DNA of 64,000 nucleotides from Oceanipulchritudo coccoides. GTDB taxonomy: Bacteria > Verrucomicrobiota > Verrucomicrobiia > Opitutales > Oceanipulchritudinaceae. The stretch lies in the NCBI RefSeq assembly GCF_010500615.1, contig NZ_JAAGNX010000002.1, forward strand, positions 176,990-240,989. The letters are read 5' to 3'. A model generated the notes under the pieces. The model had not been told where the DNA came from. It saw only the letters and a list, made by a program, of their open reading frames with translations, and ran no database searches. Each line of letters opens with the position of its first letter. Positions within the stretch are counted from its first letter, which is position 1. The position numbers and the translations under genes were made by a program. Below, one piece after another: positions 1-64,000 of the stretch.

Positions 1-1551
1 GTTGGACATCGGCAAGCTCCATGTCCCCCTGACTTCCACTTTCCCGTCTTTGCTGGTTTCGTGGAAATTCATCTGTGCAAGGCAGGGACCATTACTTGCA
101 ATCAGGTGTTTGTTATCAATGAAAGGCACGTAGTTGCCCGCTTTATCAAAATAAACAAAGATGTCGGCTCCCCCGGCATTGGCGCTCCAATCATAGGTTC
201 CCCCACCAATTGCCTGGCTGTTGAACGGCCGCCAGTCAGTGAGATAGGTTCTGCGGAGCACACGCCCAGGCTGCAGGCAGACCGTCTCGCCCCATGATCC
301 GAGGGCCGCCTGTATCCAGAAACCATTACCGCCCCACCCGACCAACGAAAGCTGGGCAATGCTCGCGGCATTGTATGGGCCAAAATCGCTCTGGATCAGC
401 TGAAGGGTCATCTCCTCCTTGAATTTTGGAGGCAGAATCAAGCTAATGCGCCCGTGCGACCAAGTACCCATGTACGGGAGGAACTTATCCAGTTTTTTGA
501 TATGCCAATTCTTGCTGATCTGAATGGGGATGCCCGTCTGATTGCCGTTGGAGTCAATGAGCATCAGGCTGTGGCCGGTCAGGCTCCGGTTGTCGGGAAG
601 CTCCACCATGAAATCCAACCGGGACGGCTGATCGGATTTGTTGGAAAATGTCATCTCGTATTCTTCCCCAATACCAAAATGCTCCGGCGTTCCCAATGCC
701 GTCCTCTTCCCTTTTTCATGATCGAGCTTGGCCAACTGTAATTTCGGAATTCCTTCCAGTTCGCAAATCCGAATGTCAATTTTGGGATCCTTGGATTCGA
801 TTGAGGCCGTGTTCTGACAGGATGTTCCGGCCTTCCATTCGAGCAGAGCAAAGGTGATCACCTTTTCGTCGTTCAACACCTGTACACTACCCGCTTCCCC
901 CTTATGAAAATTCAAGATGCCGGCGAATTGAGGCCCGTCAGGAGTGAATGCCATGACGTTTTTCGCAAATCGCTTGTCCTGTGTTCTCAAGGCTACAAGG
1001 ACCCGATCCGGCCATGCCATGATTTCCATCCAGAATTGGCCCTTCGGGGCGCGCGTATTCTCGCCTCTCAAGACGATGTCATGGATAGTAAAATGCTGGA
1101 ACCAGGGGCCCGATTCGACAATCCGGACCGGAAAAAAGTCGGGGGAGTATTTCTGTGCCTGATTTCCCGAGACGCTCATGGTCCTGTTTTCAGTACTCCA
1201 TGTTAATTGTCCGAATCCCGATTCCCCTGAAGGAATGGTTTTGCTCGAATTAAACTTGCTGATCCGGCCTTCACGGACATCAAACTCAAGAAAGTAGTAA
1301 TCAGTCGATACCGCAAGGTACCTCTGGTCAGTATCTTCGGTGACGAAATCTCCACCACTCCCGGAATCCGGATCGAGATTGGGTGGGCCGTTGGACCAGT
1401 AAAGGTAGCCCGGCTTTGGGGTTTCGAGACCCACTAAAACAGAAGCAAGGCACGAAAACAGGATCAGGCTTAAGAACTTCCTTCCTCGTTTTGGACAGGC
1501 CAATGCATTCAGGTGCTGGGTTCGGGCAAATATATTCAGCAAGTTGCTCAT
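1..1551 (-). CDS. Secreted protein of unknown function, C-terminus cut by window edge
   Basis: An uninterrupted minus-strand frame runs from an ATG at 1551 to the window edge (517 codons, no stop), so the C-terminus is missing. The N-terminus (MSNLLNIFARTQ...) has a basic stretch (KRGRK) followed by a hydrophobic segment near residues 31-42 ending in a small-residue region, consistent with export. The mature part is rich in aromatic residues and glycine, with segments such as YLYWSNGPP, LVGWGGNGFW and YDWSANAGGADIFVYF. I recognise no catalytic motif or named domain. It lies 63 bp downstream of the TonB receptor gene, beyond a terminator-like hairpin, and probably belongs to the same glycan locus. 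The open frame is certain; the function is unknown. Confidence 0.75.
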   Translation of the reverse strand, partial: MSNLLNIFARTQHLNALACPKRGRKFLSLILFSCLASVLVGLETPKPGYLYWSNGPPNLDPDSGSGGDFVTEDTDQRYLAVSTDYYFLEFDVREGRISKFNSSKTIPSGESGFGQLTWSTENRTMSVSGNQAQKYSPDFFPVRIVESGPWFQHFTIHDIVLRGENTRAPKGQFWMEIMAWPDRVLVALRTQDKRFAKNVMAFTPDGPQFAGILNFHKGEAGSVQVLNDEKVITFALLEWKAGTSCQNTASIESKDPKIDIRICELEGIPKLQLAKLDHEKGKRTALGTPEHFGIGEEYEMTFSNKSDQPSRLDFMVELPDNRSLTGHSLMLIDSNGNQTGIPIQISKNWHIKKLDKFLPYMGTWSHGRISLILPPKFKEEMTLQLIQSDFGPYNAASIAQLSLVGWGGNGFWIQAALGSWGETVCLQPGRVLRRTYLTDWRPFNSQAIGGGTYDWSANAGGADIFVYFDKAGNYVPFIDNKHLIASNGPCLAQMNFHETSKDGKVEVRGTWSLPMSN

Positions 1552-1557
1552 TTGATG

Positions 1558-1591
1558 AAAAACTCCGGACGGGGATTAGTCCGTCCGGAGT
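1558..1591 (-). terminator. Rho-independent terminator of the TonB receptor gene
   Basis: Perfect 11-bp inverted repeat, ACTCCGGACGG (1562-1572) with CCGTCCGGAGT (1581-1591), and an 8-base loop. On the minus strand it is followed by five T (complement of 1558-1562). It sits just after the receptor stop codon at 1615 and seven bases before the next start. Confidence 0.8.
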
Positions 1592-1614
1592 GATATTTAG
1601 AAATCAAGGTGGAT

Positions 1615-4600
1615 TTAAAAGGTAATGGTATTCTGCAGGAGGAAGGTTCTCGGTGGTGCATACCGCACACGGGCAACGGAGCCGTCCGGTTGGGTCTGGA
1701 TTGGCAATGGGTCGCTGTCGGCAAACAGATTACGGATGTTTAGTTGGATCCGCCAGTTCACGCCTCTGGCGATACGGAAAGAATACCCAGCCCATATGTC
1801 GAAGGAATGCCGGTCGTTGTCATAGTAGACCGTATCCACGTCCGGAATCGTGAGATCATCACCAACCGTCTTGAGCCCGTATCCGATTGCCGCATCGTCA
1901 ACATAGCGATAGGCCGCGCCAATGTTGGCACCCTTCAACCGGCCTTCCGTGAAACTGTAATTACCGTAGAGGCTTGCCCGCCACTTACGGACCTCCGGAT
2001 TGTCAGCGCCAGCCAGGGCAGTATTCAGATAATAGGCCTGGCCCGCATACTGGCTGTTTGTCAGCTGACCCCACAATTTGTTGGTGGCTCCGACATTTTC
2101 CACCAGTGGAACACTTAATTTGTTGGCCCCAAGGCTTGACCCCTTGATGGCGGGGACCGCTTCGTGAATATCAACAAGCGCATTGAATAATTCGCTGAAG
2201 CGGGGTGCCAGATTGGAACGGGTGGCCTCCTGCCGGACGAGGGTCATGCCGACCCGGAACTGCCGTGACGGGTTATAGACGATCTCAACCTCCATCCCCT
2301 TTGCCTCGACATCGGCGGTATCCGCCAAGGTGAAATAAGCCCCGTTGCCCTGCGAAACGGCACCGGTTGCTTCGTTGAACTGGACATCATTGGTTTCAAT
2401 AAGATACGGGGACATCAGGCTGGCATAGACTTCGTATACCTGGCGCAATTCGGACAGGGACAAGTAATTGTTTCCGGTGGCTTCAAGGCCGTCCCTGATT
2501 CCGTTTCCGTTGGCATCATCGCGGTCAAGCTGGCCATCATTGTCCTTGTCCCACAGCCAGAGTTCGCGCCGCATGTTATTGAACTGGCGGGTAAGGTGTG
2601 CGGTCGAGGTCCATGCGTATGGGAATGAAACTCCGTCGTAGGCTTCGTTTTCAATATTGGTCTCGTACCAGTTGAACCGGGCAATCAACTTGTTATCCAT
2701 CGCAAACACGGTGAACCCATAGTCTTTGTTGGTACCGGAGCTGCTGGGGATCGGCGTACCGTCTATGCCGAATGACTGGGTTGACGGAATGAAATTGGAG
2801 CCCTCCCCATAATGGATCTGAAAGCCATAGCCGTGCGGCAGCCATGAAGTGGGAACCTTGAGGACAAGGTTGTAGGAGAAGTTATCGTCGGAAACCTTGT
2901 TTGCTTCAATATCATCGAGATTGAATACCTCACGCGAGAAGTCCCGCTGGCCCTCAAGCAATGGATCATCGCTCACTGGAGCATTAGCCCGTTTGGATTC
3001 CCACTTGTCCCTGCGCCAGCCAAGGTTTACCACCAGGTGCTCGCGGAGGAAGTAGCTCTGTGTGTTCAAAGCGACCGATTCGACCTTTTCTTCTGAAAGG
3101 GATCCGTCTGCCTTCCCGAATGCAGGGTTGAACTCAGCAACCTGCGATGAGCCGATCGAAGTGTCCGTTCCGGGCACCAGGGTGAAGGGATCTTTCCAGC
3201 CGACCGGACCGAGATCATAATAAGACAGAGGCACCGAGAAATTTTCCGGAAGGTTCAGGTTGATGTCTGAACGCGGGCTGATCTGAAAATCCGTTGCCTT
3301 GAAATTGGGATTGGTAAACGCATCCGGATAAGCATCACTGACATAGATGGTGTAATTGACCTGGCGCTGGAACTGGGTCGAGTTGTCTTGCTGGAGATGC
3401 CAGGCAGCATCGTTGCCAAAGGCAAACATCCGCTCTTGGGTTATGCGCTGGTTCTGTGTGTCCGTATCGAGAAGAAGTGTTGCGGTGTGCCGGCCCAGCC
3501 AGGCAAGCAAACTACCACGGTCAAATTTCTCACTAAAATCAAATTTGCCGAAAGCCGTGGTTCTCCATGTTTCCCGCTCGGTGTAGGTTGAGTTGCGGGC
3601 TGCGTTGCTACCGGTAATAAAGATTCGTCCGAAATTCGGATTACTGTCACCAAAGAGGCTGTTGGGGCCGGTCACATGGGTCCTGTTCAGGTCCATGTAG
3701 AGGGTGGGATTGCGGATCGGAAGTGTATTCACATTGTCAACACTTTCATAATTGTAAGCGAGTTCGATACCGAAGTTGAGATCCTTCGTCGTCGCCTCGA
3801 GGGTGAAATTGTACGTGTCGTAATCGTAATTCACCCGGTCAAAGCCGCCGGTGATCAACTGCTTCTGGAAGTCGAAAATGGAATAATCCGTCAATCCCTG
3901 TGGGCGGTATCCATTGAAATCTCCGCCAATCTCATGAAGGTTTGGATAGGCGAAAAAGTAGAGACCCCCGTCGGTGCTTGCAGGAAAATTATTATCTGGA
4001 TCAAAAAGGGTATCTCCAGGCACCCACATGGTGTTATCTACTCCATTCTGGATAGATCGGGTCGGCAGGCCGTTGGCATCCTCGGTGCCATCATACACGA
4101 GAGCCCACTTTCTCGCGGCGACAATATTCCCTCCGCTGTTGAACTCCTCCATCCCTTGATACGGGAGATTATTTTCAACGATATTGGTGAAGGAATCAGC
4201 GACAAAGCGATTCGCCGGGCCTCCGGAGCCTGCTTCAGCGGTATCGTTGAGCCATGGAGTCAAGGTTTCGAGAGGGCCGAGAGCGGAAGGAGGCGTCGAG
4301 CGAAGATCGCCCGTTTCCCCATTCACCCGGAAGAAGATGTTACGCTCACTAAACGGCTTGTAGGTAAGGGCTCCATAAAACCGCCTCGTATCCCGGTGGG
4401 CGAGCTCCTGGATGTATTCCTGCTCATCTTTGACAACGGCCACGCGTACCGCCAGGGTATCATCGACCAACTCGCGATTAATATTGATATCGAAACGTTT
4501 ACTCAGGTTTTCTTCCAAATCCTCATTGGTGAACCAAAAGCTCATTGAGCCGGAGTTACGGAACTCTGCCCGGTCGAGTGAGTAATTGAGGATGCCCGAG

Positions 4601-5136
4601 GGCGATCCAAGACCGAACAGGAAGGAGTTTGCCCCGCGGAGGATATCGAGTCTTCCGGAGTTGTATCGATCGAAAGGGATATCAGTGCGGAAAAAGTTCC
4701 GGGTCAAATCGGCCGACCCGATGGCCCGGATACGGTTATTGCCGGCGGGATTGGTCCGCAGGGCGGAATCATCCGGTGTCCCGCTGGTATCGGAGGAAGG
4801 GGTCGAAATATTGCCGCTGGGCCCGCCGACATCCGTATTCGCCGTGTAAAGGAGAACATCGTCCGCTCCGGTTGCCCCAAGATCCTGCATCAGTTCTTCA
4901 GTGACGACCTGGACGGATGTACCGAGATCAGAAATGTCCGATTTGATACGGCCCCCGGAGAGGGTTTGTGAAGCGTAGTAGCCAATATCACCATCAGTGG
5001 TGACCTCAAAGGGGGAGAGCTCAAACACTTCCTTTTCTTCATCAGTGTCATCCGAATCCTGCTGGGCCTGGATGGGAACGCTCATCAGGAGCGGGGAAAC
5101 GAGAAGGATAAGAGTGAGGAATCTGTTGTGTTTCAT
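1615..5136 (-). CDS. TonB-dependent outer-membrane receptor (glycan-locus type)
   Basis: 1173 residues. A signal peptide (about 1-24, cleaved after PIQA) is followed by an acidic linker and the segment ELSPFEV (39-45), typical of the many TonB-dependent receptors of Opitutae. A plug-like region follows (about 60-180, with SVQVVTEELMQDLGA), then a long beta-rich barrel ending in an aromatic residue (...LLQNTITF), as expected for BAM insertion. Family knowledge: such receptors import oligosaccharides using TonB-ExbBD energy; here the cargo is presumably a fucose-containing oligosaccharide. Around residues 860-882 there is a DxDNDG...DxNGNG stretch resembling tandem calcium loops, probably extracellular. 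No SusD-like partner is nearby. Its own promoter box lies at 5191-5236 and a terminator follows the gene. Confidence 0.9.
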   Translation of the reverse strand: MKHNRFLTLILLVSPLLMSVPIQAQQDSDDTDEEKEVFELSPFEVTTDGDIGYYASQTLSGGRIKSDISDLGTSVQVVTEELMQDLGATGADDVLLYTANTDVGGPSGNISTPSSDTSGTPDDSALRTNPAGNNRIRAIGSADLTRNFFRTDIPFDRYNSGRLDILRGANSFLFGLGSPSGILNYSLDRAEFRNSGSMSFWFTNEDLEENLSKRFDININRELVDDTLAVRVAVVKDEQEYIQELAHRDTRRFYGALTYKPFSERNIFFRVNGETGDLRSTPPSALGPLETLTPWLNDTAEAGSGGPANRFVADSFTNIVENNLPYQGMEEFNSGGNIVAARKWALVYDGTEDANGLPTRSIQNGVDNTMWVPGDTLFDPDNNFPASTDGGLYFFAYPNLHEIGGDFNGYRPQGLTDYSIFDFQKQLITGGFDRVNYDYDTYNFTLEATTKDLNFGIELAYNYESVDNVNTLPIRNPTLYMDLNRTHVTGPNSLFGDSNPNFGRIFITGSNAARNSTYTERETWRTTAFGKFDFSEKFDRGSLLAWLGRHTATLLLDTDTQNQRITQERMFAFGNDAAWHLQQDNSTQFQRQVNYTIYVSDAYPDAFTNPNFKATDFQISPRSDINLNLPENFSVPLSYYDLGPVGWKDPFTLVPGTDTSIGSSQVAEFNPAFGKADGSLSEEKVESVALNTQSYFLREHLVVNLGWRRDKWESKRANAPVSDDPLLEGQRDFSREVFNLDDIEANKVSDDNFSYNLVLKVPTSWLPHGYGFQIHYGEGSNFIPSTQSFGIDGTPIPSSSGTNKDYGFTVFAMDNKLIARFNWYETNIENEAYDGVSFPYAWTSTAHLTRQFNNMRRELWLWDKDNDGQLDRDDANGNGIRDGLEATGNNYLSLSELRQVYEVYASLMSPYLIETNDVQFNEATGAVSQGNGAYFTLADTADVEAKGMEVEIVYNPSRQFRVGMTLVRQEATRSNLAPRFSELFNALVDIHEAVPAIKGSSLGANKLSVPLVENVGATNKLWGQLTNSQYAGQAYYLNTALAGADNPEVRKWRASLYGNYSFTEGRLKGANIGAAYRYVDDAAIGYGLKTVGDDLTIPDVDTVYYDNDRHSFDIWAGYSFRIARGVNWRIQLNIRNLFADSDPLPIQTQPDGSVARVRYAPPRTFLLQNTITF

Positions 5137-5190
5137 GTTTTGCAGTCCCTGATAATGGGGGTAGTCGTTTGGGGTTTGGTAAGGGCAGCG

Positions 5191-5236
5191 ATTCTATCAG
5201 GAAATCCCCTCCGTAAATATCCCTTAAATACAGGAT
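5191..5236 (-). promoter_or_regulatory. Candidate regulon promoter, site 1 (TonB receptor)
   Basis: Plus-strand box ATCCCTTAAATACAGGAT at 5219-5236 matches the six-site consensus at 16 of 18 positions, in inverted orientation relative to four of the other sites. Reading toward the gene, 22 bp separate it from TAGAAT (minus strand, 5196-5191), a -10-like hexamer. The box is 82 bp from the receptor start codon. Confidence 0.6.
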
Positions 5237-5265
5237 GATCCTTTCAAAGGAATCTGAAAAGCGAT

Positions 5266-8200
5266 TCACTCGGAGAGATCGACCTGCAATCTGACGAAAA
5301 CGGCATCTGCAGGAGCAATCGAAACTGTCACTTCCTCGAAATTCCCATTAATTGGCGTGGAGCCAGTCTCAGTGGCACCAGCGGTGCTCCAACTGCCGGA
5401 TTCAAGGCTGGTCGAGCGCAAAACGGTGTAGGTCAACCCGCGCGACGCAGCGTCCAGGCGTCGCATGTAGAAAAATTCAAACTCCCCCGGGGCTCCACCC
5501 GAAGCGGGAAGAAGGTACGGCAAGGCATTGCCGTCAGTGCCGCTTGTGGGATCACCACCGAGGGCGTACTCCATTGTGTTGTTCAGCGTATCATGATCCG
5601 GGTTTCCAATCGCGAAGGCATCCGCCCCGCTAAGGCCGAATCCATCGGCCCAGACACCAAAATCATTCAGCGTCAATAAAAGCCGGACCCAGTCCTTGCC
5701 ATCCGTTGGATCCTGTTCCACTGAGGCATCCAGCCCCTGTCCTGCAAAGCCGGTGACAGTGATATTTCCGGCAGGGACAAGGCCGTTCAAGTTGGTCGAG
5801 TCAACCAAGGTATGGGTGCCGGGACCGCCTTCATAGGATAACCCATCCACTGTCAGCGACATGGATTGAAGGTTGGCGTAATATTGGATATTCACAGGAC
5901 TGACTCCACCGGGGCCAAGGACAAAGCTGAACGTGCCGGATGATCCACCGAATATCCGGTCCATGTTGATGCTGGCAGAATCTCCAATCACCTTGAAGAC
6001 GCCAGTTGAGGCAATCTGGGTTTGGCCTACAACCTCGAACGATCCTCCGCTGATTTCAGTGAGCATCCCAAAGGTCGACAAATCGGCCGCGGCGCCCCCA
6101 GTCAGGGCGAAGCTGCCGGACACCATGGAGAGGGTACCACTGCCCGTGAAATCCGCATCGATGCCTATTACCGATTGCTGGAAGGTTCCGCCATTGATCG
6201 TCAAATCCCCGTCCAATTGGACGGCATCCACATTGGGTGCAAGCATCCCGCTGGTCAGGTTGATGGCTCCGGCTGATTGAATGCCGAGGCTGTCATTCAC
6301 AAACAATGTGTTTCCGAGCGTCATCTGAAGGGCCCCGTCCTGCACGGTCAGGGTGGCTGCGGTGTCCTCCGTATCAAAGGTCACAACCGCGCCCGAATTG
6401 ATGATGACACCGTCAAAGGAGTAGACGCTCTGGGATGACCAGGGAGCGGTGACGCTGTAAATCACGGTAGCGGGAGCCCGGGCAGTAACGGTGACCGGTA
6501 CCTGAAGCTGATCGGTCGTTCCATCGAGCTGATCTTCCCAGACAAGGGTCAGCGTGGCGGTTGCTGTCTGCAGATCAGTGAGGCCGGCCACGCTGTTATC
6601 AAACTGAATCGGAAGAAAGCTGGTCGCCGGTACGGCATCCCAGAGAACATAGGGAAGCGCCTCCCCGAATGAAAAGGATCCCGGGTGGGATTCGGCTGTG
6701 AACTGGACATCGACAATCTCCACATTGGTCGGGGCAGTAAAGGACACGCCGAGGTTACCAACAGACTGTGTCTGACCCAGTGGATGATCTATTTCAACAC
6801 TGGGGGATGTACTGACATCAATGACTTCACGGTAGTCCGAACTGACGATCAGGTTTGTATCCACATAACCAGGCGTCGCGGTGGCCTTGACATTGATAAG
6901 CCAGCCGGTGGTCCCCGGCGGAAGTGCGGCATCGACGGTCCATGTACCGGCCGGGCTCTCAACAAATGAATTCACCGCGATTTCGGTCCAAGTGAGGTCA
7001 CCGGTGTAGCCCGTCCCGGTGGTGTAGATCAGGGAGGCAGAATTCAGTGCCTTGGATGAGCTGAAGACGGCCTGGACAGAGCTCCCGGATTCACTGATGC
7101 TGTCCTGCACACACCACGGGCTGCCCGAGTTGACGATGGCATCCGCGTAGTCGTAGCTTTCCGGACGGTTCCAGGTTGGGGGGTGGCCATGACCCATCCC
7201 GGGGACCAGCGAGACCATGCGGGTGCTGTTGATGGCGGCGTGGTACGTGTAGGCCTGGCTGTCGAGGGAGAAGTTGTTTTCCTGCGGCCATGAGAACCAC
7301 AGGACCGGCATCGTTGCCTGGTCCATCCGAAGCATCGGATCCCAGACATACTTGTAGAAGCTGTTGTTCCCAAGCGCGGTTCCGTACTGGTTGGGAACAT
7401 CAAACAAGTGCCCGCACCCATAGGTCGGAATGGCGAAGGCAAAACGGTCATCGATACCGATGGCGGTGCTGGTGATCACGCCTCCCCATGAAACCCCGTG
7501 CAGGCCAATCTTTGTTGCGTCGATTACCGGAATCGAGCGCATAAGGGAGTTTGCGAGAACAACATCGGCGACCGCATGGTACATCCACTGGTCCTCAAGA
7601 GGCAGGCCCGTATCGCCATAAATCCCCACGCGCACAGGCCCCGGCATACCGTGGATGGTCCAGCCGGTGTTCATCGTTGGTAGCGATGTGTCATCAGTCT
7701 GTCCCTCAAGCCCCATGGCAATGGCGGCATAACCTCGGTCATTCCACTTCTGCACCCATTCAAGGAAAGCCGTTCCCCCACCCCCGTGGGCAAGCACCAC
7801 GGCTGGGACGGGACTGCCAGCACTGGCACCTGCGGGAATGCCGATCCATGCGTAAACACGGGTCGGGTTGCCCTCATAATCCAAGGCGTCGTAGTAAATG
7901 GTCTTCAGGTCACCTGCGGAAAGGGTGGCTGGCGTCCCTCCCAGAGGGTTGTCCCCGTCGCCGTCATCCTCGTAAACGGCTGGAGCCGTGGTCAGGCCAC
8001 CGAGGGCGGCGATCGTTGCCCGGGCACCCGGATAGTCAGTGACCGAAATCTGGACGACATTGGTCACCGTATCCTGAGTGAGGGTGTAGTCGATACCTTC
8101 CACCCCAAAACCGGTGACCGTGACATTTGATGAAACTGAGGCGACATTCGGGCTGACAAACAGATCAAAAGTAGCGGGTCCACCCGTGTAGGATGAGCCA

Positions 8201-9012
8201 TCGATCACCAAGGTTGCATGGGACAGGTTCAAAAATCCATCACTGTAAATTGGACTGACTCCCGATTCGTCGAAGATAAATTCGACAGTGGCTGCGCGCG
8301 TTGTGCTGTTTATGTTCAACCGGTCCATGGTGATAGCGGCTGCATCACCTGTCACCGTGAGAGTGGTTGTGTCTGCCATGATCACCTGGCCACCGCCCAT
8401 GTCGATGGTACCACCGCTGATGTTGATCTCGTCAGTAAAAAGATAAAGGGCATCCGACGCGGCTGCGCCCTGGGCAGTGAATGTCCCACCGGTGATGTTG
8501 ATCACTCCGCCCGCCCCGTTGGTGTCGGCGAAGATCGTCCGCGGACCGCTTCCGTTATGAGTGAAGCTACCGCTGGAAAGGGTAAAGGTGCCGTTGGCTT
8601 TCACCGTGACAATGTCATCGGTGGTCAATGATCCGCCTTGGATTGTCAGGGCTCCCGGATCTGAATTTTGTGACACGATAATCGCGCCCGTGGTGAGTGA
8701 ACCGGATGGATTGATTTCAAGGAAGGCGTTGGGCGAGGGACTACCTGTTGTATTGTTCACCACTACCTGTCCTGCGGGGACGGAAACGGCGGTATCGACC
8801 TGGATCGTGCGGCTTTGGTTGATGATGGCCGTGTCGGGCACGGAGGCCGCGGGAAGCAGGTAAGTCCCGTCGCTGACGGTGGCGTTTGTCCAATTCTGCA
8901 GCCAGTTGCTGGTGGAGTCATTCGCTGCTGATGGCGTCACGTTTGCCCCGTCGAGACCGGAGGCAATAAAGAGGAAAAGGGATAAATACAACAGGGTGTG
9001 CTTTAGAAACAT
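5266..9012 (-). CDS. Secreted multidomain protein with embedded alpha/beta-hydrolase (esterase-like)
   Basis: 1248 residues with signal peptide (about 1-22). Residues about 25-330 are a beta-strand-repeat (autotransporter-like, beta-helix) region ending in a module with IDGSSYTGGPATFDLF and NVTVTGFG. Residues about 365-660 are an alpha/beta-hydrolase: oxyanion segment LAHGGGGT (about 402-409), nucleophile motif GVSWGG (Ser about 508), and a late GHGHPP that could supply the histidine. It resembles acetyl-xylan-esterase-like carbohydrate esterases, but the exact family is uncertain. A further region and a second repeat module follow (VDGLSYEGGPGTHTL), and the last ~105 residues (NNTMEYALGGDP to LQVDLSE) are shared with the proteins at 9170 and 11613. 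It probably deacylates surface-bound glycan. It has its own promoter box at 9050-9095. Confidence 0.8.
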   Translation of the reverse strand: MFLKHTLLYLSLFLFIASGLDGANVTPSAANDSTSNWLQNWTNATVSDGTYLLPAASVPDTAIINQSRTIQVDTAVSVPAGQVVVNNTTGSPSPNAFLEINPSGSLTTGAIIVSQNSDPGALTIQGGSLTTDDIVTVKANGTFTLSSGSFTHNGSGPRTIFADTNGAGGVINITGGTFTAQGAAASDALYLFTDEINISGGTIDMGGGQVIMADTTTLTVTGDAAAITMDRLNINSTTRAATVEFIFDESGVSPIYSDGFLNLSHATLVIDGSSYTGGPATFDLFVSPNVASVSSNVTVTGFGVEGIDYTLTQDTVTNVVQISVTDYPGARATIAALGGLTTAPAVYEDDGDGDNPLGGTPATLSAGDLKTIYYDALDYEGNPTRVYAWIGIPAGASAGSPVPAVVLAHGGGGTAFLEWVQKWNDRGYAAIAMGLEGQTDDTSLPTMNTGWTIHGMPGPVRVGIYGDTGLPLEDQWMYHAVADVVLANSLMRSIPVIDATKIGLHGVSWGGVITSTAIGIDDRFAFAIPTYGCGHLFDVPNQYGTALGNNSFYKYVWDPMLRMDQATMPVLWFSWPQENNFSLDSQAYTYHAAINSTRMVSLVPGMGHGHPPTWNRPESYDYADAIVNSGSPWCVQDSISESGSSVQAVFSSSKALNSASLIYTTGTGYTGDLTWTEIAVNSFVESPAGTWTVDAALPPGTTGWLINVKATATPGYVDTNLIVSSDYREVIDVSTSPSVEIDHPLGQTQSVGNLGVSFTAPTNVEIVDVQFTAESHPGSFSFGEALPYVLWDAVPATSFLPIQFDNSVAGLTDLQTATATLTLVWEDQLDGTTDQLQVPVTVTARAPATVIYSVTAPWSSQSVYSFDGVIINSGAVVTFDTEDTAATLTVQDGALQMTLGNTLFVNDSLGIQSAGAINLTSGMLAPNVDAVQLDGDLTINGGTFQQSVIGIDADFTGSGTLSMVSGSFALTGGAAADLSTFGMLTEISGGSFEVVGQTQIASTGVFKVIGDSASINMDRIFGGSSGTFSFVLGPGGVSPVNIQYYANLQSMSLTVDGLSYEGGPGTHTLVDSTNLNGLVPAGNITVTGFAGQGLDASVEQDPTDGKDWVRLLLTLNDFGVWADGFGLSGADAFAIGNPDHDTLNNTMEYALGGDPTSGTDGNALPYLLPASGGAPGEFEFFYMRRLDAASRGLTYTVLRSTSLESGSWSTAGATETGSTPINGNFEEVTVSIAPADAVFVRLQVDLSE

Positions 9013-9049
9013 GACGGGAAATGGGTAAGGAAGATGGGATTAAACAACG

Positions 9050-9095
9050 ATACTAACATATTCGCAGGAAGCCAGATATCACGTAAAAACAGTAT
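9050..9095 (-). promoter_or_regulatory. Candidate regulon promoter, site 2 (embedded-hydrolase protein)
   Basis: Plus-strand box ATCACGTAAAAACAGTAT (9078-9095), the weakest of the six but keeping the ATC...CGTAAAnAC...AT frame. On the minus strand, 22 bp separate it from TAGTAT (9055-9050). The box is 65 bp from the start codon of the gene ending at 5266. Confidence 0.5.
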
Positions 9096-9169
9096 CTAAT
9101 AGCGTTCGCCGGGGCGGTCTTCGCGTAAAAATGCAGCAAACAGCGTAAATCGTCCGGAACGGAAGGGAT

Positions 9170-11575
9170 TTATTCCTCACTCACCTGTACCGTCAGGCGG
9201 ACAAAAAGGGGATCCTGTCCGGTGAACGAGGTGAGAACATCCTCAATTCCCTGATCAATTGTCGTTATTGTGCTCCCGGCCAAGCCCACGAGGGTCCATG
9301 ATTCTGGATACAGATTGGCGGATTGCTCGACTGCGTAGAGAATGCTGCGGGCGGCCGCATCGACACGGCGACGAAAAGTGTACTCCAGTTGAGGACTCCC
9401 ATCCTTGTATCCCAAAGAAGTGACCGGCAGAATATCTGCGCTATCCCCAAGCGCAGGCTGTCCGCCCAATGCGTATTCAAGAAGGTTGACGACCCCGTCA
9501 CCGTCGAAATCGAAGGTGTCGGCGGAATTGCCGGCGTTTTCCTTTTCCCCGAAATGCTCCAGGCGCCACCGCTCAAGGGGGGAGTTCAGACGTGCAACAA
9601 GATCCTCGCCCGAGGGGAGGTAATTCTGAGGGACACCCGCCAGCAGGACAGACAGCCTTTCATAGGCAAAATCCGTGTTATTGCGGTTGGTATCCCCGTT
9701 TCTTAAAGCAAACCCGAGCAGGCGGATGCCGGCGATCGTTCCGTCGTAGGTCTTGATGACACCGGAGGCGTAAGGATCCCATGTCAGGTAGCGCGACCCG
9801 TCAGCCTCGATAATTTCATACAAGGGCAAGCTGCCATTAACTGGATGGGCATAGAGGTGAAAGGCGGCGTCATCGCGTTTGCGGAATACACGAAACTCAC
9901 TTCCACTTCCGGAATAGCCGTAACCGATCAGCGGGCTGTCGGTTTCGGAATATTCCATGGCCTGGAGCTCTGGCTCCGCAGTCAGGCCGCGTGCCTGAAT
10001 ACGCTCGGACAAATCCGCCATGCTGCTCCCAAAGGCAAAATAGAAACGTGCCCAGACGCCTGTTCCCCGGGTGAGGACATAGTTGCGCACCGCTGTAATG
10101 ACCATGTAATTACGCCACCCGTCCTCGGTTCCGTTATCTTCACCACCAGCGTAACCCACGCGCAAAAGGCTGTTCCTCGTCTGGTTTGGAATCAATGGTG
10201 CCGACTCTGGTCCGTAAACAAGGCCAAGGACGGGGGAATTGCCGGTGGGGGAATCGCTGAAGGCAGCCCATCCGCCAGTTTCCGCGAAGGACTCAGTCAA
10301 TCCGTCGCCCCATAACTCCGTCACCGGATCGCCCCATGAAGTACCATCCGGATTGGAAATAAAGCCGTACTCAGCACTGGTGCGACGGACCCCTCCCCAT
10401 GGCAGGTTGTGCCGGTTGAGAATGTCCTCCCCGTAGTTGTAGAATCCCATCGTGACCTCAATGACGCCTTTCCCGAGGTCGCGGTAGCGGGTAAACACCA
10501 GCAAATCCGACCGCCAGTCGTTGGCCGTTGTCCCGTCCTGAAAGACTTCCAGATGCGGATGCTGGGCCCAGTTGATGGTCGTGTAGCTGCGGGTTTCTGA
10601 ATCAAGGTGGGCGGCAACCTGGGGAGAATAAAACGGCTCCGTCAGGATGGGATCGCGCATGTAAACCCCGGAATGATGGATGAAGTATTTGGAGGGCGGG
10701 TCGGCATCCGGATCGTTCAGGGAGGTGGCCACCGCCACCCCTTGCCAGACTTCGTCATTCCACGGGGAATCGTTGGGTTCACTCCGGTAGGAAGGGGGAA
10801 CCGTCTCCCCGAGTGCCGGCGTGCGCAGGGAATACATGTGGCCGCCACGGCCGATCCGCATGTCCCATGAAAGAATATTCTCCCCCATCCCGCCATCAGG
10901 AAATTCCCCTGAGAGCTCGGCGTCCATGACATAGGCTTCAGAGTATGTCGGTGTCCACGCGGAGACAGTAGGCTGCAACTCACGCGTAGCGGAAAATTCA
11001 GTACCGGCATAATCCGGTGCCACCCTGCTCGACGGGACAAGGGTTCCCAGATAGGTCGAAAAGGCCGGAGGGGCGGCTAGTCGTAAACCGACACCTTTAT
11101 CCTCAACGACGATGGCCGGGCTGCGTTGTTCAAAACCCGTGAAGGTGACTTTCTGTTCGGGAAAAACATCAAGGGGAAAGATCGTTTTAACGAGAGGCAG
11201 ATACCCCTGCAATGCCTCGTAGGAGGTCCCATCGACAATGATCCCGCTGTCCTGCTCAAAAGTGAATCCGGTCACAACAAGAAGTGAGCCAATCCCCGAC
11301 CGGCCATAGTCGATAACAAGGTGTGCGTTACTCTGAAGAGTCAGGCTTCCAGCTTGATAAAAGGTGGAATTGCCTTTGAGGGTCACCGTCAACCCGGAAT
11401 TGACGAATACGTCGTCACCGGTGTTAGGAAGCCGCCCAAGAGACCAGTTGACCGCGGTTGACCATAATCCATCACCCCCCGAGTTAGTGAACGAATTGGT
11501 CGCGCCCACTGCCCCGGTCGCGGGGAGAAGGAGCAGTGTGACGGCCAGGCGGATTACCGTGGGCAGGGAAATCAT
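9170..11575 (-). CDS. Secreted protein of an unrecognised family, paralogue of the protein at 25079
   Basis: 801 residues from the ATG at 11575. I prefer this start because it opens directly into a signal peptide (MISLPTVIRLAV...ATGAVGA) and clears the upstream stop; an in-frame start at 11632 would overlap it. The N-terminal ~160 residues are a repeat module containing IIVDGTSY and VTFTGF. The central ~400 residues match the protein at 25079 along their length: GRGGHMYSLR, YFIHHSGVYMRDP, NWAQHPHLEVF, PWGGVRRTS. The C-terminal ~110 residues carry LLEYALGGQP and end FVRLTVQVSEE. I recognise no characterised family. Conserved His, Trp, Asp and Arg residues would suit a carbohydrate-active enzyme or lectin. 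It is the last gene of the fucosidase-esterase-sulfatase operon. Confidence 0.75.
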   Translation of the reverse strand: MISLPTVIRLAVTLLLLPATGAVGATNSFTNSGGDGLWSTAVNWSLGRLPNTGDDVFVNSGLTVTLKGNSTFYQAGSLTLQSNAHLVIDYGRSGIGSLLVVTGFTFEQDSGIIVDGTSYEALQGYLPLVKTIFPLDVFPEQKVTFTGFEQRSPAIVVEDKGVGLRLAAPPAFSTYLGTLVPSSRVAPDYAGTEFSATRELQPTVSAWTPTYSEAYVMDAELSGEFPDGGMGENILSWDMRIGRGGHMYSLRTPALGETVPPSYRSEPNDSPWNDEVWQGVAVATSLNDPDADPPSKYFIHHSGVYMRDPILTEPFYSPQVAAHLDSETRSYTTINWAQHPHLEVFQDGTTANDWRSDLLVFTRYRDLGKGVIEVTMGFYNYGEDILNRHNLPWGGVRRTSAEYGFISNPDGTSWGDPVTELWGDGLTESFAETGGWAAFSDSPTGNSPVLGLVYGPESAPLIPNQTRNSLLRVGYAGGEDNGTEDGWRNYMVITAVRNYVLTRGTGVWARFYFAFGSSMADLSERIQARGLTAEPELQAMEYSETDSPLIGYGYSGSGSEFRVFRKRDDAAFHLYAHPVNGSLPLYEIIEADGSRYLTWDPYASGVIKTYDGTIAGIRLLGFALRNGDTNRNNTDFAYERLSVLLAGVPQNYLPSGEDLVARLNSPLERWRLEHFGEKENAGNSADTFDFDGDGVVNLLEYALGGQPALGDSADILPVTSLGYKDGSPQLEYTFRRRVDAAARSILYAVEQSANLYPESWTLVGLAGSTITTIDQGIEDVLTSFTGQDPLFVRLTVQVSEE

Positions 11576-11612
11576 CTTGAGAAACTGATTGGGTGAAATG
11601 TCACTTTCAGGA

Positions 11613-14600
11613 TTATTCTGCCAGATCAACATTCAGGTTTATAAAAACGGAATCCCCACCTTGTACTTCCGTTGTAACGGACTCGAAGTCGGCATCGACA
11701 GGATCTGTCCCGGTCTCCGTAACCCCCGCCGTATCCCAACTGCCGGGCTGCAGGGTTGTGGACCTTTGGACCGTATAGGCAAGACCGCGTGTGGCCGCAT
11801 CAGGCCGACGACGGTAAACATACTCCAAAGCTCCAGGAACGCCCCCGGCATTGGTAACGAGAAATGGAAGAACAGAGAAGTCACCACCTTGGGTTGGGTC
11901 ACCCCCAAACGCATATTCCATCAGGTTGATCAATTGATCCCTGTCAGGATTTGCCTCCGGGGCGTCCGCAGGCACTTCCTCCATAAACTCAAAGAGCGTC
12001 TCTCCGCCGATCGCGGAAATAACAATGTTGCTGATCGTGACAGCAGGCGTTGAAGCGGTCCCGATTTCACGGGCAAAGCCAAGTACGATGTAGTCATAAC
12101 CGGATACAGTATCCGGGGCGGTTGTGAAGGTTGACAGGTCAAATATTTGGCTGAAATTTGCCGATCCGCTGGCCCCTTCAATGAGGACTGCCGCATCGCT
12201 TGCCTTGCCGGGCGTATCAGTAAATATGCCGTCAGCCTGCCCGAGATTGTAGGCCGTCATCGCCCCAAGGGCCGACTCCCATGCATTGCCGTTTGAACCC
12301 CCTGTATTGATGGTTTTTGTCGTCGAGACGGAGGAAACATCCACATATCCCCACAGGTGAACATACAGTTTCTCAGATGAATCCCCAGTGGAGTAATCGA
12401 AGCTCAGTTGGATTTGGTTTTCCGGTCCATCAGGCAGGGCTGAAAGGTCAAAAACCCGTCCGATGGCGCCTTCCCCCACCCTTGAGTTAATAAGGCTGGA
12501 ATTTGCCAGAATTCCATGGGTAATAGTCCATGCGCTGTCGGAATACTTGTAGAAACCTGTGGCATCCCGTTCCACTGGCAAAGACGTCGCTCCCACCGTG
12601 TTCAGGTCGGGATCACCGGGAATCAGGTCCAGGCCAAATGAAGCGGCCCAAGTGTCATAGGGGCTCACCACGCTGCCGTGGAGGGCGAAGACCAGATCAT
12701 TATCGGGCTGTTCGGCACCTGCCGAAAAGGGCGGGTAGATGGTCTCGGTTGTCGAACTTGCGTACAAGCGAGCCCCGCCTGTGTATGTTCCACCGCCGTT
12801 TGCCCTCCAAAAGTTGATAAGGTGGTCGCTTGCATTGCTTTGCCATGCCAACTGAAAGGCGTATTGACCCGGTTCGAGAAGCACATCTGTGAAATCAATC
12901 GTGTAGTAGTTCAGGTTGGTGAAGGATGATTCCGAAAGGTCGATCCACTCGAACACTTTTGTATCCTCCGAAGCCGGACTGGGCGTGCCTCCGCTATATT
13001 TTCCAATCCACAACGTCAGCTTGTAATCCCCTGTCCCGAAGCTTGTCGTGGATGCGCTCTTCAGCGTCAGGGAGGTCAGCAGAGTACTGCTGGTGATGGT
13101 AAAGGTCTGTCCACCGGCCTGAACGGGGCTGCCGCTGGTGTCATCGCGTATGGGCACGCCAGCAAGCTCGGCGACCTCATTGCTGAGGACGACATCATTC
13201 GTCGGAAAGGCAATCCCGGCATCTGTGACGAGCGCTTCAGCCGCGGGCTCCCTGACATAGCGGGGGACAATCGTGGAGTCCTTGCCGGTATTGATGTTTA
13301 CGGCTCCGACATCAACTGAGCTGACGAGGAAATTGTTTTCATCAATCAGGTTGAAGACAAAATGAGTCGTTCCATCCGGAATGGTTATCTCAGCATATCC
13401 TGAGGCTGGGACAAACGGCACATTGAGATCAAACCATTCCTCGTTGACACTGTTGTCTCCATTGGGCGTGTAAATGAGCTCCACCCGTTCGACCGCAGCC
13501 TTGTCGGTCTCAAACGTAACCCATGCCACCCCGTTCGAGCTTCCCGAGTCAATTACCGCCGGCACCTGGTCCTTATTCAGAAGGGTCTGGGAAGTTTTTG
13601 GATTATAATGAGGAACACTGGCATCCACCGAAGTCAGCCAGCTTTCGAGCTCGGAGGCCAGTTGAGAGACCATTGTCGGTTGCGTGGCATAGAGGTCGTT
13701 TGCTTCCTCGATGTCCTCGCGCAGGCCGCTTGGATCGTACAGCTCGTAAAGACGGTATGGCTCCAGGGCAGGATTATTAACATGGTCCCAGTTCTTGAAA
13801 AGTTTCCAGCCATCCTTGCGAATGGTACTTTGGAGCGCGTTCCCATGAGGAAAATGCCAGAACATGGTGTCCCGGACGGCTCCTCCGGGATGGGTGACCA
13901 GGTCCGGATCCTGCGGGTCGCTCAGAAGGAGCGAGCTCAGATCACAGCCGTCGAGCCGTTCCGGAATCGGCATACCCGCAAGGGCGAGCATGGTCGGGTA
14001 CAGGTCCAATCCGTTGACCATGACCTCACTTGTCAAACTGGCGGGAACATCCGCGCCCAGAACGATGAAGGGAACGCGTGTTCCACCCTCTTCCGCGTGG
14101 ATCTTCCCTTCATCAAGAGGGAAATTGTCGGTGATCCACTCGTTGCTGGCAGTACCCTCGTAGCCGCCGTTATCCGATGTAATGAAAACATATGTGTTCT
14201 CGATGAGTTTGTGTCCCGGCCAACGCGGATCGTCGGTGTCTTTTAGATAGGTGAGGATGCGATGTACATTGTAGTCAAAAGTTTCCACCATGGCTGCGTA
14301 GAAGGGGTTGTTCTGCCCTTCGGCGAAGAACTCGCTTCCGTCGAGCGGATAGGAATACCCCATCAATCCGGCATATTTCTGAAGCAGACTTTCCGTACGC
14401 ATCTGTATGGGGGTATGTACAAGCCAGGAGGCATAATAACAGAAGAAAGGATCCTCCCTGGTGACCGCTTCATCAAGAAAAGTCAGGGCATCCTCTGTTG
14501 TCTGGTCGAAGGCGAATCCATTGGCATCGAGTTGATACGGATCAGACGGGTCGGTTGTTCCGAAACCGGTCAACCGATCGCTCATGCCAACTGTCACTCC

Positions 14601-15107
14601 ACGGCTGTTACTGGTCCAGTCAAAGCCCTGATCGAGTGGTTGCGGGAAGGAATTGTGGCTCACCGCCATGTGCCACTTTCCAATGTGCCCCGAAAAGTAT
14701 CCGTTGGGTTTTAGTTCTTCGGCAATGGTGATCTCCTCAAGCTCCAGCCGGGCGTTATAGTAGGGATCCATCATGCGGTTCGCCAAGTTGTAAGGCTTGG
14801 GACACTCGCCTCCCACGACATGGGTGTTGTCCACGCGGGCTGGAAACTTTCCACTCATGATGCCGCTACGACTTGGGGCACAAGTTGGAGCAGGGGAGTA
14901 GGCCTGCCGGAAGAGGATCCCTTCCGTTGCCAGCGAATCAATGTAAGGCGTTTGGAAGACGGAAAAAGGCGCCTCCGTGTCATAGCACTTCAAATCCTGC
15001 CAGCCGAGGTCATCGGCAAGGATGAGGACAAAATTCGGCTTTGCCGGGCGCTGCGCAGAAATATTCAGGGCGGCCAGCAATAAAAGGAGTAGGAGGGGTA
15101 TTTTCAT
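11613..15107 (-). CDS. Multidomain type I sulfatase with appended beta-modules
   Basis: 1164 residues with signal peptide (about 1-18). Residues about 24-490 form an S1 sulfatase: metal-binding ILADDLGW (Asp32, Asp33) and the formylglycine motif CAPSR (Cys76), which a formylglycine-generating enzyme must oxidise (none in this window). Later HIGKWHMA and FITSDNGGYEG are typical. After the enzyme come a linker domain, a ~160-residue module (about 690-850, with LTLWIGKYSGG and YAFQLAWQSN) also present in the protein at 25079, another beta-domain, and the shared C-terminal module (LMEYAFGGDP...NLNVDLAE). This is far longer than the usual 450-600 residues. It is probably cell-surface or secreted and removes sulfate from a fucan. 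It starts 27 bp downstream of the esterase stop. Confidence 0.9.
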   Translation of the reverse strand: MKIPLLLLLLLAALNISAQRPAKPNFVLILADDLGWQDLKCYDTEAPFSVFQTPYIDSLATEGILFRQAYSPAPTCAPSRSGIMSGKFPARVDNTHVVGGECPKPYNLANRMMDPYYNARLELEEITIAEELKPNGYFSGHIGKWHMAVSHNSFPQPLDQGFDWTSNSRGVTVGMSDRLTGFGTTDPSDPYQLDANGFAFDQTTEDALTFLDEAVTREDPFFCYYASWLVHTPIQMRTESLLQKYAGLMGYSYPLDGSEFFAEGQNNPFYAAMVETFDYNVHRILTYLKDTDDPRWPGHKLIENTYVFITSDNGGYEGTASNEWITDNFPLDEGKIHAEEGGTRVPFIVLGADVPASLTSEVMVNGLDLYPTMLALAGMPIPERLDGCDLSSLLLSDPQDPDLVTHPGGAVRDTMFWHFPHGNALQSTIRKDGWKLFKNWDHVNNPALEPYRLYELYDPSGLREDIEEANDLYATQPTMVSQLASELESWLTSVDASVPHYNPKTSQTLLNKDQVPAVIDSGSSNGVAWVTFETDKAAVERVELIYTPNGDNSVNEEWFDLNVPFVPASGYAEITIPDGTTHFVFNLIDENNFLVSSVDVGAVNINTGKDSTIVPRYVREPAAEALVTDAGIAFPTNDVVLSNEVAELAGVPIRDDTSGSPVQAGGQTFTITSSTLLTSLTLKSASTTSFGTGDYKLTLWIGKYSGGTPSPASEDTKVFEWIDLSESSFTNLNYYTIDFTDVLLEPGQYAFQLAWQSNASDHLINFWRANGGGTYTGGARLYASSTTETIYPPFSAGAEQPDNDLVFALHGSVVSPYDTWAASFGLDLIPGDPDLNTVGATSLPVERDATGFYKYSDSAWTITHGILANSSLINSRVGEGAIGRVFDLSALPDGPENQIQLSFDYSTGDSSEKLYVHLWGYVDVSSVSTTKTINTGGSNGNAWESALGAMTAYNLGQADGIFTDTPGKASDAAVLIEGASGSANFSQIFDLSTFTTAPDTVSGYDYIVLGFAREIGTASTPAVTISNIVISAIGGETLFEFMEEVPADAPEANPDRDQLINLMEYAFGGDPTQGGDFSVLPFLVTNAGGVPGALEYVYRRRPDAATRGLAYTVQRSTTLQPGSWDTAGVTETGTDPVDADFESVTTEVQGGDSVFINLNVDLAE

Positions 15108-15134
15108 TACGGAATTTCCAGATTTTGGATATCT

Positions 15135-16016
15135 TTATTTATGGGAATAGTAATCCTCGGGGAAAGTAAGTTCCCTGACGTCTTCAGGTATCTCCAGAGA
15201 GGAACAACCAGCCAGAAAGCCGTGCTTTACGAGGAACTGGTCAATCAATTTCACCGACCAGTAGAAGTAAGGGTTGTAGGGATTGCGACCATTGCAGAAG
15301 CCGTGCTTGCCACCCTTGCCCACATAGAACTCGGATTCAACGCCGACCGATTTCAGGGATTCATGAAAGCTTAGAATCTCTTCGACAGGAATAATGTCCT
15401 CGTCCCCAAGAAAAGTGATGAAAGGCGGCAGGTCATCCGAAATAAAATTTGGTGGAGAAAGATAAGCCTCGCACCTGAACCAGGGGTTCCAGAGGACGAC
15501 CAACTGGGGCACGCAGGAAATGGAAAGATCATAGCAATCGTCGTTCGTGTCCTCGCGGGTGATGGTGGCAAGGGAGGCCGCCAACTGCCCGCCAGCTGAG
15601 CCTCCGGCTGCCACGATCTTGTCGGGATTCACCTTCAGCTCCTCCGCATTCTTGCGTAGGAAGCGAATGGCAGACTTTGCATCTTTCACACATTCAAGAG
15701 GTACTTGGATATTGTCCCGGTCCTTCAGGCGGTAATCAACCGACACCGCGATCATTCCCCGTTTGCTGTAGTATTCACAATCGGGATAATGCCAGTCTGG
15801 TTCTCCAGCACGCCAGCTGCCTCCATGGTAGATCACCATGGTGGGAAATGTTTCTTCCGAATCGGCGTAACCGTCGGGCAGAAAAACTGAAAGTTGAAGC
15901 GATTTCCCGTCGACCTCCTTGTAGGTCCACATCGCATCCGGCTCTCGAGCGGCGGCCAAGCTCACATTGGTAAGGACCAAGCAGGAAAGGAGCATGTTTT
16001 GGATATCAAATTTCAT
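15135..16016 (-). CDS. Secreted alpha/beta-hydrolase, probable acyl/acetyl esterase
   Basis: 293 residues with signal peptide (about 1-22). The fold is that of hormone-sensitive-lipase/BD-FAE-like esterases: HGGSW oxyanion segment (64-68), nucleophile motif GGSAGG (Ser140), a late aspartate in FLGDEDIIP (about 217) and histidine in GGKHGF (about 248). Enzymes of this family remove acetyl or other acyl groups from sugars. It sits 3 bp after the fucosidase stop and 27 bp before the sulfatase start, so it is co-transcribed with both. De-esterification before desulfation and fucose release is the likely role. The substrate is inferred from context only. Confidence 0.85.
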   Translation of the reverse strand: MKFDIQNMLLSCLVLTNVSLAAAREPDAMWTYKEVDGKSLQLSVFLPDGYADSEETFPTMVIYHGGSWRAGEPDWHYPDCEYYSKRGMIAVSVDYRLKDRDNIQVPLECVKDAKSAIRFLRKNAEELKVNPDKIVAAGGSAGGQLAASLATITREDTNDDCYDLSISCVPQLVVLWNPWFRCEAYLSPPNFISDDLPPFITFLGDEDIIPVEEILSFHESLKSVGVESEFYVGKGGKHGFCNGRNPYNPYFYWSVKLIDQFLVKHGFLAGCSSLEIPEDVRELTFPEDYYSHK

Positions 16017-16019
16017 CCT

Positions 16020-17792
16020 TCACATTATGGGGACAAGGCGGATTGATTTCAGGCTGGCTTCCCCGTTTTCATCTTCTAGACAGCTGACATGAATCCGGTA
16101 ACGCCCGGGTTCCGGGAAGTGAATCCAGCCAATTGGATACTCCTCGTAGTTGTGCGAGGAATCCTGCTCGTTCTGGATATGTTCCCCGCCCTCGACGGAA
16201 ACGCCCCAGACAATTCTTCCTTTTCCCGCGTAGCTCAGACTGGCTAGATATTCTCCCGGGTGAATGACATCAACTTCCCACGAGGCGGTACTGTCCGGGC
16301 TCCATTCATGGATCCGGGTGAGCCGTACCCATTCGCCAAATTTTTCCATCCAGCGAAGGCTGGATTTCTCAGCGCCGTCAACTTCGGCAAATTCGGCCAG
16401 AATCTCTGTCCCGACAAGGGGGTCCAGACCGAAGGTCTGATCGACATCCGGCGGTCCGGCCAATTCCACTTCAATAACGGAAACAAGCAAATCAGGGGCA
16501 CAGGATGGCAGGGTGAAGATGGTCCAATTTCCTTCGCGGGAATACGGGACAGCCTGGGGGCCATCCGGGGTCAGTATATGCGCGCTTTTGATTTCTGATT
16601 TCAACCCGGGGAGATATAACCTGTCCAGAGGCATCCAGTCGAATATGCAGAGGGAAAGTGTATTGCCATTGGTTGTCACATCACCCCATGGCAATGCATG
16701 TCCCCATGGAGACGGCCCGCTTCTGTAAATGACTTGTGGATTTGATTGTATCCATTGGCCAGCTACACGAAGCACACGGGATGCCCTCACGGGCACACTG
16801 CCATCACCGCGCGGCCCGATGTTCAACATATAGGTTCCGCCTCGGGCCACTGTGGATATGAGACGATTCAGGATTTCCCTGGGGGACTTCCAGTTCTCGT
16901 CATACCATGCGTATCCCCATGAATTATTTGTGGTATCCACGCTTTCCCACATTCCGTCAATGTTGTGGTGAGGGACCTCCATGTCTCCAAGGGTCTGGTA
17001 ATCTCCCAGTCCATGCCCTGCCCGGCCTGAAACCAAGGCATTCGGTTGGTTCCTGCGAACGACCTCGACCAGCTGCTCCACATAGTGCTTGGGCATTTCA
17101 CCGGGTGTATCAAACCAGACCAGAGCAATCGGACCATACTGTGTGGTAATTTCCTCGACTTGTGGCAGGCACTTTTCCCTGAAGTAATCGTCAAAGCTGG
17201 CGCTTTCCCCATTCTCCTTTTTATCCGGTCCATTGTGGCCCCCTGGATACGTCCAGTCCTGGTTGTGTGAATAGTAGAATCCGAATCCCAGGCCTGCTTT
17301 CTGACATGCATCTGAAAGCTCCTTCATCGGGTCGTGTCCCCATGGAGTGGAATCAACGATATCAAAGTCAGAAACTTCCGAGTCATACATCGCGAAGCCG
17401 TCATGATGCTTGCTGGTGATGACAATGTATTTCATACCGGCGTCCTTTGCCAGCTGGACAATTGCCTCAGCATCAAAATTCAGCGGATTAAACTCCTCCG
17501 CAAGTTGCTTGTAGTCGCCGATGGGAATACCTGCCATCCGGTCGCTCATGATCCATTCGCCGATTCCGTAATAGGTTTTTCCATTCACCTTGTTGCCCAG
17601 ATGCGAATAGAGCCCCCAATGGATGAACATTGCGTAGTTGCCTTCCTCGAACAGTTGACCACGGGCAGAATTTTCCGCACGAAGTTTGACGGTGGAATCG
17701 CCCCACATCGCATCCATATTCTCTGCGGGGAGGATCACTTGAAGCAGAAAGAGGCAGCAAAGGGAGAAACTTATGGGGCGCATCATAGGCAT
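16020..17792 (-). CDS. Alpha-L-fucosidase, GH29
   Basis: 590 residues with a secretion signal (hydrophobic stretch about 6-22). The GH29 barrel is clear: YAMFIHWGLYSH (about 53-64), SKHHDGFAMYDS (128-138) and nucleophile region LVWFDTPGE (Asp228), with YMLNIGPRGDG further on. The last ~110 residues form a beta-sandwich resembling a carbohydrate-binding module (ASWEVDVIHPGEY...GRYRIHVSC). It releases terminal alpha-L-fucose by a retaining mechanism and defines the fucose-rich substrate of the locus. It is first in a four-gene operon. The predicted -10 (17796-17801) is so close that transcription would begin at or inside the first codons, so ATG 17786 or 17783 may be the real start; both keep the signal peptide. 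Confidence 0.93.
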   Translation of the reverse strand: MPMMRPISFSLCCLFLLQVILPAENMDAMWGDSTVKLRAENSARGQLFEEGNYAMFIHWGLYSHLGNKVNGKTYYGIGEWIMSDRMAGIPIGDYKQLAEEFNPLNFDAEAIVQLAKDAGMKYIVITSKHHDGFAMYDSEVSDFDIVDSTPWGHDPMKELSDACQKAGLGFGFYYSHNQDWTYPGGHNGPDKKENGESASFDDYFREKCLPQVEEITTQYGPIALVWFDTPGEMPKHYVEQLVEVVRRNQPNALVSGRAGHGLGDYQTLGDMEVPHHNIDGMWESVDTTNNSWGYAWYDENWKSPREILNRLISTVARGGTYMLNIGPRGDGSVPVRASRVLRVAGQWIQSNPQVIYRSGPSPWGHALPWGDVTTNGNTLSLCIFDWMPLDRLYLPGLKSEIKSAHILTPDGPQAVPYSREGNWTIFTLPSCAPDLLVSVIEVELAGPPDVDQTFGLDPLVGTEILAEFAEVDGAEKSSLRWMEKFGEWVRLTRIHEWSPDSTASWEVDVIHPGEYLASLSYAGKGRIVWGVSVEGGEHIQNEQDSSHNYEEYPIGWIHFPEPGRYRIHVSCLEDENGEASLKSIRLVPIM

Positions 17793-17795
17793 TGA

Positions 17796-17840
17796 ATCTT
17801 ATCAGAAAGGCGTCATTTGCCTATCCCGTTTTTGAGGGAT
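17796..17840 (-). promoter_or_regulatory. Candidate regulon promoter, site 3 (fucosidase operon)
   Basis: Minus-strand box ATCCCTCAAAAACGGGAT (17840-17823) is followed after 21 bp by TAAGAT (17801-17796). The box lies only 30 bp from the first candidate ATG, implying a very short or absent leader for the fucosidase mRNA. Confidence 0.6.
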
Positions 17841-17877
17841 GGAGCGACAGGCAGGATTAATTTTTCGGGGAACCGGA

Positions 17878-19704
17878 TCACATTTCGGAAATGATGAGAA
17901 CTCCGTTCCCATCATCGTCCCGGCCATCAAATTGTCGCGAATACAGGCCTTCAAACTCCTGCGGATCAAGGCTGCCGTTCATGTCCGTATCGCCAATTTT
18001 GAAAGACGGGGGATAGGGAAACTCCGCGGGGACAAGCACGCCGTCGCCATTTGAATCCATATTGGGGAAATTCCTTTGAAAGAGCGTCACGTATTCCTCC
18101 TTTGTGACAATGCCATCCGCATTGGCATCCATCCGGTTGAACATGGCTGCTTCACGGGAATTAACCGAAGCGGGGACAGTCCCTGCTTTTGCAGGTGTTG
18201 TTGGAGTGGTTTTCCGTGGAGCCTTGTCCTTTGCAGCAGCCCTCCTGGATGCATTCGGATCACCCTCATCACCACCTCTTGCGATCATGACGGGAAATAC
18301 ATCATCCCACCAAGTGTCATAAGCGGTTGCCAGCGTAGCCGTTAGTTCTGGCATTTCCGCTGCGAGATCCGTCTCACATGCGGGATCATCCTTCACGTTA
18401 TATAGTGCCCATTGGCCGATAGCGGAAACGCCCCAGTGGAATTGCGCATTTCCGTTAGTATATGTGGTTGTGGTCAGGCCGTTCTGAACCAGCCGCAGGG
18501 TTGTGCACTGGCTCTGGTACTCTTCACATTTGGGATCAATACAGGGGTTGCTCCGCAGGAGGAGATGGTCTCCCCGTCGGGCAGCAGCCATGGCATACTT
18601 GTGTGAGGCGGCAAGCCCGCTCGGCCAGCGCGCCACGTGATGGAAAAGGATGCGGTCGTTGTGCGTCCAGACGTCCTGGTCTTCGCTCTCCAATAACGGT
18701 ATCAGGCTGTAGCCCTCGAGTTGCGGTTGCAATTCCTCGGGTATATTCACCCCCGCCAGATCACAAAGTGTGGGCAGGACGTCGAGGTGTGCAGTAAGCT
18801 TGTCGACTTTGGCAGGCCGCCATTTGCCGGGCCATCGCCAGAAGGACATGGCCCGCGAGCCCCCCTCCCAGATGGTGCATTTGCAGCCGCGCATGTGGGC
18901 GTTGTAGACATCAAGGCCTTCGGTCTCGCCGTTGTCGTTCATGAAGATGATGATGGTGTTCTGATCAAGGTTCTTCTCTTCAAGGAATTCCAGGATCCTA
19001 CCGACATTGTAGTCAATATTCGCTACCATGCCGAGATAGGTGGCATGCTTCTCGTTCACATCCTTGCGGAAGGGTTCGATAAATTCCTCCGGGGCGGCCA
19101 GCGGCGTGTGCGGCGAATAGGTGGCGAGGTAGCAGAAGAAGGGCTGGTCACCACTTTCCTCTATAAAAGTCATGGCTTCATCGAAAAAGGTGTCCTCACG
19201 ATAGCCTTCCGCCTTGAACGGCTTTCCGTTGCGGACCATGTCCACATCAAAGTGGTTGCGTGGTCCCTTGCGATTGGTCGAGGTCCAGTCGAAACCACGG
19301 TTTTCCGGATTGTATCCAGGACCACCGCCGATATGCCACTTGCCAATGAAGCCGGTCCGGTAGCCCGCTGTCTTCAGCAACTGTGGTAGAATTACGGCAT
19401 CCTTGTAGAGGTGTTCGCGTGGTTGCAGGGTGTGCGTCACCCCGTTGCGGAATTCATGCATGCCGGTCATCAGGGCCGCACGGGTCGGCGAACAGGACGG
19501 ACTTACGTAAAAGTTGTCGAAGCGCACGCTCTCATCGTGAAGGCGGTCGATATGCGGCGTCTCCAGATACGGATGGCCATGCTTCTGGACATCGCCGTAG
19601 CCCTGGTCATCGGTCAGGATGAAGAGGATGTTCGGCTGGTCGGCAGCGGAAACGGTGAGCGGCAGCAGCAGGCCCATCAATATCGATTGTGTAAAGAATT
19701 TCAT
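17878..19704 (-). CDS. Type I sulfatase with C-terminal four-EF-hand domain
   Basis: 608 residues with signal peptide (about 1-20). S1 sulfatase signatures: FILTDDQGYGD (Asp32, Asp33), formylglycine motif CSPTR (Cys71), GKWHIGGG and FMNDNGETEG. After about residue 500 comes an A/P/K linker and a domain with four EF-hand-type loops: DANADGIVTKEE, DSNGDGVLVPAE, DTDMNGSLDPQE and DDDGNGVLIISE. The tail is clearly related to the stand-alone EF-hand protein encoded at 20923-21261. Calcium binding could stabilise it or tether it to other secreted proteins. The likely role is desulfation of the fucan or its oligosaccharides. It lies downstream of the PEP-CTERM gene but beyond that gene's terminator; no separate promoter box was found in the 96-bp gap. 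Confidence 0.92.
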   Translation of the reverse strand: MKFFTQSILMGLLLPLTVSAADQPNILFILTDDQGYGDVQKHGHPYLETPHIDRLHDESVRFDNFYVSPSCSPTRAALMTGMHEFRNGVTHTLQPREHLYKDAVILPQLLKTAGYRTGFIGKWHIGGGPGYNPENRGFDWTSTNRKGPRNHFDVDMVRNGKPFKAEGYREDTFFDEAMTFIEESGDQPFFCYLATYSPHTPLAAPEEFIEPFRKDVNEKHATYLGMVANIDYNVGRILEFLEEKNLDQNTIIIFMNDNGETEGLDVYNAHMRGCKCTIWEGGSRAMSFWRWPGKWRPAKVDKLTAHLDVLPTLCDLAGVNIPEELQPQLEGYSLIPLLESEDQDVWTHNDRILFHHVARWPSGLAASHKYAMAAARRGDHLLLRSNPCIDPKCEEYQSQCTTLRLVQNGLTTTTYTNGNAQFHWGVSAIGQWALYNVKDDPACETDLAAEMPELTATLATAYDTWWDDVFPVMIARGGDEGDPNASRRAAAKDKAPRKTTPTTPAKAGTVPASVNSREAAMFNRMDANADGIVTKEEYVTLFQRNFPNMDSNGDGVLVPAEFPYPPSFKIGDTDMNGSLDPQEFEGLYSRQFDGRDDDGNGVLIISEM

Positions 19705-19726
19705 AAGGGTAACTATATTCTGAGGT

Positions 19727-19757
19727 AAAAAAAACGGCTTCCCGCGAGAGAAGCCGT
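19727..19757 (-). terminator. Rho-independent terminator after the PEP-CTERM gene
   Basis: Inverted repeat ACGGCTTC (19734-19741) and GAAGCCGT (19750-19757), 8 bp with an 8-base loop. On the minus strand it is followed by a run of eight T (complement of 19727-19734). It would end or attenuate transcription before the sulfatase at 17878-19704. Confidence 0.8.
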
Positions 19758-19800
19758 CCTCTTGGAAGATATCCTTCTCAAGGAAAAGAGTGCAAACGGT

Positions 19801-20862
19801 TTACTTCAGGGAGCGGCGACGCCAACTCACAAGGCCAAGAGCAAAAAGTCCAAAGTATATGGCGACCACGGATGGCTCGGGAACGACTTGGATAGCCAGT
19901 GAATCTCCACCCGATCCATCCATATCCGCAAGCCAGTTCCAACCGGTCCCTTCATCTCCCAAGCCGGTCACAGTGAGATTCGAGGTCGAAAAGTCGTTAC
20001 TTATATTGCTGGCAGTGATGAGGGTAAAGGTGCCGGGCCCACCAGCGTAGGCCGAGCCATCTATGAGAATTGTAAGCTGGTCAAGATTCACGAACGACGC
20101 ATCGGCCGCGATTGTGCTGATGCCCGACGCATTGAAAATATATTGTATGGTCCCGTCTCGTCCAGCAGCAGTCGTATTAAGGCGATCCATTGTCACCGTG
20201 GCTGCATCACCGGTGATCGTGACGGTCGGGGAGTTCCCAAAAATTACCTGACCTCCGCTCAGGTCAAAAACGCCTCCCGTGATATTGACTGAGGTGCGCA
20301 AGGTGAGTAGATGCGTTGCTGCACTGCCCTGAGCGATGAAGGACCCACTTGAAACATTGATCACTCCTCCCCCCGTGGAAACGACCCGGGCACCAGAATT
20401 CGTACTCGTGTAGGCTCCGCCGCTCACGTTCAAAGTGCCTGCTGAATTGATGACTAAGTCACCCGTATTAATCAGCGACCCGCCTGTTTCGATATTAACA
20501 ATTCCCTCATCGGCTCCAGCATTAACATTTGCCAGCGTGAGGGATCCGAGCGTGAGACCGCCACCGCTTTTCACGTTCAGGTAGCTGGGATTCCAATTGC
20601 CGATCGTGTTTCCAACCAGAGCCGAAAGCGCCTGGTTGCCAGTTGTTGTGACATTGGCCGTCTTCTGCTGATTTATCAGCACATCGTCCGAAGCATTCGG
20701 CTCCAATCCGGTACTCCACTGGGTGCCATCATCCCAATCGATGATGTTTCCTGCCGGATTTATAATTGAAACTGCGGCTGTGGCACTGATGACAGTCGCG
20801 AGGAACCCGACCACTAAAAAGGAGAGACGCGGTTGTGAAGTAGGTTTGCAGTGGATAGTCAT
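19801..20862 (-). CDS. PEP-CTERM repeat protein
   Basis: 353 residues with signal peptide (about 1-29). The body is a beta-strand-repeat structure rich in G, S, T and N. It ends in a module with TVTITGDAATVTMDRL and IDGSAYAGGPGTFTL, homologous to parts of the proteins at 5266 and 22798. The C-terminus is a textbook PEP-CTERM signal: VVPEPS, a hydrophobic span of about 18 residues and a basic tail (SWRRRSLK). Exosortase would cleave and anchor or secrete it; no exosortase gene is in this window. It is probably a surface scaffold or adhesin for the glycan. It lies 60 bp downstream of the EF-hand gene and has a terminator after it. Confidence 0.85.
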   Translation of the reverse strand: MTIHCKPTSQPRLSFLVVGFLATVISATAAVSIINPAGNIIDWDDGTQWSTGLEPNASDDVLINQQKTANVTTTGNQALSALVGNTIGNWNPSYLNVKSGGGLTLGSLTLANVNAGADEGIVNIETGGSLINTGDLVINSAGTLNVSGGAYTSTNSGARVVSTGGGVINVSSGSFIAQGSAATHLLTLRTSVNITGGVFDLSGGQVIFGNSPTVTITGDAATVTMDRLNTTAAGRDGTIQYIFNASGISTIAADASFVNLDQLTILIDGSAYAGGPGTFTLITASNISNDFSTSNLTVTGLGDEGTGWNWLADMDGSGGDSLAIQVVPEPSVVAIYFGLFALGLVSWRRRSLK

Positions 20863-20922
20863 AAGGGTTGGAGATTGAGATTTAGAAATGTAAAGAGTTT
20901 AGATTGCGCCAATGCGTGAAAT

Positions 20923-21261
20923 TTACTGCGGTAGCTCCTCGGGGGTCAGGACGCTGTCGCCGTCCTTGTCCCAAGCCGTGAAGTGGCGCTTGCGGACGGC
21001 GAGGTTCTCCTCGAGTGAGACGACGCCATCCTGGTTGGTATCCCACGCAGGCCCGGGGGCTTTGAATTCATCCGGCTGAAGAACGCCGTCCTTGTTCTTG
21101 TCCTGATGGTTATGGACCTTCGTCCAGCGGTTCATGAATTCCTCCTCGGTGACCTTGCCATCCTTGTCGGCATCCATGGTGTCAAACATCTTGCCCGCGT
21201 GCGCGGTGCAAGCCAGGGCGGCGATTAATCCGAAGGGGACGAGTTTCTTGAAGGAATACAT
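20923..21261 (-). CDS. Small secreted four-EF-hand protein
   Basis: 112 residues from the ATG at 21261, chosen because it opens into a signal peptide (MYSFKKLVPFGL...TAHA) and lies downstream of the promoter box; an upstream in-frame start would overlap the sulfatase gene. The mature ~90 residues hold four calcium loops: DADKDGKVTEEE, DKNKDGVLQPDE, DTNQDGVVSLEE and DKDGDSVLTPEE. Order and spacing match the C-terminal tail of the sulfatase at 17878, so it looks like that domain encoded alone. It likely acts outside the cytoplasm as a calcium-dependent binding or bridging protein. No other function can be read from it. Confidence 0.85.
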   Translation of the reverse strand: MYSFKKLVPFGLIAALACTAHAGKMFDTMDADKDGKVTEEEFMNRWTKVHNHQDKNKDGVLQPDEFKAPGPAWDTNQDGVVSLEENLAVRKRHFTAWDKDGDSVLTPEELPQ

Positions 21262-21307
21262 GTTATTGAGGTATTGAGATTGTGGTTCGAAGGGTATGAG
21301 GACGGGT

Positions 21308-21353
21308 AGACTACCAGTGAAAGGGGAAACTGTGTATCCCGTATTTGCGGGAT
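21308..21353 (-). promoter_or_regulatory. Candidate regulon promoter, site 4 (EF-hand / PEP-CTERM unit)
   Basis: Minus-strand box ATCCCGCAAATACGGGAT (21353-21336), then 22 bp, then TAGTCT (21313-21308). The box is 74 bp from the EF-hand start codon and directly follows the stop of the upstream sulfatase gene. Confidence 0.65.
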
Positions 21354-21361
21354 TCTGATGG

Positions 21362-22768
21362 TTAATTTCCGCGAGGCATGCGCCAACCGGAGTGACCAGA
21401 CCATGGGGGAGCGTTCTTGGGGTTGGGCACTTGGGTGTCCCACCAGTCCATGAGCCGGGCCGACATTTCCCCGACAATCTCCGTTTCGTAGCGGGCGCGG
21501 TTCTCGGTCTCGGTAATATCCTCACGAATATTGTAAAGTTCCACGCGGGAACGGTCTGGATTCATCAGGAGCTTCCAATCCCCGTCGAGCATGGCGAGCG
21601 TCGGGCTGACCTGGATCTCGCGTCCCCAGTTGCCGAAGCGGTATTCCCACATAAGTGGCTTTGAGCGCTTGGATGGGGTGCCGAGGAGCACGGATGTGCG
21701 GTCTTCGCCATCAAGTTCCTCCGGCAATTCTACTTCCAGTCCCGCCATTTGGACAAGGCTCGGATACATGTCGACTGCTGCGACCACGGACTGGTCCTGA
21801 ACCTTCCCGGCGGGAATATGCCCCGGCCATGAAACAATGAAGGGAACCCGAATGCCACCCTCATAGAGGCTGGCCTTGGTCCCGCGGAAGGGGCCGGTTA
21901 GGCCGGAGCCCGCGTGCCCGGTGGCTGAGCTCCAGAGGGGAGAGGGGCCGTTGTCGCTGCTGAACAAGATGATGGTATTTTCCAAAAGACCGCACTCCTC
22001 GAGTTTTTGAATGACCCGGCCCACTGCCCGGTCGATATTCTCGATGATCGCGTAATAAACGGTTTGTGAACTTCGCAAGTGCGACCGGACAGCCGGATGC
22101 GTGTGGTCCATATAGGGATCCATCTGCTCCTGGGTTGGATCGAGTACAGAGTGGGGATCCATGATCCAGAGGTTGAGGAAAAAGGGCGACGACTGGTTGC
22201 GCTCGATAAAGTCGATCCCGTAGTTGGCGATGATCTCGGATTTGTTGGAGTTATTGAGGCCCTTTAGCTTGGGACCTGTGCTGTGGGCGGTGGCGCTTTC
22301 CTGAGCGCCATATTCAACGGGGGCCGGAGCGACCATGTTGCCATCCTTGTCCATGGCGCCAAGGTGCCACTTGCCGTAATGGCCCACCCGGTATCCATTC
22401 GCGGCGAAGGTCTTGTAGACATTTGGCAGCTCGGGATCCAGCCATAGGGCATGGTTGTATTTCTGCCCGGCCGGTCCTCCGATGGCATAATCAATGCCGA
22501 TTTCGGCGCAGAAGCGGCCAGTCAACAGGCTGGCACGCGAGGGCGAGCAGACCGGGGAACCCACGTAGAACTGTGTGAAGAGTGTGCCCTGTTTCGCCAG
22601 TCGATCGAGGTTGGGCGTGCGCACATCTGGATGTCCATAGGCGGCAACATCCCCCCACCCCTGATCATCCGTGAAGATGAAGACAATGTTGGGCTGCTCA
22701 GCAGCGAGGGCAACCACATCAAAGGCGAGAAACGCGGCGAGGGTTTTCGCCAGACTTGAATACTTCAT
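21362..22768 (-). CDS. Type I sulfatase, single domain
   Basis: 468 residues from ATG 22768 (MKYSSLAKTLAAF...), which gives a normal signal peptide. A GTG at 22801 in frame would add 11 residues and overlap the previous stop. S1 sulfatase signatures: FIFTDDQGWGD (Asp34, Asp35), formylglycine motif CSPSR (Cys74), GKWHLGAMD and FSSDNGPSPLW. Length is normal for the family and, unlike the other two sulfatases here, it has no appended domain. It is probably periplasmic or secreted and acts on a different sulfate position than its neighbours (inference). It starts 29 bp after the stop of the repeat-protein gene at 22798 and is co-transcribed with it. Confidence 0.92.
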   Translation of the reverse strand: MKYSSLAKTLAAFLAFDVVALAAEQPNIVFIFTDDQGWGDVAAYGHPDVRTPNLDRLAKQGTLFTQFYVGSPVCSPSRASLLTGRFCAEIGIDYAIGGPAGQKYNHALWLDPELPNVYKTFAANGYRVGHYGKWHLGAMDKDGNMVAPAPVEYGAQESATAHSTGPKLKGLNNSNKSEIIANYGIDFIERNQSSPFFLNLWIMDPHSVLDPTQEQMDPYMDHTHPAVRSHLRSSQTVYYAIIENIDRAVGRVIQKLEECGLLENTIILFSSDNGPSPLWSSATGHAGSGLTGPFRGTKASLYEGGIRVPFIVSWPGHIPAGKVQDQSVVAAVDMYPSLVQMAGLEVELPEELDGEDRTSVLLGTPSKRSKPLMWEYRFGNWGREIQVSPTLAMLDGDWKLLMNPDRSRVELYNIREDITETENRARYETEIVGEMSARLMDWWDTQVPNPKNAPPWSGHSGWRMPRGN

Positions 22769-22797
22769 AAGGCTATTGTTTAGAGCGTGGGCGATGC

Positions 22798-24939
22798 TCA
22801 CTGGGGAGCGGTGGAAACCCGGTAGAAGGCCTTATCGCCAGCGGTTGGAGCCGGATCCGTGAAGGATAGGTCGGCGCCGGTACCCGGCTTGGTCTCGACG
22901 GGCGTCCAGCCTGAAAGGACAGAAGACGACTCGAGGGTATAATCAAAGCCGGTCTTGCTGTCAGCGGCATCGACGGTGATCGTCAGGGTCCCGGCTGATT
23001 CCGATACATCGAGGAATATCGGCTCAAGGGGCGGGTCACCGAATACAATCTGGAAGAGATTGAGGAAGGTGTCCTGCCTGACAAACCAGTCAACGCCCTG
23101 CGTTCCGGCCGCACCGGTCACGTTCACGGCCAACGGAAGGCTGGCGACATTCTGGGTATCCACCAAATCGAAGACGCTGTCCAACCCGGCCCCACCACCG
23201 CCGGCAAGGGCCGCGGCTTGGATGTTGATGGTCAGGTTCTGGAGATGGGCAAACCCGGCACAGTCGATCCGGCCAACCCCATTGGCATCAAAGGTGTAAT
23301 TCAAGATGGTGCCCGCGCCCGAGATCATGAAGTCCTTGGGAGCGACGAGGCTGCCCACTCCCCCGATGTTCAGCGTGGTCGTCCCTCCAAAACCAAAGCG
23401 GATCCGGGCATCGGAGACGATGGACCCCCCGTCCACGGTGACAGTGTTGTTTTTGAAATCCGTGACGGCGTTCAAGTTGGCAGGATTGTTGACTTCCACC
23501 GTTCCGCCATTCGTCACGCTGAGTGTGCCGGCACCTGTGGTGATGGCTTTCGTGGGATCGGTTGTGTTGGAGGAATTCCGGTACACGGCACCGACTCCAG
23601 AGACTTGAAGCGTTCCGGCAGCATTCACCAGGCTGACCAGACCCAGACATTCAAGCGTGCCTCCTGCATTGACCGCAAGCACATCAGCTGCACCCGCTGT
23701 GGAGACCTGGATCAGGCTGGCAGTCAGTTTCCCTCCAGCATTGATATTCAAGGTGCCGGTATTGGCGGGTTGGTTGCCGACCCTCAAGGTATCGGGGACG
23801 GCAGCGGAGGCATCCGTATCGAGGTTGGCAATATTGTTGTTGTTGATGACGGCCGTGTCACCTGCCACAGGAACGCGGGCCAGCGACCAGTTCAGGGCAT
23901 TATTGTAATCCCCGTTCGGCTTATTGAACACGTTCGGTCCGGCCGCGGCAGCCGGGGAAAGGACTAATTCAAAAACATCGGTGGTGTCATTGATGTTCAT
24001 CGAAACACTGAATCCCGGAAAACCCAACACGGTGACAATAGCCGAGATTCCGCCAATCTGGTCGTAGCCGGTGCCTGTGAATAGCGGGAAGGAGCCCGTG
24101 CCGCCGGTGTAGTTGGTCCCGTCAATGACAATTGTGGCATTGTTGAGGCGCGTTGTGCCATCCACCTTGATCGGGCTGATGCCCGTGGCATTGAAGTTGA
24201 ACTCAAAGGTGGTTGCCCGCGACGCGTTGTTTACCAAGAGGCTCGATCCAAAATCAATGGTGGCCGTATCACCTGTCACAGACACCGTTGAACCGAGATA
24301 CCCCACCACGGTGGCGCTGGAAAAATCAACCGTTCCCCCGCTGATCCCAAGGTATTCGGTTGTCAGCTGAAGAAAGCTCCCGGGCGCCTGCGAAGTCTGC
24401 AGGGTTCCTCCGGAGATCTCATAGGATCCGGTGACGGGTGCGGAATCGGTGCCCCCGAGGAAGTGGGATGCGGTTGTGGTGGACGTGTAGGAGCCCGAGC
24501 TGATGCTCACGAGGCCCAAAGCCCCGATTGCAGCCGTCCCGTTCACGGTTAAGGCCCCACCATTGATATTGACAGTGCCAATCCCGTCATTCGTGGAATC
24601 GACCACGAGACCGGTAACGACAAGGGCTCCGCCCGCATCGATATTCAGGGTGCCCTCACTTGTGTTGTTCGGAATGACTAGCGAGGTGGGAACAGATCCA
24701 GATACATCGCTTGCCAGGTTGGCGATCCTGCCACCGTTGATAACGGCCGTATCGCCAGCTGAGGGCAGCGCCGTCGCCGGGGCTCCTGCAGTGACATTGT
24801 TCCAATTGGCAACCGTTGCGTAATCGTCGTCGGCCGCGATGAATGCAAGTGTGTCGGCATGGACGGTGCATGCCAAGGCGAGCAGGGCAGCGGACGCGGA
24901 AAGGGATTTCCGGAGAATGGGGTAGAATGAATTCTTCAT
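22798..24939 (-). CDS. Secreted beta-repeat protein
   Basis: 713 residues with signal peptide (about 1-28, ...TVHA). Two tandem beta-strand-repeat halves each open with a motif like DTAVINGGRIANL or DTAVINNNNIANL and a GTLNI[DN]AGG repeat. The first half ends in the module with TVSVTGDTATIDF and IDGTNYTGGTGSF; a divergent copy closes the second half. The C-terminal ~65 residues (TLESSSVLSGWTPVE...AFYRVSTAPQ) resemble the last part of the C-terminal module of other locus proteins. No catalytic motif is visible. It is probably a surface scaffold or glycan-binding protein. Promoter box at 24999-25045; it leads the unit with the sulfatase at 21362. Confidence 0.8.
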   Translation of the reverse strand: MKNSFYPILRKSLSASAALLALACTVHADTLAFIAADDDYATVANWNNVTAGAPATALPSAGDTAVINGGRIANLASDVSGSVPTSLVIPNNTSEGTLNIDAGGALVVTGLVVDSTNDGIGTVNINGGALTVNGTAAIGALGLVSISSGSYTSTTTASHFLGGTDSAPVTGSYEISGGTLQTSQAPGSFLQLTTEYLGISGGTVDFSSATVVGYLGSTVSVTGDTATIDFGSSLLVNNASRATTFEFNFNATGISPIKVDGTTRLNNATIVIDGTNYTGGTGSFPLFTGTGYDQIGGISAIVTVLGFPGFSVSMNINDTTDVFELVLSPAAAAGPNVFNKPNGDYNNALNWSLARVPVAGDTAVINNNNIANLDTDASAAVPDTLRVGNQPANTGTLNINAGGKLTASLIQVSTAGAADVLAVNAGGTLECLGLVSLVNAAGTLQVSGVGAVYRNSSNTTDPTKAITTGAGTLSVTNGGTVEVNNPANLNAVTDFKNNTVTVDGGSIVSDARIRFGFGGTTTLNIGGVGSLVAPKDFMISGAGTILNYTFDANGVGRIDCAGFAHLQNLTINIQAAALAGGGGAGLDSVFDLVDTQNVASLPLAVNVTGAAGTQGVDWFVRQDTFLNLFQIVFGDPPLEPIFLDVSESAGTLTITVDAADSKTGFDYTLESSSVLSGWTPVETKPGTGADLSFTDPAPTAGDKAFYRVSTAPQ

Positions 24940-24998
24940 TTTTCTTTCAACAAGGGTTGATTGCGGGGTTAGGACGGAGCGCCATTAAACGCTCTACA

Positions 24999-25045
24999 AT
25001 CGTAGCAAATTCACCGGGTGATCCGGTATCCCGTCTTTACGGGAT
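24999..25045 (-). promoter_or_regulatory. Candidate regulon promoter, site 5 (repeat protein / sulfatase unit)
   Basis: Minus-strand box ATCCCGTAAAGACGGGAT (25045-25028): two perfect 7-bp arms around four bases, the best consensus copy. After 23 bp comes TACGAT (25004-24999). The box is 88 bp from the start codon at 24939. There is no T-run after it, so it is not a terminator. Confidence 0.7.
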
Positions 25046-25078
25046 GACTGTAAATCCAGAATTCAAGCGCCCTTGCGC

Positions 25079-27397
25079 TCAGGGAGCCGGGACTGAATAA
25101 TCAATGCGATAAAAGAGTCTGGGAGTGACTCCATCTGGGGATTCGATCGCTTGATCGATCAGGGAATTTGTCCCGACATCAGGAGAGGTAAAGCCTGACC
25201 AGCCCTGAAGATCCAAGGATTTCTCGATAAAATAGTTCCAGCCAACCGGAACCCGGTGGCGCAGAAGCAAGTCTCCGGAATCCGCAAGGATTTCCTGGGT
25301 AATTGCAGAAGCCCCGTCGGTGCCGGCGTAAAGGACCTGACTGAGTCCCCCTTCGATCGTGTTGGGTGAAAGGAGCAAACTGTTGACGAGTTCGGCCTCG
25401 GTGCCGAAGTCCTCGATTCCACCGGTTGTGGGCGAAACAAACCCGAGCAGACGCCACTGGTCGGTATTGCCGTTATAGGGGCGCCAGAAGCCATCACCCG
25501 GGGCTCCCCCGGCGTGCGCCAGTTGGTAGAAGTTATCTGTCAGGACAATGTCGGTCGGCGAACCCGATGATTCGACCAGGAAGAATACCAAGTCCTTTCC
25601 GTCATCCGGTGTGGAATTGAACGGAGGTTGTGAATTGCCTGAAAAAAGACGCCCTCCAGCGGCGTAGTCCCCTTCCCCATCGGCCCGCTTGAAGGAGATA
25701 TTCGGGCGTGAAGGATCCTGTGTGGTCCAACCGATCTGGAAAGCATAGTCCCCAGCCGGCAGTTCCAGATCGGGAATATCAAAGGCATAAAAATCCCCCG
25801 CCAGCCAGTTGGTATTCTGGACGTCTATTAAATACGCATTGCCGGGCAAGACCGGATTCGGGGCATTAAACGCGCCGATCCAGATCTTGAGGACATGGGT
25901 CCCCGATCCAAAACTGGAATTGCTCCCACACTTCAGCACAAAGGCGTCGAGTGTTCGTGTCTCCGTCAGGCTGAACGATTGCCCGCCGGACTGCTGAAAG
26001 TCGAGATCCCAACGCACCGGCACACCGGTTGTGTCGCCAGTGGTCTGGCTGATGATGATGTTCTGAATGGGGGCTGTCGCACCGAGTGAATTGACGGTAG
26101 CGTCAGCCGGCAACGTGCCGCTTTCCACAAGCAGGGGCCGCCAACCGGGTATCGGAACGGAGGAAACATGGAACCACGGGTCCTGGGTGGCACCAGCGGT
26201 TGCGCCTGGCTCAATCGGGGGGCCGGCAAGGGATGCATACAAGGGCTGGCTAATGCCGGGGTCGGTCGACGCATAGGTCAACGGGGTAAGTCCGGCCTTG
26301 GCCACCAGGCCATGCGTCGCAATGAGCCCGGTAGTCGTCGATTCCCGGCCGATGACAAGGAAATAGCGGACATGGACCGTTTCTCCCGGGTTCAGGGTGA
26401 TGAAGTGGCGCACGGCACTGACGTAAAAGTTCCGCCAGGAGGTTTCGTCGACGGGGAAGGGCTCGCTCTGCGAGGAGGCCGCACCCCACCGCCACTCCGA
26501 AGCACGCCGGGCGCCGGACGGAGTAGTTTGCCCGAAAACCACGGTAAGGCTCGGCGCGTCGGAAGCGCTGGATTCTGCATAACTGGCATAGCCGTCGGTG
26601 GCGCTCAATAGCGTCAGGTTCGGATCGGAAAATAATCCACCGGAAAGGACGCGCAGGCCGCCATTGTAGATGTAATGATTGGGAAGGCTGCTCCGCCTCA
26701 CGCCCGTCCAGGGAAAATTGAAAAAATCCAGCACCTCGTCGCCTGCATTATGCAGGACATATTCCACCTCAAGGATTCCCTCACCCCGGTCGGTGATGCG
26801 CTGGAAGAGAATCTGGCCGGACTTATGGATTGTCGGAACATGCGCATGCTGGCTCCAGTTGGCTGTTACCAGTTGGCCTGCCGGCGAGTTGATGGCAGAA
26901 GCCAGCAGCGGGCTGAAAAAGGGTGTGTCGGTGTAAGGTGGATCATCAAGGTAGATGCCAGCCCCGTGGATGAAATACGGGTCTGTTTCCGTGTTGAGAG
27001 TAGTGTTGACTGATACCGGCATCGTCACTTCATCCACCCAAGGAGCGCGGTCAGGATTTGCTCCACCCCTGAATTGCGGCGGGATCCACTCATCCCCGTT
27101 GGCGCGGATCGAAAAGATCTGCCCGCCCTTGCCGACGCGGACCGTCCAGTTGCCCAGGCTGCTGCTTGTCCCCTTGAGCGAAAAGGCGAAGACATCCGTC
27201 TCGGGGAAACTCACCGACCACGGGGACGCATCCACTGGGTCATAGATATCCGAAACAGTCGCAATGGGGCCACCTGCCGTCCAGACGGTTGGCGCGGGAA
27301 AGACGCTGTCAAAGTCATAGCCGGCCTGCGCCGCAAGCGGCAACAGGAGGGCTGGAAAGAGAAAGATCTGGATTCGTATGCTTGGTAACTTGGCCAT
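25079..27397 (-). CDS. Secreted protein of an unrecognised family, paralogue of the protein at 9170
   Basis: 772 residues with signal peptide (about 1-25). The central region (about 60-420) aligns with the protein at 9170: GKGGQIFSIR, YFIHGAGIYLDDP, PFFSP, NWSQHAHV and PWTGVRRSS. It lacks that protein's N-terminal repeat module. Residues about 470-620 instead carry the module also found in the sulfatase at 11613 (LKIWIGAFN, YAFQIGWTTQD, DLVFFLVESS). The last ~60 residues (IEKSLDLQGWS...RLFYRIDYSVPAP) resemble the other C-terminal modules. I recognise no named family; a carbohydrate-active enzyme is a reasonable guess from context. It is a single-gene unit behind the promoter box at 27461-27507. 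Confidence 0.75.
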   Translation of the reverse strand: MAKLPSIRIQIFLFPALLLPLAAQAGYDFDSVFPAPTVWTAGGPIATVSDIYDPVDASPWSVSFPETDVFAFSLKGTSSSLGNWTVRVGKGGQIFSIRANGDEWIPPQFRGGANPDRAPWVDEVTMPVSVNTTLNTETDPYFIHGAGIYLDDPPYTDTPFFSPLLASAINSPAGQLVTANWSQHAHVPTIHKSGQILFQRITDRGEGILEVEYVLHNAGDEVLDFFNFPWTGVRRSSLPNHYIYNGGLRVLSGGLFSDPNLTLLSATDGYASYAESSASDAPSLTVVFGQTTPSGARRASEWRWGAASSQSEPFPVDETSWRNFYVSAVRHFITLNPGETVHVRYFLVIGRESTTTGLIATHGLVAKAGLTPLTYASTDPGISQPLYASLAGPPIEPGATAGATQDPWFHVSSVPIPGWRPLLVESGTLPADATVNSLGATAPIQNIIISQTTGDTTGVPVRWDLDFQQSGGQSFSLTETRTLDAFVLKCGSNSSFGSGTHVLKIWIGAFNAPNPVLPGNAYLIDVQNTNWLAGDFYAFDIPDLELPAGDYAFQIGWTTQDPSRPNISFKRADGEGDYAAGGRLFSGNSQPPFNSTPDDGKDLVFFLVESSGSPTDIVLTDNFYQLAHAGGAPGDGFWRPYNGNTDQWRLLGFVSPTTGGIEDFGTEAELVNSLLLSPNTIEGGLSQVLYAGTDGASAITQEILADSGDLLLRHRVPVGWNYFIEKSLDLQGWSGFTSPDVGTNSLIDQAIESPDGVTPRLFYRIDYSVPAP

Positions 27398-27460
27398 CTG
27401 TGTGCGAGGGTGTCAGGGTACCTCCACCCACAAGGTAACTGAACAAGGGAAGGATTTGCA

Positions 27461-27507
27461 ACTGTAGCACAAGTTCCAATGGTCACGTCATCCTGTGTTC
27501 ACAGGAT
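27461..27507 (-). promoter_or_regulatory. Candidate regulon promoter, site 6 (gene 25079-27397)
   Basis: Minus-strand box ATCCTGTGAACACAGGAT (27507-27490), with perfect 7-bp arms around four bases. After 23 bp comes TACAGT (27466-27461). The box is 92 bp from the start codon at 27397. The bases just before the -10 (TGC) are the same as at site 5. Confidence 0.65.
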
Positions 27508-27523
27508 GGAGGGACTGAGGGGA

Positions 27524-28087
27524 TCAAACAAACTCCGAGACGATCTCCGGGGTTGGGGAGGCGATGACAACACTCTCGACCAGCATGCCCTTCCGGGAAA
27601 TGACGTCGGCCCCGGCCTGCACCGCCGCCTCCACAGCGGCAACATCCCCGGTGAGAGTGACGAATGCCTTTCCGCCGATCGCCATGGCCAGGTGAATCGT
27701 GACCAGCTGGACGTCAGCGGCCTTGACCGATGCATCGGCTGCCTTGATGACCGAGGCAACACTGAATCCTTCAATTACCCCAAGGGCCTTCATCTCGGGA
27801 AGGTGGGTCACCCCGCTGATGGCTGGAAAGACTTCCGGGTGGACATTGGCGATCGTGAAGTGATCGACACAGGTATGAGCGGCGGCCTGTACACCAGCCT
27901 CAATGGCTGCCGAAACCCTGGCCACGCTACCCCCGACGAGGACCATGTACTTTCCCGGACAGATGGTCCGGTTGACGATAATCTGCACATCGGCGGCCTT
28001 CATCATCGTGTCGGCCACGTAAATTCCGCGCGCGATGCTGCTGGTTTCCACAAGCCCGATTGAAGTCCCGTTTTGTTTTAAATCCAT
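27524..28087 (-). CDS. pduT: Tandem-domain microcompartment shell protein, PduT-like (BMC-T, Fe-S)
   Basis: 187 residues made of two BMC domains: residues about 8-95 (GLVETSSIARGIYVADTMMKAADV) and about 101-183 (ALGVIEGFSVASVIKAADASVKAADV). The segment ICPGKY places Cys43 where PduT has the cysteine that binds a [4Fe-4S] cluster at the centre of the trimer. Family role: a shell pore that conducts electrons or houses an Fe-S cluster and works with PduS. The gene follows the pduS-like gene by 24 bp with a good ribosome site (GAGGAA, 6 bp spacing). No other shell gene, aldolase or aldehyde dehydrogenase is in the window, so this is a satellite pair whose compartment must be encoded elsewhere. 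Confidence 0.9.
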   Translation of the reverse strand: MDLKQNGTSIGLVETSSIARGIYVADTMMKAADVQIIVNRTICPGKYMVLVGGSVARVSAAIEAGVQAAAHTCVDHFTIANVHPEVFPAISGVTHLPEMKALGVIEGFSVASVIKAADASVKAADVQLVTIHLAMAIGGKAFVTLTGDVAAVEAAVQAGADVISRKGMLVESVVIASPTPEIVSEFV

Positions 28088-28111
28088 TTTTGTTTCCTCG
28101 GTGAAATTCGC

Positions 28112-29452
28112 TTATGCCGAAATGATAATCTCCGACCCGTTGATTTTCGATACCGTTCCGGCGATACCCGCATGCACAGGGCAACCAAGGTCTTTGACCG
28201 CAACCGTCCCGATGAGCTCCCCGGCCTTGACCTGCTGGCCCAGCTCCACTGAGGAACTGGCCGGAGTGCCGATATGCTGGCGAAGCGGGATCCTAACCGA
28301 TGCCGGCTGTGCGCTTGCCTCGGCAAACTTTGCCGGCCGGTCATACGGGTTCAGCCCGAGTTGCCGGTAAAGGCGGCTGATGGGCACTTCCCGCCCGTGC
28401 CGGGCAGGATGAATCCCGCGGGTGAGGACTTCCAGTTCCTGTTCGGTGCGGCTGGTCTTTGTCTCCCGGAGCAATGCCTTGGCATCGACACAGATGTTTT
28501 TGGGATCGAGCTGCTCGGGGCAGGCAATCAGTGAGCAGATATTGCACTCGCAACAGAACTCCGCCCAGAGGCTGGTCCGCTGCTTGTCCTCCCCGGTCAT
28601 GAGCAGGTTGCGCATCACCTTGTGCGGCTCGATTGGGTAGCCCATCAGGTAACGCGGGCACAATTCCGTGCACATTGAGCACTGGTCACACTGCCCGTGA
28701 CCAACGCGCGTGTAGGTCTCCTTTGGGGCACCCTTGCGCTGGACAAGGTAATGGTCGGACGGCAGCACAATCAACCCGCCGATTGTCTTCGTGACGGGTG
28801 CTTCCAAGTCGAAGGACAGGCCCCCCATCATGACACCGCCGGTCAGAATGGCCGGATCCTCACAGGTCAGCCCGCCCGCCATTTCAATACATTCCCGGAA
28901 AGAGGTGCCCAACGGGACCTTGAAAGTCTTCGGCTCGGCCACCTCGCCCGTCACCGTGACCCATTTTTCATGGACCGGGATGCCTTCCACGGCCTTTGCC
29001 ACGTTGATGATCGTCTCCACATTGTCCACCACACAACCGACATGAAGCGGCAACCCGCCCGGAGGAATCAGCCTTCCGGTCACCGCATGCACCAGCACAT
29101 ACTCATCCCCAGCCGGATAAACATTCGGGTAAACCAGTGATCGGAAACCGAGTGGCTCCATCAACGGGCGAAGGACGTCCATCACATCCGCGTTCTTCTC
29201 CTTCACGCAGATCGTGACGGTGGTCGCACCGGTTATCTCCTGCATCAGCCGTAGTCCTTCCATCAGACGCACCGACTCCTGCAGCATGACCTCGCGGTCC
29301 TTGTACAGCAGCGGTTCGCACTCCGCGCCGTTGGCGATCACATGCTCGACCTGCGCATCCAGTTTCCGGTGAGTCGGGAACCCCGCCCCCCCGGCCCCGA
29401 CGACTCCGGCCGTGCGTATCCGCTCGAGTAAATCACTTCTATCCAAACCCAT
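28112..29452 (-). CDS. pduS: PduS-like Fe-S flavoprotein (RnfC-type electron carrier)
   Basis: 446 residues. The N-terminus has the glycine-rich NADH/FMN-binding loop GVVGAGGAGFPTHRK (about 16-30) and NGAECEPLLYKDRE (41-54), as in RnfC, NuoF and PduS. About residues 258-310 hold two cluster motifs, CDQCSMCTELCP and CCECNICSLIACP, for two [4Fe-4S] clusters. The C-terminus is a barrel-sandwich domain (HIGTPAS...VKAGELIG). PduS reduces cobalamin or moves electrons from NADH across the shell together with PduT. The downstream pduT-like gene supports that pairing. It has a clear ribosome site (GAGGAAA, 8 bp before ATG). It is divergent from the ABC ATPase gene, with 186 bp between them. Confidence 0.9.
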   Translation of the reverse strand: MGLDRSDLLERIRTAGVVGAGGAGFPTHRKLDAQVEHVIANGAECEPLLYKDREVMLQESVRLMEGLRLMQEITGATTVTICVKEKNADVMDVLRPLMEPLGFRSLVYPNVYPAGDEYVLVHAVTGRLIPPGGLPLHVGCVVDNVETIINVAKAVEGIPVHEKWVTVTGEVAEPKTFKVPLGTSFRECIEMAGGLTCEDPAILTGGVMMGGLSFDLEAPVTKTIGGLIVLPSDHYLVQRKGAPKETYTRVGHGQCDQCSMCTELCPRYLMGYPIEPHKVMRNLLMTGEDKQRTSLWAEFCCECNICSLIACPEQLDPKNICVDAKALLRETKTSRTEQELEVLTRGIHPARHGREVPISRLYRQLGLNPYDRPAKFAEASAQPASVRIPLRQHIGTPASSSVELGQQVKAGELIGTVAVKDLGCPVHAGIAGTVSKINGSEIIISA

Positions 29453-29638
29453 ATCGTGTCTTTCCTCGCTTTCACGGATACAAACTCACGCGCCAAGGTA
29501 AAGCCTCAATGATATGGAAGTGGATAAGACCCGCCGCCTACGAGCCCGAGCAGATCCTGTAATATGGATTAAGCCTTGAGTGACGATAATCTGCATTTTG
29601 AAGTATCCTAAAAAAGAATAATGCAGTAAGCTCGTTCC

Positions 29639-30775
29639 ATGGCCGAAGTATCCCTGAAGGACCTTGTTAAGATCTACCCTGCCTCGGGGAAAACCCCGCC
29701 CGTCGGGGCGGTGAAGCGGATCAACCTCGATATCAAGGACCGCGAGTTCATGGTGCTGGTCGGGCCCTCGGGATGTGGCAAGTCGACAACATTGCGGATG
29801 ATCGCCGGGCTTGAGGAAATCACGGAGGGAGAAATTTCCATTGGTAAGAGGGTCGTAAATGATATCCAGCCGAAGAACCGTGACATCGCAATGGTCTTCC
29901 AGAATTACGCCCTCTACCCGCACATGACAGTTTTTGAAAATATGGCCTTTGGGCTGAAATTGCAAAAAAAGCCCAAAGAGGAAATCAACAAGCGCGTCAT
30001 GGCCGCGGCGGAAATTCTCGGGATCGAGTCGTTGCTTGAACGCAAGCCCAAAGCCATGTCGGGTGGTCAGCGCCAGCGTGTGGCAGTGGGTCGGGCCATT
30101 GTCCGCAATCCCAAAGTGTTCCTTTTTGATGAGCCCCTTTCCAACCTTGATGCCAAGATGCGGGTGTCCATGCGGACGGAGATCTCCAAGCTGCACGCGC
30201 GCCTTGGAGCGACCATGATCTACGTGACCCACGACCAAGTGGAAGCGATGACCATGGGCGACCGGATCTGCGTCATGAAAGATGGGGATATCATGCAGGT
30301 GGCCGAACCGCTCCAACTGTACAACAGTCCGGAAAACATGTTTGTCGCGGGATTCATCGGGAGCCCTCCCATGAATTTCCTTCACGGTACGCTGACGAAG
30401 GAGGACGGCTCGGTCTGGTTCACAGAGGAGAATCCCGGCAGTGCGCCCATTAAAATCAAGTTGAGTGACAACCTGGCCGCGAAAGGCATAACCCATGTGG
30501 GAAACAAGGTTGTCTTCGGGATTCGCCCAGAGGATATCGCGGACGCAAACACGGTAACCGACATCGATCCGACCGTGCGTTCAAAAGCGAAAGTGGAAGT
30601 CTCCGAACCGATGGGGGCGGAAACATTCCTTTACCTGGACAGTGGCGCCCACAGCTTCATCGCCAAGGTCCATTCCGGGGACAAATATGAAATTACCCAG
30701 AATGTTGAACTGTACTTTAACATGGAAAAGGTCCACCTTTTCGATCCGGAATCGGAAAAGGTGTTGCGGAATTAA
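29639..30775 (+). CDS. ugpC: Sugar ABC transporter ATP-binding protein, UgpC/MsmX/MalK type
   Basis: 378 residues. The ATPase signatures are all present: Walker [10 protein letters not shown] (42-50), Q-loop Gln88, signature MSGGQ (140-144), Walker B FLFDEP (161-166), D-loop SNLD, and switch His198 in [13 protein letters not shown]. The C-terminal ~140 residues form the TOBE/MalK-like regulatory domain. Such ATPases energise CUT1-type sugar or glycerol-phosphate importers and often serve several permeases from one orphan gene. No permease or binding-protein gene is beside it, so it is probably such a shared subunit. Its substrate cannot be read from the sequence. Confidence 0.9.
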
Positions 30776-30846
30776 GCACTCCACCAAATAACGGTCGCTG
30801 TCTGGAAGCTCGCGCAAATGCGGGGGAAGCTTTCATTAAAAGACAG

Positions 30847-31992
30847 ATGATTGACCCGCCGACAGAATCCACGGAAACACATCCGGGCGAAATTGGACTC
30901 GTCCGATGGAAGGATTATGTCCACACGGGAGCCTTCACCTTTGAATCGGGGGAGAAAATTCCCGGGTTTACGCTGCGCTACGAGACCTACGGGAAGCTGA
31001 ACCCGCAGAAGGACAACGCCATCCTGATTTGTCACGCCCTGAGCGGGGATCATCACTGCGCGGGCATTCACAACCTGAACGACAAGAAACAGGGCTGGTG
31101 GAATAACATGATCGGGCCGGGCAAGCCGATCGATACGAACAAGTACTTCATCATCTGCAGCAATTGCCTTGGCGGCTGCCAGGGCTCGACTGGACCGAAA
31201 TCCATCAATCCCGAGACCGGCAACCCCTACAATATGGACTTTCCGCTAGTCTCGATCCGAGACATGGTCCGCTCGCAGTATCTGTTGCTTCGCGAAGGGC
31301 TCGGCGTGGAGTCAATCTATGCGGTCATCGGCGGTTCCATGGGCGGAATGCAGGTTCTCCAGTGGGGCATCGATTATCCGGATTTTGTCCGCAAGCTGAT
31401 TCCGATGGCGACCACCGCGCGCCAGAACGCACAGGCCATCGCCTTCAACGAAGTGGGTCGCCTGGCCGTGATGCAGGATCCCGAATGGCAAAACGGCGCT
31501 TACGGGGACGGGAAGGGCCCCAATGTAGGACTGGCGGTTGCCCGTATGATGGCTCACATCACGTATCTCAGCGATGCCGGCCTCGAGGAAAAATTTGGCC
31601 GGGACAAAGTGAAGCCCAATGAAGCCCGTTCGCAGTTTGATGCGGAATTCCAAGTTGAAAGTTATTTACGCTACCAGGGACAGAGCTTTATCAGCCGCTT
31701 TGACGCCAATTCCTACCTTTACCTGACCAAGGCCTTGGACCGCTTCGATCTCTTCGGCGAATCAGGCCAGCTTGAGGACCGGGTCAAGGCCATCCGTGCG
31801 CGGACCCTTGTTGTGGCTTTCAAGAGCGACTGGCTCTTCCCGCCCGCCCAGAATCGGGCCATCGTCCACGCGCTTCTGCGTTGTGGATGTGAGGCCTCAT
31901 ACGCGGAGCTCGATTTGACGCTTGGACATGACAGCTTCCTCGTGAACGCTCCCGACCTGTATCAGCTGGTCCACAACTTCCTGAACGCCTGA
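30847..31992 (+). CDS. metX: Homoserine O-acetyltransferase
   Basis: 381 residues, normal length. Alpha/beta-hydrolase acyltransferase with HALSGDHH near residue 63, CLGGCQGSTGP (107-117), the nucleophile motif GGSMGG (Ser164) and the late catalytic residues in FKSDWLFPP (Asp) and LGHDSFLV (His). It acetylates L-homoserine with acetyl-CoA in the transsulfuration or direct-sulfhydrylation route to methionine; some family members use succinyl-CoA, which sequence alone does not settle. metW follows after 6 bp, the usual arrangement. The 71-bp leader has a short hairpin (AAGCT 30806-30810 with AGCTT 30828-30832) but no recognisable riboswitch. Confidence 0.93.
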   Translation: MIDPPTESTETHPGEIGLVRWKDYVHTGAFTFESGEKIPGFTLRYETYGKLNPQKDNAILICHALSGDHHCAGIHNLNDKKQGWWNNMIGPGKPIDTNKYFIICSNCLGGCQGSTGPKSINPETGNPYNMDFPLVSIRDMVRSQYLLLREGLGVESIYAVIGGSMGGMQVLQWGIDYPDFVRKLIPMATTARQNAQAIAFNEVGRLAVMQDPEWQNGAYGDGKGPNVGLAVARMMAHITYLSDAGLEEKFGRDKVKPNEARSQFDAEFQVESYLRYQGQSFISRFDANSYLYLTKALDRFDLFGESGQLEDRVKAIRARTLVVAFKSDWLFPPAQNRAIVHALLRCGCEASYAELDLTLGHDSFLVNAPDLYQLVHNFLNA

Positions 31993-31998
31993 TCCGCC

Positions 31999-32631
31999 AT
32001 GCCACGCCACCAAATCAAACGGGAAACCGACCTGCAGATCATCTCCGAATGGATTGATGAGGGGCAAAGCGTGCTGGATGTGGGTTGCGGACGCGGAATC
32101 CTCCTTGAGCATCTCATCCGGACCCGCTCGGCACGCGCCCTGGGGGTTGATGCCAGCCTGGAAAAAGTACAGTCCTGCGTCAAACGGGGAGTCCCGGTCT
32201 ACCATGGCGCCGCAGAATCCCTTCTGGAAGAGTTTCCCGATGGCTATTTCGACTGGGTCATTCTTTCCCGAATGGTTCAGGAGCTCGCCCACCCCGGTGA
32301 ATTGATCCGCGCGTCACTGCGTGTCGCCAGCAACGTCGCTGTCGGCTTTGTCAACCATGGTTACTGGCTAAACCGCTGGTCCACCCTCCGCACCGGCTCG
32401 CGCCCGACAAATGAGGTCTTTCCACTATCCTGGGATGCCGGCCACCCCTACAATCCCGTCACGATCAAGGGATTCAACCAGTTTGCCTCGAAGGAAGGAA
32501 TCGACATCGCCAATACCATCTTTCTCAAGGGCGACTGGCGACAACGGACTTCGTTTCTCCCAAATCTGACAGCGGGATATGCGGTGTACCATTTGAGGGG
32601 CACATCTGGGACCTGGCTTTCGGGGGGCTGA
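31999..32631 (+). CDS. metW: MetW, methionine biosynthesis methyltransferase-like protein
   Basis: 210 residues. The class I SAM-binding motif LDVGCGRG is near residue 27, followed by LGVDASLEKV, and the family-typical PDGYFDWVILSRMVQEL and GFVNHGYWLNRW follow. MetW pairs with MetX and is needed for, or stimulates, homoserine acylation in several bacteria; a methyltransferase reaction of its own is not established. It sits 6 bp downstream of metX and is surely co-transcribed. Confidence 0.92.
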   Translation: MPRHQIKRETDLQIISEWIDEGQSVLDVGCGRGILLEHLIRTRSARALGVDASLEKVQSCVKRGVPVYHGAAESLLEEFPDGYFDWVILSRMVQELAHPGELIRASLRVASNVAVGFVNHGYWLNRWSTLRTGSRPTNEVFPLSWDAGHPYNPVTIKGFNQFASKEGIDIANTIFLKGDWRQRTSFLPNLTAGYAVYHLRGTSGTWLSGG

Positions 32632-32784
32632 GCCCGCATCGTTAGGGCCCGATCAGGCTCCGGGACTGGGAAAATTTAACTTGCAATGACTGTCAAAGCA
32701 GGATTGTAACGTGATTGGATAATGCTTAACTGTAGCTATCAACTTAGACGGACTTTGTCCTAAAAGCGAAAACTGAACAAACAA

Positions 32785-34155
32785 ATGTATATGAAAACTA
32801 TATCGAAAAATACCAAATCCAGCGTTGTCGGGACCGTTATTCTGGCAGCACTTCTCCCGTCTGCCTTATTCGGCCTGGACGTCAATGAAGACGTCAATGT
32901 CGACGGGACGGTCACAATTCAAACCGCTCCAACGGATGCTGCCTTTGGGATCAACGACGATGGCTTGGGCGTTAACCCTGCCATTCCGGAAGATCTGGGC
33001 ACCTTGATCAACCCAGTTGCTGATACAACACCTGTATACACGCAGCTCGGCGGAGCCACGATCAGCGAAGAAGACTTCGACAACAGTGGCATTATCGCGG
33101 AAACCAACGGCAACTTGACATTGCTCAGCAATCAGGGACAGGAAGAAACCTTCGCCTACACCCGCGCAGTCCGTAATGATGTTTACAATGCCGACCAGCC
33201 GCTCGCCGGTCAGTCAGCACAGTTTGTGAACATTGGTGGATACGTAGATCCTGACACTGGTGTTTTTGTTGAACTCGGATTACTCGACCTTGCTGAAAAC
33301 TGGGATCCCGCATTTGTCGGAACTGCCCTCGAAGGTGAGCTGATCCTTGATCCGACCATCGCCGACTCACTCACCCCTGAACAGGAAGCTCTTCTGGTAA
33401 GCGTATCGGATATCCCCGGAGACGGCGGAAATCTTCTCGTTTCTGGTGATGCTACTGTATTGGGCACACTGAGCGCTGGTGGAGTTGCCGACGTGGAAGG
33501 CACCTTGAATACGCATTTCGGTCTGGTTTCTGCGAACATCGCAGCAATCGCTGACGAAGCTGCTGTTCGGGCCACCGCTGACGATGAAATCTCTGCTGGT
33601 TACATCGCTGCCGATGCTGAATTGGCTGCTGGCATCGCTGCCAACAATGACACGCTTTCCGTGCATTACGGCTTGGTTTCCAAGAACATTGGCGATATCG
33701 ACCTTAACAAAACCGCCATTGCTGACGAAGCTGCTGCTCGCGCTGCCGCTGATGATGAGATCGTTGCCGGCTACCAGGCTGCTGACTCGGCTATCGTTGC
33801 CGGTTACCAGGCTGCTGACGCTGAATTGGCTGCAGGCATTGCTGCTAACAATGACACATTGTCCGCTCATTATGCTCTTGTTAGCAAGAACATCGGCGAC
33901 ATTGCTGATAACAAGGAATCAATCGAAAGAAATGCTCGCGGTATCTCGATGGTGGCTGCCCTTACGCACTCCACTATCCTTCCGGGCATGGAAAACGCCT
34001 TGGACATCAACGCGGCATACTTCGAAGACGAACTGGGTCTGGCAATCAGCTACTCCCGTCGCGTCAATGAAAACACGCAGATCAACTTCGGTGCTGCCTC
34101 CACTTCCGACTTCGAAGAAAGCGTTGTCCGCGGTGGTGTTAGCTTCCAGTGGTAA
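32785..34155 (+). CDS. Small trimeric autotransporter adhesin (YadA-anchor type)
   Basis: 456 residues. Signal peptide about 1-30. Residues 31-240 are a low-complexity passenger (VNEDVNVDGTVTI...). Residues 241-387 are a stalk with three imperfect units built around LSxHYGLVSKNIGDI and IADEAAARAAADDEI, predicted to be coiled coil. Residues about 388-456 (ISMVAALTHSTILPGMENA...VVRGGVSFQW) match the YadA-type C-terminal anchor: one helix, four beta-strands and a terminal Trp. Three chains would form one 12-strand outer-membrane barrel (type Vc secretion). A start two codons later (32791) is also possible. A strong terminator follows; it is a single-gene unit. Confidence 0.82.
   Translation: MYMKTISKNTKSSVVGTVILAALLPSALFGLDVNEDVNVDGTVTIQTAPTDAAFGINDDGLGVNPAIPEDLGTLINPVADTTPVYTQLGGATISEEDFDNSGIIAETNGNLTLLSNQGQEETFAYTRAVRNDVYNADQPLAGQSAQFVNIGGYVDPDTGVFVELGLLDLAENWDPAFVGTALEGELILDPTIADSLTPEQEALLVSVSDIPGDGGNLLVSGDATVLGTLSAGGVADVEGTLNTHFGLVSANIAAIADEAAVRATADDEISAGYIAADAELAAGIAANNDTLSVHYGLVSKNIGDIDLNKTAIADEAAARAAADDEIVAGYQAADSAIVAGYQAADAELAAGIAANNDTLSAHYALVSKNIGDIADNKESIERNARGISMVAALTHSTILPGMENALDINAAYFEDELGLAISYSRRVNENTQINFGAASTSDFEESVVRGGVSFQW
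33505..33948 (+). repeat. Stalk repeats within the autotransporter gene
   Basis: The DNA for residues 275-308 (33607-33708) recurs almost unchanged for residues 343-376 (33811-33912), 204 bp apart. A third, more diverged unit precedes them. Such in-frame repeats can change in number by recombination and so change stalk length. Confidence 0.75.
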
Positions 34156-34181
34156 ACTGCTTTTCTAATCATCTTTAACAG

Positions 34182-34211
34182 AGTGCCGCCAGCAATGGCG
34201 GCACTTTTTTT
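34182..34211 (+). terminator. Rho-independent terminator after the autotransporter gene
   Basis: Perfect 9-bp stem AGTGCCGCC (34182-34190) and GGCGGCACT (34197-34205), six-base loop, then a run of seven T (34205-34211). Confidence 0.92.
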
Positions 34212-34275
34212 ATTCCCGGACAAACTCCGGATTGAAGTCAGCACCCAGATGTCTATAGTGCGGCGGTCTGAAGTG

Positions 34276-34947
34276 ATGAAATTAAAGGCAAAATTCCTCG
34301 GGCTTGTCTTACCGGTCCTCCTGTTTCCGATTCTTCTGTTTGTTGGATGCCAGACAACCGGAGGGGGCCAAACTCAAGCTCCTGCTCAAGCATATATCCC
34401 AAAGCAGGGTGTGACCAAGGTATTCCTGACTGCCAACGCCGCTCCTCAGGGAGTGGGTAATGTGAGAAGAGTCTATGTATTCCCCCCTTTGCTCATCGAT
34501 GCCAATGGACGACCCTTGGGCGACTTGTCTTATGTCGTTAACGAAGAAGGCCAGCTTTTCTGGCGATCAGAGGCTCCGGATGCGCTTGGAGTTAAAAAAT
34601 CCCTCGAATCGCACTTTCGGGATATGGGCTACCGACCAGTCTCTTTTGAGACATTGTCCAATGTGGAGACGGACCATTCCATCCTGGTTGTCAGCCCCTA
34701 TTTCTCCGCCCCTTTGAGAGACAATCAAAACCCGGATAATCCTTTCGTTTTCGCACGGATCGTCATGGCCACTTATCCGGCGAGTCTTTCTCCCCAGGAA
34801 CGGCTGGAACTCGTCAACCAGGAAACCCTTTCCCACTATCACCCCAAGGATAATTATATTCTTGTCGTGAAACGCAGTCTGCAACACGCCATCTCCTATA
34901 TGGGAATGGATCGCGACTGGAGTCAGGAGCTTTCCTTGCAACCCTGA
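34276..34947 (+). CDS. Predicted lipoprotein of unknown function
   Basis: 223 residues from ATG 34276; longer in-frame starts would run back into the terminator. The N-terminus is a lipoprotein signal (MKLKAKFLGLVLPVLLFPILLFVGC, written here by its span, residues 1-25) with Cys25 as the lipidated residue. The rest is mostly globular; AYIPKQGVTKVFLTANA and SLESHFRDMGYRPVSFETL are its most distinctive stretches. I recognise no family. It ends 4 bp before the CoA-transferase/GNAT gene, suggesting co-transcription. Confidence 0.8.
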   Translation: MKLKAKFLGLVLPVLLFPILLFVGCQTTGGGQTQAPAQAYIPKQGVTKVFLTANAAPQGVGNVRRVYVFPPLLIDANGRPLGDLSYVVNEEGQLFWRSEAPDALGVKKSLESHFRDMGYRPVSFETLSNVETDHSILVVSPYFSAPLRDNQNPDNPFVFARIVMATYPASLSPQERLELVNQETLSHYHPKDNYILVVKRSLQHAISYMGMDRDWSQELSLQP

Positions 34948-34951
34948 AACC

Positions 34952-36898
34952 ATGCTCCTTTGTATGAGTATGAGCACCATCACACCCAGCCTACCCCCCG
35001 CACCCAACTGGCGCAAATGCCTCCGGCCAGGCATGCGTATACATCTCGCCTCAGGGGCTGCATGTCCGCATGCATTGGTTGAAGACCTTCTCCAGCATGT
35101 TGAAGACATTGAGGATCTCGAGCTCATGCAGGGCCTCACCCTCCCCCCGGCGCCTTGGCTGGACAGGAAAAAATATCCGGGGATCAAGACCAACGCCTTT
35201 TACCTGGATGCCCGTTTGAGTGAGCTCGTCAACCAGGGTGATGCCGATTACTCACCTGTTCATTACTCCGACATCCCGACTCTTTACCGCGATGGAACCA
35301 TCCGAATAGATGCCGCGCTCATCATGGTTTCCCCTCCCGATGAATACGGCTACTGCTCGCTTGGGCCTTCTGTTGAATGGACTCCTGCGGCCATCGAGAC
35401 TGCCAGGGTCGTGATCGCCCAAGTGAATCCTGAAATGCCAAGGACAGGCGGGCTAAGTCATGTCCATGTATCTAAAATTCACTACGCCCTTGAGTTTTCG
35501 GCTCCCCTGCCGGAGCTGATCTCAAGCGAGGAGGATCCGGTCTTCTCACAGATAGGGGAATATGCGGCCCAGTTGATTCGTAATGGCGATACTCTTCAAT
35601 TCGGGGTCGGTCCCGTGGGGGACGGCCTCGCTGCCGCACTCCGTCAGCATCGGCACCTGGGAATACACTCTGAGGTCATCGGCAATGGGGTCATGAACCT
35701 GTTCAAGGAGGGCGTGATTGACAATAGCCGGAAAACCCTTCTTCCGGGAAAGGTCGTCGCCTCCCATGCACTTGGAACAAGTGAACTGTATTCATTTCTC
35801 AACACAAATCCGCATTTTGACTTTCGTCCCGCGGATTTCACAAACAATCCAATTAGCATCGCCCGTAACGAGCACATGGTTTCTGTTAATGGTGCTCTGC
35901 TGATGGACCTCACCGGACAAACCGTTGTCGATTCGGTACAGGGGCTTTTCCGGAGCGGGGTCGGCTCAATGGTGGATTTTGTTCGCGGCGCGGCGATGAG
36001 CCTGCACGGCAGACCGATCATTGCCTTGGCCTCATCCGGCGTGGACGATGAAGGAAAGCGCTTTTCACGTATCGTGGCAGACCTACCCATGGGTGCGGGT
36101 GTTGGATGTAATCGATCGGATGTCCACTATGTGGTTACTGAGCATGGCATCGCGAGCCTGCGGGGACGCACGATCCAGGAACGTGTTCAAGAGCTTATCC
36201 AGATCGCCCATCCTGATTTTCGCGAGGACTTGCTCAAGAAGGCAAGAGAGCATCACTTGGTACCGCCTTATTTTCAACTTCCACCACCCTACAAGGATGC
36301 CGCCCACGGTATTAGGATCCGAAAGATAGTCCTGCGCGATGAACAGGAATACATCCTCCGCCCCCTTGGGGCCGCTGACGACCGCAGGCTGCAGGAATTC
36401 TTTTATTCCCATACCGAGGAGACGATTGTCCGCCGCTACGGGTTTACCGTTACCCGCATGAGCCGTGAGCGAGCCTTCGAGCTTGTCGGAATTGACCAAA
36501 ACCACGACCTCGCCATTGCCATTGTCGAACTCCAGGGACCGCGACAAGTGATTCACGCGGTCGGCCGTTACTACCTTGATGCAGATAAAAAGGGTGCTGA
36601 GATGGCGTTCGTCGTTTCGGAAAGCAAGCGGCGTGTCGGAATGGCGCGCACTCTTCTGGAAAGCATGCTGGAAACCGCACATCAAAGGGGTTTGACTCAC
36701 TTGTGGGCCCAAGTCGACAGGGACAATACGCCCATGATGGGGCTCTTCCGCAAAATGGGGGCCGAGGAAAAAGAAGGCGATGACATGCACACGGTTCATG
36801 TGGACATTCCGCTGACAAAGGAGGTTATGAAGGAAATTAAGAAGCCTAAAAAGGCTTTCCATCTCTTCAGAAATCGGTCAGAATCAAAGGATTCCTAA
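34952..36898 (+). CDS. Acetyl-CoA hydrolase/CoA-transferase fused to a GNAT acetyltransferase
   Basis: 648 residues. Residues about 15-440 match the acetyl-CoA hydrolase / 4-hydroxybutyrate CoA-transferase family: PDEYGYCSLGPSVEW, FGVGPVGDGLAAAL, EVIGNGVMNL and GVGCNRSDVHYVVTEHG. Residues about 465-625 are a GNAT domain: ILRPLGAADDRRLQEFFYS, EMAFVVSESKRRVGMARTLLESML (the acetyl-CoA loop) and DRDNTPMMGLFRKMGA. The first part moves CoA between short-chain acids. The GNAT part may acetylate the enzyme itself or another protein; this is unknown. In-frame ATGs at 34964 and 34970 are alternative starts. Confidence 0.85.
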   Translation: MLLCMSMSTITPSLPPAPNWRKCLRPGMRIHLASGAACPHALVEDLLQHVEDIEDLELMQGLTLPPAPWLDRKKYPGIKTNAFYLDARLSELVNQGDADYSPVHYSDIPTLYRDGTIRIDAALIMVSPPDEYGYCSLGPSVEWTPAAIETARVVIAQVNPEMPRTGGLSHVHVSKIHYALEFSAPLPELISSEEDPVFSQIGEYAAQLIRNGDTLQFGVGPVGDGLAAALRQHRHLGIHSEVIGNGVMNLFKEGVIDNSRKTLLPGKVVASHALGTSELYSFLNTNPHFDFRPADFTNNPISIARNEHMVSVNGALLMDLTGQTVVDSVQGLFRSGVGSMVDFVRGAAMSLHGRPIIALASSGVDDEGKRFSRIVADLPMGAGVGCNRSDVHYVVTEHGIASLRGRTIQERVQELIQIAHPDFREDLLKKAREHHLVPPYFQLPPPYKDAAHGIRIRKIVLRDEQEYILRPLGAADDRRLQEFFYSHTEETIVRRYGFTVTRMSRERAFELVGIDQNHDLAIAIVELQGPRQVIHAVGRYYLDADKKGAEMAFVVSESKRRVGMARTLLESMLETAHQRGLTHLWAQVDRDNTPMMGLFRKMGAEEKEGDDMHTVHVDIPLTKEVMKEIKKPKKAFHLFRNRSESKDS

Positions 36899-36914
36899 AT
36901 TGTAGTTATTCCCC

Positions 36915-37754
36915 ATGACAAAAAAAATTGCTGAAGCATGGCCTCCACGGGCCTACAAGAACGTTGATTTCCTGAACAGTCCAGAGGCACGGCAGATTCG
37001 CATCCTGTGTGAGCTGGAAGAAACCGAAAGGCGTTTCAAGGAGGAGAACATCGAAGATACGATCGTGATGTTTGGTTCTGCACGGACAATGCCCTTGAAG
37101 GAAGCCAAGAGCAGGCTCGCAGGGCTTGAAAAACGGTTTGCTGGAAAAAAGCGTCTCTCCCAGAAAGACAAGGAAGAACTCAGGCTGGCCAAGGCAAACC
37201 TGCGCAATGCGCCATATTATAATTATGCGATGGACTTGTCGCACAAGCTGACCAAATGGTCCATGTCGCTGACCTCCAAACAAAGGCGATTCCTGATCTG
37301 TTCAGGCGGCGGTCCCGGCATCATGGAAGCCGCCAATCGCGGGGCGCGCAAAGCCGGAGGGGCCTCCATCGGCCTCGGCATCAGCCTTCCCTTCGAACAG
37401 GGCCTCAACCCCTATGTCACACGCGACCTGCAGTTTGAATTTCATTACTTCTTTGTCCGCAAGTGGTGGTTTATCTACCTCGCAAAGGCGTTGGTGGTCT
37501 TTCCGGGTGGATTCGGAACCATGGACGAGCTTTTTGAGACCTTGACGCTTATCCAGACCCGAAAGGTTGAAAAGAAGGTACCCATTGTCCTTTTTGGGTC
37601 GGAATTCTGGAACGGTATTCTCAGTTTCGATACATTTGTCGAATGGGGCGTCATCTCCCCGAAGGACCTGAACCTCTTCAAGATCGTTGATACGACAGAA
37701 GAAGCCTTCGACTACATAGTGAAGTTCCTCACAAAGGAGCATCTCCTCAAGTAA
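36915..37754 (+). CDS. LOG-family protein (nucleotide 5'-monophosphate phosphoribohydrolase-like)
   Basis: 279 residues. Rossmann-like LOG signatures: ICSGGGPGIMEAANRGA (about 119-135) and PGGFGTMDELFETLTLIQT (about 197-215), where PGGxGTxxE is the catalytic motif. The family hydrolyses nucleoside monophosphates such as AMP or cytokinin ribotides to base and ribose 5-phosphate; older annotations call it 'lysine decarboxylase', which is wrong. An N-terminal extension of about 100 residues, partly charged and helical, precedes the core, making it longer than the ~190-residue minimal form. It begins 16 bp after the preceding stop and is convergent with the NUDIX gene. Confidence 0.88.
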   Translation: MTKKIAEAWPPRAYKNVDFLNSPEARQIRILCELEETERRFKEENIEDTIVMFGSARTMPLKEAKSRLAGLEKRFAGKKRLSQKDKEELRLAKANLRNAPYYNYAMDLSHKLTKWSMSLTSKQRRFLICSGGGPGIMEAANRGARKAGGASIGLGISLPFEQGLNPYVTRDLQFEFHYFFVRKWWFIYLAKALVVFPGGFGTMDELFETLTLIQTRKVEKKVPIVLFGSEFWNGILSFDTFVEWGVISPKDLNLFKIVDTTEEAFDYIVKFLTKEHLLK

Positions 37755-37786
37755 GCGAGGTCTGCCATCTCGTTGGAGTCCCGCCT

Positions 37787-38293
37787 TCAGGTGGTCCGGA
37801 TTGTTTTCCAGACCTCGTGGAAACACGGGGCAAAATCTCCGGGCCTTTCTTGAAGCCACTTATTCAATTCTTCAACGGAGACCCAGCGTCCATCGGAGAT
37901 TTCCCCCGGATGCAAGGTGAACGGCCCCTCATGGCGGGCAAGATAGATGCGGACAAACTCCTGTCCGGTCATTTCACTCGCTGGCAATGAAGCAATTTGG
38001 GCCAACTGATCCACCTCGATCCCCAGTTCTTCACGAAGCTCACGGACTGCCGCCTCATCATAAGCTTCACCGCTGTCCAGGTGTCCGCTTGAGGAGGAGT
38101 CCCAGCAACCCGGATGACAATCCTTTTCCATCGAGCGCTTTTGCAGGAAGAAGTCGCCATTCTGGCGCTGCACAAGAACATGCACGGCCCGATGCAAAAG
38201 ACCCTCCGCGTGAACCACTCCCCGCGGAGCCTGCCCGACCACTCGATCCTCGCGGTCAACTACATCGAAAAGCTCGTCAGGATTATCGGCCAT
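37787..38293 (-). CDS. NUDIX hydrolase
   Basis: 168 residues from ATG 38293, which overlaps the stop of the upstream lipoprotein gene by 11 bp; a longer frame to 38485 has an atypical N-terminus. The NUDIX box is intact in GHLDSGEAYDEAAVRELREE followed by LGI. The context DELFDVVDREDRVVG and CWDSSSSGHLDSGE resembles YfcD- and isopentenyl-diphosphate-isomerase-like NUDIX proteins. It hydrolyses a nucleoside-diphosphate-linked or similar compound; the substrate is unknown. Confidence 0.88.
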   Translation of the reverse strand: MADNPDELFDVVDREDRVVGQAPRGVVHAEGLLHRAVHVLVQRQNGDFFLQKRSMEKDCHPGCWDSSSSGHLDSGEAYDEAAVRELREELGIEVDQLAQIASLPASEMTGQEFVRIYLARHEGPFTLHPGEISDGRWVSVEELNKWLQERPGDFAPCFHEVWKTIRTT

Positions 38294-39005
38294 CGCGCTC
38301 ACCACCAAGAAACTGAAGCAGTCCCGGATCATCATCCTTGATGACAATCTCCTCCTCTCCCTTTGTTCGCTTTCCGATGTATGGTTTGGCCGCAAGAAGC
38401 ATATAGGGAAGGGCTTGCCGATAGTCCGTGCTCTGGCTGCGTAGCGAAACTTTAACATTCCACATCTCCTCGCCCGGCTGTCCATTGGCTCCCAGGCGTT
38501 TTGCGCTCAAGACGAGTATCTTTTCGTATACGGTCACTTGCTGGTCACGATCAACATAGCCTGCGAAATGTGTCCGGGGAGGAGTCCAGTATTCTCGGTA
38601 GGCATAGCGGATGAATTTACCATCACTATTCACAACAGGAATTCTTACGGTCCTGAAATGCCCCCTTGATTCGACATAAATTGGCTCGGAATAACTTCTT
38701 GTCTCCACCATCGGTTCAGAGAGAAAGGCTTTGACCCCAACTCGTAAGTCCGGCCCTTCCCCCGCTTGCGCCTCACGCAGGTTATTCTTCCGAAGCAAGG
38801 TATTGATGTGGGTTGAAACCTCCTTGAAAAAGAGATCCGCTGTTTCGACTTCCGGATGATCACTCGCCAGAACATAGGTTTGTGGCGTGGAGCTTCCCGT
38901 GTTGGGCGCGCTCAATGCATCGACCCGGACCGTGTAGCGGCTTGCGCATCCGTTCAGGAGAACAATGCCAAGAACAACCGGAATAAGAGACAGCTTAGCC
39001 TTCAT
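38283..39005 (-). CDS. Predicted lipoprotein of unknown function
   Basis: 240 residues with a lipoprotein signal peptide (lipobox LLNGC, Cys20). The mature part is predicted to be mixed alpha/beta, with SDHPEVETADLFFKEVSTHI near the start and KVSLRSQSTDYRQALPYML later. It is loosely like DUF4136-type envelope lipoproteins, but I cannot assign it. It overlaps the NUDIX gene start, so the two are translationally linked. Confidence 0.8.
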   Translation of the reverse strand: MKAKLSLIPVVLGIVLLNGCASRYTVRVDALSAPNTGSSTPQTYVLASDHPEVETADLFFKEVSTHINTLLRKNNLREAQAGEGPDLRVGVKAFLSEPMVETRSYSEPIYVESRGHFRTVRIPVVNSDGKFIRYAYREYWTPPRTHFAGYVDRDQQVTVYEKILVLSAKRLGANGQPGEEMWNVKVSLRSQSTDYRQALPYMLLAAKPYIGKRTKGEEEIVIKDDDPGLLQFLGGERDGR

Positions 39006-39049
39006 AATACCTTATGATACCCTTTTCGCTGGATTGTTCCAACAATTCC

Positions 39050-39598
39050 TTATGCCGACGGCTTGAGAGCCTGGATAAATTGGACAAAATGCCGGCTCTG
39101 CTCTTCCAGCCTGCTCTTCAGGTCCGTATCCGAGACGGACCCGTCCTCAGCCAATACTTTGTGCACAGAAGGGATAAAGACCCGTCGATTAAAGAGGTGG
39201 GCGTTGCGGTAGGCAAAAACCATCTGCAGCTGCTCAACCGGACGAAGAGCCCCATGGTACCCAGCAGCCAACCCAATGAAGGCAACCGGTCGGCAGTTGA
39301 AACTTTCTGGAAACGGAAGCAAATCCACAAAATGTTTCAAAACCCCCGGGAAACTCCCGTTATATTCCGGGACAACAACGACAAGGCCATCGGAAGAAAG
39401 GATTTTGTCGGTGAAATTACTGGTCAGCGATTCCGGCTTTTCCGTGAAGACTCCGGGGAGAAAGGCCTCCGCGGGCAAATCCCGCAAATCCAGGAGCTCA
39501 ACAGGCTCACCAAGCTCCTTGTAGATTCCAGCAACGTGCCGGCTGATCTTGATACTGTTGTTATTCTCCCGGTTGGTCCCCGATATAATTGTAATCAT
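39050..39598 (-). CDS. NADPH-dependent FMN reductase family protein
   Basis: 182 residues, full length for the family. The flavodoxin-like start MITIISGTNRENNNS contains the FMN phosphate loop, and VVPEYNGSFPGVLKHFVDLL (about 95-114) is the hallmark of NADPH-dependent FMN reductases and azoreductases. It uses NAD(P)H to reduce flavin or quinone/azo substrates. It is followed by a lipoprotein gene on the same strand and is divergent from recA across 168 bp. Confidence 0.9.
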   Translation of the reverse strand: MITIISGTNRENNNSIKISRHVAGIYKELGEPVELLDLRDLPAEAFLPGVFTEKPESLTSNFTDKILSSDGLVVVVPEYNGSFPGVLKHFVDLLPFPESFNCRPVAFIGLAAGYHGALRPVEQLQMVFAYRNAHLFNRRVFIPSVHKVLAEDGSVSDTDLKSRLEEQSRHFVQFIQALKPSA

Positions 39599-39680
39599 GC
39601 CATAAATTAGATGCCAATGTCGGGTGATCCGTCAACCCGCTGTGCCGCAAATACATGAAAACAAAGGGGCTTACAGTATA

Positions 39681-39696
39681 GTGAACATATAATCAC
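39681..39696 (+). promoter_or_regulatory. Candidate recA -10 and overlapping palindrome
   Basis: A perfect TATAAT lies at 39688-39693, 73 bp before the recA start. It sits inside the imperfect palindrome GTGAACATATAATCAC (39681-39696; 12 of 16 positions symmetric). No convincing -35 is spaced 16-18 bp upstream. The overlap suggests an operator, possibly for SOS control; this is unproven. Confidence 0.4.
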
Positions 39697-39766
39697 ATTT
39701 TTCTTGCCTGAATTTAATTATAAACTCAATTTGTCAGACAAAGAAAGAACCTCACTCTTAATTCCT

Positions 39767-40846
39767 ATGGCACGTAGTTCATCCAAAGCACCAACCAGCG
39801 CAGCCGAAGGCGTGAAAGCCCTCGACCTCGCCCTCTCCGCAATCAACAAGCAATTTGGCGACGGCGCCATCATGCGCCTCGGCCAGGCTAGCCAGGTCAA
39901 AATCGATGTCATTCCGACTGGCTGCCCTTCCATTGATCTGGCACTTGGCGTCGGTGGATTGCCGCGCGGTCGCGTCAGCGAAATCTATGGACCTGAGTCA
40001 TCCGGTAAAACAACCCTTTGTCTGGCCCTCATCGCACAGGCCCAAAGGGCCGGCGGTAACGCGGTCTTTGTCGATGTCGAGCACGCCCTCGATCCCCGGT
40101 ATGCCCGCATTGTCGGTGTGGATATCGACAACCTCATGGTCTCCCAGCCGGAGAGCGGGGAAGATGCCCTGAATATCACCGAAACCCTCATCCGGAGCGG
40201 CGCCATTGACATTATCGTCATCGACTCGGTGGCCGCCCTCGTTTCCAAAAACGAGCTCGACGGGCAATTCGGCGACAGCACAGTGGGCCTGCAGGCCCGG
40301 ATGATGAGCCAGGCCATGCGCCGTCTCACCGCGGCCATCCACCGGACCAACTGCGTCTGTCTCTTCACGAATCAAATCCGCGAAAAGATCGGGGTCATGT
40401 TCGGGAATCCCGAGACCCAGCCAGGCGGACGGGCCCTTAAGTTCTTTGCCTCCATCCGGATGGATATCAGGCGGATTGGCGCCATCAAGGACACTTCCGG
40501 CGCTGTAAAGGGCAACCGGACACGGATCAAGGTCGTCAAGAACAAGGTCGCCCCACCCTTCACGGAGTGTGAATTCGACATTATGTACAACGAGGGTATC
40601 TCACGGACGGGCTCCGTCCTGGATCTAGGTCTGGAACATAAGATTCTCGAGAAGAAGGGATCCTGGATTTCCTACGAAGGGGATTTAATCGGCCAGGGGC
40701 GTGAAGCCGCCAAGCAATACCTCGCCGAAAATCCTGAGGTCGTGGAGAAGGTCACCAAGGCTATTTACAAGAAGGTCACGGTCGTTGGAGGCAGCTTGCT
40801 GGGCCATCTGGATGACGAGGAATCCGTCGAGAAAGCTGAAAAATAA
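39767..40846 (+). CDS. recA: Recombinase RecA
   Basis: 359 residues from ATG 39767 ([11 protein letters not shown]...), the normal RecA start region; an upstream in-frame TTG at 39704 would lie just after the candidate -10 and is unlikely. Walker [28 protein letters not shown], the L2-loop region [17 protein letters not shown] and [10 protein letters not shown] are all intact. RecA forms filaments on single-stranded DNA for homologous repair and triggers LexA self-cleavage. It is monocistronic or leads into rpmG, 73 bp downstream. Confidence 0.97.
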
Positions 40847-40919
40847 GCCCTTGAATGGATTTCTGACTTGCACCAAGTGGGAAATCCCTCAGCTTCTCCC
40901 GTTTTAACCCAATTTAGCC

Positions 40920-41087
40920 ATGCCGAGAGAACATATCATTTTAGAATGCACAGAAGCCCGGGCCGAGGACAAGCCGGTCTCACGCTACATGTCGACCCGC
41001 AACAAGAAGCTGCAACAAGGCCGCGTTGAGAAGAAGAAGTACAATCCGAATCTTCGCCGTCACACCCTGCATCGTGAGATCAAGTAG
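40920..41087 (+). CDS. rpmG: Ribosomal protein bL33
   Basis: 55 residues, starting [18 protein letters not shown]. The [20 protein letters not shown] segment and the ending [12 protein letters not shown] match bL33 of the large ribosomal subunit. It has a single cysteine (Cys10) and no CxxC pairs, so it is the zinc-free form. It lies between recA and a terminator shared with the convergent rpoD gene. Confidence 0.9.
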
Positions 41088-41105
41088 ATCCGCCTGACAG
41101 ACTTT

Positions 41106-41141
41106 AAAAAAAAGCCGCACCCGAAAGGATGCGGCTTTTTT
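41106..41141. terminator. Bidirectional terminator between rpmG and rpoD
   Basis: GCCGCA (41114-41119) pairs with TGCGGC (41130-41135), extended by inner CC/GG pairs around a GAAA loop. It is flanked by eight A on the left and six T on the right, so it works on both strands: for rpmG on plus and for rpoD on minus. Confidence 0.88.
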
Positions 41142-41171
41142 ATTTGGAGTGCGGTGACACGCCAAAATTAA

Positions 41172-43262
41172 TTACGGATTCGGCTCGAGCTGATTCTTGA
41201 CGTGTTCCGGCTCGAAGAACCCGTGCAACTGGCGGATACGCGTTGGGTGGCGCATTTTGCGGAGTGCCTTGGCCTCAATCTGACGGATTCGCTCACGCGT
41301 CACATTGAACTGGCGCCCAACCTCCTCAAGCGTACGACTGTATCCATCCACAAGTCCGAACCGCAGGCTCAGCACACGACGTTCACGATCCGTGAGGGAA
41401 TCCAGAACATCCATGATTTTCTCCCTTAGAAGGGAGTAGGCCGTCATATCGTAAGGATTATCGGCTCCCTTATCCTCAATAAAGTCGCCGAAGTTGGTAT
41501 CATCGCTGTCGCCAACCGGGCTTTGCAGGGAAATGGGTTGCTGGGCCATTTTCATGATCTGTTGCACGCGCTCGACCGGAAGGTCCATCTCATCCGCTAC
41601 TTCTTCAGCGGTGGGCTCGTGTCCAAGCTCCTGCAACAACTGCTTCTGGACCTGCATGACCTTGTTGAGGGTTTCAATCATGTGGACAGGAATACGGATT
41701 GTCCGGGCCTGGTCGGCAATTGAGCGTGTGATGGCCTGCCGGATCCACCAAGTCGCATAGGTGCTGAACTTGTATCCACGACGGTATTCAAACTTCTCGA
41801 CCGCCTTCATCAGTCCCATATTGCCCTCTTGAATCAAATCAAGGAAGCTGAGGCCGCGATTTGTATACTTCTTGGCAATGGAAATAACCAGTCGGAGGTT
41901 GGCCTCGACCATTTCCGTCTTTGCCCGATGTGCACTGCGCATGCCCTTCCGGACCTCCTTGAGAATCTCGAGGAATTCCTGAGGCTCAACACGGAGCTGT
42001 TTATTGATTTCCGAAAGTCGGCGGCTGACCTTGTCCACATCAATAGCGCGGCCACGCCTTGTCTTGGCCCTGTCAGCAAGTTCAAGGCTGTCGACCATTG
42101 TGTGGATTTCCCGGATCATCGGTTCAAGGGTTTCAAGGTACTCCTCGAAAACCTTCAATTTGAAGCAGAACCGACGAAAAATTGGCTTCAACTCCGCTTG
42201 ATACTTATTGTAACGCTTGAGGATCTTTTCCTTCTCGGCCTTGGTCTTGGCTTTATTCAAGCTCTTCCAGGCCTCGTCCAGCTTCACCTCGATACTGTCG
42301 ATCTGCTCGATCAGTCGGGGGATCAACTTGAAGTACTGTTCCCGGCTTTCAATCTTCTTATCGAGCACTACGCGGTCAAAACGCTCATCCCGGTCAATCA
42401 GCTTCTGAGCCAATTCACGTTGGAAATTCTTGGTGAAGGCGATGGAAAATAGCGTGTCCATGGCGCGCATTTCCGCCTCTTCAATTCTCTTGGAAATCGC
42501 GACTTCTTCTTCCCGGGTAAGTAGCGGTACCTGTCCCATCTGCTTGAGGTACATCCGGACCGGGTCATCCAGAATATCCGACTGCGCATTGCGGACTTCC
42601 TCCTCGGTTGATTCTTCGAGCCGCTGTTTGTAACCTTCGACCTCTTCGGAATCGATGATGTCTACATCAAGATTCTCAAGGATTGTAATGACGTTCTCAA
42701 TTTCGGCCGGGGAGTCCACGGTTTCCGGGAGGTGCTCATTGATATCCTTGTAGGTCAGAAAACCCTGTTCCTTGGATTTCCGGATCAAGGCACGAATGCG
42801 ATCGTTCACATCCGCCGCCTTGTCCCCTTCAGATGCGGCGCCTTTGCCTTTGGCTTTTTTCCCTTCCTTTGCCGCTGCTTCGATCTTGCTTTCCGCAAGT
42901 TCCCGAAGCTTGGCCGCTACCTCTTTCGCAAGTGACTTTTTCTGAACAGCCTTCTTGGTCGCCTTTTTCGCAGCTGTTTTCTTGGTCGCCGTTGTTTTCT
43001 TGGTCGCCGCTTTTTTGACGGTTGTCTTTTTAGCGGCTGCCTTTTTGGCGACCTTTTTCGCCGGAGCCTTGCTGGCGGATTTCTTTACCGTCGCTTTTTT
43101 GGCAGATTTTTTCTTAGCCGGGGCCTTTTTAGCTGGAGTCGACTTTTTCGTGGTAGCCTTCTTCGCGGCTTTTTTCACTGTCTTCTTGGCTGGCGACTTT
43201 TTCTTGGCCGGGGAGGCTGTTTTCCGAGTGGCTTTCTTAGCAGGTGCTTTTTTTGCTGGCAT
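41172..43262 (-). CDS. rpoD: Primary RNA polymerase sigma factor with lysine-rich N-terminal tail
   Basis: 696 residues. Residues 1-110 are almost only K, A, T, P and S (44 lysines) in KKA/AKK patterns like histone H1 tails. Region 1.1 follows (about 152-215), then 1.2 ([22 protein letters not shown]), a non-conserved insert, region 2 ([39 protein letters not shown]), region 3 and region 4.2 ([20 protein letters not shown]). All core-binding and -10/-35 recognition parts are intact, so this is the housekeeping sigma70. It lies 22 bp downstream of dnaG, the classic dnaG-rpoD order, without rpsU. The tail probably contacts DNA or RNA; its role is unknown. Confidence 0.95.
42933..43262 (-). repeat. 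Low-complexity DNA encoding the RpoD tail
   Basis: About 330 bp of short imperfect repeats of AAG/GCC/ACC codons, seen on the plus strand as repeats like cttcttggtcgcc. They encode the lysine/alanine tail, and repeat-number differences between strains are likely. Confidence 0.8.
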
Positions 43263-43284
43263 AATTAGTATTTAAATTAGTTTC

Positions 43285-45138
43285 CTACCCATTCAGGGAA
43301 ATGGATGGGAACTCCCCTTTCGTCATCTGAAGGAAGAGTTCGTTTTTCTGATTCATGAGGTCACGAATTTGGGTGAGATCATCCGGATTGTTGGCGCATT
43401 CTGAAATTTTCTGGTTAAGGACCCTGACCTGTTCGCGACAATAACGGCGGGCCAATGAAGCAATCGTCAGGTTGACAAAAGATTCCATATCGATGTGCGG
43501 GCGCTCATCCACAAGATAACGTGCAAAACAATCCCGCTCCTCATCTGTTTCCAGAAGCAGATGGATGTCTTCCGCCTTCTCAATATGATCCTCTAATGCC
43601 TGTGCCAGAATGAGTGAGAGTAGCTTACCTTCGATAATTTGGAGTTTAATCCATTGATGGTCAATGACCTGCGCAAGCGTTTCTGCCAATGTAACATTCT
43701 GTAAAACGGCCCAAAGTAAGTCGCCTTCCAGAATTGTCAATGCTTCGGGAGCCTTTGTTCCGTTATTGTTTTCTTTTCTTTCAACACGGGCGGGATTGGG
43801 TGGTTTAGACTCCCTTGCAAGCCTTTTGAAATCAGCCACCGCAGCCTCTCGAGAGACACCGGTCACCTGCACAGCTTCCTCAAAATACCCTTCACGAACA
43901 ACGGCACTGGGGCACTCCATAAGCATCTTGAAAAGGGTGTTCAAGGCATTGGCCCGTCCCTCTGGAGTGGGTTTGTCCCCCTGCAATAGCGAGTGACCGG
44001 CAAAATGCATTCCTGTCTGGGGGTCCAGTTGTTTGAGGCCTTCCGCACCTCTGGAGCGAAGAAAATCGTCGGGATCCTCTCCCTTGGGCAAAGCCAACAC
44101 CGTCACTTGAAGACGATTCTTGAAAGCCATCGGCAACAATCGGAGGACAGCCCTGACCCCCGCTTCATCACTGTCGAGGAGAACTGTAAGCTGATCGGTG
44201 TAGCGCTTAACAAGCGCAAGTTGTTCCTCGGTGACTGACGTTCCTTGGGGCGCGACCGCCTCAGTTACCCCACAGTCCCAACAACGCAAGGCGTCCAGTT
44301 GGCCCTCAACGAGCAATAGCCGGCCAGCCTGTTTGACTCCCTCACGGGCCCGGTCGAGGTTAAACAACAACTGGCTCTTCTTGAAGATGGGGGTCTCAGG
44401 AGAATTTATGTACTTGGCCTTCCACGAAGCATGATCGCGGGGTGTCACATCCAGCTGGCGTGCGGTAAAGGCGATGACCTGCCCTTGAATATCGCGAATG
44501 GGAACCATCAAGCGCCCCCGGAAGACAAAGAACCAGCGATCCAGATCAGCTGGCTGGCGGCCAGTGTAAAAGAGCCCGCTTGCGGCCAGAACATCCTGCT
44601 TGAAGCCTTTGCCCTTAAGCCTGTCGAGCAACTCACGGCTTTCGGGCGGGGAAAAGCCAATCCGGAATTCATCGGCCAGTTTGAGTGAAAACCCGCGCTG
44701 CTCGACCCAATAACGCCGAATCTCCTCAGCTTGAGGGTTCATTGCCAGAAAAGCCTCGTGATAGTAGTCCCGGGCATACTCGTGTACATCCAACAGGGCC
44801 TGCTTCATGCTTCGCACCTCTGGATCCGGGCCGGCCCCGCTTGCATAGCGAACCTCTATGCCAAAGCGTTCCGCGAGGGCCTCGACCGCTTCAGGAAATG
44901 TCAATTTCTCTGTCTCCTGAATAAAACGAATCCCGTCACCGGCAAGCCCGGTGGAATGGCATTTAAAAAAATTGCGCTCAGAGAGCACGTAAAATGACGG
45001 TGTTTTCTCCTGCGAAAAGGGGCTTAATCCACGCCAGTTCCGACCGGAACGCGTCAATTCGACATGCGGCCGGACAACATCGTAAAGCGGAATGGCCCGC
45101 ACTGCTTGAAGAGTCTCCTCAGAAAAGAAAGGCATCAA
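43285..45138 (-). CDS. dnaG: DNA primase DnaG with degenerate zinc-binding domain
   Basis: 617 residues, normal length. Order: N-terminal zinc-binding-type domain (1-100), RNA polymerase domain (about 110-400, with LADEFRIGFSP) including TOPRIM (LLLVEGQLDALRC, VLLDSDEAGVRAV, PKGEDPDDFL), and a C-terminal helicase-interaction region. The catalytic acidic residues look intact. Oddity: the usual Cys-His-Cys-Cys zinc ligands are Ser39, Ser42, Cys60 and Thr63, so only one is left, although spacing and neighbours (EKTPSF, FFKC) are conserved. It makes primers for replication. It is followed by rpoD. Confidence 0.95.
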   Translation of the reverse strand: MMPFFSEETLQAVRAIPLYDVVRPHVELTRSGRNWRGLSPFSQEKTPSFYVLSERNFFKCHSTGLAGDGIRFIQETEKLTFPEAVEALAERFGIEVRYASGAGPDPEVRSMKQALLDVHEYARDYYHEAFLAMNPQAEEIRRYWVEQRGFSLKLADEFRIGFSPPESRELLDRLKGKGFKQDVLAASGLFYTGRQPADLDRWFFVFRGRLMVPIRDIQGQVIAFTARQLDVTPRDHASWKAKYINSPETPIFKKSQLLFNLDRAREGVKQAGRLLLVEGQLDALRCWDCGVTEAVAPQGTSVTEEQLALVKRYTDQLTVLLDSDEAGVRAVLRLLPMAFKNRLQVTVLALPKGEDPDDFLRSRGAEGLKQLDPQTGMHFAGHSLLQGDKPTPEGRANALNTLFKMLMECPSAVVREGYFEEAVQVTGVSREAAVADFKRLARESKPPNPARVERKENNNGTKAPEALTILEGDLLWAVLQNVTLAETLAQVIDHQWIKLQIIEGKLLSLILAQALEDHIEKAEDIHLLLETDEERDCFARYLVDERPHIDMESFVNLTIASLARRYCREQVRVLNQKISECANNPDDLTQIRDLMNQKNELFLQMTKGEFPSISLNG

Positions 45139-45162
45139 TATCAGGAGGAAAGTGTTGCCTTG

Positions 45163-46650
45163 CTACCGGCCCAGCGCGCTCAATTCATCCTCCACAACGG
45201 GACGAAGAGGATGCGTAAGGGGTGCTTGCTCCAGGAATTTATTATAAAGTATGCGGGCATTGCGCGTAACACCTTCTCCCGCATAGGCGCGCGCCAGAAC
45301 AACCATAATCTCGGGTTGGTCGGGAAACTTTCTATAGGCAGACTCCATTTCCTGGATAAGCCGCTCAGTCCCCATGGTGCGCTGGGCTGCCCGAAGATAC
45401 TGCAGGACAAGTTTGGGATTATCCGGATCACGCCGCATCGCCTCACTGGCAGTCGCCTGGGCCCAACGGTCATTCCCCGATTCAAGGTAAACCTCGCTCA
45501 GTTCGGCCCAGACAAGGGGTTGGGCGTCATTTTGGATCAGGCATTGCTTGTAATAGCGGATTGCCTCAATGGTCTCCCCAACCGAGCGCTTCGCTCGCGC
45601 GAGTCCCAGCAAATCGTTGGACATGGTCTCCGGCGAAATTGCACTTACACTGACTTCTACCGCTTCCACCGGTGCTTCAATTTCCGGGTCCGTGGGCTCC
45701 GGGGAAAGCGCCTCCGTACTGACGGTCAAACTGCTTCCCTCGGGAACCGTTTCCACGGTTGTGACCTCTATTGCAGGGGTCGAGGTAGCATCTCCTTCGC
45801 CCTCTTCAGGGTCTTCGACAAGTGCTTCCGCTTCCTCGGTGGCGGTCTGAAGGCGGCTGTTTTCAAATGCTGCTGCTGCCTCCTGGGCTGCTGTCTGACG
45901 CGCCCGCCAAACAAGAAGCTGGTCGCGAACCGAGTCGATTTCAGATTGATCAAGACGTCCGGGATATTCCGCGTCGAGCTGTTTGAGAAGCGACTCGGCA
46001 TCCGCAAACCGCTTTGAGCGGACGGCCGTCTCCAATAATCCGAGGAGTGCTTCGTCCCGCACATCGGACCCGCTTTCGAGGGATCGACCAAACCAGACCT
46101 GGGCCTGGGCAAGATTGTTTCGCCTGAGATAAAGCTCTCCAATCTTAATGCGCTGGACGGCGCGGGATTCGACCTGCTCTGCAGCGAGTAATGCTTCCAG
46201 GGCCTCATTCATGGCGCCTTGGGATATCTGGAGATCGGCCAGAGCGACCCAGACCGCCCGGTCCAGGGGTTGCACGGTCAAATACCGGTTGTACTGGCCA
46301 ACCGCTCCCTTCGAGTCGCCGGCTTCGAGCAGGGACTCCGCTGCGTATAAATAGTACTCGGGACGGTCTGGAACAATCTCTGCAATGCTGGCAAACGTCA
46401 TCGAAGCCAGCATCGGATCCCCTTCAGCAGCATAGGCGAAAGCCAAGGCTTCCATCACATCCACTCGCTCCGGGGCACGTTCCTGGCATCGCTCCAGAAT
46501 GAGAATAGCACTCTCAATCTGACCGGCATCCATCAGCGTCTCCGCCTGCATGACAAGGTCTTCAACCGGTCGTTCCCTTTCCCCGCATCCGGAAAAAAAG
46601 AAAAAAAGGATGAACCCCAGAGACCAAACTTGCTTCCAAGCTAATTGCAT
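45163..46650 (-). CDS. TPR-repeat lipoprotein
   Basis: 495 residues with a lipoprotein signal (FFFFSGC, Cys22). The N-terminal half (about 30-230) is a series of tetratricopeptide repeats (AETLMDAGQIESAILILERC, ALAFAYAAEGDPMLASMTF, EALLAAEQVES). A Ser/Thr/Glu-rich linker (about 250-330) precedes further TPRs at the C-terminus. Such proteins scaffold envelope complexes; no specific partner is evident. It lies 24 bp upstream of dnaG on the same strand and is divergent from the gene at 46702. Confidence 0.85.
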   Translation of the reverse strand: MQLAWKQVWSLGFILFFFFSGCGERERPVEDLVMQAETLMDAGQIESAILILERCQERAPERVDVMEALAFAYAAEGDPMLASMTFASIAEIVPDRPEYYLYAAESLLEAGDSKGAVGQYNRYLTVQPLDRAVWVALADLQISQGAMNEALEALLAAEQVESRAVQRIKIGELYLRRNNLAQAQVWFGRSLESGSDVRDEALLGLLETAVRSKRFADAESLLKQLDAEYPGRLDQSEIDSVRDQLLVWRARQTAAQEAAAAFENSRLQTATEEAEALVEDPEEGEGDATSTPAIEVTTVETVPEGSSLTVSTEALSPEPTDPEIEAPVEAVEVSVSAISPETMSNDLLGLARAKRSVGETIEAIRYYKQCLIQNDAQPLVWAELSEVYLESGNDRWAQATASEAMRRDPDNPKLVLQYLRAAQRTMGTERLIQEMESAYRKFPDQPEIMVVLARAYAGEGVTRNARILYNKFLEQAPLTHPLRPVVEDELSALGR

Positions 46651-46701
46651 AATGCTCGTTTCATATTGGACAAATTCCCAACCTTAGACCCAATTAACGT
46701 A

Positions 46702-47766
46702 ATGAAACCCCTTTGCTGCTTATTGGCAATGCCTTTGCTGGCATTCCTTGCAAATGCCGATGAAATCGGATTTTGGGGCTTTGAGTCCACCGCCAAACGC
46801 GAGCTGAACGGGAAAATATGGGAGGTCCAATTGGAGGACTTTTCCCAGACTGCCTATGCCCGGGAAGTCCAATCGCTTTTTGACGAGTTCGAAAAAGAGA
46901 CAGGGAAAAGGCTGGCACCGGGAAGGCAAGGCAAGGCGGCCCTGAAGGTCTACACCAGTTCCGGGGCTGGCCTGCAAACGCCTCCAGACTTGGTCAGGGC
47001 GGTCATCGAGGCTCTTCTGGACAGGGGATTTCAGCGCGAAGATCTGTGCCTTCTGGACGCCCGTTCAGAAATGCTGCGAGATGCGGGTTTTCTTCCACCC
47101 CATTCCCGGACTCAACTGTTGGGCCCCTACTTCGAGGGTGTCCGGGTTTATTCACTCGACCGGAAGGAACTCAAGTCAGCGGTTTGGTATTATGACAGCC
47201 CCTTGCCTCAGGAATTCACGACGCCATTAGGGCGTGCGATTCTCGGTAATCAGCTTGAGCTCGATCCCATTGAAGCTCGCAAAAGTTATCTCCCCGAGAA
47301 TCTGGTGACGAGCGTGGACTTCTGGATAAACCTCCCGGTTGCCTGCCATCATCCATCAGCCGGCCTGAGCGGTGCGCTTGTGAATGCTTCCCTCTGGAAT
47401 ATCACAAACGGGACCCGTTTTTTCAACAGTCCGGCAAATGCGCCCGTAGCCGTGGCGGAAATTTCCTCGATTCCGGAACTTCAGGCCACGTGGGCCCTCA
47501 ACCTCATTTCCCTTGAAAGCTACCAGTTCATAGCCGGGCCTGCTTTCAATGCCAATTATACACGGAGCCTGCCTGAGCTCTGGCTCTCCGTTGATCCAGT
47601 TGTAATGGATACGCGGCTTATCCAGTTGATCAACAAAGCACGGCGGGAGGAGGGTTTTGAGGAATTGCCATCCATCCCGGAGTTTATTGAGTACTCGATT
47701 GATCTGGGGCTTGGGCTCCCGTTTCAATTGAACCAACCCGCTTCAGCAAATCCACGCAGCGACTGA
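46702..47766 (+). CDS. Secreted DUF362-like protein
   Basis: 354 residues from ATG 46702 (MKPLCCLLAMPLLAFLANA), which opens into a signal peptide; longer starts would overlap the divergent TPR gene. The body resembles DUF362 proteins: PPDLVRAVIEALLDRGFQRED, FWINLPVACHHPSAGLSGAL and WLSVDPVVMD. There are no ferredoxin-type cysteine clusters, which some DUF362 proteins have. Function unknown. It is followed 44 bp later by nuoA but not obviously linked to it. Confidence 0.72.
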   Translation: MKPLCCLLAMPLLAFLANADEIGFWGFESTAKRELNGKIWEVQLEDFSQTAYAREVQSLFDEFEKETGKRLAPGRQGKAALKVYTSSGAGLQTPPDLVRAVIEALLDRGFQREDLCLLDARSEMLRDAGFLPPHSRTQLLGPYFEGVRVYSLDRKELKSAVWYYDSPLPQEFTTPLGRAILGNQLELDPIEARKSYLPENLVTSVDFWINLPVACHHPSAGLSGALVNASLWNITNGTRFFNSPANAPVAVAEISSIPELQATWALNLISLESYQFIAGPAFNANYTRSLPELWLSVDPVVMDTRLIQLINKARREEGFEELPSIPEFIEYSIDLGLGLPFQLNQPASANPRSD

Positions 47767-47810
47767 TTTGCCTTGCGGATAAAGGTTTAGGGCATTTTCT
47801 GTCAGCAATT

Positions 47811-48185
47811 ATGGAACTGTCGGATTATATACCGGTTCTCATTCAGGTTTTCCTTGCCCTTGCCATCGGGGCGGCAGTCCTGTTTTTCAGCCACATCTTC
47901 GGCCAGCGTGGACCCAAAAACCGCTTCAAGGATTCTGCCTACGAATGTGGACTACCTCCTGAGGGGGAGCAAACCGCCCGCTTCAGCGTGAAATTTTATG
48001 TCACGGCAATGCTCTTCATCCTTTTCGATATCGAGATTGTCTTTTTGATCCCGTGGGTCTTGGTCTACCGGGATTTTCTATCGCAAAACCTTCCCATTCT
48101 CACACCGGTCCTCTTCTTCATTCTGCTCCTGGTCGCTGGCCTTGTGTATGAAATGAAGAAAGGCGCCCTGAAGTGGGAAAAATGA
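47811..48185 (+). CDS. nuoA: NADH-quinone oxidoreductase subunit A (orphan)
   Basis: 124 residues with three membrane spans (about 8-27, 63-86 and 95-116). The loop FKDSAYECGLPPEGEQTARFSVKFYVTAMLFILFDIE, here described by its span of about 42-76, is the NuoA signature. It is a membrane subunit of respiratory complex I. Unusually, nuoB and the other subunits do not follow: the next gene is pyrD, 42 bp downstream. Complex I must be completed from another locus. Confidence 0.93.
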   Translation: MELSDYIPVLIQVFLALAIGAAVLFFSHIFGQRGPKNRFKDSAYECGLPPEGEQTARFSVKFYVTAMLFILFDIEIVFLIPWVLVYRDFLSQNLPILTPVLFFILLLVAGLVYEMKKGALKWEK

Positions 48186-48227
48186 GCGATCCCACCTTTT
48201 TGGTTATAACCTAAACACCTTCAGCTG

Positions 48228-49292
48228 ATGGGATATTATTACGAGAAAGTCGTGCGGCCTGTCCTCTTCAGGATGGATCCCGAGAAAGCCCATGACTTGG
48301 GTGTTACCGCCTTGGACTACCTCAGCCGGGTGCGACCGCTTTGCCGGATAATGGAGAGTTTCAATATGGTCCGGGGACATCATCCGGTTAAACTATTCGG
48401 GCTCCAGTTTCCCAATGCCGTCGGTCTCGCAGCAGGAATGGACAAGAATGGCCGCTTCTGGAGGGCCGCCGCCGCCCTGGGGTTTGGACATGCTGAAATC
48501 GGAACAATTACCCATCAGCAGCAACCCGGGAATGAACGGCCACGGGTGTTTCGGTACCCCGAATCATCCGCCATAATAAACCGGATGGGCTTTAATAATG
48601 ACGGAGCCCAAGTCGTTGCAGAGCGGCTCAAGAAGAGTCTCGGGAAAAGCAAATCCCGGATTCCACTGGGCATTAACATCGGAAAAAGCAGAGTTGTTCC
48701 GCTTGACCAGGCGGTGGAAGATTACGCCGCCTCGTTCTCGCTGCTGGTCGAGTACGCTGACTATTTCACGATCAATGTGAGCAGCCCGAATACGCGCGAT
48801 CTCCGCAAGCTTCAGGAAAAGGAATACCTCCGTACCTTGCTCGGAGAACTTTGCAAAGTGAACCATAACCGGGCGCGCAAGCTTGGCCAGACGGCCACTC
48901 CAATGCTTCTGAAAATTGCCCCGGATCTTTCATACCGCGAAATTGATGAAGCTCTTGAAGTAATCCAGGATTGTGGACTCGACGGAATAGTAGCCACCAA
49001 CACAACCCTCACCCGGCCCGGCGCCATGTCCAATTCGAAGGAGACCGGTGGGTTAAGCGGCAAGCCGCTCCATTCAATGACACTGAAAGTCGTCAACTAC
49101 ATCAGCAGGCAAACAAATGGCAAACTCCCGATTATCGGGGTTGGAGGAATAGATTCTCCGGAAACAGCTGGAGCGATGGTTGATAATGGGGCGCACTTGG
49201 TTCAAATTTATACCGGATTTGTCTACCGGGGCCCATTTGTCGCCAAGCCACTGGCCCGTGCACTGGCCCCACGGCAAAGTTCCTGGGTTTAA
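48228..49292 (+). CDS. pyrD: Dihydroorotate dehydrogenase (quinone), class 2
   Basis: 354 residues. The class 2 type is shown by the N-terminal membrane-associating helices (about 1-45) and the catalytic-serine segment INVSSPNTRDLRKLQ. FMN-binding parts are GLAAGMDKNGRFWRA, EIGTITHQQQPGNERPR, IVATNTTLTRPG and GVGGIDSPETAGAMVDNGA. It oxidises dihydroorotate to orotate in pyrimidine synthesis and passes electrons to membrane quinone. It sits after nuoA, another quinone-linked protein, and before an acidic protein gene. Confidence 0.96.
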   Translation: MGYYYEKVVRPVLFRMDPEKAHDLGVTALDYLSRVRPLCRIMESFNMVRGHHPVKLFGLQFPNAVGLAAGMDKNGRFWRAAAALGFGHAEIGTITHQQQPGNERPRVFRYPESSAIINRMGFNNDGAQVVAERLKKSLGKSKSRIPLGINIGKSRVVPLDQAVEDYAASFSLLVEYADYFTINVSSPNTRDLRKLQEKEYLRTLLGELCKVNHNRARKLGQTATPMLLKIAPDLSYREIDEALEVIQDCGLDGIVATNTTLTRPGAMSNSKETGGLSGKPLHSMTLKVVNYISRQTNGKLPIIGVGGIDSPETAGAMVDNGAHLVQIYTGFVYRGPFVAKPLARALAPRQSSWV

Positions 49293-49354
49293 ACGGTGCT
49301 TCATCCTTGCCCCGGCGCCCGCTTTCCCTTTTTCGTCAATCAATCTTTTTATCC

Positions 49355-50062
49355 ATGCCTAGTAAAAATCAGAAATTGGACTGGTGTCTTGCCCGAATCG
49401 GGGAAGACATGAACTGGTGGGTCGTCGAAGTTTCCGATGCCATTCATTGGGATGTCGACGGGCTTGGCCTGATCGATCCCCGCCAAATGAGTTATATCCT
49501 CGAACAATGCGATGCCCTTCGCGAATACGGTTTTGATGCCGATCTCGTCGACGAAGCATTCATCTCCTTGAAAATCGAGAAGGAGGAAAAGAAGGAGAAA
49601 GTCCGCCTTGTTAAAAACAAGGAGTCTCTGCTTGAGGACGATAATACCCATTTTGCCCTGCCGGATGTAATTGATGAAGAAAAGGGCCCTTACGCGGATT
49701 TTCTCGACACAATCACGCGCTTCCGGGTCAAAATGCTGAACGACCTCATTGAATTCGACCAAAACCTGACTGTGGACGAACTTGAGGATGAAATCCGCGA
49801 GCGGCAGAACCAGGAATACATGGAGGGGAAGGCGGTTCATCCGTTTGTCGAAGTTATTTCCATTCTCGAGTATGTCCCAGAGGGCTATGAACTAGACGAG
49901 GATGAGTCCGCAAAGGGCGATGAAGACGAAATCGACGATATTCCCGAATTCAAGGAGGAAGAATCCGAGAAGCTCGAGGAAGACGAGACGATGCGCTGGG
50001 ACGAGGAAGAAGAGGAAGAAGAGGAAGAGAAGGAAGGCGAAGATGCCGACCGCTCATCCTAG
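49355..50062 (+). CDS. Acidic protein of unknown function
   Basis: 235 residues from ATG 49355 (MPSKNQKLDWCLARIGEDMNWWVVE...); an upstream start at 49307 adds 16 residues and cannot be excluded. The first ~190 residues look globular and mostly helical. The last ~60 are almost all Asp and Glu, including a run of nine glutamates. There is no signal peptide or membrane span. I do not recognise the family. The acidic tail could bind basic proteins or nucleic-acid-binding partners. The gene overlaps the convergent hemB stop by 4 bp. Confidence 0.75.
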   Translation: MPSKNQKLDWCLARIGEDMNWWVVEVSDAIHWDVDGLGLIDPRQMSYILEQCDALREYGFDADLVDEAFISLKIEKEEKKEKVRLVKNKESLLEDDNTHFALPDVIDEEKGPYADFLDTITRFRVKMLNDLIEFDQNLTVDELEDEIRERQNQEYMEGKAVHPFVEVISILEYVPEGYELDEDESAKGDEDEIDDIPEFKEEESEKLEEDETMRWDEEEEEEEEEKEGEDADRSS

Positions 50063-51060
50063 GAATTCTGCTCGCTAGCCCAGCTTTTGGCAAAGTAGGT
50101 CAGGATCAAATCCGCACCGGCCCGCTTGATTGAAAGAAGGCTTTCATCGCGACATCTTTTAAGGTCAAGCCAGCCCGCATTCGCCGCAGCGTGAATCTGG
50201 GCATACTCTCCACTCACCTGATAGGCGGCAACTGGAAGGGTTGTTCCTTCCCGGGTCATACGGATAATATCGAGATACGGTCCCGCCGGTTTGACCATTA
50301 AAATGTCAGCTCCTTCACTCTCATCAAGGAACAGTTCGCGTTCGGCCTGCCGCGCATTTGCCGGATCCAATTGGTAAGTAGCCTTGCTCAGGAGGGTCGT
50401 TCCGGCCGCCTTGGAGCTACCCACTGCATCGCGGAAGGGCCCGTAGTAGGCACTGTTAAATTTAGCGGCATACGCAACGATCCCACAACTGCTCAAGCCG
50501 GCCAAATCCAGGGCGACGCGGATTGCGCCGACCCGCCCATCCATCATATCGGAGGGAGCAACAAAATCCGCACCAGCTTCCGCGTTGAGGACGGCCATTT
50601 GCGAAAGGATTTCGACCGTGCGGTCGTTATCCACATCCGATCCATCAGTGGTCAGGACACCATCGTGACCATGGGTTGTGTAGGGGTCCAATGCAATGTC
50701 GGTGAGAATCTGCAGCTCGGGAACGGCTGCTTTCAAGGCACGGACAGCCCGCAGGACAAGCGTCTCCGGGTTAAGCGCTTCTGCCCCATCCTCGGATTTG
50801 AGATCGCTTTTGAGGGACGGAAACAAGGCCACTGCCCGAATGCCCAGCTCGTGCAAGATTTTTCCTTCGCGACAAAGATCGTCCGTGTTGAGGCGCTGTT
50901 GGCCCGGCATGCTGGAAATGTCCTCGGGGGCTCCATTTCCATCGATGACAAAAAGTGGCTGGATCAAATCAGCGGATGCGATGGCGGTCTCGCGAACAAG
51001 GTCACGGACAGCAGTGTTTTTGCGTAATCTGCGGGGACGAGGTTCTCCAGGGTTCAACAT
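50059..51060 (-). CDS. hemB: Porphobilinogen synthase (delta-aminolevulinate dehydratase)
   Basis: 333 residues, full length. Schiff-base lysines lie in YAAKFNSAYYGPFRDA and ILMVKPAGPYLD. The metal region reads TDIALDPYTTHGHDG, with no cysteines, so this is the zinc-independent (magnesium-type) form. It condenses two 5-aminolevulinates to porphobilinogen for heme and related tetrapyrroles. It starts 20 bp after cysS on the same strand and is probably co-transcribed with it. Confidence 0.96.
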   Translation of the reverse strand: MLNPGEPRPRRLRKNTAVRDLVRETAIASADLIQPLFVIDGNGAPEDISSMPGQQRLNTDDLCREGKILHELGIRAVALFPSLKSDLKSEDGAEALNPETLVLRAVRALKAAVPELQILTDIALDPYTTHGHDGVLTTDGSDVDNDRTVEILSQMAVLNAEAGADFVAPSDMMDGRVGAIRVALDLAGLSSCGIVAYAAKFNSAYYGPFRDAVGSSKAAGTTLLSKATYQLDPANARQAERELFLDESEGADILMVKPAGPYLDIIRMTREGTTLPVAAYQVSGEYAQIHAAANAGWLDLKRCRDESLLSIKRAGADLILTYFAKSWASEQNS

Positions 51061-51080
51061 GGCGAAAATAGATTAACGGT

Positions 51081-52532
51081 TTAAGAATTTGATTTAAGAA
51101 TATAGCCACCCGGCTGGTCGACGACAAGCCATCCCTTTTCAGCAATTTCACTTCGGAGGGCGTCGGCCCTCGCAAAGTCCTTGCTCTGCTTGGCCTTCCA
51201 GCGCTCCTCTGCCAGGGACTGGATCTCCGTGGGAGCGGTTTCATCTGCAGGTGCCTCTTCTGACCGTGCAAAAAGGCGAACCCCCAGCACAAAAAAGAGG
51301 GCTCCGGCAGCTTGCAGTGATTCGGTGGCTTCGGTTGTTGAATCCCCCGCACTCGCGCGAGCCTTCTTTAAGGCGTTAAACAAGGCACCCAGAAGGGCCG
51401 GCGTGTTGAGATCGTTGCAAAGAGCCTTCCATGCATTTCGGAAAAGGCCCCAGTCCGCAGGCAGGACTGGTTGGACAAACTTTTCCCAATCCGAGGTCTC
51501 CAAGCCAGCTGCCTCGAGCAACGCGCGCACCCCTGATTCGAGCTTGCTGAGTCCGCTTTTGGAGGCCCCCAGACCATTTATTGTGAAATTGAATTGCTGC
51601 CGGTAATGCCCGCCAAGCAAAGCCAGGCGGATTTCCATCGGATGAAACCCCTTTTCCAACAGATCCGACAGGAGAAAGAAATTTCCAAGGCTTTTGGACA
51701 TCTTCTTCCCCTCCACAAGAAGATGAATGCTGTGCATCCAGTGTGAAGCAAAGGGCTTCCCTGTGGCTGCCTCGCTCTGGGCAATTTCATTCTCGTGATG
51801 TGGAAAGCAGAGGTCTTCCCCGCCCCCGTGCAGGTCAAAGCCAGAACCCAGGTATTTCAGGCTCATCGCGGAACACTCGAGGTGCCAACCCGGACGACCC
51901 CTTCCCCACGGACTTTCCCAGAAAACGGGCCCATCCGCCTCCTTATGGGCCTTCCAGAGGGCAAAGTCGGCTATGGAATCCCGTTCATATTCATCGGAAA
52001 GATTGGTGGCACCCGCGCTGGTCGTGGATTGCTGCTGGAGTGCTTCAGGATCGAAATGCGATAATTTCCCGTAGTCCTCAAAAGCGGCCACCCGGTAGTA
52101 GACTGATCCGTCTCCTCCCACATAGGCATTCCCTTTTTCGATGAGCTTCTCAACCATTTGGATCTGCTCGGCGATGTGCTCGGTCGCCCGGGGTTCAACA
52201 TCGGGATGGAGCATGTTCAGCAAGTCACAATCCTCGTGAAATCGTTCCGTCCACTTCTTCGTGAAGATTTGCAGGTCAATCGCCTGTTCCATCGCACGCC
52301 GGATTGTCTTGTCGTCGACGTCGGTAATGTTGCGGACGTACAGAGGATTGTAACCGCCCAGTTGCAGTAACCGGTAAAGGACATCGAAACGCAGAAAGGT
52401 GAGGAAGTTCCCGATATGGGCGGGCCCATAGACCGTCGGCCCGCAGACATAGAGACGAAACTTGTCCGAGGCGCCGGCGGTCAGTTCCCTGACGGTGCGG
52501 GTCATCGTGTCATAGAGGCGAATGGCTTCCAT
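51081..52532 (-). CDS. cysS: Cysteine--tRNA ligase
   Basis: 483 residues. Class I signature HIGN within [21 protein letters not shown] loop in [12 protein letters not shown], and zinc ligands in YVCGP, LECSAMS and [12 protein letters not shown]. The anticodon-binding tail ends with [17 protein letters not shown]. It charges tRNA(Cys). It leads a two-gene unit with hemB and is divergent from the alpha/beta-hydrolase gene at 52634. Confidence 0.97.
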
Positions 52533-52633
52533 ACAATGGATCAGAAAAGGACCTCGGATTAAGTCAACTGCACAAACAGGCGGAAAAATTGGACTGGCGG
52601 AATAGCGCGGAATGCATTCCTCTCATAATTGTC

Positions 52634-53455
52634 ATGTCGAGCACGCCTTCTCCGGGTTTTATAAAGCTTCTAATACTGATCCCGATGATCAGCTATATCG
52701 GGCTAGCCGGTTTTGCGTTTCTCTTTGCCAACAAACTCGTCTTTCCTGCCCCGCCGCCCGGATATTCTGATTCGCCGGATCTCCTCAAGTTTACCTACAA
52801 CGAGGAAGGTAATCAGGTTTCCATGGTATTCCTTGAAAACAAGAGGGCTTCCCGGCTGGTTTTCTATCACCACGGCAACGGGGAGGACCTTCAATCGATA
52901 TTGCAGCGGCTTCAGGTCCTCAGGGAAATGGGGTTTGCCGTTCTCGCGTGGGACTATCCCGGCTACGGTACCAGTGACGGAAAACCTTCCGAGCGGCTTG
53001 TCAATGAAATCGCCCGCGGTATCTTCAATTCAATCCCGGAACAGTTTGGCTATGACACCCGGGAAATCATTCTTTATGGGCGGTCTGTTGGAGGCGGCCC
53101 CGCAGTCGCGCTGGCTGCCCGTGAAAAGGTGGCTGGGTTGATCCTTGAGGGGGTTTTCACAAGCGTTTTCCGGGTTGGGATAAGGTACAACATCCTGCCG
53201 TGGGATATTTTCGACAACCTTGCGCTCATTGAAAATATCCGTTGTCCGGTTCTGTTCCTTCATGGCTCAGACGACCGGGTCGTTCCCTTCAGTCACGGAA
53301 AAGCCCTGATGGAAAAGGCCCCGAAGCCAAAGTTCTTTTCCTGGTTCAGCGGTGGTGGACACAACGACTTGATTGAATCGTATCCAGAAAGCTACTACAG
53401 CAGTATTCGTCGCTTCACGGAGTTTCTCAACGAAGACGGCGATTCGGGTCAGTAA
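52634..53455 (+). CDS. Membrane-anchored alpha/beta-hydrolase
   Basis: 273 residues from ATG 52634 (MSSTPSPGFIKLLI...). An N-terminal membrane helix (about 9-33) precedes an alpha/beta-hydrolase of the BEM46/ABHD13 type: FYHHGNGED oxyanion segment, WDYPGYGTSDG, nucleophile motif GRSVGGGP, LFLHGSDDRVVP with the catalytic aspartate, and GGGHNDL with the histidine. The active site is complete. Substrate unknown; these enzymes are mostly esterases or thioesterases acting at membranes. Confidence 0.87.
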   Translation: MSSTPSPGFIKLLILIPMISYIGLAGFAFLFANKLVFPAPPPGYSDSPDLLKFTYNEEGNQVSMVFLENKRASRLVFYHHGNGEDLQSILQRLQVLREMGFAVLAWDYPGYGTSDGKPSERLVNEIARGIFNSIPEQFGYDTREIILYGRSVGGGPAVALAAREKVAGLILEGVFTSVFRVGIRYNILPWDIFDNLALIENIRCPVLFLHGSDDRVVPFSHGKALMEKAPKPKFFSWFSGGGHNDLIESYPESYYSSIRRFTEFLNEDGDSGQ

Positions 53456-53502
53456 ACAGCATTTCGGTTGCTTCCCGGCTCGGGCACGATTGAATATATC
53501 CC

Positions 53503-54048
53503 ATGAGCAACGCACTTGTCATCATTATGGAAGGCGTGGAAGAATTGGAGGCCATCGCGCCGGTCGACCTGCTTCGGCGCGCGGGAGCCACCGTCACGGT
53601 TGCTTCAGCAAGCAGTTCCTTGGAGATCATTGGGCGCAACGGAATCCGGGTCACCGCGGACATGCCATTTGCGGAAGCAGAGGGAAAGGCCTTCGATCTG
53701 GTTGTTGTTCCGGGCGGGCCCGGCCATGCGGACCTTCTTGAACATAAAGGTCTTCTTGATCTTCTAGTCCGACAAAATACGGCGGGCCGCTTGATTGGAT
53801 CCATTTGCGCGGGTCCGGTTGTCCTGAATCAGGCAGGAGTACTGGAGGGGAAAAAATTTACCTCTTTTCCTGGAACAGCCGATCTACTGCCGGATCGTGA
53901 TGCCCAATCGGCGGTTGTGGTGGACGGGAACATCATCACGTCTCAAGGTGCGGGAACCGCGCTTGTTTTCGCCCTCGCTCTTATAAAGGCGCTATTTGGT
54001 CAGAATAAACGGGACGAAATCGCCGACTCTATCTGCTTTTCTGATTAA
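53503..54048 (+). CDS. DJ-1/PfpI family protein
   Basis: 181 residues, the usual length. DJ-1 signatures: IMEGVEELEAIAPVDLLRRAG with the conserved glutamate, VVPGGPGHADLL, and the nucleophile Cys in GSICAGPVVLNQAGVL (about 106). TSQGAGTALVFALALI is also typical. Bacterial relatives act as deglycases or stress-related thiol enzymes; the exact reaction is debated. It follows the hydrolase by 47 bp and overlaps the convergent TolB-like gene by 4 bp. Confidence 0.9.
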   Translation: MSNALVIIMEGVEELEAIAPVDLLRRAGATVTVASASSSLEIIGRNGIRVTADMPFAEAEGKAFDLVVVPGGPGHADLLEHKGLLDLLVRQNTAGRLIGSICAGPVVLNQAGVLEGKKFTSFPGTADLLPDRDAQSAVVVDGNIITSQGAGTALVFALALIKALFGQNKRDEIADSICFSD

Positions 54049-55247
54049 TTACCCAAATAGGCCGGAGAGGCCTCGCGGGCATTGTTGAGCTCAGAAGGAC
54101 TCAGCCGCATGCGGTTCCCGGTTAAGGAATCCAGAATCATCAGGCGACTGTAACGGGGCGTTCTTTCGGTATAAACTAAGTGGCGGCCATCACGAAGCCA
54201 GACTGGATGAACAGCGTCGCCGGCACCCTTGGAAATTATCGTGCTCTTATTCTCCTTGAAGGAATAAACCGCCACCTCGAACTCTCCCGCGACCGCGGCT
54301 GTAAAGGCAATCTTTCCGGAATCGACGGGGTTCCATGTCGGTTCGGAGCAATTCCGGCTGATATCCGTTCGGACACGGCTAACGGAACGACCCTGGACGT
54401 CCATCGTGTAAATTTGCGGGCCACCCATCTGATCTGAGGTAAAAATAATCCGCCGCCCATCCGGTGACCAGGATGGATCCGCCTCCAAGCTGGCGGACCG
54501 GGTCAAGCGCCGCAACTGGCGACCTTGATTATTGGTGATATAAACTTCCGAGTTTCCCGAACCGCTGAGAATCATGGCGACCTGACGACCATCTGGCCCG
54601 AAGGTGGCACCCGTATTGGTCCCCTTGAAGCCCGCGAAAACTGTCCGCTTCCCCGTCCTGAGATCAATGCGGTAAATATCAGGGAAACCTGTCCCGTGGT
54701 AGCTCGTGTAAAGGACCGTCTGGCCGTCGGGGGAAAGGTTTGGCGATAAGCACTGGGACCGATCGCGGGTTAGCTGACGGATTCCCTTGAACAGAATGTC
54801 TGACATATACACTTCCGCCGACCCGGTCCGGTCGGAAATAAAGGCGACCTGGCTCCGGAAAAAACCCGGAATACCGAGGGTCCGAGAAACTGCCGCATCT
54901 GCGGCTGCATACAGGGCATCATTCTGGGAGCTTCCCTGAAAACTACTTTTCCAGAGGGATTTTCCTCCAGACAGAATCTCAAGGGCCACCGTTGTGGGCC
55001 CAGCTGACTGGAATTGCAGCGTAAAATCAGCCCGGTCCACCACCCGTTTGTAACCGCCGTGCAAATCAAATAGCCGGGCGGCATCATTCACTAGCGAAGC
55101 CGGGGAACCCGTAATCTGGACCGTCCGAGTCGTGACCGTGGCAGAGCCGACGACATCACCCAGATTGATCGGGTTTTGTGCGGGAAGCAAAGACCCAAGG
55201 CACAAGAAGATTAGAGATACTGTTAGGCGGGAAATTTTCAAATTCAT
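54045..55247 (-). CDS. tolB: TolB-like beta-propeller protein
   Basis: 400 residues with signal peptide (about 1-23). The N-terminal domain (about 25-145) is TolB-like, and the rest is a six-bladed propeller of WD40-like repeats: AFISDRTGSAEVYMSD, LSPNLSPDGQTVLYTSY, ATFGPDGRQVAMILSG, ADPSWSPDGRRIIFTSD and PVWLRDGRHLVYTERT. TolB links the Tol complex to Pal in envelope constriction. None of tolQ, tolR, tolA or pal is beside it, so the assignment rests on architecture. It is divergent from the mrp gene. Confidence 0.85.
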   Translation of the reverse strand: MNLKISRLTVSLIFLCLGSLLPAQNPINLGDVVGSATVTTRTVQITGSPASLVNDAARLFDLHGGYKRVVDRADFTLQFQSAGPTTVALEILSGGKSLWKSSFQGSSQNDALYAAADAAVSRTLGIPGFFRSQVAFISDRTGSAEVYMSDILFKGIRQLTRDRSQCLSPNLSPDGQTVLYTSYHGTGFPDIYRIDLRTGKRTVFAGFKGTNTGATFGPDGRQVAMILSGSGNSEVYITNNQGRQLRRLTRSASLEADPSWSPDGRRIIFTSDQMGGPQIYTMDVQGRSVSRVRTDISRNCSEPTWNPVDSGKIAFTAAVAGEFEVAVYSFKENKSTIISKGAGDAVHPVWLRDGRHLVYTERTPRYSRLMILDSLTGNRMRLSPSELNNAREASPAYLGN

Positions 55248-55353
55248 GATTTTGTTGTGTTCGGGACCATGTAAAAGATCCGAATCATTGCGAAGATGAC
55301 CGAATATGCTTTCTTACAGACTTCAAGAAGTTTTACGCTCATCGCTTATCATC

Positions 55354-56403
55354 ATGTTAGATAAAGAAATTATCCGCAGCGCTCTAAAGGCCGTCAAATA
55401 TCCAGGATTCAGCCGGGACATTGTCTCATTCGGACTGGTCGACAATATCTCGGTGGATGGAAGCTCTGTTTCTGTCCGGCTCAGTATCACGACTGGTGAC
55501 AATACAATCCCCACGCAAATCAAGTCGTCGGTCGAGAATGTCCTTGGCCAGCTTGACGGCGTTGAGCGCGTGCAGGTTGATATTGTTGTCCAACAGCCGA
55601 AAGGGGCAGCTGCCGGATCGACAGACAAGACCGCTGTCATGCCGGGTGTAAAAAAGATAATCGCCGTGGCAAGCGGCAAGGGGGGCGTAGGCAAGTCAAC
55701 TGTCGCCACCAACCTGGCCTGTGCCCTAGACCGTCAATTGCGTTACCAGAGCGATTACAAGGGTGTCGGGATACTCGATTGCGATATCTACGGCCCGTCG
55801 GTGCCTCTCATGATGGGCATTGGCTCGCGCCCGGAAATTGAGGACGAAAAAATAATTCCACCTAAAAACTATGGCATCAAGGTCATGTCGATGGCCCTTC
55901 TTATCGACGAGAGCTCTCCTGTTGTCTGGCGCGGGCCCATGATCAACAACGCCATCTCTCAGTTTGCCAAGCATGTCGCCTGGGGCGAGCTGGATGTATT
56001 GGTGGTAGACCTCCCGCCGGGAACAGGCGATGCACAACTTTCCCTTGTCCAAACGCTTCCGGTCGACGGTGCGCTGATTGTGACCACCCCCCAGGCTGTC
56101 GCTGTCAATGTGGCCCGAAGGGGAGCCATGATGTTCGAAAAAGTGAATGTGCCGATTATCGGCGTTTGTGAGAACATGAGTTACCTTGACGCCGGTGAGG
56201 GCCGCCGTGTCCATATTTTTGGCGAGGGGGGCGGCCAGTGGACAGCGGAAGCCCTCGGGGCCCCTCTGCTTGGTCAAATCCCTCTCGACAGTGAAATCCG
56301 CGAAGGAGGCGACCGGGGCGTACCGATCTCCATTGCGTATCCGGATAGCCCGGCGGCCAAGGTGTTCCAGACGATGGCCGAGACGATCCTCAAAACCGTG
56401 TAA
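55354..56403 (+). CDS. mrp: Mrp/ApbC-type iron-sulfur carrier ATPase
   Basis: 349 residues from ATG 55354 (MLDKEIIRSALKAVKYPG). An N-terminal MIP18/DUF59 domain (about 1-85) precedes the P-loop ATPase: deviant Walker A ASGKGGVGKSTVATNLA, GILDCDIYGPSVPLMMG, DLPPGTGDAQL and GVCENMSYL. The CxxC often found near the C-terminus in eukaryotic relatives is not seen. The family carries and delivers Fe-S clusters. A start 16 codons upstream (55306) is less likely. It is divergent from the TolB-like gene. Confidence 0.93.
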   Translation: MLDKEIIRSALKAVKYPGFSRDIVSFGLVDNISVDGSSVSVRLSITTGDNTIPTQIKSSVENVLGQLDGVERVQVDIVVQQPKGAAAGSTDKTAVMPGVKKIIAVASGKGGVGKSTVATNLACALDRQLRYQSDYKGVGILDCDIYGPSVPLMMGIGSRPEIEDEKIIPPKNYGIKVMSMALLIDESSPVVWRGPMINNAISQFAKHVAWGELDVLVVDLPPGTGDAQLSLVQTLPVDGALIVTTPQAVAVNVARRGAMMFEKVNVPIIGVCENMSYLDAGEGRRVHIFGEGGGQWTAEALGAPLLGQIPLDSEIREGGDRGVPISIAYPDSPAAKVFQTMAETILKTV

Positions 56404-56510
56404 AATCCCGTGCCGACAATCTGAAAATAGTGATTGCGGCAACATGCCAAGTTAGCATTATCCACAGACTTAGCCGGAACGGCTTTTCAAGGAAAGGCGC
56501 GGCAAGGCCC

Positions 56511-56741
56511 ATGAAATCTCCAGACAACAGAAATCCCAAACCCCCGGGGGACAAAAGTTTCCTGCAAAGATCCAGTCTTTACAGGGAATTTCTGGCGGAA
56601 CGGGAGGAGATTTTACGTCACAAATGGATCGAATCAGAAAAGGCCGGTAAGGATATCGGTTTTGAGCGTGCCTTGCTCGATTGGATTCGAAAGCACCGCG
56701 ATGGATGGCGGGAGGCCCGCCGGTCCGACAGGATCCGGTAA
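56511..56741 (+). CDS. Small conserved-looking cytosolic protein, unknown
   Basis: 76 residues from ATG 56511 (MKSPDNRNPKPPGDKSF...); an in-frame start at 56430 would add a poorly structured leader. The core SSLYREFLAEREEILRHKWI...FERALLDWIRKHRDGWREARR is predicted to be helical and highly charged. I recall similar short proteins in gammaproteobacteria and Verrucomicrobia, but no function. It is convergent with the transporter gene at 56753. Confidence 0.65.
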   Translation: MKSPDNRNPKPPGDKSFLQRSSLYREFLAEREEILRHKWIESEKAGKDIGFERALLDWIRKHRDGWREARRSDRIR

Positions 56742-56752
56742 ACAGCCCCTGC

Positions 56753-57364
56753 TTATTTTTTTTCGGCTTCGCGTTTTGGGTAAAGCCATGCGTAGGCCAG
56801 GCCGACGAGGAACTTTGATACAATTTCTCCCAGGATCACCTTTATCAAAACGATCAGAGGGAAAAAGCTGCTCCCCGCGAAGGCGATCAGGTTAAAGAGG
56901 ATTGAATCCACGGGAATGCTCACGGCGTTGGAACGGAAAACCCGGGTCATCCAGGAGCGGTCCCGATAGTAATGGAACACCTCGGTATCCGCAGACTCGG
57001 CAATGATAATGGCGAGGAAAGATGCCAAAAAGACCCGCCACCCGTTGTCTTTCAACATGGCTGCGGATTCTGAAAGCCAGGCCCATTCCCGGTTGTCAAA
57101 CAAGTTGATGACCCACTGGCCCCAGAGATAACTGAAACTGACCAGCATGAACAGGTTGAGGACTGCGGAAATCCCGATGACGGCGTAGACAAAGCGACGG
57201 CCGCGCGAGTGCATGCGGTCGCGCTGGGTAAAGGTGATGCCAAAGACGAGGGTTCCAACGGAAACGAGAATCCCTGTTCCCGGGGCTATTTCGAATGGGA
57301 GAAACAGGGTAGCGGTTAAATTGGCCACAAGTATGGCCAAGGTATAAATGATAGCGGCGCGCAT
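56753..57364 (-). CDS. VUT-family membrane transporter (YhhQ-like, queuosine precursor type)
   Basis: 203 residues from ATG 57364 (MRAAIIYTLAILVANLTATLF), the usual beginning of the family; a start at 57400 adds 12 residues. Six hydrophobic spans are visible, with IIAESADTEVFHYYRDRSW and NAVSIPVDSILFNLIAFAG as family hallmarks. E. coli YhhQ imports 7-cyano-7-deazaguanine for queuosine synthesis, which is the likely role. No queuosine gene is adjacent. It is divergent from the SulP gene. Confidence 0.88.
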   Translation of the reverse strand: MRAAIIYTLAILVANLTATLFLPFEIAPGTGILVSVGTLVFGITFTQRDRMHSRGRRFVYAVIGISAVLNLFMLVSFSYLWGQWVINLFDNREWAWLSESAAMLKDNGWRVFLASFLAIIIAESADTEVFHYYRDRSWMTRVFRSNAVSIPVDSILFNLIAFAGSSFFPLIVLIKVILGEIVSKFLVGLAYAWLYPKREAEKK

Positions 57365-57469
57365 AAGTTGCGGAATTAAACCGCACAGCGAAGTCCACAT
57401 GACGAGAAAAAATTTGCCAGTGGATTTACAAGACCATTGCCTGTCTGAAAGCTCTTAACCAACAAGCCA

Positions 57470-59284
57470 TTGCGAGTCATCCGGTCCATTCACAAGGTTC
57501 TCTCTGAATTCAAGCGGCGTAACCACTTGGATTACTTCCCCTTGCGGAGAAGCCTGAGAGGATACAACACAATACAGGCAAAAGGAGACCTCCGGGCCGG
57601 AATCAATGTCGCCCTGCTCGCCTTCCCGCAGGGAATGGCCTACGCAGCCATTGCCGGACTACCCATTCAATACGGAATATTTGCGTCGGCAATCGCGGCA
57701 ATGCTGGGCCCGATTTTCTCCGGTTCACGATTTATCGTGCTTGGACCTACCAACGCGACCTCTGTTCTGGTCTTTGCCTCCTTTCTCAGCCTGGGAGTCA
57801 TGGCGGATGAAAAAATCCCCCTGATTTCCCTCACCGTTCTTCTGTCCGGGATATTTCTCGTGATGGGGGCCTTCCTGAAAGTCGCCAACCTGATCCAGTA
57901 CATCTCGCGATCGGTCGTGACGGGCTACATCACCGCTGCCGCCATCTACATCATCGTCAACCAGTTGAAGAAGGCCTTGGGCTTTGAGATCACCCTTCCT
58001 CAGGGATCGACCTTCCTGACCGTTATCTGGCTGACCCTTAAAGGTCTTCCAGCAACCCATTGGCCAACCTTCCTCCTATCGGTCACAGCCTTCGGACTAT
58101 ACTGGGTCCTTGATCGACGCTACAAACTCCTGCCAAACGTCGCCATCACCCTTGTTGTGATGTCTGTGGCAGGCTTTGCGATGAACAATCTCCTGGGCAA
58201 TTTCACGGATTTAGCGCCTGTTATCACCTTGACCGCAGTCGATGCCACTCAATGGCGCTTCTCGTTCCCGGATATCAGCGGTGACCTCGTCAGCCAGGTG
58301 GCTAGCGTTTCCCTTGTCATTGCCTTTCTGTCTGTTCTGGAAGGCACTTCCATCGGCAAATCCCTCGCTTCCCGGGCCGGACAGAAGCTCGATTCAAATC
58401 AGGAAATGCTCGGGATGGGCATCGCCAATATCGGTTGCGCATTTTATCAGGGCATGCCTGCTTCCGGATCCCTCACCCGGTCGCAACTCAACTGGGTGAG
58501 TGGCGCTTTCACCCCTATGGCCAGTATCATCTCAGGGATCATCTGTGCTATTGGGGCCTATTCCCTGGGTCCATTCACGCGCTTTATCCCTGTGAGTGTC
58601 CTTGCTGTCCTGGTTATCGCTATCGGGTTTTCACTGATTAACCGCCATGTGATCCGGGTTGTCTGGAACGCCACCGGGTCAGACCGTATTGTTTTTGCGA
58701 CCACCTTCCTCGCCGCCCTCCTCATCCGCCTGGATTTTGCCATAATTCTCGGCACCGCCACGTCCGTCCTACTCTTCCTTCGAAAGGCTGCCCAGCCCGA
58801 GCTGACCGAATTCACCCAGGACGATGCAGGCCAGCTGACCCCGCTGAGCGACCAGGATAGTGAGGCCACCCCGGAGATTTCCATTGTTCATGTGGAGGGA
58901 GACCTCTTCTTTGGCGCTTCCGAGATTTTTCGGGACCAGATGCGCCGCGTCTGCGAAAAAGCTTCGCTCAAGATCGTCGTTTTGAAAATGCGCAATGCCT
59001 ACCACCTCGACGCGACGAGCGTTCTCGCCCTTGAGGAGCTCATTCGCTACATGCGCGAGCAGGACCGGACCCTCCTTATTACCGAAGTCAGGAAGGATGC
59101 CATCCGCATCTTTAAAAATAGCGGATTAATTGAGGTCATCGGCCGGGAAAACATCTTTCCGGATAACCCGAGCAATCCCACTATCGCCACTGCCAAAGCC
59201 CTCAGGCGGGCCATGCAATTGATGGGTGGAAAGGAAGCTGATGTCAGGATTTATCTCGGAAAATCAAAGAAAGCAGCCACGTGA
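57470..59284 (+). CDS. SulP-family anion transporter with STAS domain
   Basis: 604 residues. The membrane part (about 45-455) has LLAFPQGMAYAAIAGLPIQYGIFASA and the GMPASGSLTRSQLN segment of the transport core. A cytosolic STAS domain follows (about 475-575, with ISIVHVEGDLFFGASE and VVLKMRNAYHLDATSVLALEEL). SulP proteins move sulfate, bicarbonate or carboxylates; the anion cannot be told from sequence. Sulfate export or import would fit an organism that releases much sulfate with its sulfatases, but the sulfatase locus is 30 kb away. Confidence 0.93.
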   Translation: MRVIRSIHKVLSEFKRRNHLDYFPLRRSLRGYNTIQAKGDLRAGINVALLAFPQGMAYAAIAGLPIQYGIFASAIAAMLGPIFSGSRFIVLGPTNATSVLVFASFLSLGVMADEKIPLISLTVLLSGIFLVMGAFLKVANLIQYISRSVVTGYITAAAIYIIVNQLKKALGFEITLPQGSTFLTVIWLTLKGLPATHWPTFLLSVTAFGLYWVLDRRYKLLPNVAITLVVMSVAGFAMNNLLGNFTDLAPVITLTAVDATQWRFSFPDISGDLVSQVASVSLVIAFLSVLEGTSIGKSLASRAGQKLDSNQEMLGMGIANIGCAFYQGMPASGSLTRSQLNWVSGAFTPMASIISGIICAIGAYSLGPFTRFIPVSVLAVLVIAIGFSLINRHVIRVVWNATGSDRIVFATTFLAALLIRLDFAIILGTATSVLLFLRKAAQPELTEFTQDDAGQLTPLSDQDSEATPEISIVHVEGDLFFGASEIFRDQMRRVCEKASLKIVVLKMRNAYHLDATSVLALEELIRYMREQDRTLLITEVRKDAIRIFKNSGLIEVIGRENIFPDNPSNPTIATAKALRRAMQLMGGKEADVRIYLGKSKKAAT

Positions 59285-59363
59285 AGCCCATGATAACGCC
59301 ATTTTTTTCTTTTCTCTTTAACGACCTTGGTCATCTTTCCCTCCACGCCTACACGTTAAATCC

Positions 59364-59633
59364 ATGGAAAAAGCTATAGAACTGACTGTCTCCAACAAGA
59401 TGGGGATTCACGCCCGCCCGGCGGCAATGATCGTACGCGTTGCCAACAAGTACGGGGCGGATGTGATCGTCGAGAAGGATGACGAACAGGTGAACGGTAA
59501 ATCCATTATGGGCCTGATGATGCTCGCCGCTGGCAACGGCTCGACCCTGCGCTTTGTGGCCAGCGGAAACGACGCGGATAAATTGCTCTCGGAAATGCAG
59601 GCGCTCTTCGAACGCAAGTTCGAGGAATCCTGA
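59364..59633 (+). CDS. ptsH: HPr phosphocarrier protein
   Basis: 89 residues. The active-site His16 lies in GIHARPA, and Ser47 in VNGKSIMGLMML is the site HPr kinase would use. No enzyme I, enzyme II or HPr kinase gene is next to it. It may serve a regulatory PTS rather than sugar uptake. It begins 79 bp after the SulP gene and precedes the rpmH cluster. Confidence 0.95.
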   Translation: MEKAIELTVSNKMGIHARPAAMIVRVANKYGADVIVEKDDEQVNGKSIMGLMMLAAGNGSTLRFVASGNDADKLLSEMQALFERKFEES

Positions 59634-59635
59634 AC

Positions 59636-59684
59636 TTGACAGGTTCGGGAAAAGCCCTTCTGTTCTCACCTTTTTCTCAAGGAG
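59636..59684 (+). promoter_or_regulatory. Possible promoter and strong ribosome site for rpmH
   Basis: A perfect -35 hexamer TTGACA lies at 59636-59641 just after the ptsH stop. The matching -10 (TCTGTT, 59659-59664, 17 bp spacing) is weak. AAGGAG at 59679-59684 lies 6 bp before the rpmH ATG and is one of the best Shine-Dalgarno sites in the window. Confidence 0.45.
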
Positions 59685-59690
59685 ACAACC

Positions 59691-59825
59691 ATGCAACCGA
59701 CATATCGACCATCCCGAATCAAAAGAGCACGTAAATGTGGTTTTCGTGCCCGTAAAGCCACCCGCGGTGGCCGTAAAATCCTCAGGGAGCGCCGCGCACG
59801 CGGTCGCCACAAGCTGAGCGATTAA
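59691..59825 (+). CDS. rpmH: Ribosomal protein bL34
   Basis: 44 residues, [20 protein letters not shown] followed by [24 protein letters not shown]. All bL34 hallmarks are present (TYRPSxxKRxRxxGFRxR...GRxxLxxRRxRGRxxLS). It is a large-subunit ribosomal protein. It is first in the conserved rpmH-rnpA-yidD-yidC order, 18 bp before rnpA. Confidence 0.95.
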
Positions 59826-59843
59826 TGTGGCAAGGCCGCAGTC

Positions 59844-60197
59844 ATGCGGTATAGGCGTCACCAGCACCTTCGTACTTCAACGGATTTCCTCGAAATTCGC
59901 GCTTCCGGCAAGAAATGGAGGTGCGGATTTTTTTATGTCAATTTCCTGCCTCGCCCGGGCCCTGAAAAGGCGGTCCGGCGCATTGGAGTAATCGCCTCCA
60001 AACGGGTTGGAAATGCCGTTGAAAGAAACCGGGCCAAGCGATTATTGCGGGAAGTTTTTCGCCTGAATCAGGAAATTCTCCCGGAATCCTGCGATATTGT
60101 GCTGGTTGCGCGGGCAAATATTCGGAATGCCGTGTTAGGTGACCTTGAACAGAACTTCCGGGATGCCGTCCATAAACTCAACCCCCCGAACGCTTGA
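59844..60197 (+). CDS. rnpA: Ribonuclease P protein component
   Basis: 117 residues. The RNA-binding RNR motif is intact in [24 protein letters not shown] (about 51-74). It assists the RNase P RNA in trimming tRNA 5' ends. Its stop overlaps the TTG start of yidD by 3 bp, giving translational coupling. The RNase P RNA gene itself is not in the window. Confidence 0.95.
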
Positions 60198-60550
60198 AAA
60201 TCCTCTCTGCCATCAAGAATCTCCTTCGGATCGCCTTCACGGGCGTCCTTCTGGCAGTGTTGTACATTTATAAATACGCCATTTCACCGGTTCTCCACAT
60301 GGTTGCTCCCGGCAGCGGGTGCCGATTTACTCCGACCTGTTCAGAATATGCCATCGAGGCCATGCGAAGCCACGGCCCTTTCCGTGGCGGCTGGCTTGCC
60401 TTGAGGCGCATCGCGAAGTGCCACCCATGGGGGGGGCACGGCTACGACCCCGTACCCAATAGTTGTTCTTGCACCTCGCATCCTGATCCCCAGCATCCTT
60501 CACCTTTCAACAAATCCCAAAAAGCGCGCAACGCCCAGTTGGGGAAATAA
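60194..60550 (+). CDS. yidD: Membrane protein insertion efficiency factor YidD
   Basis: 118 residues from a TTG start that overlaps the rnpA stop (TTGA). An N-terminal amphipathic/hydrophobic stretch is followed by [25 protein letters not shown] and [24 protein letters not shown], the family signature with three conserved cysteines. The last ~30 residues are a variable tail. It helps YidC insert proteins into the inner membrane. Confidence 0.95.
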
Positions 60551-60562
60551 TTTTAAATTTCA

Positions 60563-62473
60563 ATGGATAAGAAAAGCATACTTCTCGGCATTGTCTTCCT
60601 CGCTGGCGGATTCCTGCTCATGACCTACAATGGCATGCAGGAAACCAAAGCCCGTCAGGAAAAGCTTCTGCAACAAGCCAGTGAAAACGAGCAGGCACTT
60701 CGTGAAAGCGATTGGGATACGGCACCGACAAATCCTGACGAAACAGCTTTTGCACCAGCGGAGACCGGCCCCCCGCCAATTGAGGAACGGATCGAAACCG
60801 CCACTCCCATCGTGGACCGGCCAGAGGAAGTCCTCGTGACCCTTGAAAACAGGGATCTGGCGGTGACCTTATCCTCTTATGGCGGTGCCATTGGAGAGAT
60901 TGTCCTTAAAAACTATCCCAACGAAAATCCGCACACCAACGAAAACCCGAATCCGGTTGTCCTGAACAAGGTTTCAGATCAGCAAGCGCTTGCCCTGAAC
61001 CGCTCAACCGGCTCCCAGATGGCCCCCATGGCCCGTTTCTATGAGCTTGTCAGGCAAACCGATTCTTCGGCCACTTTCAAAGCAACCTTGCCCAGTGGGC
61101 TGGTAATCACCCGCGAATACACGCTATCCATGGGCGATGATCCGGACAGCCCGAATCCGTATGTGATTTCCCATATCACTTCATTATCGAATGCCTCAAG
61201 CCAAGCCATCATTCTTGACCGGGCCTTTCTGAATATCGGTACAGCGGCCCCGACCGCCGCCGATTATATGGGCTTCAACCTGAATGCCTCCTATTTTGAA
61301 AACGGCGACTACGATAACATTCCCGCCAGTAAATTCGCTGGAGGGGGTTTTATCTTTAAGCGGGAACCCAAGGAGTTCATTGAAGAACGGGGTGTCATCC
61401 AATGGGGTGCTGTAAAAAACCAGTTCTTTGTCACCATTTTCACGCCGGAAAGGCCAGCAGAGGGTCTCATTGCACGGGGCATCCGCTTCCCGCAGGATCC
61501 AAAGACCGGCAAAGTACCGACAGGGGTCACTGCGGCGCTTGAATTTGGCATACCCATCCTTCAACCCGGTGAAAAACATGTTGTGAGTGGTGGCTTCTAC
61601 GCTGGTCCGAAAAACCACGACCGCCTGTCACAGCTTGGCAATAAGCAGGAGGACGTGATGCAGCTTGGCTGGTTCCTTGGAATGTTCCTCGGGGCAATCA
61701 GTTTTGTCGCCACCATGTTGCTCACACTGATGGGCGGGATTCACAATCTGCTCGGTAACTGGGGCCTCGCCATCATTATCACCACTTTTGTCATCCGCCT
61801 GCTCCTGTGGCCCCTGACGGCGAAGGCAGCCCGCTCCTCCAAACGGATGCAGGAATTGCAGAAACCGCTTCAGGAGATCCGGGAGAAGTACCAGGACAAC
61901 CCGCAAAAACTGAATGCGGAGATGATGAAGCTATGGAAAAGGCACAAGATCAACCCGCTGTCCGGCTGCTGGCCCGTCTTGATACAGTTCCCGATCTTTA
62001 TCTCATTTTTCAACCTGCTGCGCAATTCATCCGACCTGCGCTTTGCAGAATTTCTCTGGATTCATGATCTATCCATGCCGGATGCGACCATTCCCATTCC
62101 CGGGGATGCCGCGCTCCCTTTTATCGGAACGGCCATCAATATCCTCCCCTTCATCTGGGTTGTCTCCATGTACTTCCAGATGAAGATGATGCCCACCCCA
62201 TCCATCGATAATGCCCAGACAAAGATTATCAAATGGATGCCTTTCATCTTCTTCCCCTTCACTTACTACTTCTCGAGCGGACTTGTCCTCTACTGGACCA
62301 CAACCAACTGCTTCTCCATCTTCCAGCAGTGGATTACAAACCGCACCCGCGACGAAGAGGACGTTGCCATTGAGGAGGAAATTGCTGAAATGGAAGACAA
62401 GAAAAAGGGCAAGCTCCCTTCCGGGCCGCTCATTTCGAAGAAAAAGAAGAACCGGAAAAAGGATTCCCGCTAA
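60563..62473 (+). CDS. yidC: Membrane protein insertase YidC
   Basis: 636 residues, the long Gram-negative form: an N-terminal membrane helix (about 5-24), a periplasmic beta-domain (about 90-365) and the conserved five-helix insertase core (about 370-600) with AARSSKRMQELQKPLQEI, MMKLWKRHKINPLSGCWPVL and LVLYWTTTNCFSIFQQW. The tail is very basic (KKKKNRKK). It inserts and folds inner-membrane proteins, alone or with SecYEG. It starts 12 bp after yidD. Confidence 0.96.
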   Translation: MDKKSILLGIVFLAGGFLLMTYNGMQETKARQEKLLQQASENEQALRESDWDTAPTNPDETAFAPAETGPPPIEERIETATPIVDRPEEVLVTLENRDLAVTLSSYGGAIGEIVLKNYPNENPHTNENPNPVVLNKVSDQQALALNRSTGSQMAPMARFYELVRQTDSSATFKATLPSGLVITREYTLSMGDDPDSPNPYVISHITSLSNASSQAIILDRAFLNIGTAAPTAADYMGFNLNASYFENGDYDNIPASKFAGGGFIFKREPKEFIEERGVIQWGAVKNQFFVTIFTPERPAEGLIARGIRFPQDPKTGKVPTGVTAALEFGIPILQPGEKHVVSGGFYAGPKNHDRLSQLGNKQEDVMQLGWFLGMFLGAISFVATMLLTLMGGIHNLLGNWGLAIIITTFVIRLLLWPLTAKAARSSKRMQELQKPLQEIREKYQDNPQKLNAEMMKLWKRHKINPLSGCWPVLIQFPIFISFFNLLRNSSDLRFAEFLWIHDLSMPDATIPIPGDAALPFIGTAINILPFIWVVSMYFQMKMMPTPSIDNAQTKIIKWMPFIFFPFTYYFSSGLVLYWTTTNCFSIFQQWITNRTRDEEDVAIEEEIAEMEDKKKGKLPSGPLISKKKKNRKKDSR

Positions 62474-62518
62474 GTTAGTTTCATAATAGAACCACACACA
62501 CTTAACAGGTAGAAGGAT

Positions 62519-63271
62519 ATGTCAGGACACAGCAAATGGGCGACGACGAAGCGCCACAAAGCCGCCATCGATGCCAAACGTGGCAAAATTTTCAGTGCCA
62601 TTTCCAAGGACTTGACCTTGGCGGCCCGTAACGGGGGAGGCGACCCCGAGTTCAATCCGCGCCTTCGTACGTTCATCAACAAGGCCAAAGCGGCCAATAT
62701 GCCGGCAGACAATATCGACCGGGCCATAAAGAAGGGGACCGGTGAACTTCCGGGAGTGGAATACTTTGAGTTGTTATACGAGGGGTATGGCCCGGGCGGT
62801 ATCGGAATCATCGTCCAGGTGACGACTGACAATAAAAACCGTGCCGCCAGCGAGGTCCGGTCCACATTCTCCAAACAGGGAGGCAATCTTGCCCAACCGG
62901 GATCCGTACAACACTTTTTCACCCGGCAGGGTCAGTTTCTCATTGATTCGGCGAAAGCCACCGAAGACCAGTTGATGGAAATCGGGCTCGAAAACGGGGC
63001 TGAGGACATCATTAACAACGATGACCATTTCGAAATGCGCTGCGCCATGACTGAGTTTGACGACTTGTCATCCGCTCTTGAAAAAGCGGGTGTTGAGCCG
63101 GACAGCGCCGAGCTCGCCTACATTCCGGGAAACGTCACGCCGCTCGAGGACAAGGAAACGGTGCAAAAACTTCTTCGTCTGACAAGTGCTCTGGAGGATC
63201 TGGACGATGTCCAGAACGTCTACGACAACTCCGAGTTTGACGCCAGCCTGATAGACGACGAAGAAGCCTAG
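62519..63271 (+). CDS. yebC: YebC/PmpR-family protein
   Basis: 250 residues, full length. The start MSGHSKWATTKRHKAAIDAKR and GNLAQPGSVQHFFTRQG, EDIINNDDHFEMRC are family signatures. It was long annotated as a transcriptional regulator; recent work on relatives points to relief of ribosome stalling at proline-rich stretches. A fair ribosome site (GAAGGAT) precedes the ATG. It lies 45 bp after yidC. Confidence 0.94.
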   Translation: MSGHSKWATTKRHKAAIDAKRGKIFSAISKDLTLAARNGGGDPEFNPRLRTFINKAKAANMPADNIDRAIKKGTGELPGVEYFELLYEGYGPGGIGIIVQVTTDNKNRAASEVRSTFSKQGGNLAQPGSVQHFFTRQGQFLIDSAKATEDQLMEIGLENGAEDIINNDDHFEMRCAMTEFDDLSSALEKAGVEPDSAELAYIPGNVTPLEDKETVQKLLRLTSALEDLDDVQNVYDNSEFDASLIDDEEA

Positions 63272-63399
63272 TTTCCGGCCTTTACGCAGCCTTTACAAAG
63301 GGGCCCGACAGGGTCACTGGCTGTAAATTTTTGTTAAATCGTCCCTTATAAAAAGGGTTTGATTTGCGGTGTGGAGCAGTCTAAGGCTTTATAGAACGC

Positions 63400-64000
63400 A
63401 TGGCCACATCTACAGCAGCAGCGCCGGGCCGCTCATCCTCCATGTCTGGAAAGAAAAAAGTTTCCTTCTGGGAGAGTCAGCGACTGGCAAAGGTTAAACA
63501 ATATGAGAAGCAGGCAAAGCGGAAGAAGATCAAGCTCGACCAGCTGACCATCTTCACCCAGCAGCTTTCTTCCATGCTTGAAGCGGGGTTGCCTCTGGTC
63601 TCCGCGCTGGAGGCACTACAGGACCAGACCGAAGATCCGGTTTTCCAGATCATCATCCGGAATGTGCGCCATGATGTATCCGGGGGTACCGCCTTCTCCG
63701 AGGCTGTGACCAAATACCCGAATGCCTTCCCGAACTTGTTCACCTCCATGGTGGAAGCCGGTGAAGCATCAGGCGGGCTGGCCAGCATTCTCGGCAAAGT
63801 CGCCATCTACTTTGAAGACACGGTCAAGCTGACCAAGAAAGTCAAAAGCGCGATGACATACCCGATTGCGGTCATTGCCCTGGCTGTGGCACTGGTTCAG
63901 GTCCTTCTCATCTTTGTTATTCCTGTCTTCGCAGATATGTTCTCCAGCTTCGGGAAAGAGCTGCCAAAGCCGACCCTCTTGCTGATCGCGACGTCCAACT
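63400..64000 (+). CDS. Type IV pilus / type II secretion inner-membrane protein (PilC/GspF), truncated by window edge
   Basis: Open from ATG 63400 to the end of the window (200 codons, no stop). A basic N-terminal tail (KKKVSFWESQRLAKV) precedes the first T2SSF domain: LTIFTQQLSSMLEAGLPLVSALE, FSEAVTKYPNAFPNLFTSMVEAGEASGGL and VKSAMTYPIAVIALAVALV (membrane helix). It is the platform protein that supports pilus or pseudopilus assembly. The second half lies outside the window. It starts 128 bp after yebC, probably from its own promoter. Confidence 0.9.
   Translation, partial: MATSTAAAPGRSSSMSGKKKVSFWESQRLAKVKQYEKQAKRKKIKLDQLTIFTQQLSSMLEAGLPLVSALEALQDQTEDPVFQIIIRNVRHDVSGGTAFSEAVTKYPNAFPNLFTSMVEAGEASGGLASILGKVAIYFEDTVKLTKKVKSAMTYPIAVIALAVALVQVLLIFVIPVFADMFSSFGKELPKPTLLLIATSN

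Follow-up and report, generated by a model that had tools for sequence, protein, structure and literature searches.

Six promoter boxes of a verrucomicrobial fucan locus are very probably docking sites of a fucan-sensing two-component switch encoded nearby

Gene content of the fucan locus

The DNA analyzed here (the window) comprises 64,000 nucleotides of the 3.52-Mb genome of Oceanipulchritudo coccoides (C2:176990-240989), and statements about the whole genome rest on pattern searches. The locus carries genes for GH29, GH95, several sulfatases, esterases, a TonB-dependent-receptor-like protein, and a symporter, and within the window it contains six inverted-repeat boxes, numbered 1 to 6 from left to right. 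On the minus strand, the target genes of these boxes include those for the TonB-dependent receptor-like protein (1615..5136), which has a weak match to the plug family PF07715 and an orthologue in genome G023 that also lies behind a box, the GH29 alpha-L-fucosidase (16020..17792; PF01120, E=4.7e-73), and a small exported EF-hand open reading frame (ORF) recognized by reading the sequence (20923..21261), while an AXE1-like esterase of 1248 aa (5266-9012) is encoded behind box 2. The same strand encodes two endo-1,3-fucanase-like enzymes, one without a box of its own (9170..11632) and one that is a further target gene (25079..27397). Both are without a Pfam match, yet they match solved endo-1,3-fucanases, the former 9k1g (E=1.7e-46) and also 8jd7 and the latter 8jd7 (E=3.8e-41). 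These matches, together with GH29, GH95, and several sulfatases, support well the reading of the region as a fucan locus, which had been proposed in an initial annotation made from the letters and ORFs of the window. In addition, a 713-aa protein (22798-24939, minus strand, behind box 5) without a match in Pfam, NCBIfam, or PDB sequences and a 353-aa protein (19801-20862, minus strand, downstream of box 4) without a match in Pfam or NCBIfam are candidates for new fucan-active proteins.

Other genes of the window were also of note. Immediately right of box 6 (27524-29452) are genes for a PduT-like shell protein of microcompartments and for a PduS-like protein, neither with a box of its own; the window genes scanned showed no complete operon for a fucose microcompartment. 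Farther right lie a fusion of a GNAT acetyltransferase domain to an acetyl-CoA hydrolase/transferase (34952-36898) and a primary sigma-70 factor whose N-terminal region has a weak match to the histone H1-like HC2 (41172-43262).

Boxes and their fixed promoter layout

Searching the initially proposed box pattern with up to three mismatches returned 12 matches in the window versus 1.02 expected, and none of 100 shuffles reached 12. All six boxes first listed were present, five of them with intact ATCC...GGAT ends; the weak one, box 2 (9078-9095, ATCACGTAAAAACAGTAT), is degenerate, with two mismatches. Two copies had been described as inverted, which merely reflects the asymmetric centre of a palindrome, and the promoters lie on the minus strand in six of six cases. 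The reported distance of 21-23 bp between each box and a TAnnnT hexamer was recovered, and the hexamer turned out to belong to a fuller element that had gone unnoticed, the extended -10 TGnTAnnnT, at every box.

Box 1 (ATCCTGTATTTAAGGGAT, 5219..5236) is located 82 bp ahead of the receptor gene 1615-5136, with its extended -10 (TGATAGAAT, 5191..5199) at 22 bp, counted from box to TA. Box 2, ATACTGTTTTTACGTGAT (9078..9095; matrix score 16.0 of 23.4), precedes the esterase gene 5266-9012, and its extended -10, TGTTAGTAT, lies at 9050..9058, also 22 bp away. The fucosidase gene 16020-17792 is preceded by box 3 (ATCCCTCAAAAACGGGAT, 17823..17840), 21 bp from TGATAAGAT (17796..17804). Box 4 (ATCCCGCAAATACGGGAT, 21336..21353) is placed 22 bp from TGGTAGTCT (21308..21316) and ahead of the EF-hand ORF 20923-21261 and gene 19801-20862, so that the first gene behind it is this small ORF and not a long-leader gene. 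Boxes 5 (ATCCCGTAAAGACGGGAT, 25028..25045) and 6 (ATCCTGTGAACACAGGAT, 27490..27507) both have perfect 7-bp arms and a spacing of 23 bp, the former to TGCTACGAT (24999..25007) ahead of gene 22798-24939 and the latter to TGCTACAGT (27461..27469) ahead of the fucanase-like gene 25079-27397. All of these boxes and -10 elements are on the minus strand.

Since TGnTAnnnT covers only 0.6% of upstream sequence at one of the three allowed spacings (3.1% for TAnnnT), its occurrence at six of six boxes is far beyond chance. The boxes are situated 30-92 bp ahead of start codons, and reckoned from the predicted -10 they span about -52 to -35. No -35 hexamer above chance was found, the mean best match being 2.5/6 versus 2.45 for random sequence. 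This is the layout of a class II activator and upholds the earlier proposal of an activator-type position beside promoters otherwise devoid of a -35.

Confinement of the box to one locus

Genome-wide, the pattern ATCC-N10-GGAT-N16-22-TGnTAnnnT had eight matches, a count that leaves out the weak box 2, and the reversed-pattern control had none. Seven of the eight fell within C2:168703-204479, that is, the 36-kb fucan locus, so the random scatter raised as a concern in the initial annotation was not observed; the eighth (C1:542081) is not a palindrome and was rejected. Two of the seven are located just left of the window: the box at C2:168703 precedes a sodium:solute symporter gene, and the one at C2:176095 (TGGTATGCT at 21 bp) precedes an operon for a 408-aa protein, a kinase, a response regulator, and an esterase. 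The regulon comprises at least eight promoters. Boxes at C1 47809, ahead of an NAD-synthase gene, and C1 71074, within a predicted ORF, have no extended -10 at 21-23 bp and were taken as chance occurrences. A possible ninth site, ATCCCGTATTTAAGGGGT, was seen ahead of a sulfatase gene at L006:7463-7480 (C2:164462), with TATAGT 21 bp downstream and without TGn.

A two-component system next to the window

The initial annotation held that the regulator was not encoded here, which is true of the window only, as two-component genes occur within the locus 2.3-5.1 kb to its left. The response regulator (C2:171914-172615, 233 aa) lies 4.4-5.1 kb and the HisKA_3 kinase (C2:172612-174699) 2.3-4.4 kb left of the window edge, the two genes overlapping by 4 bp. 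The regulator has a NarL/LuxR-type architecture, with a receiver domain (PF00072, E=3.6e-21) and a C-terminal GerE domain (PF00196, E=1.4e-16); the kinase matches PF07730 (E=1e-5) above the curated cut-off and HATPase_c (E=2.2e-5) just below it. By sequence, the closest solved relatives of the regulator are VraR (5hev, E=1.9e-27) and NarL (1a04, 1.1e-24), with DesR (4ldz) also of the NarL family, and the HisKA_3 type of the kinase partner is the same as in NarX, UhpB, and LiaS. No NCBIfam equivalog cut-off was reached, and the recognition helix and operators are unlike those of VraR, NarL, and DesR. The plasmid collection yielded no homologue of the regulator. Regulators of the LacI, GntR, AraC, or other one-component types were dropped as candidates, given a NarL-type regulator in the locus whose helix tracks the box. 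A second, related two-component pair is encoded at L006:397-3053 (C2:157396-160052).

A structural model of the kinase sensor was built on the L244 orthologue, which is 48% identical to this kinase (23 sequences; pLDDT 84). The model contains two beta-sandwich domains that in structure most resemble CBM32 modules and related lectin domains: residues 35-159 of the orthologue matched 4zz5_A (Z 11.4, rmsd 1.9 Å over 100 residues), and residues 158-335 matched 4lqr (Z 10.6, rmsd 2.7 over 118 residues). In the kinase of O. coccoides itself, the match to the F5/8-C family (PF00754) was 18.7 bits, under the cut-off of 28.2. The periplasmic part of the kinase is thus predicted to comprise two carbohydrate-binding domains like CBM32 or F5/8 type C, and a glycan ligand is plausible from the model, bearing in mind that a fold does not prove a ligand.

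Linkage of box and regulator across genomes

A search of 273 genomes from the order for the box with its -10 gave 17 matches in seven genomes, versus one for the reversed-pattern control. Boxes occurred near regulator homologues that had been found independently by protein search, at 1.6 kb in G047, 3.7 kb in G077, and 15 kb in G188; in G188, four of the five near-matches genome-wide lay within 26 kb around the regulator. The box is conserved in orthologous loci, as the initial annotation had asked of a genuine element. Gene order is shared in part: in locus L203, the regulator gene and then a box come ahead of genes for an esterase (55% identical), GH29 (64%), and a sulfatase (51%). At L188:4213, L189:2989, L244:7814, and L142:5282, a single box lies midway between extended -10 elements that point in opposite directions, and it apparently serves both.

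The loci were then grouped by regulator protein, the own-type recognition helix being defined as [GST]Y[STAP]T[VL]D[TS]HV. An own-type box (score ≥19) was present in 14 of 33 loci with an own-type helix versus 1 of 73 with other helices (Fisher p=9e-8, shared ancestry uncorrected); a few comparison loci had been fetched for holding a box, and those without a regulator were kept out of this test. Loci chosen by regulator sequence alone contained own-type boxes in Opitutales, Pelagicoccus, Pontiellaceae, Akkermansiaceae, and Planctomycetota. A box scoring ≥18 was absent in 18 of the 33 own-type-helix loci, some of which are short contigs. The box cannot be fully predicted from the helix, because several own-type-helix loci are without one: no own-type box was found in the Pirellulales group (helix IGYSTVDTHVSHIYKKL), nor a convincing one in L127 of G101, where the helix is near-identical. 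At L141, an own-type box goes with a regulator whose helix is different; the genome of L141, which is also that of L139, has three regulators.

Sister regulators are accompanied by 7-4-7 palindromes with other letters at the same promoter position. In a letter-free scan of 711 kb around regulator homologues, with the O. coccoides genome left out, inverted repeats with a loop of 4 located 21-23 bp upstream of TGnTAnnnT numbered 30 versus 5.0±2.1 per other bin, and those with perfect arms numbered 11 versus 0.31. The excess appeared only at even loops, with the centre fixed ∼31 bp from the -10, and this distance was 30-32 bp in all 24 listed promoters. Of 94 kinase-gene promoters, 20 contained a perfect 7-4-7 repeat, versus 4.5 in shuffles. 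No excess was seen in Planctomycetota by the letter-free extended -10 scan (0 matches), and own-type boxes are present in their Aporhodopirellula and Rhodopirellula loci; perhaps their -10 may differ.

Helix and box arm changed together across these regulators, Y.TVDTHV being paired with ATCCYGT, TTVAYHVQ with ACCCTCT, KTVAIHAG with ATAGGYM, FFT.AAHIR with ATAGAAC, and TVVTHV with ATCCTCA (Mantel r = 0.68, p=2e-4, 20 pairs, shared ancestry uncorrected). Moreover, a second regulator on contig L127 of G101 (helix LSFFTVAAHIRNIYEKL) is adjoined by three exact ATAGAAC-N4-GTTCTAT boxes, the sole exact ones in G101, and like boxes were therefore expected at the second regulator of O. coccoides (LSFFTIAAHIRNIYEKL). 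As predicted, two one-mismatch copies (L006:3146 and 4125) adjoin it, with no further copy at that stringency elsewhere in the genome. The box type of this neighbouring second system, ATAGAAC, differs from that of the fucan boxes.

Proposed mechanism and alternative explanations

Taken together, the six boxes are very probably docking sites of a fucan-sensing two-component switch whose genes lie just left of the window, and the proposal of one regulator for all of them is supported. More specifically, the highly probable reading, drawn from sequence comparison, is that they serve as operators of the NarL/LuxR-type regulator at C2:171914-172615, which would act with a glycan-sensing kinase in class-II-type activation of the fucan genes. 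The kinase would sense a fucan-type glycan or its fragments outside the inner membrane and phosphorylate the regulator, a dimer of which, as the covariation of helix and box suggests, would bind the 7-4-7 inverted repeat centred near -43 (about -52 to -35). The bound dimer would replace the missing -35 contact and recruit polymerase to the extended -10 promoters, thereby switching on the fucan genes together with the operon of the kinase and regulator.

Some NarL-family regulators also repress, and a site spanning about -52 to -35 coincides in part with the contacts of polymerase, so the same regulator might instead block polymerase beside the -10 until the glycan signal releases it. We consider this improbable: promoters with a -35 at chance level should be weak unaided, a fixed distance from box centre to -10 is needed for activation and not for repression, and ComA promoters of similar layout are activated (PMC4797271). 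Activation is favored over repression because the phase is fixed and the -35 is missing.

Binding by this regulator is deduced from sequence, and its kinase operon is itself boxed; the linkage could then reflect control by an unlinked transcription factor, with the two-component genes as co-regulated passengers. This is very unlikely, as a third party would not track the recognition helix of this regulator, and yet the box letters co-vary with that helix across paralogues, own-type boxes concentrate with own-type helices, and the box of the second regulator was correctly predicted from another genome. Finally, inverted repeats can pair, but there is next to no chance that the boxes are RNA hairpins, terminators (already dismissed in the initial annotation), or repeat elements, as they have no T-run, precede start codons by 30-92 bp, lie upstream of the -10 and hence outside the transcript of that promoter, and can serve two divergent promoters from one palindrome (L188, L189, L244, and L142).

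Relation to known systems and implications

A known counterpart of similar layout is ComA of Bacillus subtilis, which activates promoters with a poor -35 and an extended -10 from the box TTGCGG-N4-CCGCAA (PMC4797271). The regulator class, the 4-bp-spaced inverted repeat, the extended -10, and the weak -35 are all found here, whereas the arms measure 6 bp in ComA versus 7 bp here, the letters differ, as do sensor, phylum, and function, and the present box abuts the -35 position while the ComA repeat lies further upstream. ComA promoters also have a direct repeat between box and -10; no counterpart was found here, as half-sites did not recur at a fixed position downstream of the boxes.

In Pontiella agarivorans, genes for histidine kinases (PF07730, PF02518) and response regulators (PF00072) have been noted in the vicinity of glycoside hydrolase and sulfatase genes, and these belong to the same Pfam families as the genes here; the portion of that paper searched describes neither a binding site nor a regulon, and neither a sensor fold nor a specificity series (PMC10880615). 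A published description of this box-regulator system was not found in the open-access literature searched.

Glycan-responsive regulators encoded within the locus, with many paralogues per genome, are familiar from the polysaccharide utilization loci of Bacteroides, which use hybrid two-component systems or SusR-type regulators. In contrast to those hybrids, which are one protein with an AraC-type DNA-binding domain, and to SusR, the system described here has a separate kinase and NarL-type regulator and a predicted CBM-like sensor.

Carbohydrate-sensing NarL-type two-component systems are likely to form a large, so far undescribed family that controls glycan loci across Verrucomicrobiota and Planctomycetota and in which every paralogue has a 7-4-7 operator of its own, always at one and the same place in the promoter. 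These phyla include major degraders of sulfated algal fucans, and how such gene sets are switched on is apparently undescribed in the literature searched. Because box, regulator, and sensor can be named from sequence, the proposal is directly testable. With up to ten paralogues per genome, it could be used to predict the sensor in charge of a given glycan locus, and if it is true, genome sequence alone would assign each glycan locus to its sensor. The series of helices and half-sites also provides material for working out how NarL/LuxR-type DNA-binding domains encode specificity and, on the same condition, would represent a natural recognition code for the LuxR-type helix.

Follow-up and report, generated by a model that had tools for sequence, protein, structure and literature searches.

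The DnaG primase of Oceanipulchritudo coccoides carries a conserved polar motif in place of its zinc ligands, a form that recurs in several bacterial phyla

The dnaG gene in a 64,000-nucleotide stretch of the Oceanipulchritudo coccoides genome (the window) encodes a DNA primase in which the Cys-His-Cys-Cys ligand set of the N-terminal zinc ribbon is absent, with Ser-Ser-Cys-Thr in its place. We consider it likely that this protein is the working replicative primase of the organism and that its ribbon, once held together by zinc, now does without metal while keeping its fold and its place in the protein. The original prediction, made from the sequence, had treated the loss as an oddity of one organism; instead, the loss belongs to a widespread alternative form that is found in several phyla.

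Results

The window dnaG is intact apart from its zinc ligands

The minus-strand frame 45138..43285 is uninterrupted, and its product is a DnaG of ordinary length with every domain present (Table 1). It scored 349.2 bits against NCBIfam TIGR01391 (curated family cut-off 283.6) and matched the Pfam domains Zn_ribbon_DnaG, DNAG_N, Toprim and DnaB_bind, with the ribbon scoring 84.9 bits against PF01807 (cut-off 24.9). Judged from the sequence, the ATG at 45135 is a likelier start codon than the TTG, because relatives start with MP at that point; residue numbers here count the TTG as 1 unless ATG numbering is stated, and from the ATG each number is one lower. An rpoD-type sigma factor gene adjoins dnaG downstream, which is the usual housekeeping arrangement, and we therefore take the window dnaG to be the housekeeping copy. 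In addition, no second intact dnaG scored above the TIGR01391 cut-off in the window genome (3.52 Mb, 99.4% complete), a point that the original prediction had raised as a check; PF01807 matched two proteins there, the dnaG product and a primase-type protein of 987 residues.

Table 1. Features of the dnaG locus in the window.
Feature	Position	Strand	Remarks
dnaG, DNA primase	43285..45135	(-)	616 residues from ATG; 617 from TTG at 45138
N-terminal ribbon domain (zinc-binding in other DnaG)	44845..45123	(-)	approximately residues 6-98; PF01807 covers residues 15-99
Ser39, at zinc ligand 1 (Cys)	45022..45024	(-)	codon reading and alignment
Ser42, at zinc ligand 2 (His)	45013..45015	(-)	codon reading and alignment
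Cys60, at zinc ligand 3, retained; Asp in some other lost forms	44959..44961	(-)	codon and alignment
Ser62, at the zinc-knuckle Gly	44953..44955	(-)	codon reading and column comparison
Thr63, at zinc ligand 4 (Cys)	44950..44952	(-)	codon reading and alignment
rpoD-type sigma factor gene	41172..43262	(-)	sigma-70 regions 1.1 to 4; downstream of dnaG

The four residues that the original prediction had placed at the ligands, with three of the four lost, proved exact, and its description of the surrounding framework, the reading frame and the rest of the primase as intact was borne out as well. Its account of the ligand loss thus stood; it had missed the change of the knuckle Gly to Ser and the all-or-none pattern of the replacement described below. 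Lys59 directly precedes ligand 3 in the window protein.

Two side observations concern other proteins of this genome. At its N-terminus, the rpoD-type sigma factor is extended by some 140 residues rich in Lys and Ala, a stretch that weakly resembles the histone H1-like HC2 family (23.6 bits, under the cut-off of 40). The 987-residue primase-type protein of the same genome (locus L033, 627-3587 on the minus strand of G000:C3) has ribbon, DNAG_N and Toprim domains and reads S, T, C, S at the ligand positions, with the knuckle Gly retained; most of its counterparts in other Opitutales likewise read S, T, C, S (L358, L359 and L360), and one reads CHCC (L361).

The replacement is all-or-none and widespread

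A scan of the whole collection for the Ser/Thr motif returned at least 118 loci; since these are selected by trait, frequencies were taken from other samples. Translations of the scan loci revealed DnaG with the replaced site (the lost form) in Caulobacter, Brevundimonas, Asticcacaulis, Hyphomonas, Parvibaculum and Pelagibacteraceae, in Flavobacterium, Polaribacter, Aquimarina, Chitinophaga, Nevskia and many Opitutales, and in Saccharibacteria, one Kaiserbacteria MAG and one Bdellovibrionales MAG. One further MAG, labelled Marinimicrobia, holds a DnaG (L070) that is by eye clearly of the alphaproteobacterial type, and its contig is probably misbinned. The zinc-less primase motif was also present on 27 viral contigs (L556-L582), several of which carry the version with Asp.

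Frequencies were read from 277 DnaG, one gene per genome, drawn blind to the trait and Verrucomicrobiota-heavy by design. Mobile-type primases and fragments (L002, L033, L358-L361, L245 and L271-L275), the four sample centres chosen by trait (G141-G144) and three short scan rows were left out; L038 and L121 gave no profile match. The sample held 153 CHCC proteins, 123 in which ligands 1, 2 and 4 were all replaced, and a single intermediate (S, H, D, T). The ligands are therefore lost all or none, and DnaG ribbons come in two discrete forms.

Both forms occurred in most of the groups sampled. With the centre of each sample set aside, we found 19 CHCC, 9 replaced and the one intermediate in Bacteroidota (30 of 31 genomes read), 24 CHCC and 5 replaced in Alphaproteobacteria (30 of 31), 23 CHCC and 3 replaced in the phylum of Saccharibacteria (27 of 29), and 24 CHCC and none replaced in Gammaproteobacteria (25 of 27). 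Within Opitutales, 87 of the 99 genomes read (out of 109) were replaced, and the 12 CHCC genomes all belonged to one family, f3. The rest of the class outside Opitutales gave 51 CHCC and 19 replaced; these 70 genomes, out of 118, were picked blind to state, although the loci taken first were those that resembled the window protein most closely. The family of the window organism showed the same state in the six other genomes read (G113, G132, G304, G317, G330 and G340). Relatives with all four ligands, which the original prediction had named as a possible pointer to an error, do exist (f3, 12 of 12 read), but no sign of error was found in the window gene.

The replacements form a fixed motif

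The substitutions in the 124 non-CHCC proteins were narrowly defined. Ligand 1 was Ser in 122 and Thr in 2, ligand 3 was Cys in 108 and Asp in 16, and ligand 4 was Ser in 72 and Thr in 52, while ligand 2 varied among T, N, S, K, Q, A, H, G and R. Furthermore, the knuckle position was Ser in 121, Ala in 2 and Gly in 1 of these proteins, as against Gly in 151 of the 153 CHCC proteins. Ligands 1, 2 and 4 and the knuckle switched almost fully in each of six lineage groups, and no other column did so in all six (the rows include those of the trait-selected scan). Read from these alignments, the lost form is a fixed motif, Ser-x-x-any followed by [Cys/Asp]-x-Ser-[Ser/Thr], and not the outcome of random decay.

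The site was exchanged in place, many times

When the ligand and knuckle columns were excluded, lost-form domains were nearest to their own lineage. For the lost forms of Alphaproteobacteria, the best identity to alphaproteobacterial zinc forms had a median of 0.61, versus at most 0.53 to the lost forms of other lineages, and the four gammaproteobacterial rows had 0.73 to their own zinc forms versus 0.57 to lost forms elsewhere. Because the non-ligand columns follow the lineage, the swap appears to have been made in place, repeatedly, in several phyla. By a quick method, trees of the catalytic core alone implied no fewer than 15 switches of state across 121 rows, and a fast tree of 359 rows implied 23; both counts are approximate, coming from quick methods and from rows enriched by the trait scan. 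A careful method gave 4 changes of state when applied to the class without Opitutales (52 rows). These many changes on core trees indicate that nearly the same exchange took place on many occasions.

If a single ancient zinc-free DnaG, or zinc-free domain, had spread horizontally, common descent would explain why the same motif is found in all of the phyla; a zinc-free form of ribosomal protein S4 is reported to have spread in that manner (PMC3087516). For DnaG we hold such a spread to be improbable: the core-only trees pair lost and zinc forms within each phylum, with 15 changes in 121 rows, and outside the five positions the domains resemble those of their own lineage, which also led us to reject the transfer of whole domains from one phylum to another. 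Exchange of short tracts within a lineage is possible.

Two families bear on the direction of change. The Opitutaceae-like family f3 (12 of 12 CHCC) was placed among lost-form families, and in a tree of RpoB and RpoC it was sister to the lost-form strain K14 (support 100/99). A history in which Opitutales lost the site once, f3 lying outside the lost forms, was compatible with the DnaG core in a careful tree (AU p 0.273), the quick core tree having missed a better tree in which the Opitutales lost forms are held together; the same history was rejected, at the borderline, by RpoB and RpoC (AU p 0.0412). On the RpoB and RpoC tree, the state of f3 is explained either by one loss together with one regain or by two to three losses, and we claim no regain for this family. 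In family f36, two genomes of genus g65 are CHCC (G089 and G131), and G089 was nested in a lost-form clade (AU p 0.0196, for groups named after the tree was seen), so that either one regain of the zinc site or about four parallel losses are possible. Gene conversion over a short tract, with a zinc form as donor, would leave the same pattern as point changes. Genus g65 and family f3 are thus possible candidates for regain. A broader and tentative reading, which we think somewhat doubtful, is that the DnaG ribbon is a two-state switch that has passed many times between a core built on zinc and one built on serine at five positions, hardly ever stopping at an intermediate, with the zinc site rebuilt in place at least once. 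In that case, zinc would serve bacterial priming as a structural component that can be replaced, and template reading would not require it.

The zinc-less domain is conserved and compatible with the ribbon fold

The ratio of domain identity to catalytic-core identity was 1.22-1.39 in lost forms versus 1.03-1.21 in zinc forms (four groups). The zinc-less domain is thus more conserved than the core, which points to continued selection on it. Around the site, S38, P39, F40, E43, P46, S47, F48 and G66 (ATG numbering) were invariant in 74 diverse lost forms, as were the catalytic E277, D281, D321 and D323 (ATG numbering; the Toprim Glu and Asp-x-Asp). Since the surroundings of the site are conserved, a zinc-less DnaG need not initiate primers differently.

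These data bear on a vestigial domain, one that lost zinc and template reading together and persists as a passive remnant, as in Twinkle. The lost ligands have been described as tied to DNA sensing in a review (PMC6163395), which would favour such a loss of function. We nonetheless regard a remnant as very unlikely, given that the lost-form domain surpasses the core in conservation, that its site is surrounded by invariant residues, and that the replacements are fixed instead of random.

An AlphaFold model built with lost-form sequences only as input had pLDDT values mostly between 86 and 95 across the ribbon domain; as AlphaFold learned from zinc forms and takes no account of metals, this confidence is weak evidence for stability in a metal-free state. 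Residues 2-108 of the model superposed on 1d0q with Z 15.1 and 1.7 A over 100 residues (second-look aligner), and Foldseek gave 1.2 A across 91 columns for the same pair. The only solved chains over the DnaG zinc domain that matched the window protein were 1d0q and 2au3. The model suggests that the zinc-less sequence is compatible with the zinc-ribbon fold, which is compatibility and not proof. Together with the conservation and the fixed motif, it fits the suggestion of the original prediction that the domain may hold together without metal.

Zinc economy as a possible contributor to the distribution

Zinc-free ribosomal proteins are listed as most common in Verrucomicrobiae, Alphaproteobacteria and Bacteroidetes (PMC3087516), and it is these same groups in which lost-form DnaG abounds. 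We found that the zinc motif of ribosomal protein L36 was lost in 31 of 36 genomes with lost-form DnaG versus 6 of 21 with CHCC DnaG (57 of 60 genomes parsed; kinship ignored). The mismatches run both ways: the L36 motif is kept despite a lost DnaG in families f15, f17, f20 and f25 and in Nevskia, and it is lost despite a CHCC DnaG in f3 (5 of 5) and G089. These mismatches weaken simple zinc economy as the cause of the DnaG change; zinc economy is plausible for the large groups but does not force the change. RpoC offers a further example of zinc-motif loss: its second zinc motif was found in none of 33 Opitutales proteins and in 5 of 5 outgroup proteins (L436-L474), and the first was found in 31 of 33 and 5 of 5, being missing in L450 (f49) and L452 (f50).

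Discussion

That the four ligands and the knuckle Gly have together given way to a conserved polar motif suggests how the ribbon might be held without zinc. In a Cys-x-Gly-Cys zinc knuckle, the first sulphur accepts backbone hydrogen bonds. The ligand-3 side chain of the lost form, Cys or Asp, may likewise accept hydrogen bonds from the backbone and the hydroxyls of the following Ser and Ser/Thr, so that an Asx/ST-type turn would take the place of the knuckle. Ser39, on the other hairpin, would complete the cluster at the place where zinc once joined the two, and the domain would still turn its conserved face (PFxxEKTPSF together with the residue preceding ligand 3) towards the template and the catalytic domain. 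Such a turn would predict the observed interchange of Cys and Asp at ligand 3 alongside a constant Ser62 and Ser/Thr63. We infer that the lost form binds no metal, relies on a hydrogen-bonded cluster and keeps its priming role, with a lower demand for zinc as the putative driver.

The retention of Cys at ligand 3 in 108 of 124 proteins speaks against the metal-free reading, and weak or shared metal binding at that position is possible. A site converted to another metal, with Ser, Thr and Asp as hard ligands, could draw on the Asp found at ligand 3 in 16 of 124 proteins and on the hydroxyl residues at the remaining positions. It has little probability in our judgement, since no ligand set is constant: ligand 3 is mostly Cys, and ligand 2 is free (Lys, Ala, Gly, Arg or Gln). 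The frequent occurrence of Lys, Ala, Gly and Arg at ligand 2 argues in particular against a new four-ligand site. Finally, a sequencing or assembly error, or a pseudogene, can be dismissed, as the original prediction had also held for a sequencing slip: nothing was found in its favour, the frame is open, and the same kind of replacement recurs in six relatives of the family and in 87 of the 99 Opitutales genomes read.

A review describes the three Cys and one His of DnaG as highly conserved and tied to DNA recognition (PMC6163395); close to half of our broad, Verrucomicrobiota-heavy sample lacks this site. No account of a zinc-less DnaG was recognised in the open-access literature, to which the search was confined, subscription papers and preprints lying outside it. 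DnaG is also a clear example of an essential enzyme whose metal site has been exchanged repeatedly and in a concerted way. The old question of what zinc does in primase also becomes directly testable, through natural zinc and zinc-free enzymes and the exchange of five residues, and tractable genera with lost-form DnaG include Caulobacter, Brevundimonas, Flavobacterium and Chitinophaga.

Among known primases, the zinc domains of 1d0q (Bacillus stearothermophilus) and 2au3 (Aquifex aeolicus) share with the window DnaG their fold, their position in the protein and the flanking framework. They differ at the site itself, 1d0q being a solved zinc domain and 2au3 reading C-H-C-C in the alignment, whereas the window DnaG reads S-S-C-T with Ser at the knuckle. 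In animal Twinkle, the zinc ligands are lost and the primase half is not known to be active. Twinkle and phage T7 gp4 have a DnaG-type primase region that is matched by fold; unlike in Twinkle, the catalytic residues of the window DnaG are intact. In the Clostridium difficile primase, a Lys adjoining the zinc motif is described as favouring 5'-d(CCC) starts (PMC5204125). Lys59 of the window DnaG matches this Lys and that of the Aquifex primase, but those two enzymes keep the zinc site.

A further parallel is with the ribosome. S4, L36, L31, S14 and other ribosomal proteins exist, like DnaG, in two discrete ribbon forms, the zinc-free one being termed C-minus, according to PMC3087516, which makes no mention of DnaG. 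For S4, that paper reports that the gene moved horizontally and that some genomes carry the two forms side by side, whereas the DnaG site appears to have been swapped in place. With only one dnaG, the window genome lacks a pair of forms that zinc supply could switch between. The best reading of the sequences is that the C-minus form, known before for ribosomal proteins, now appears in a replicative primase, which would extend the duality of zinc and non-zinc forms to the replisome.
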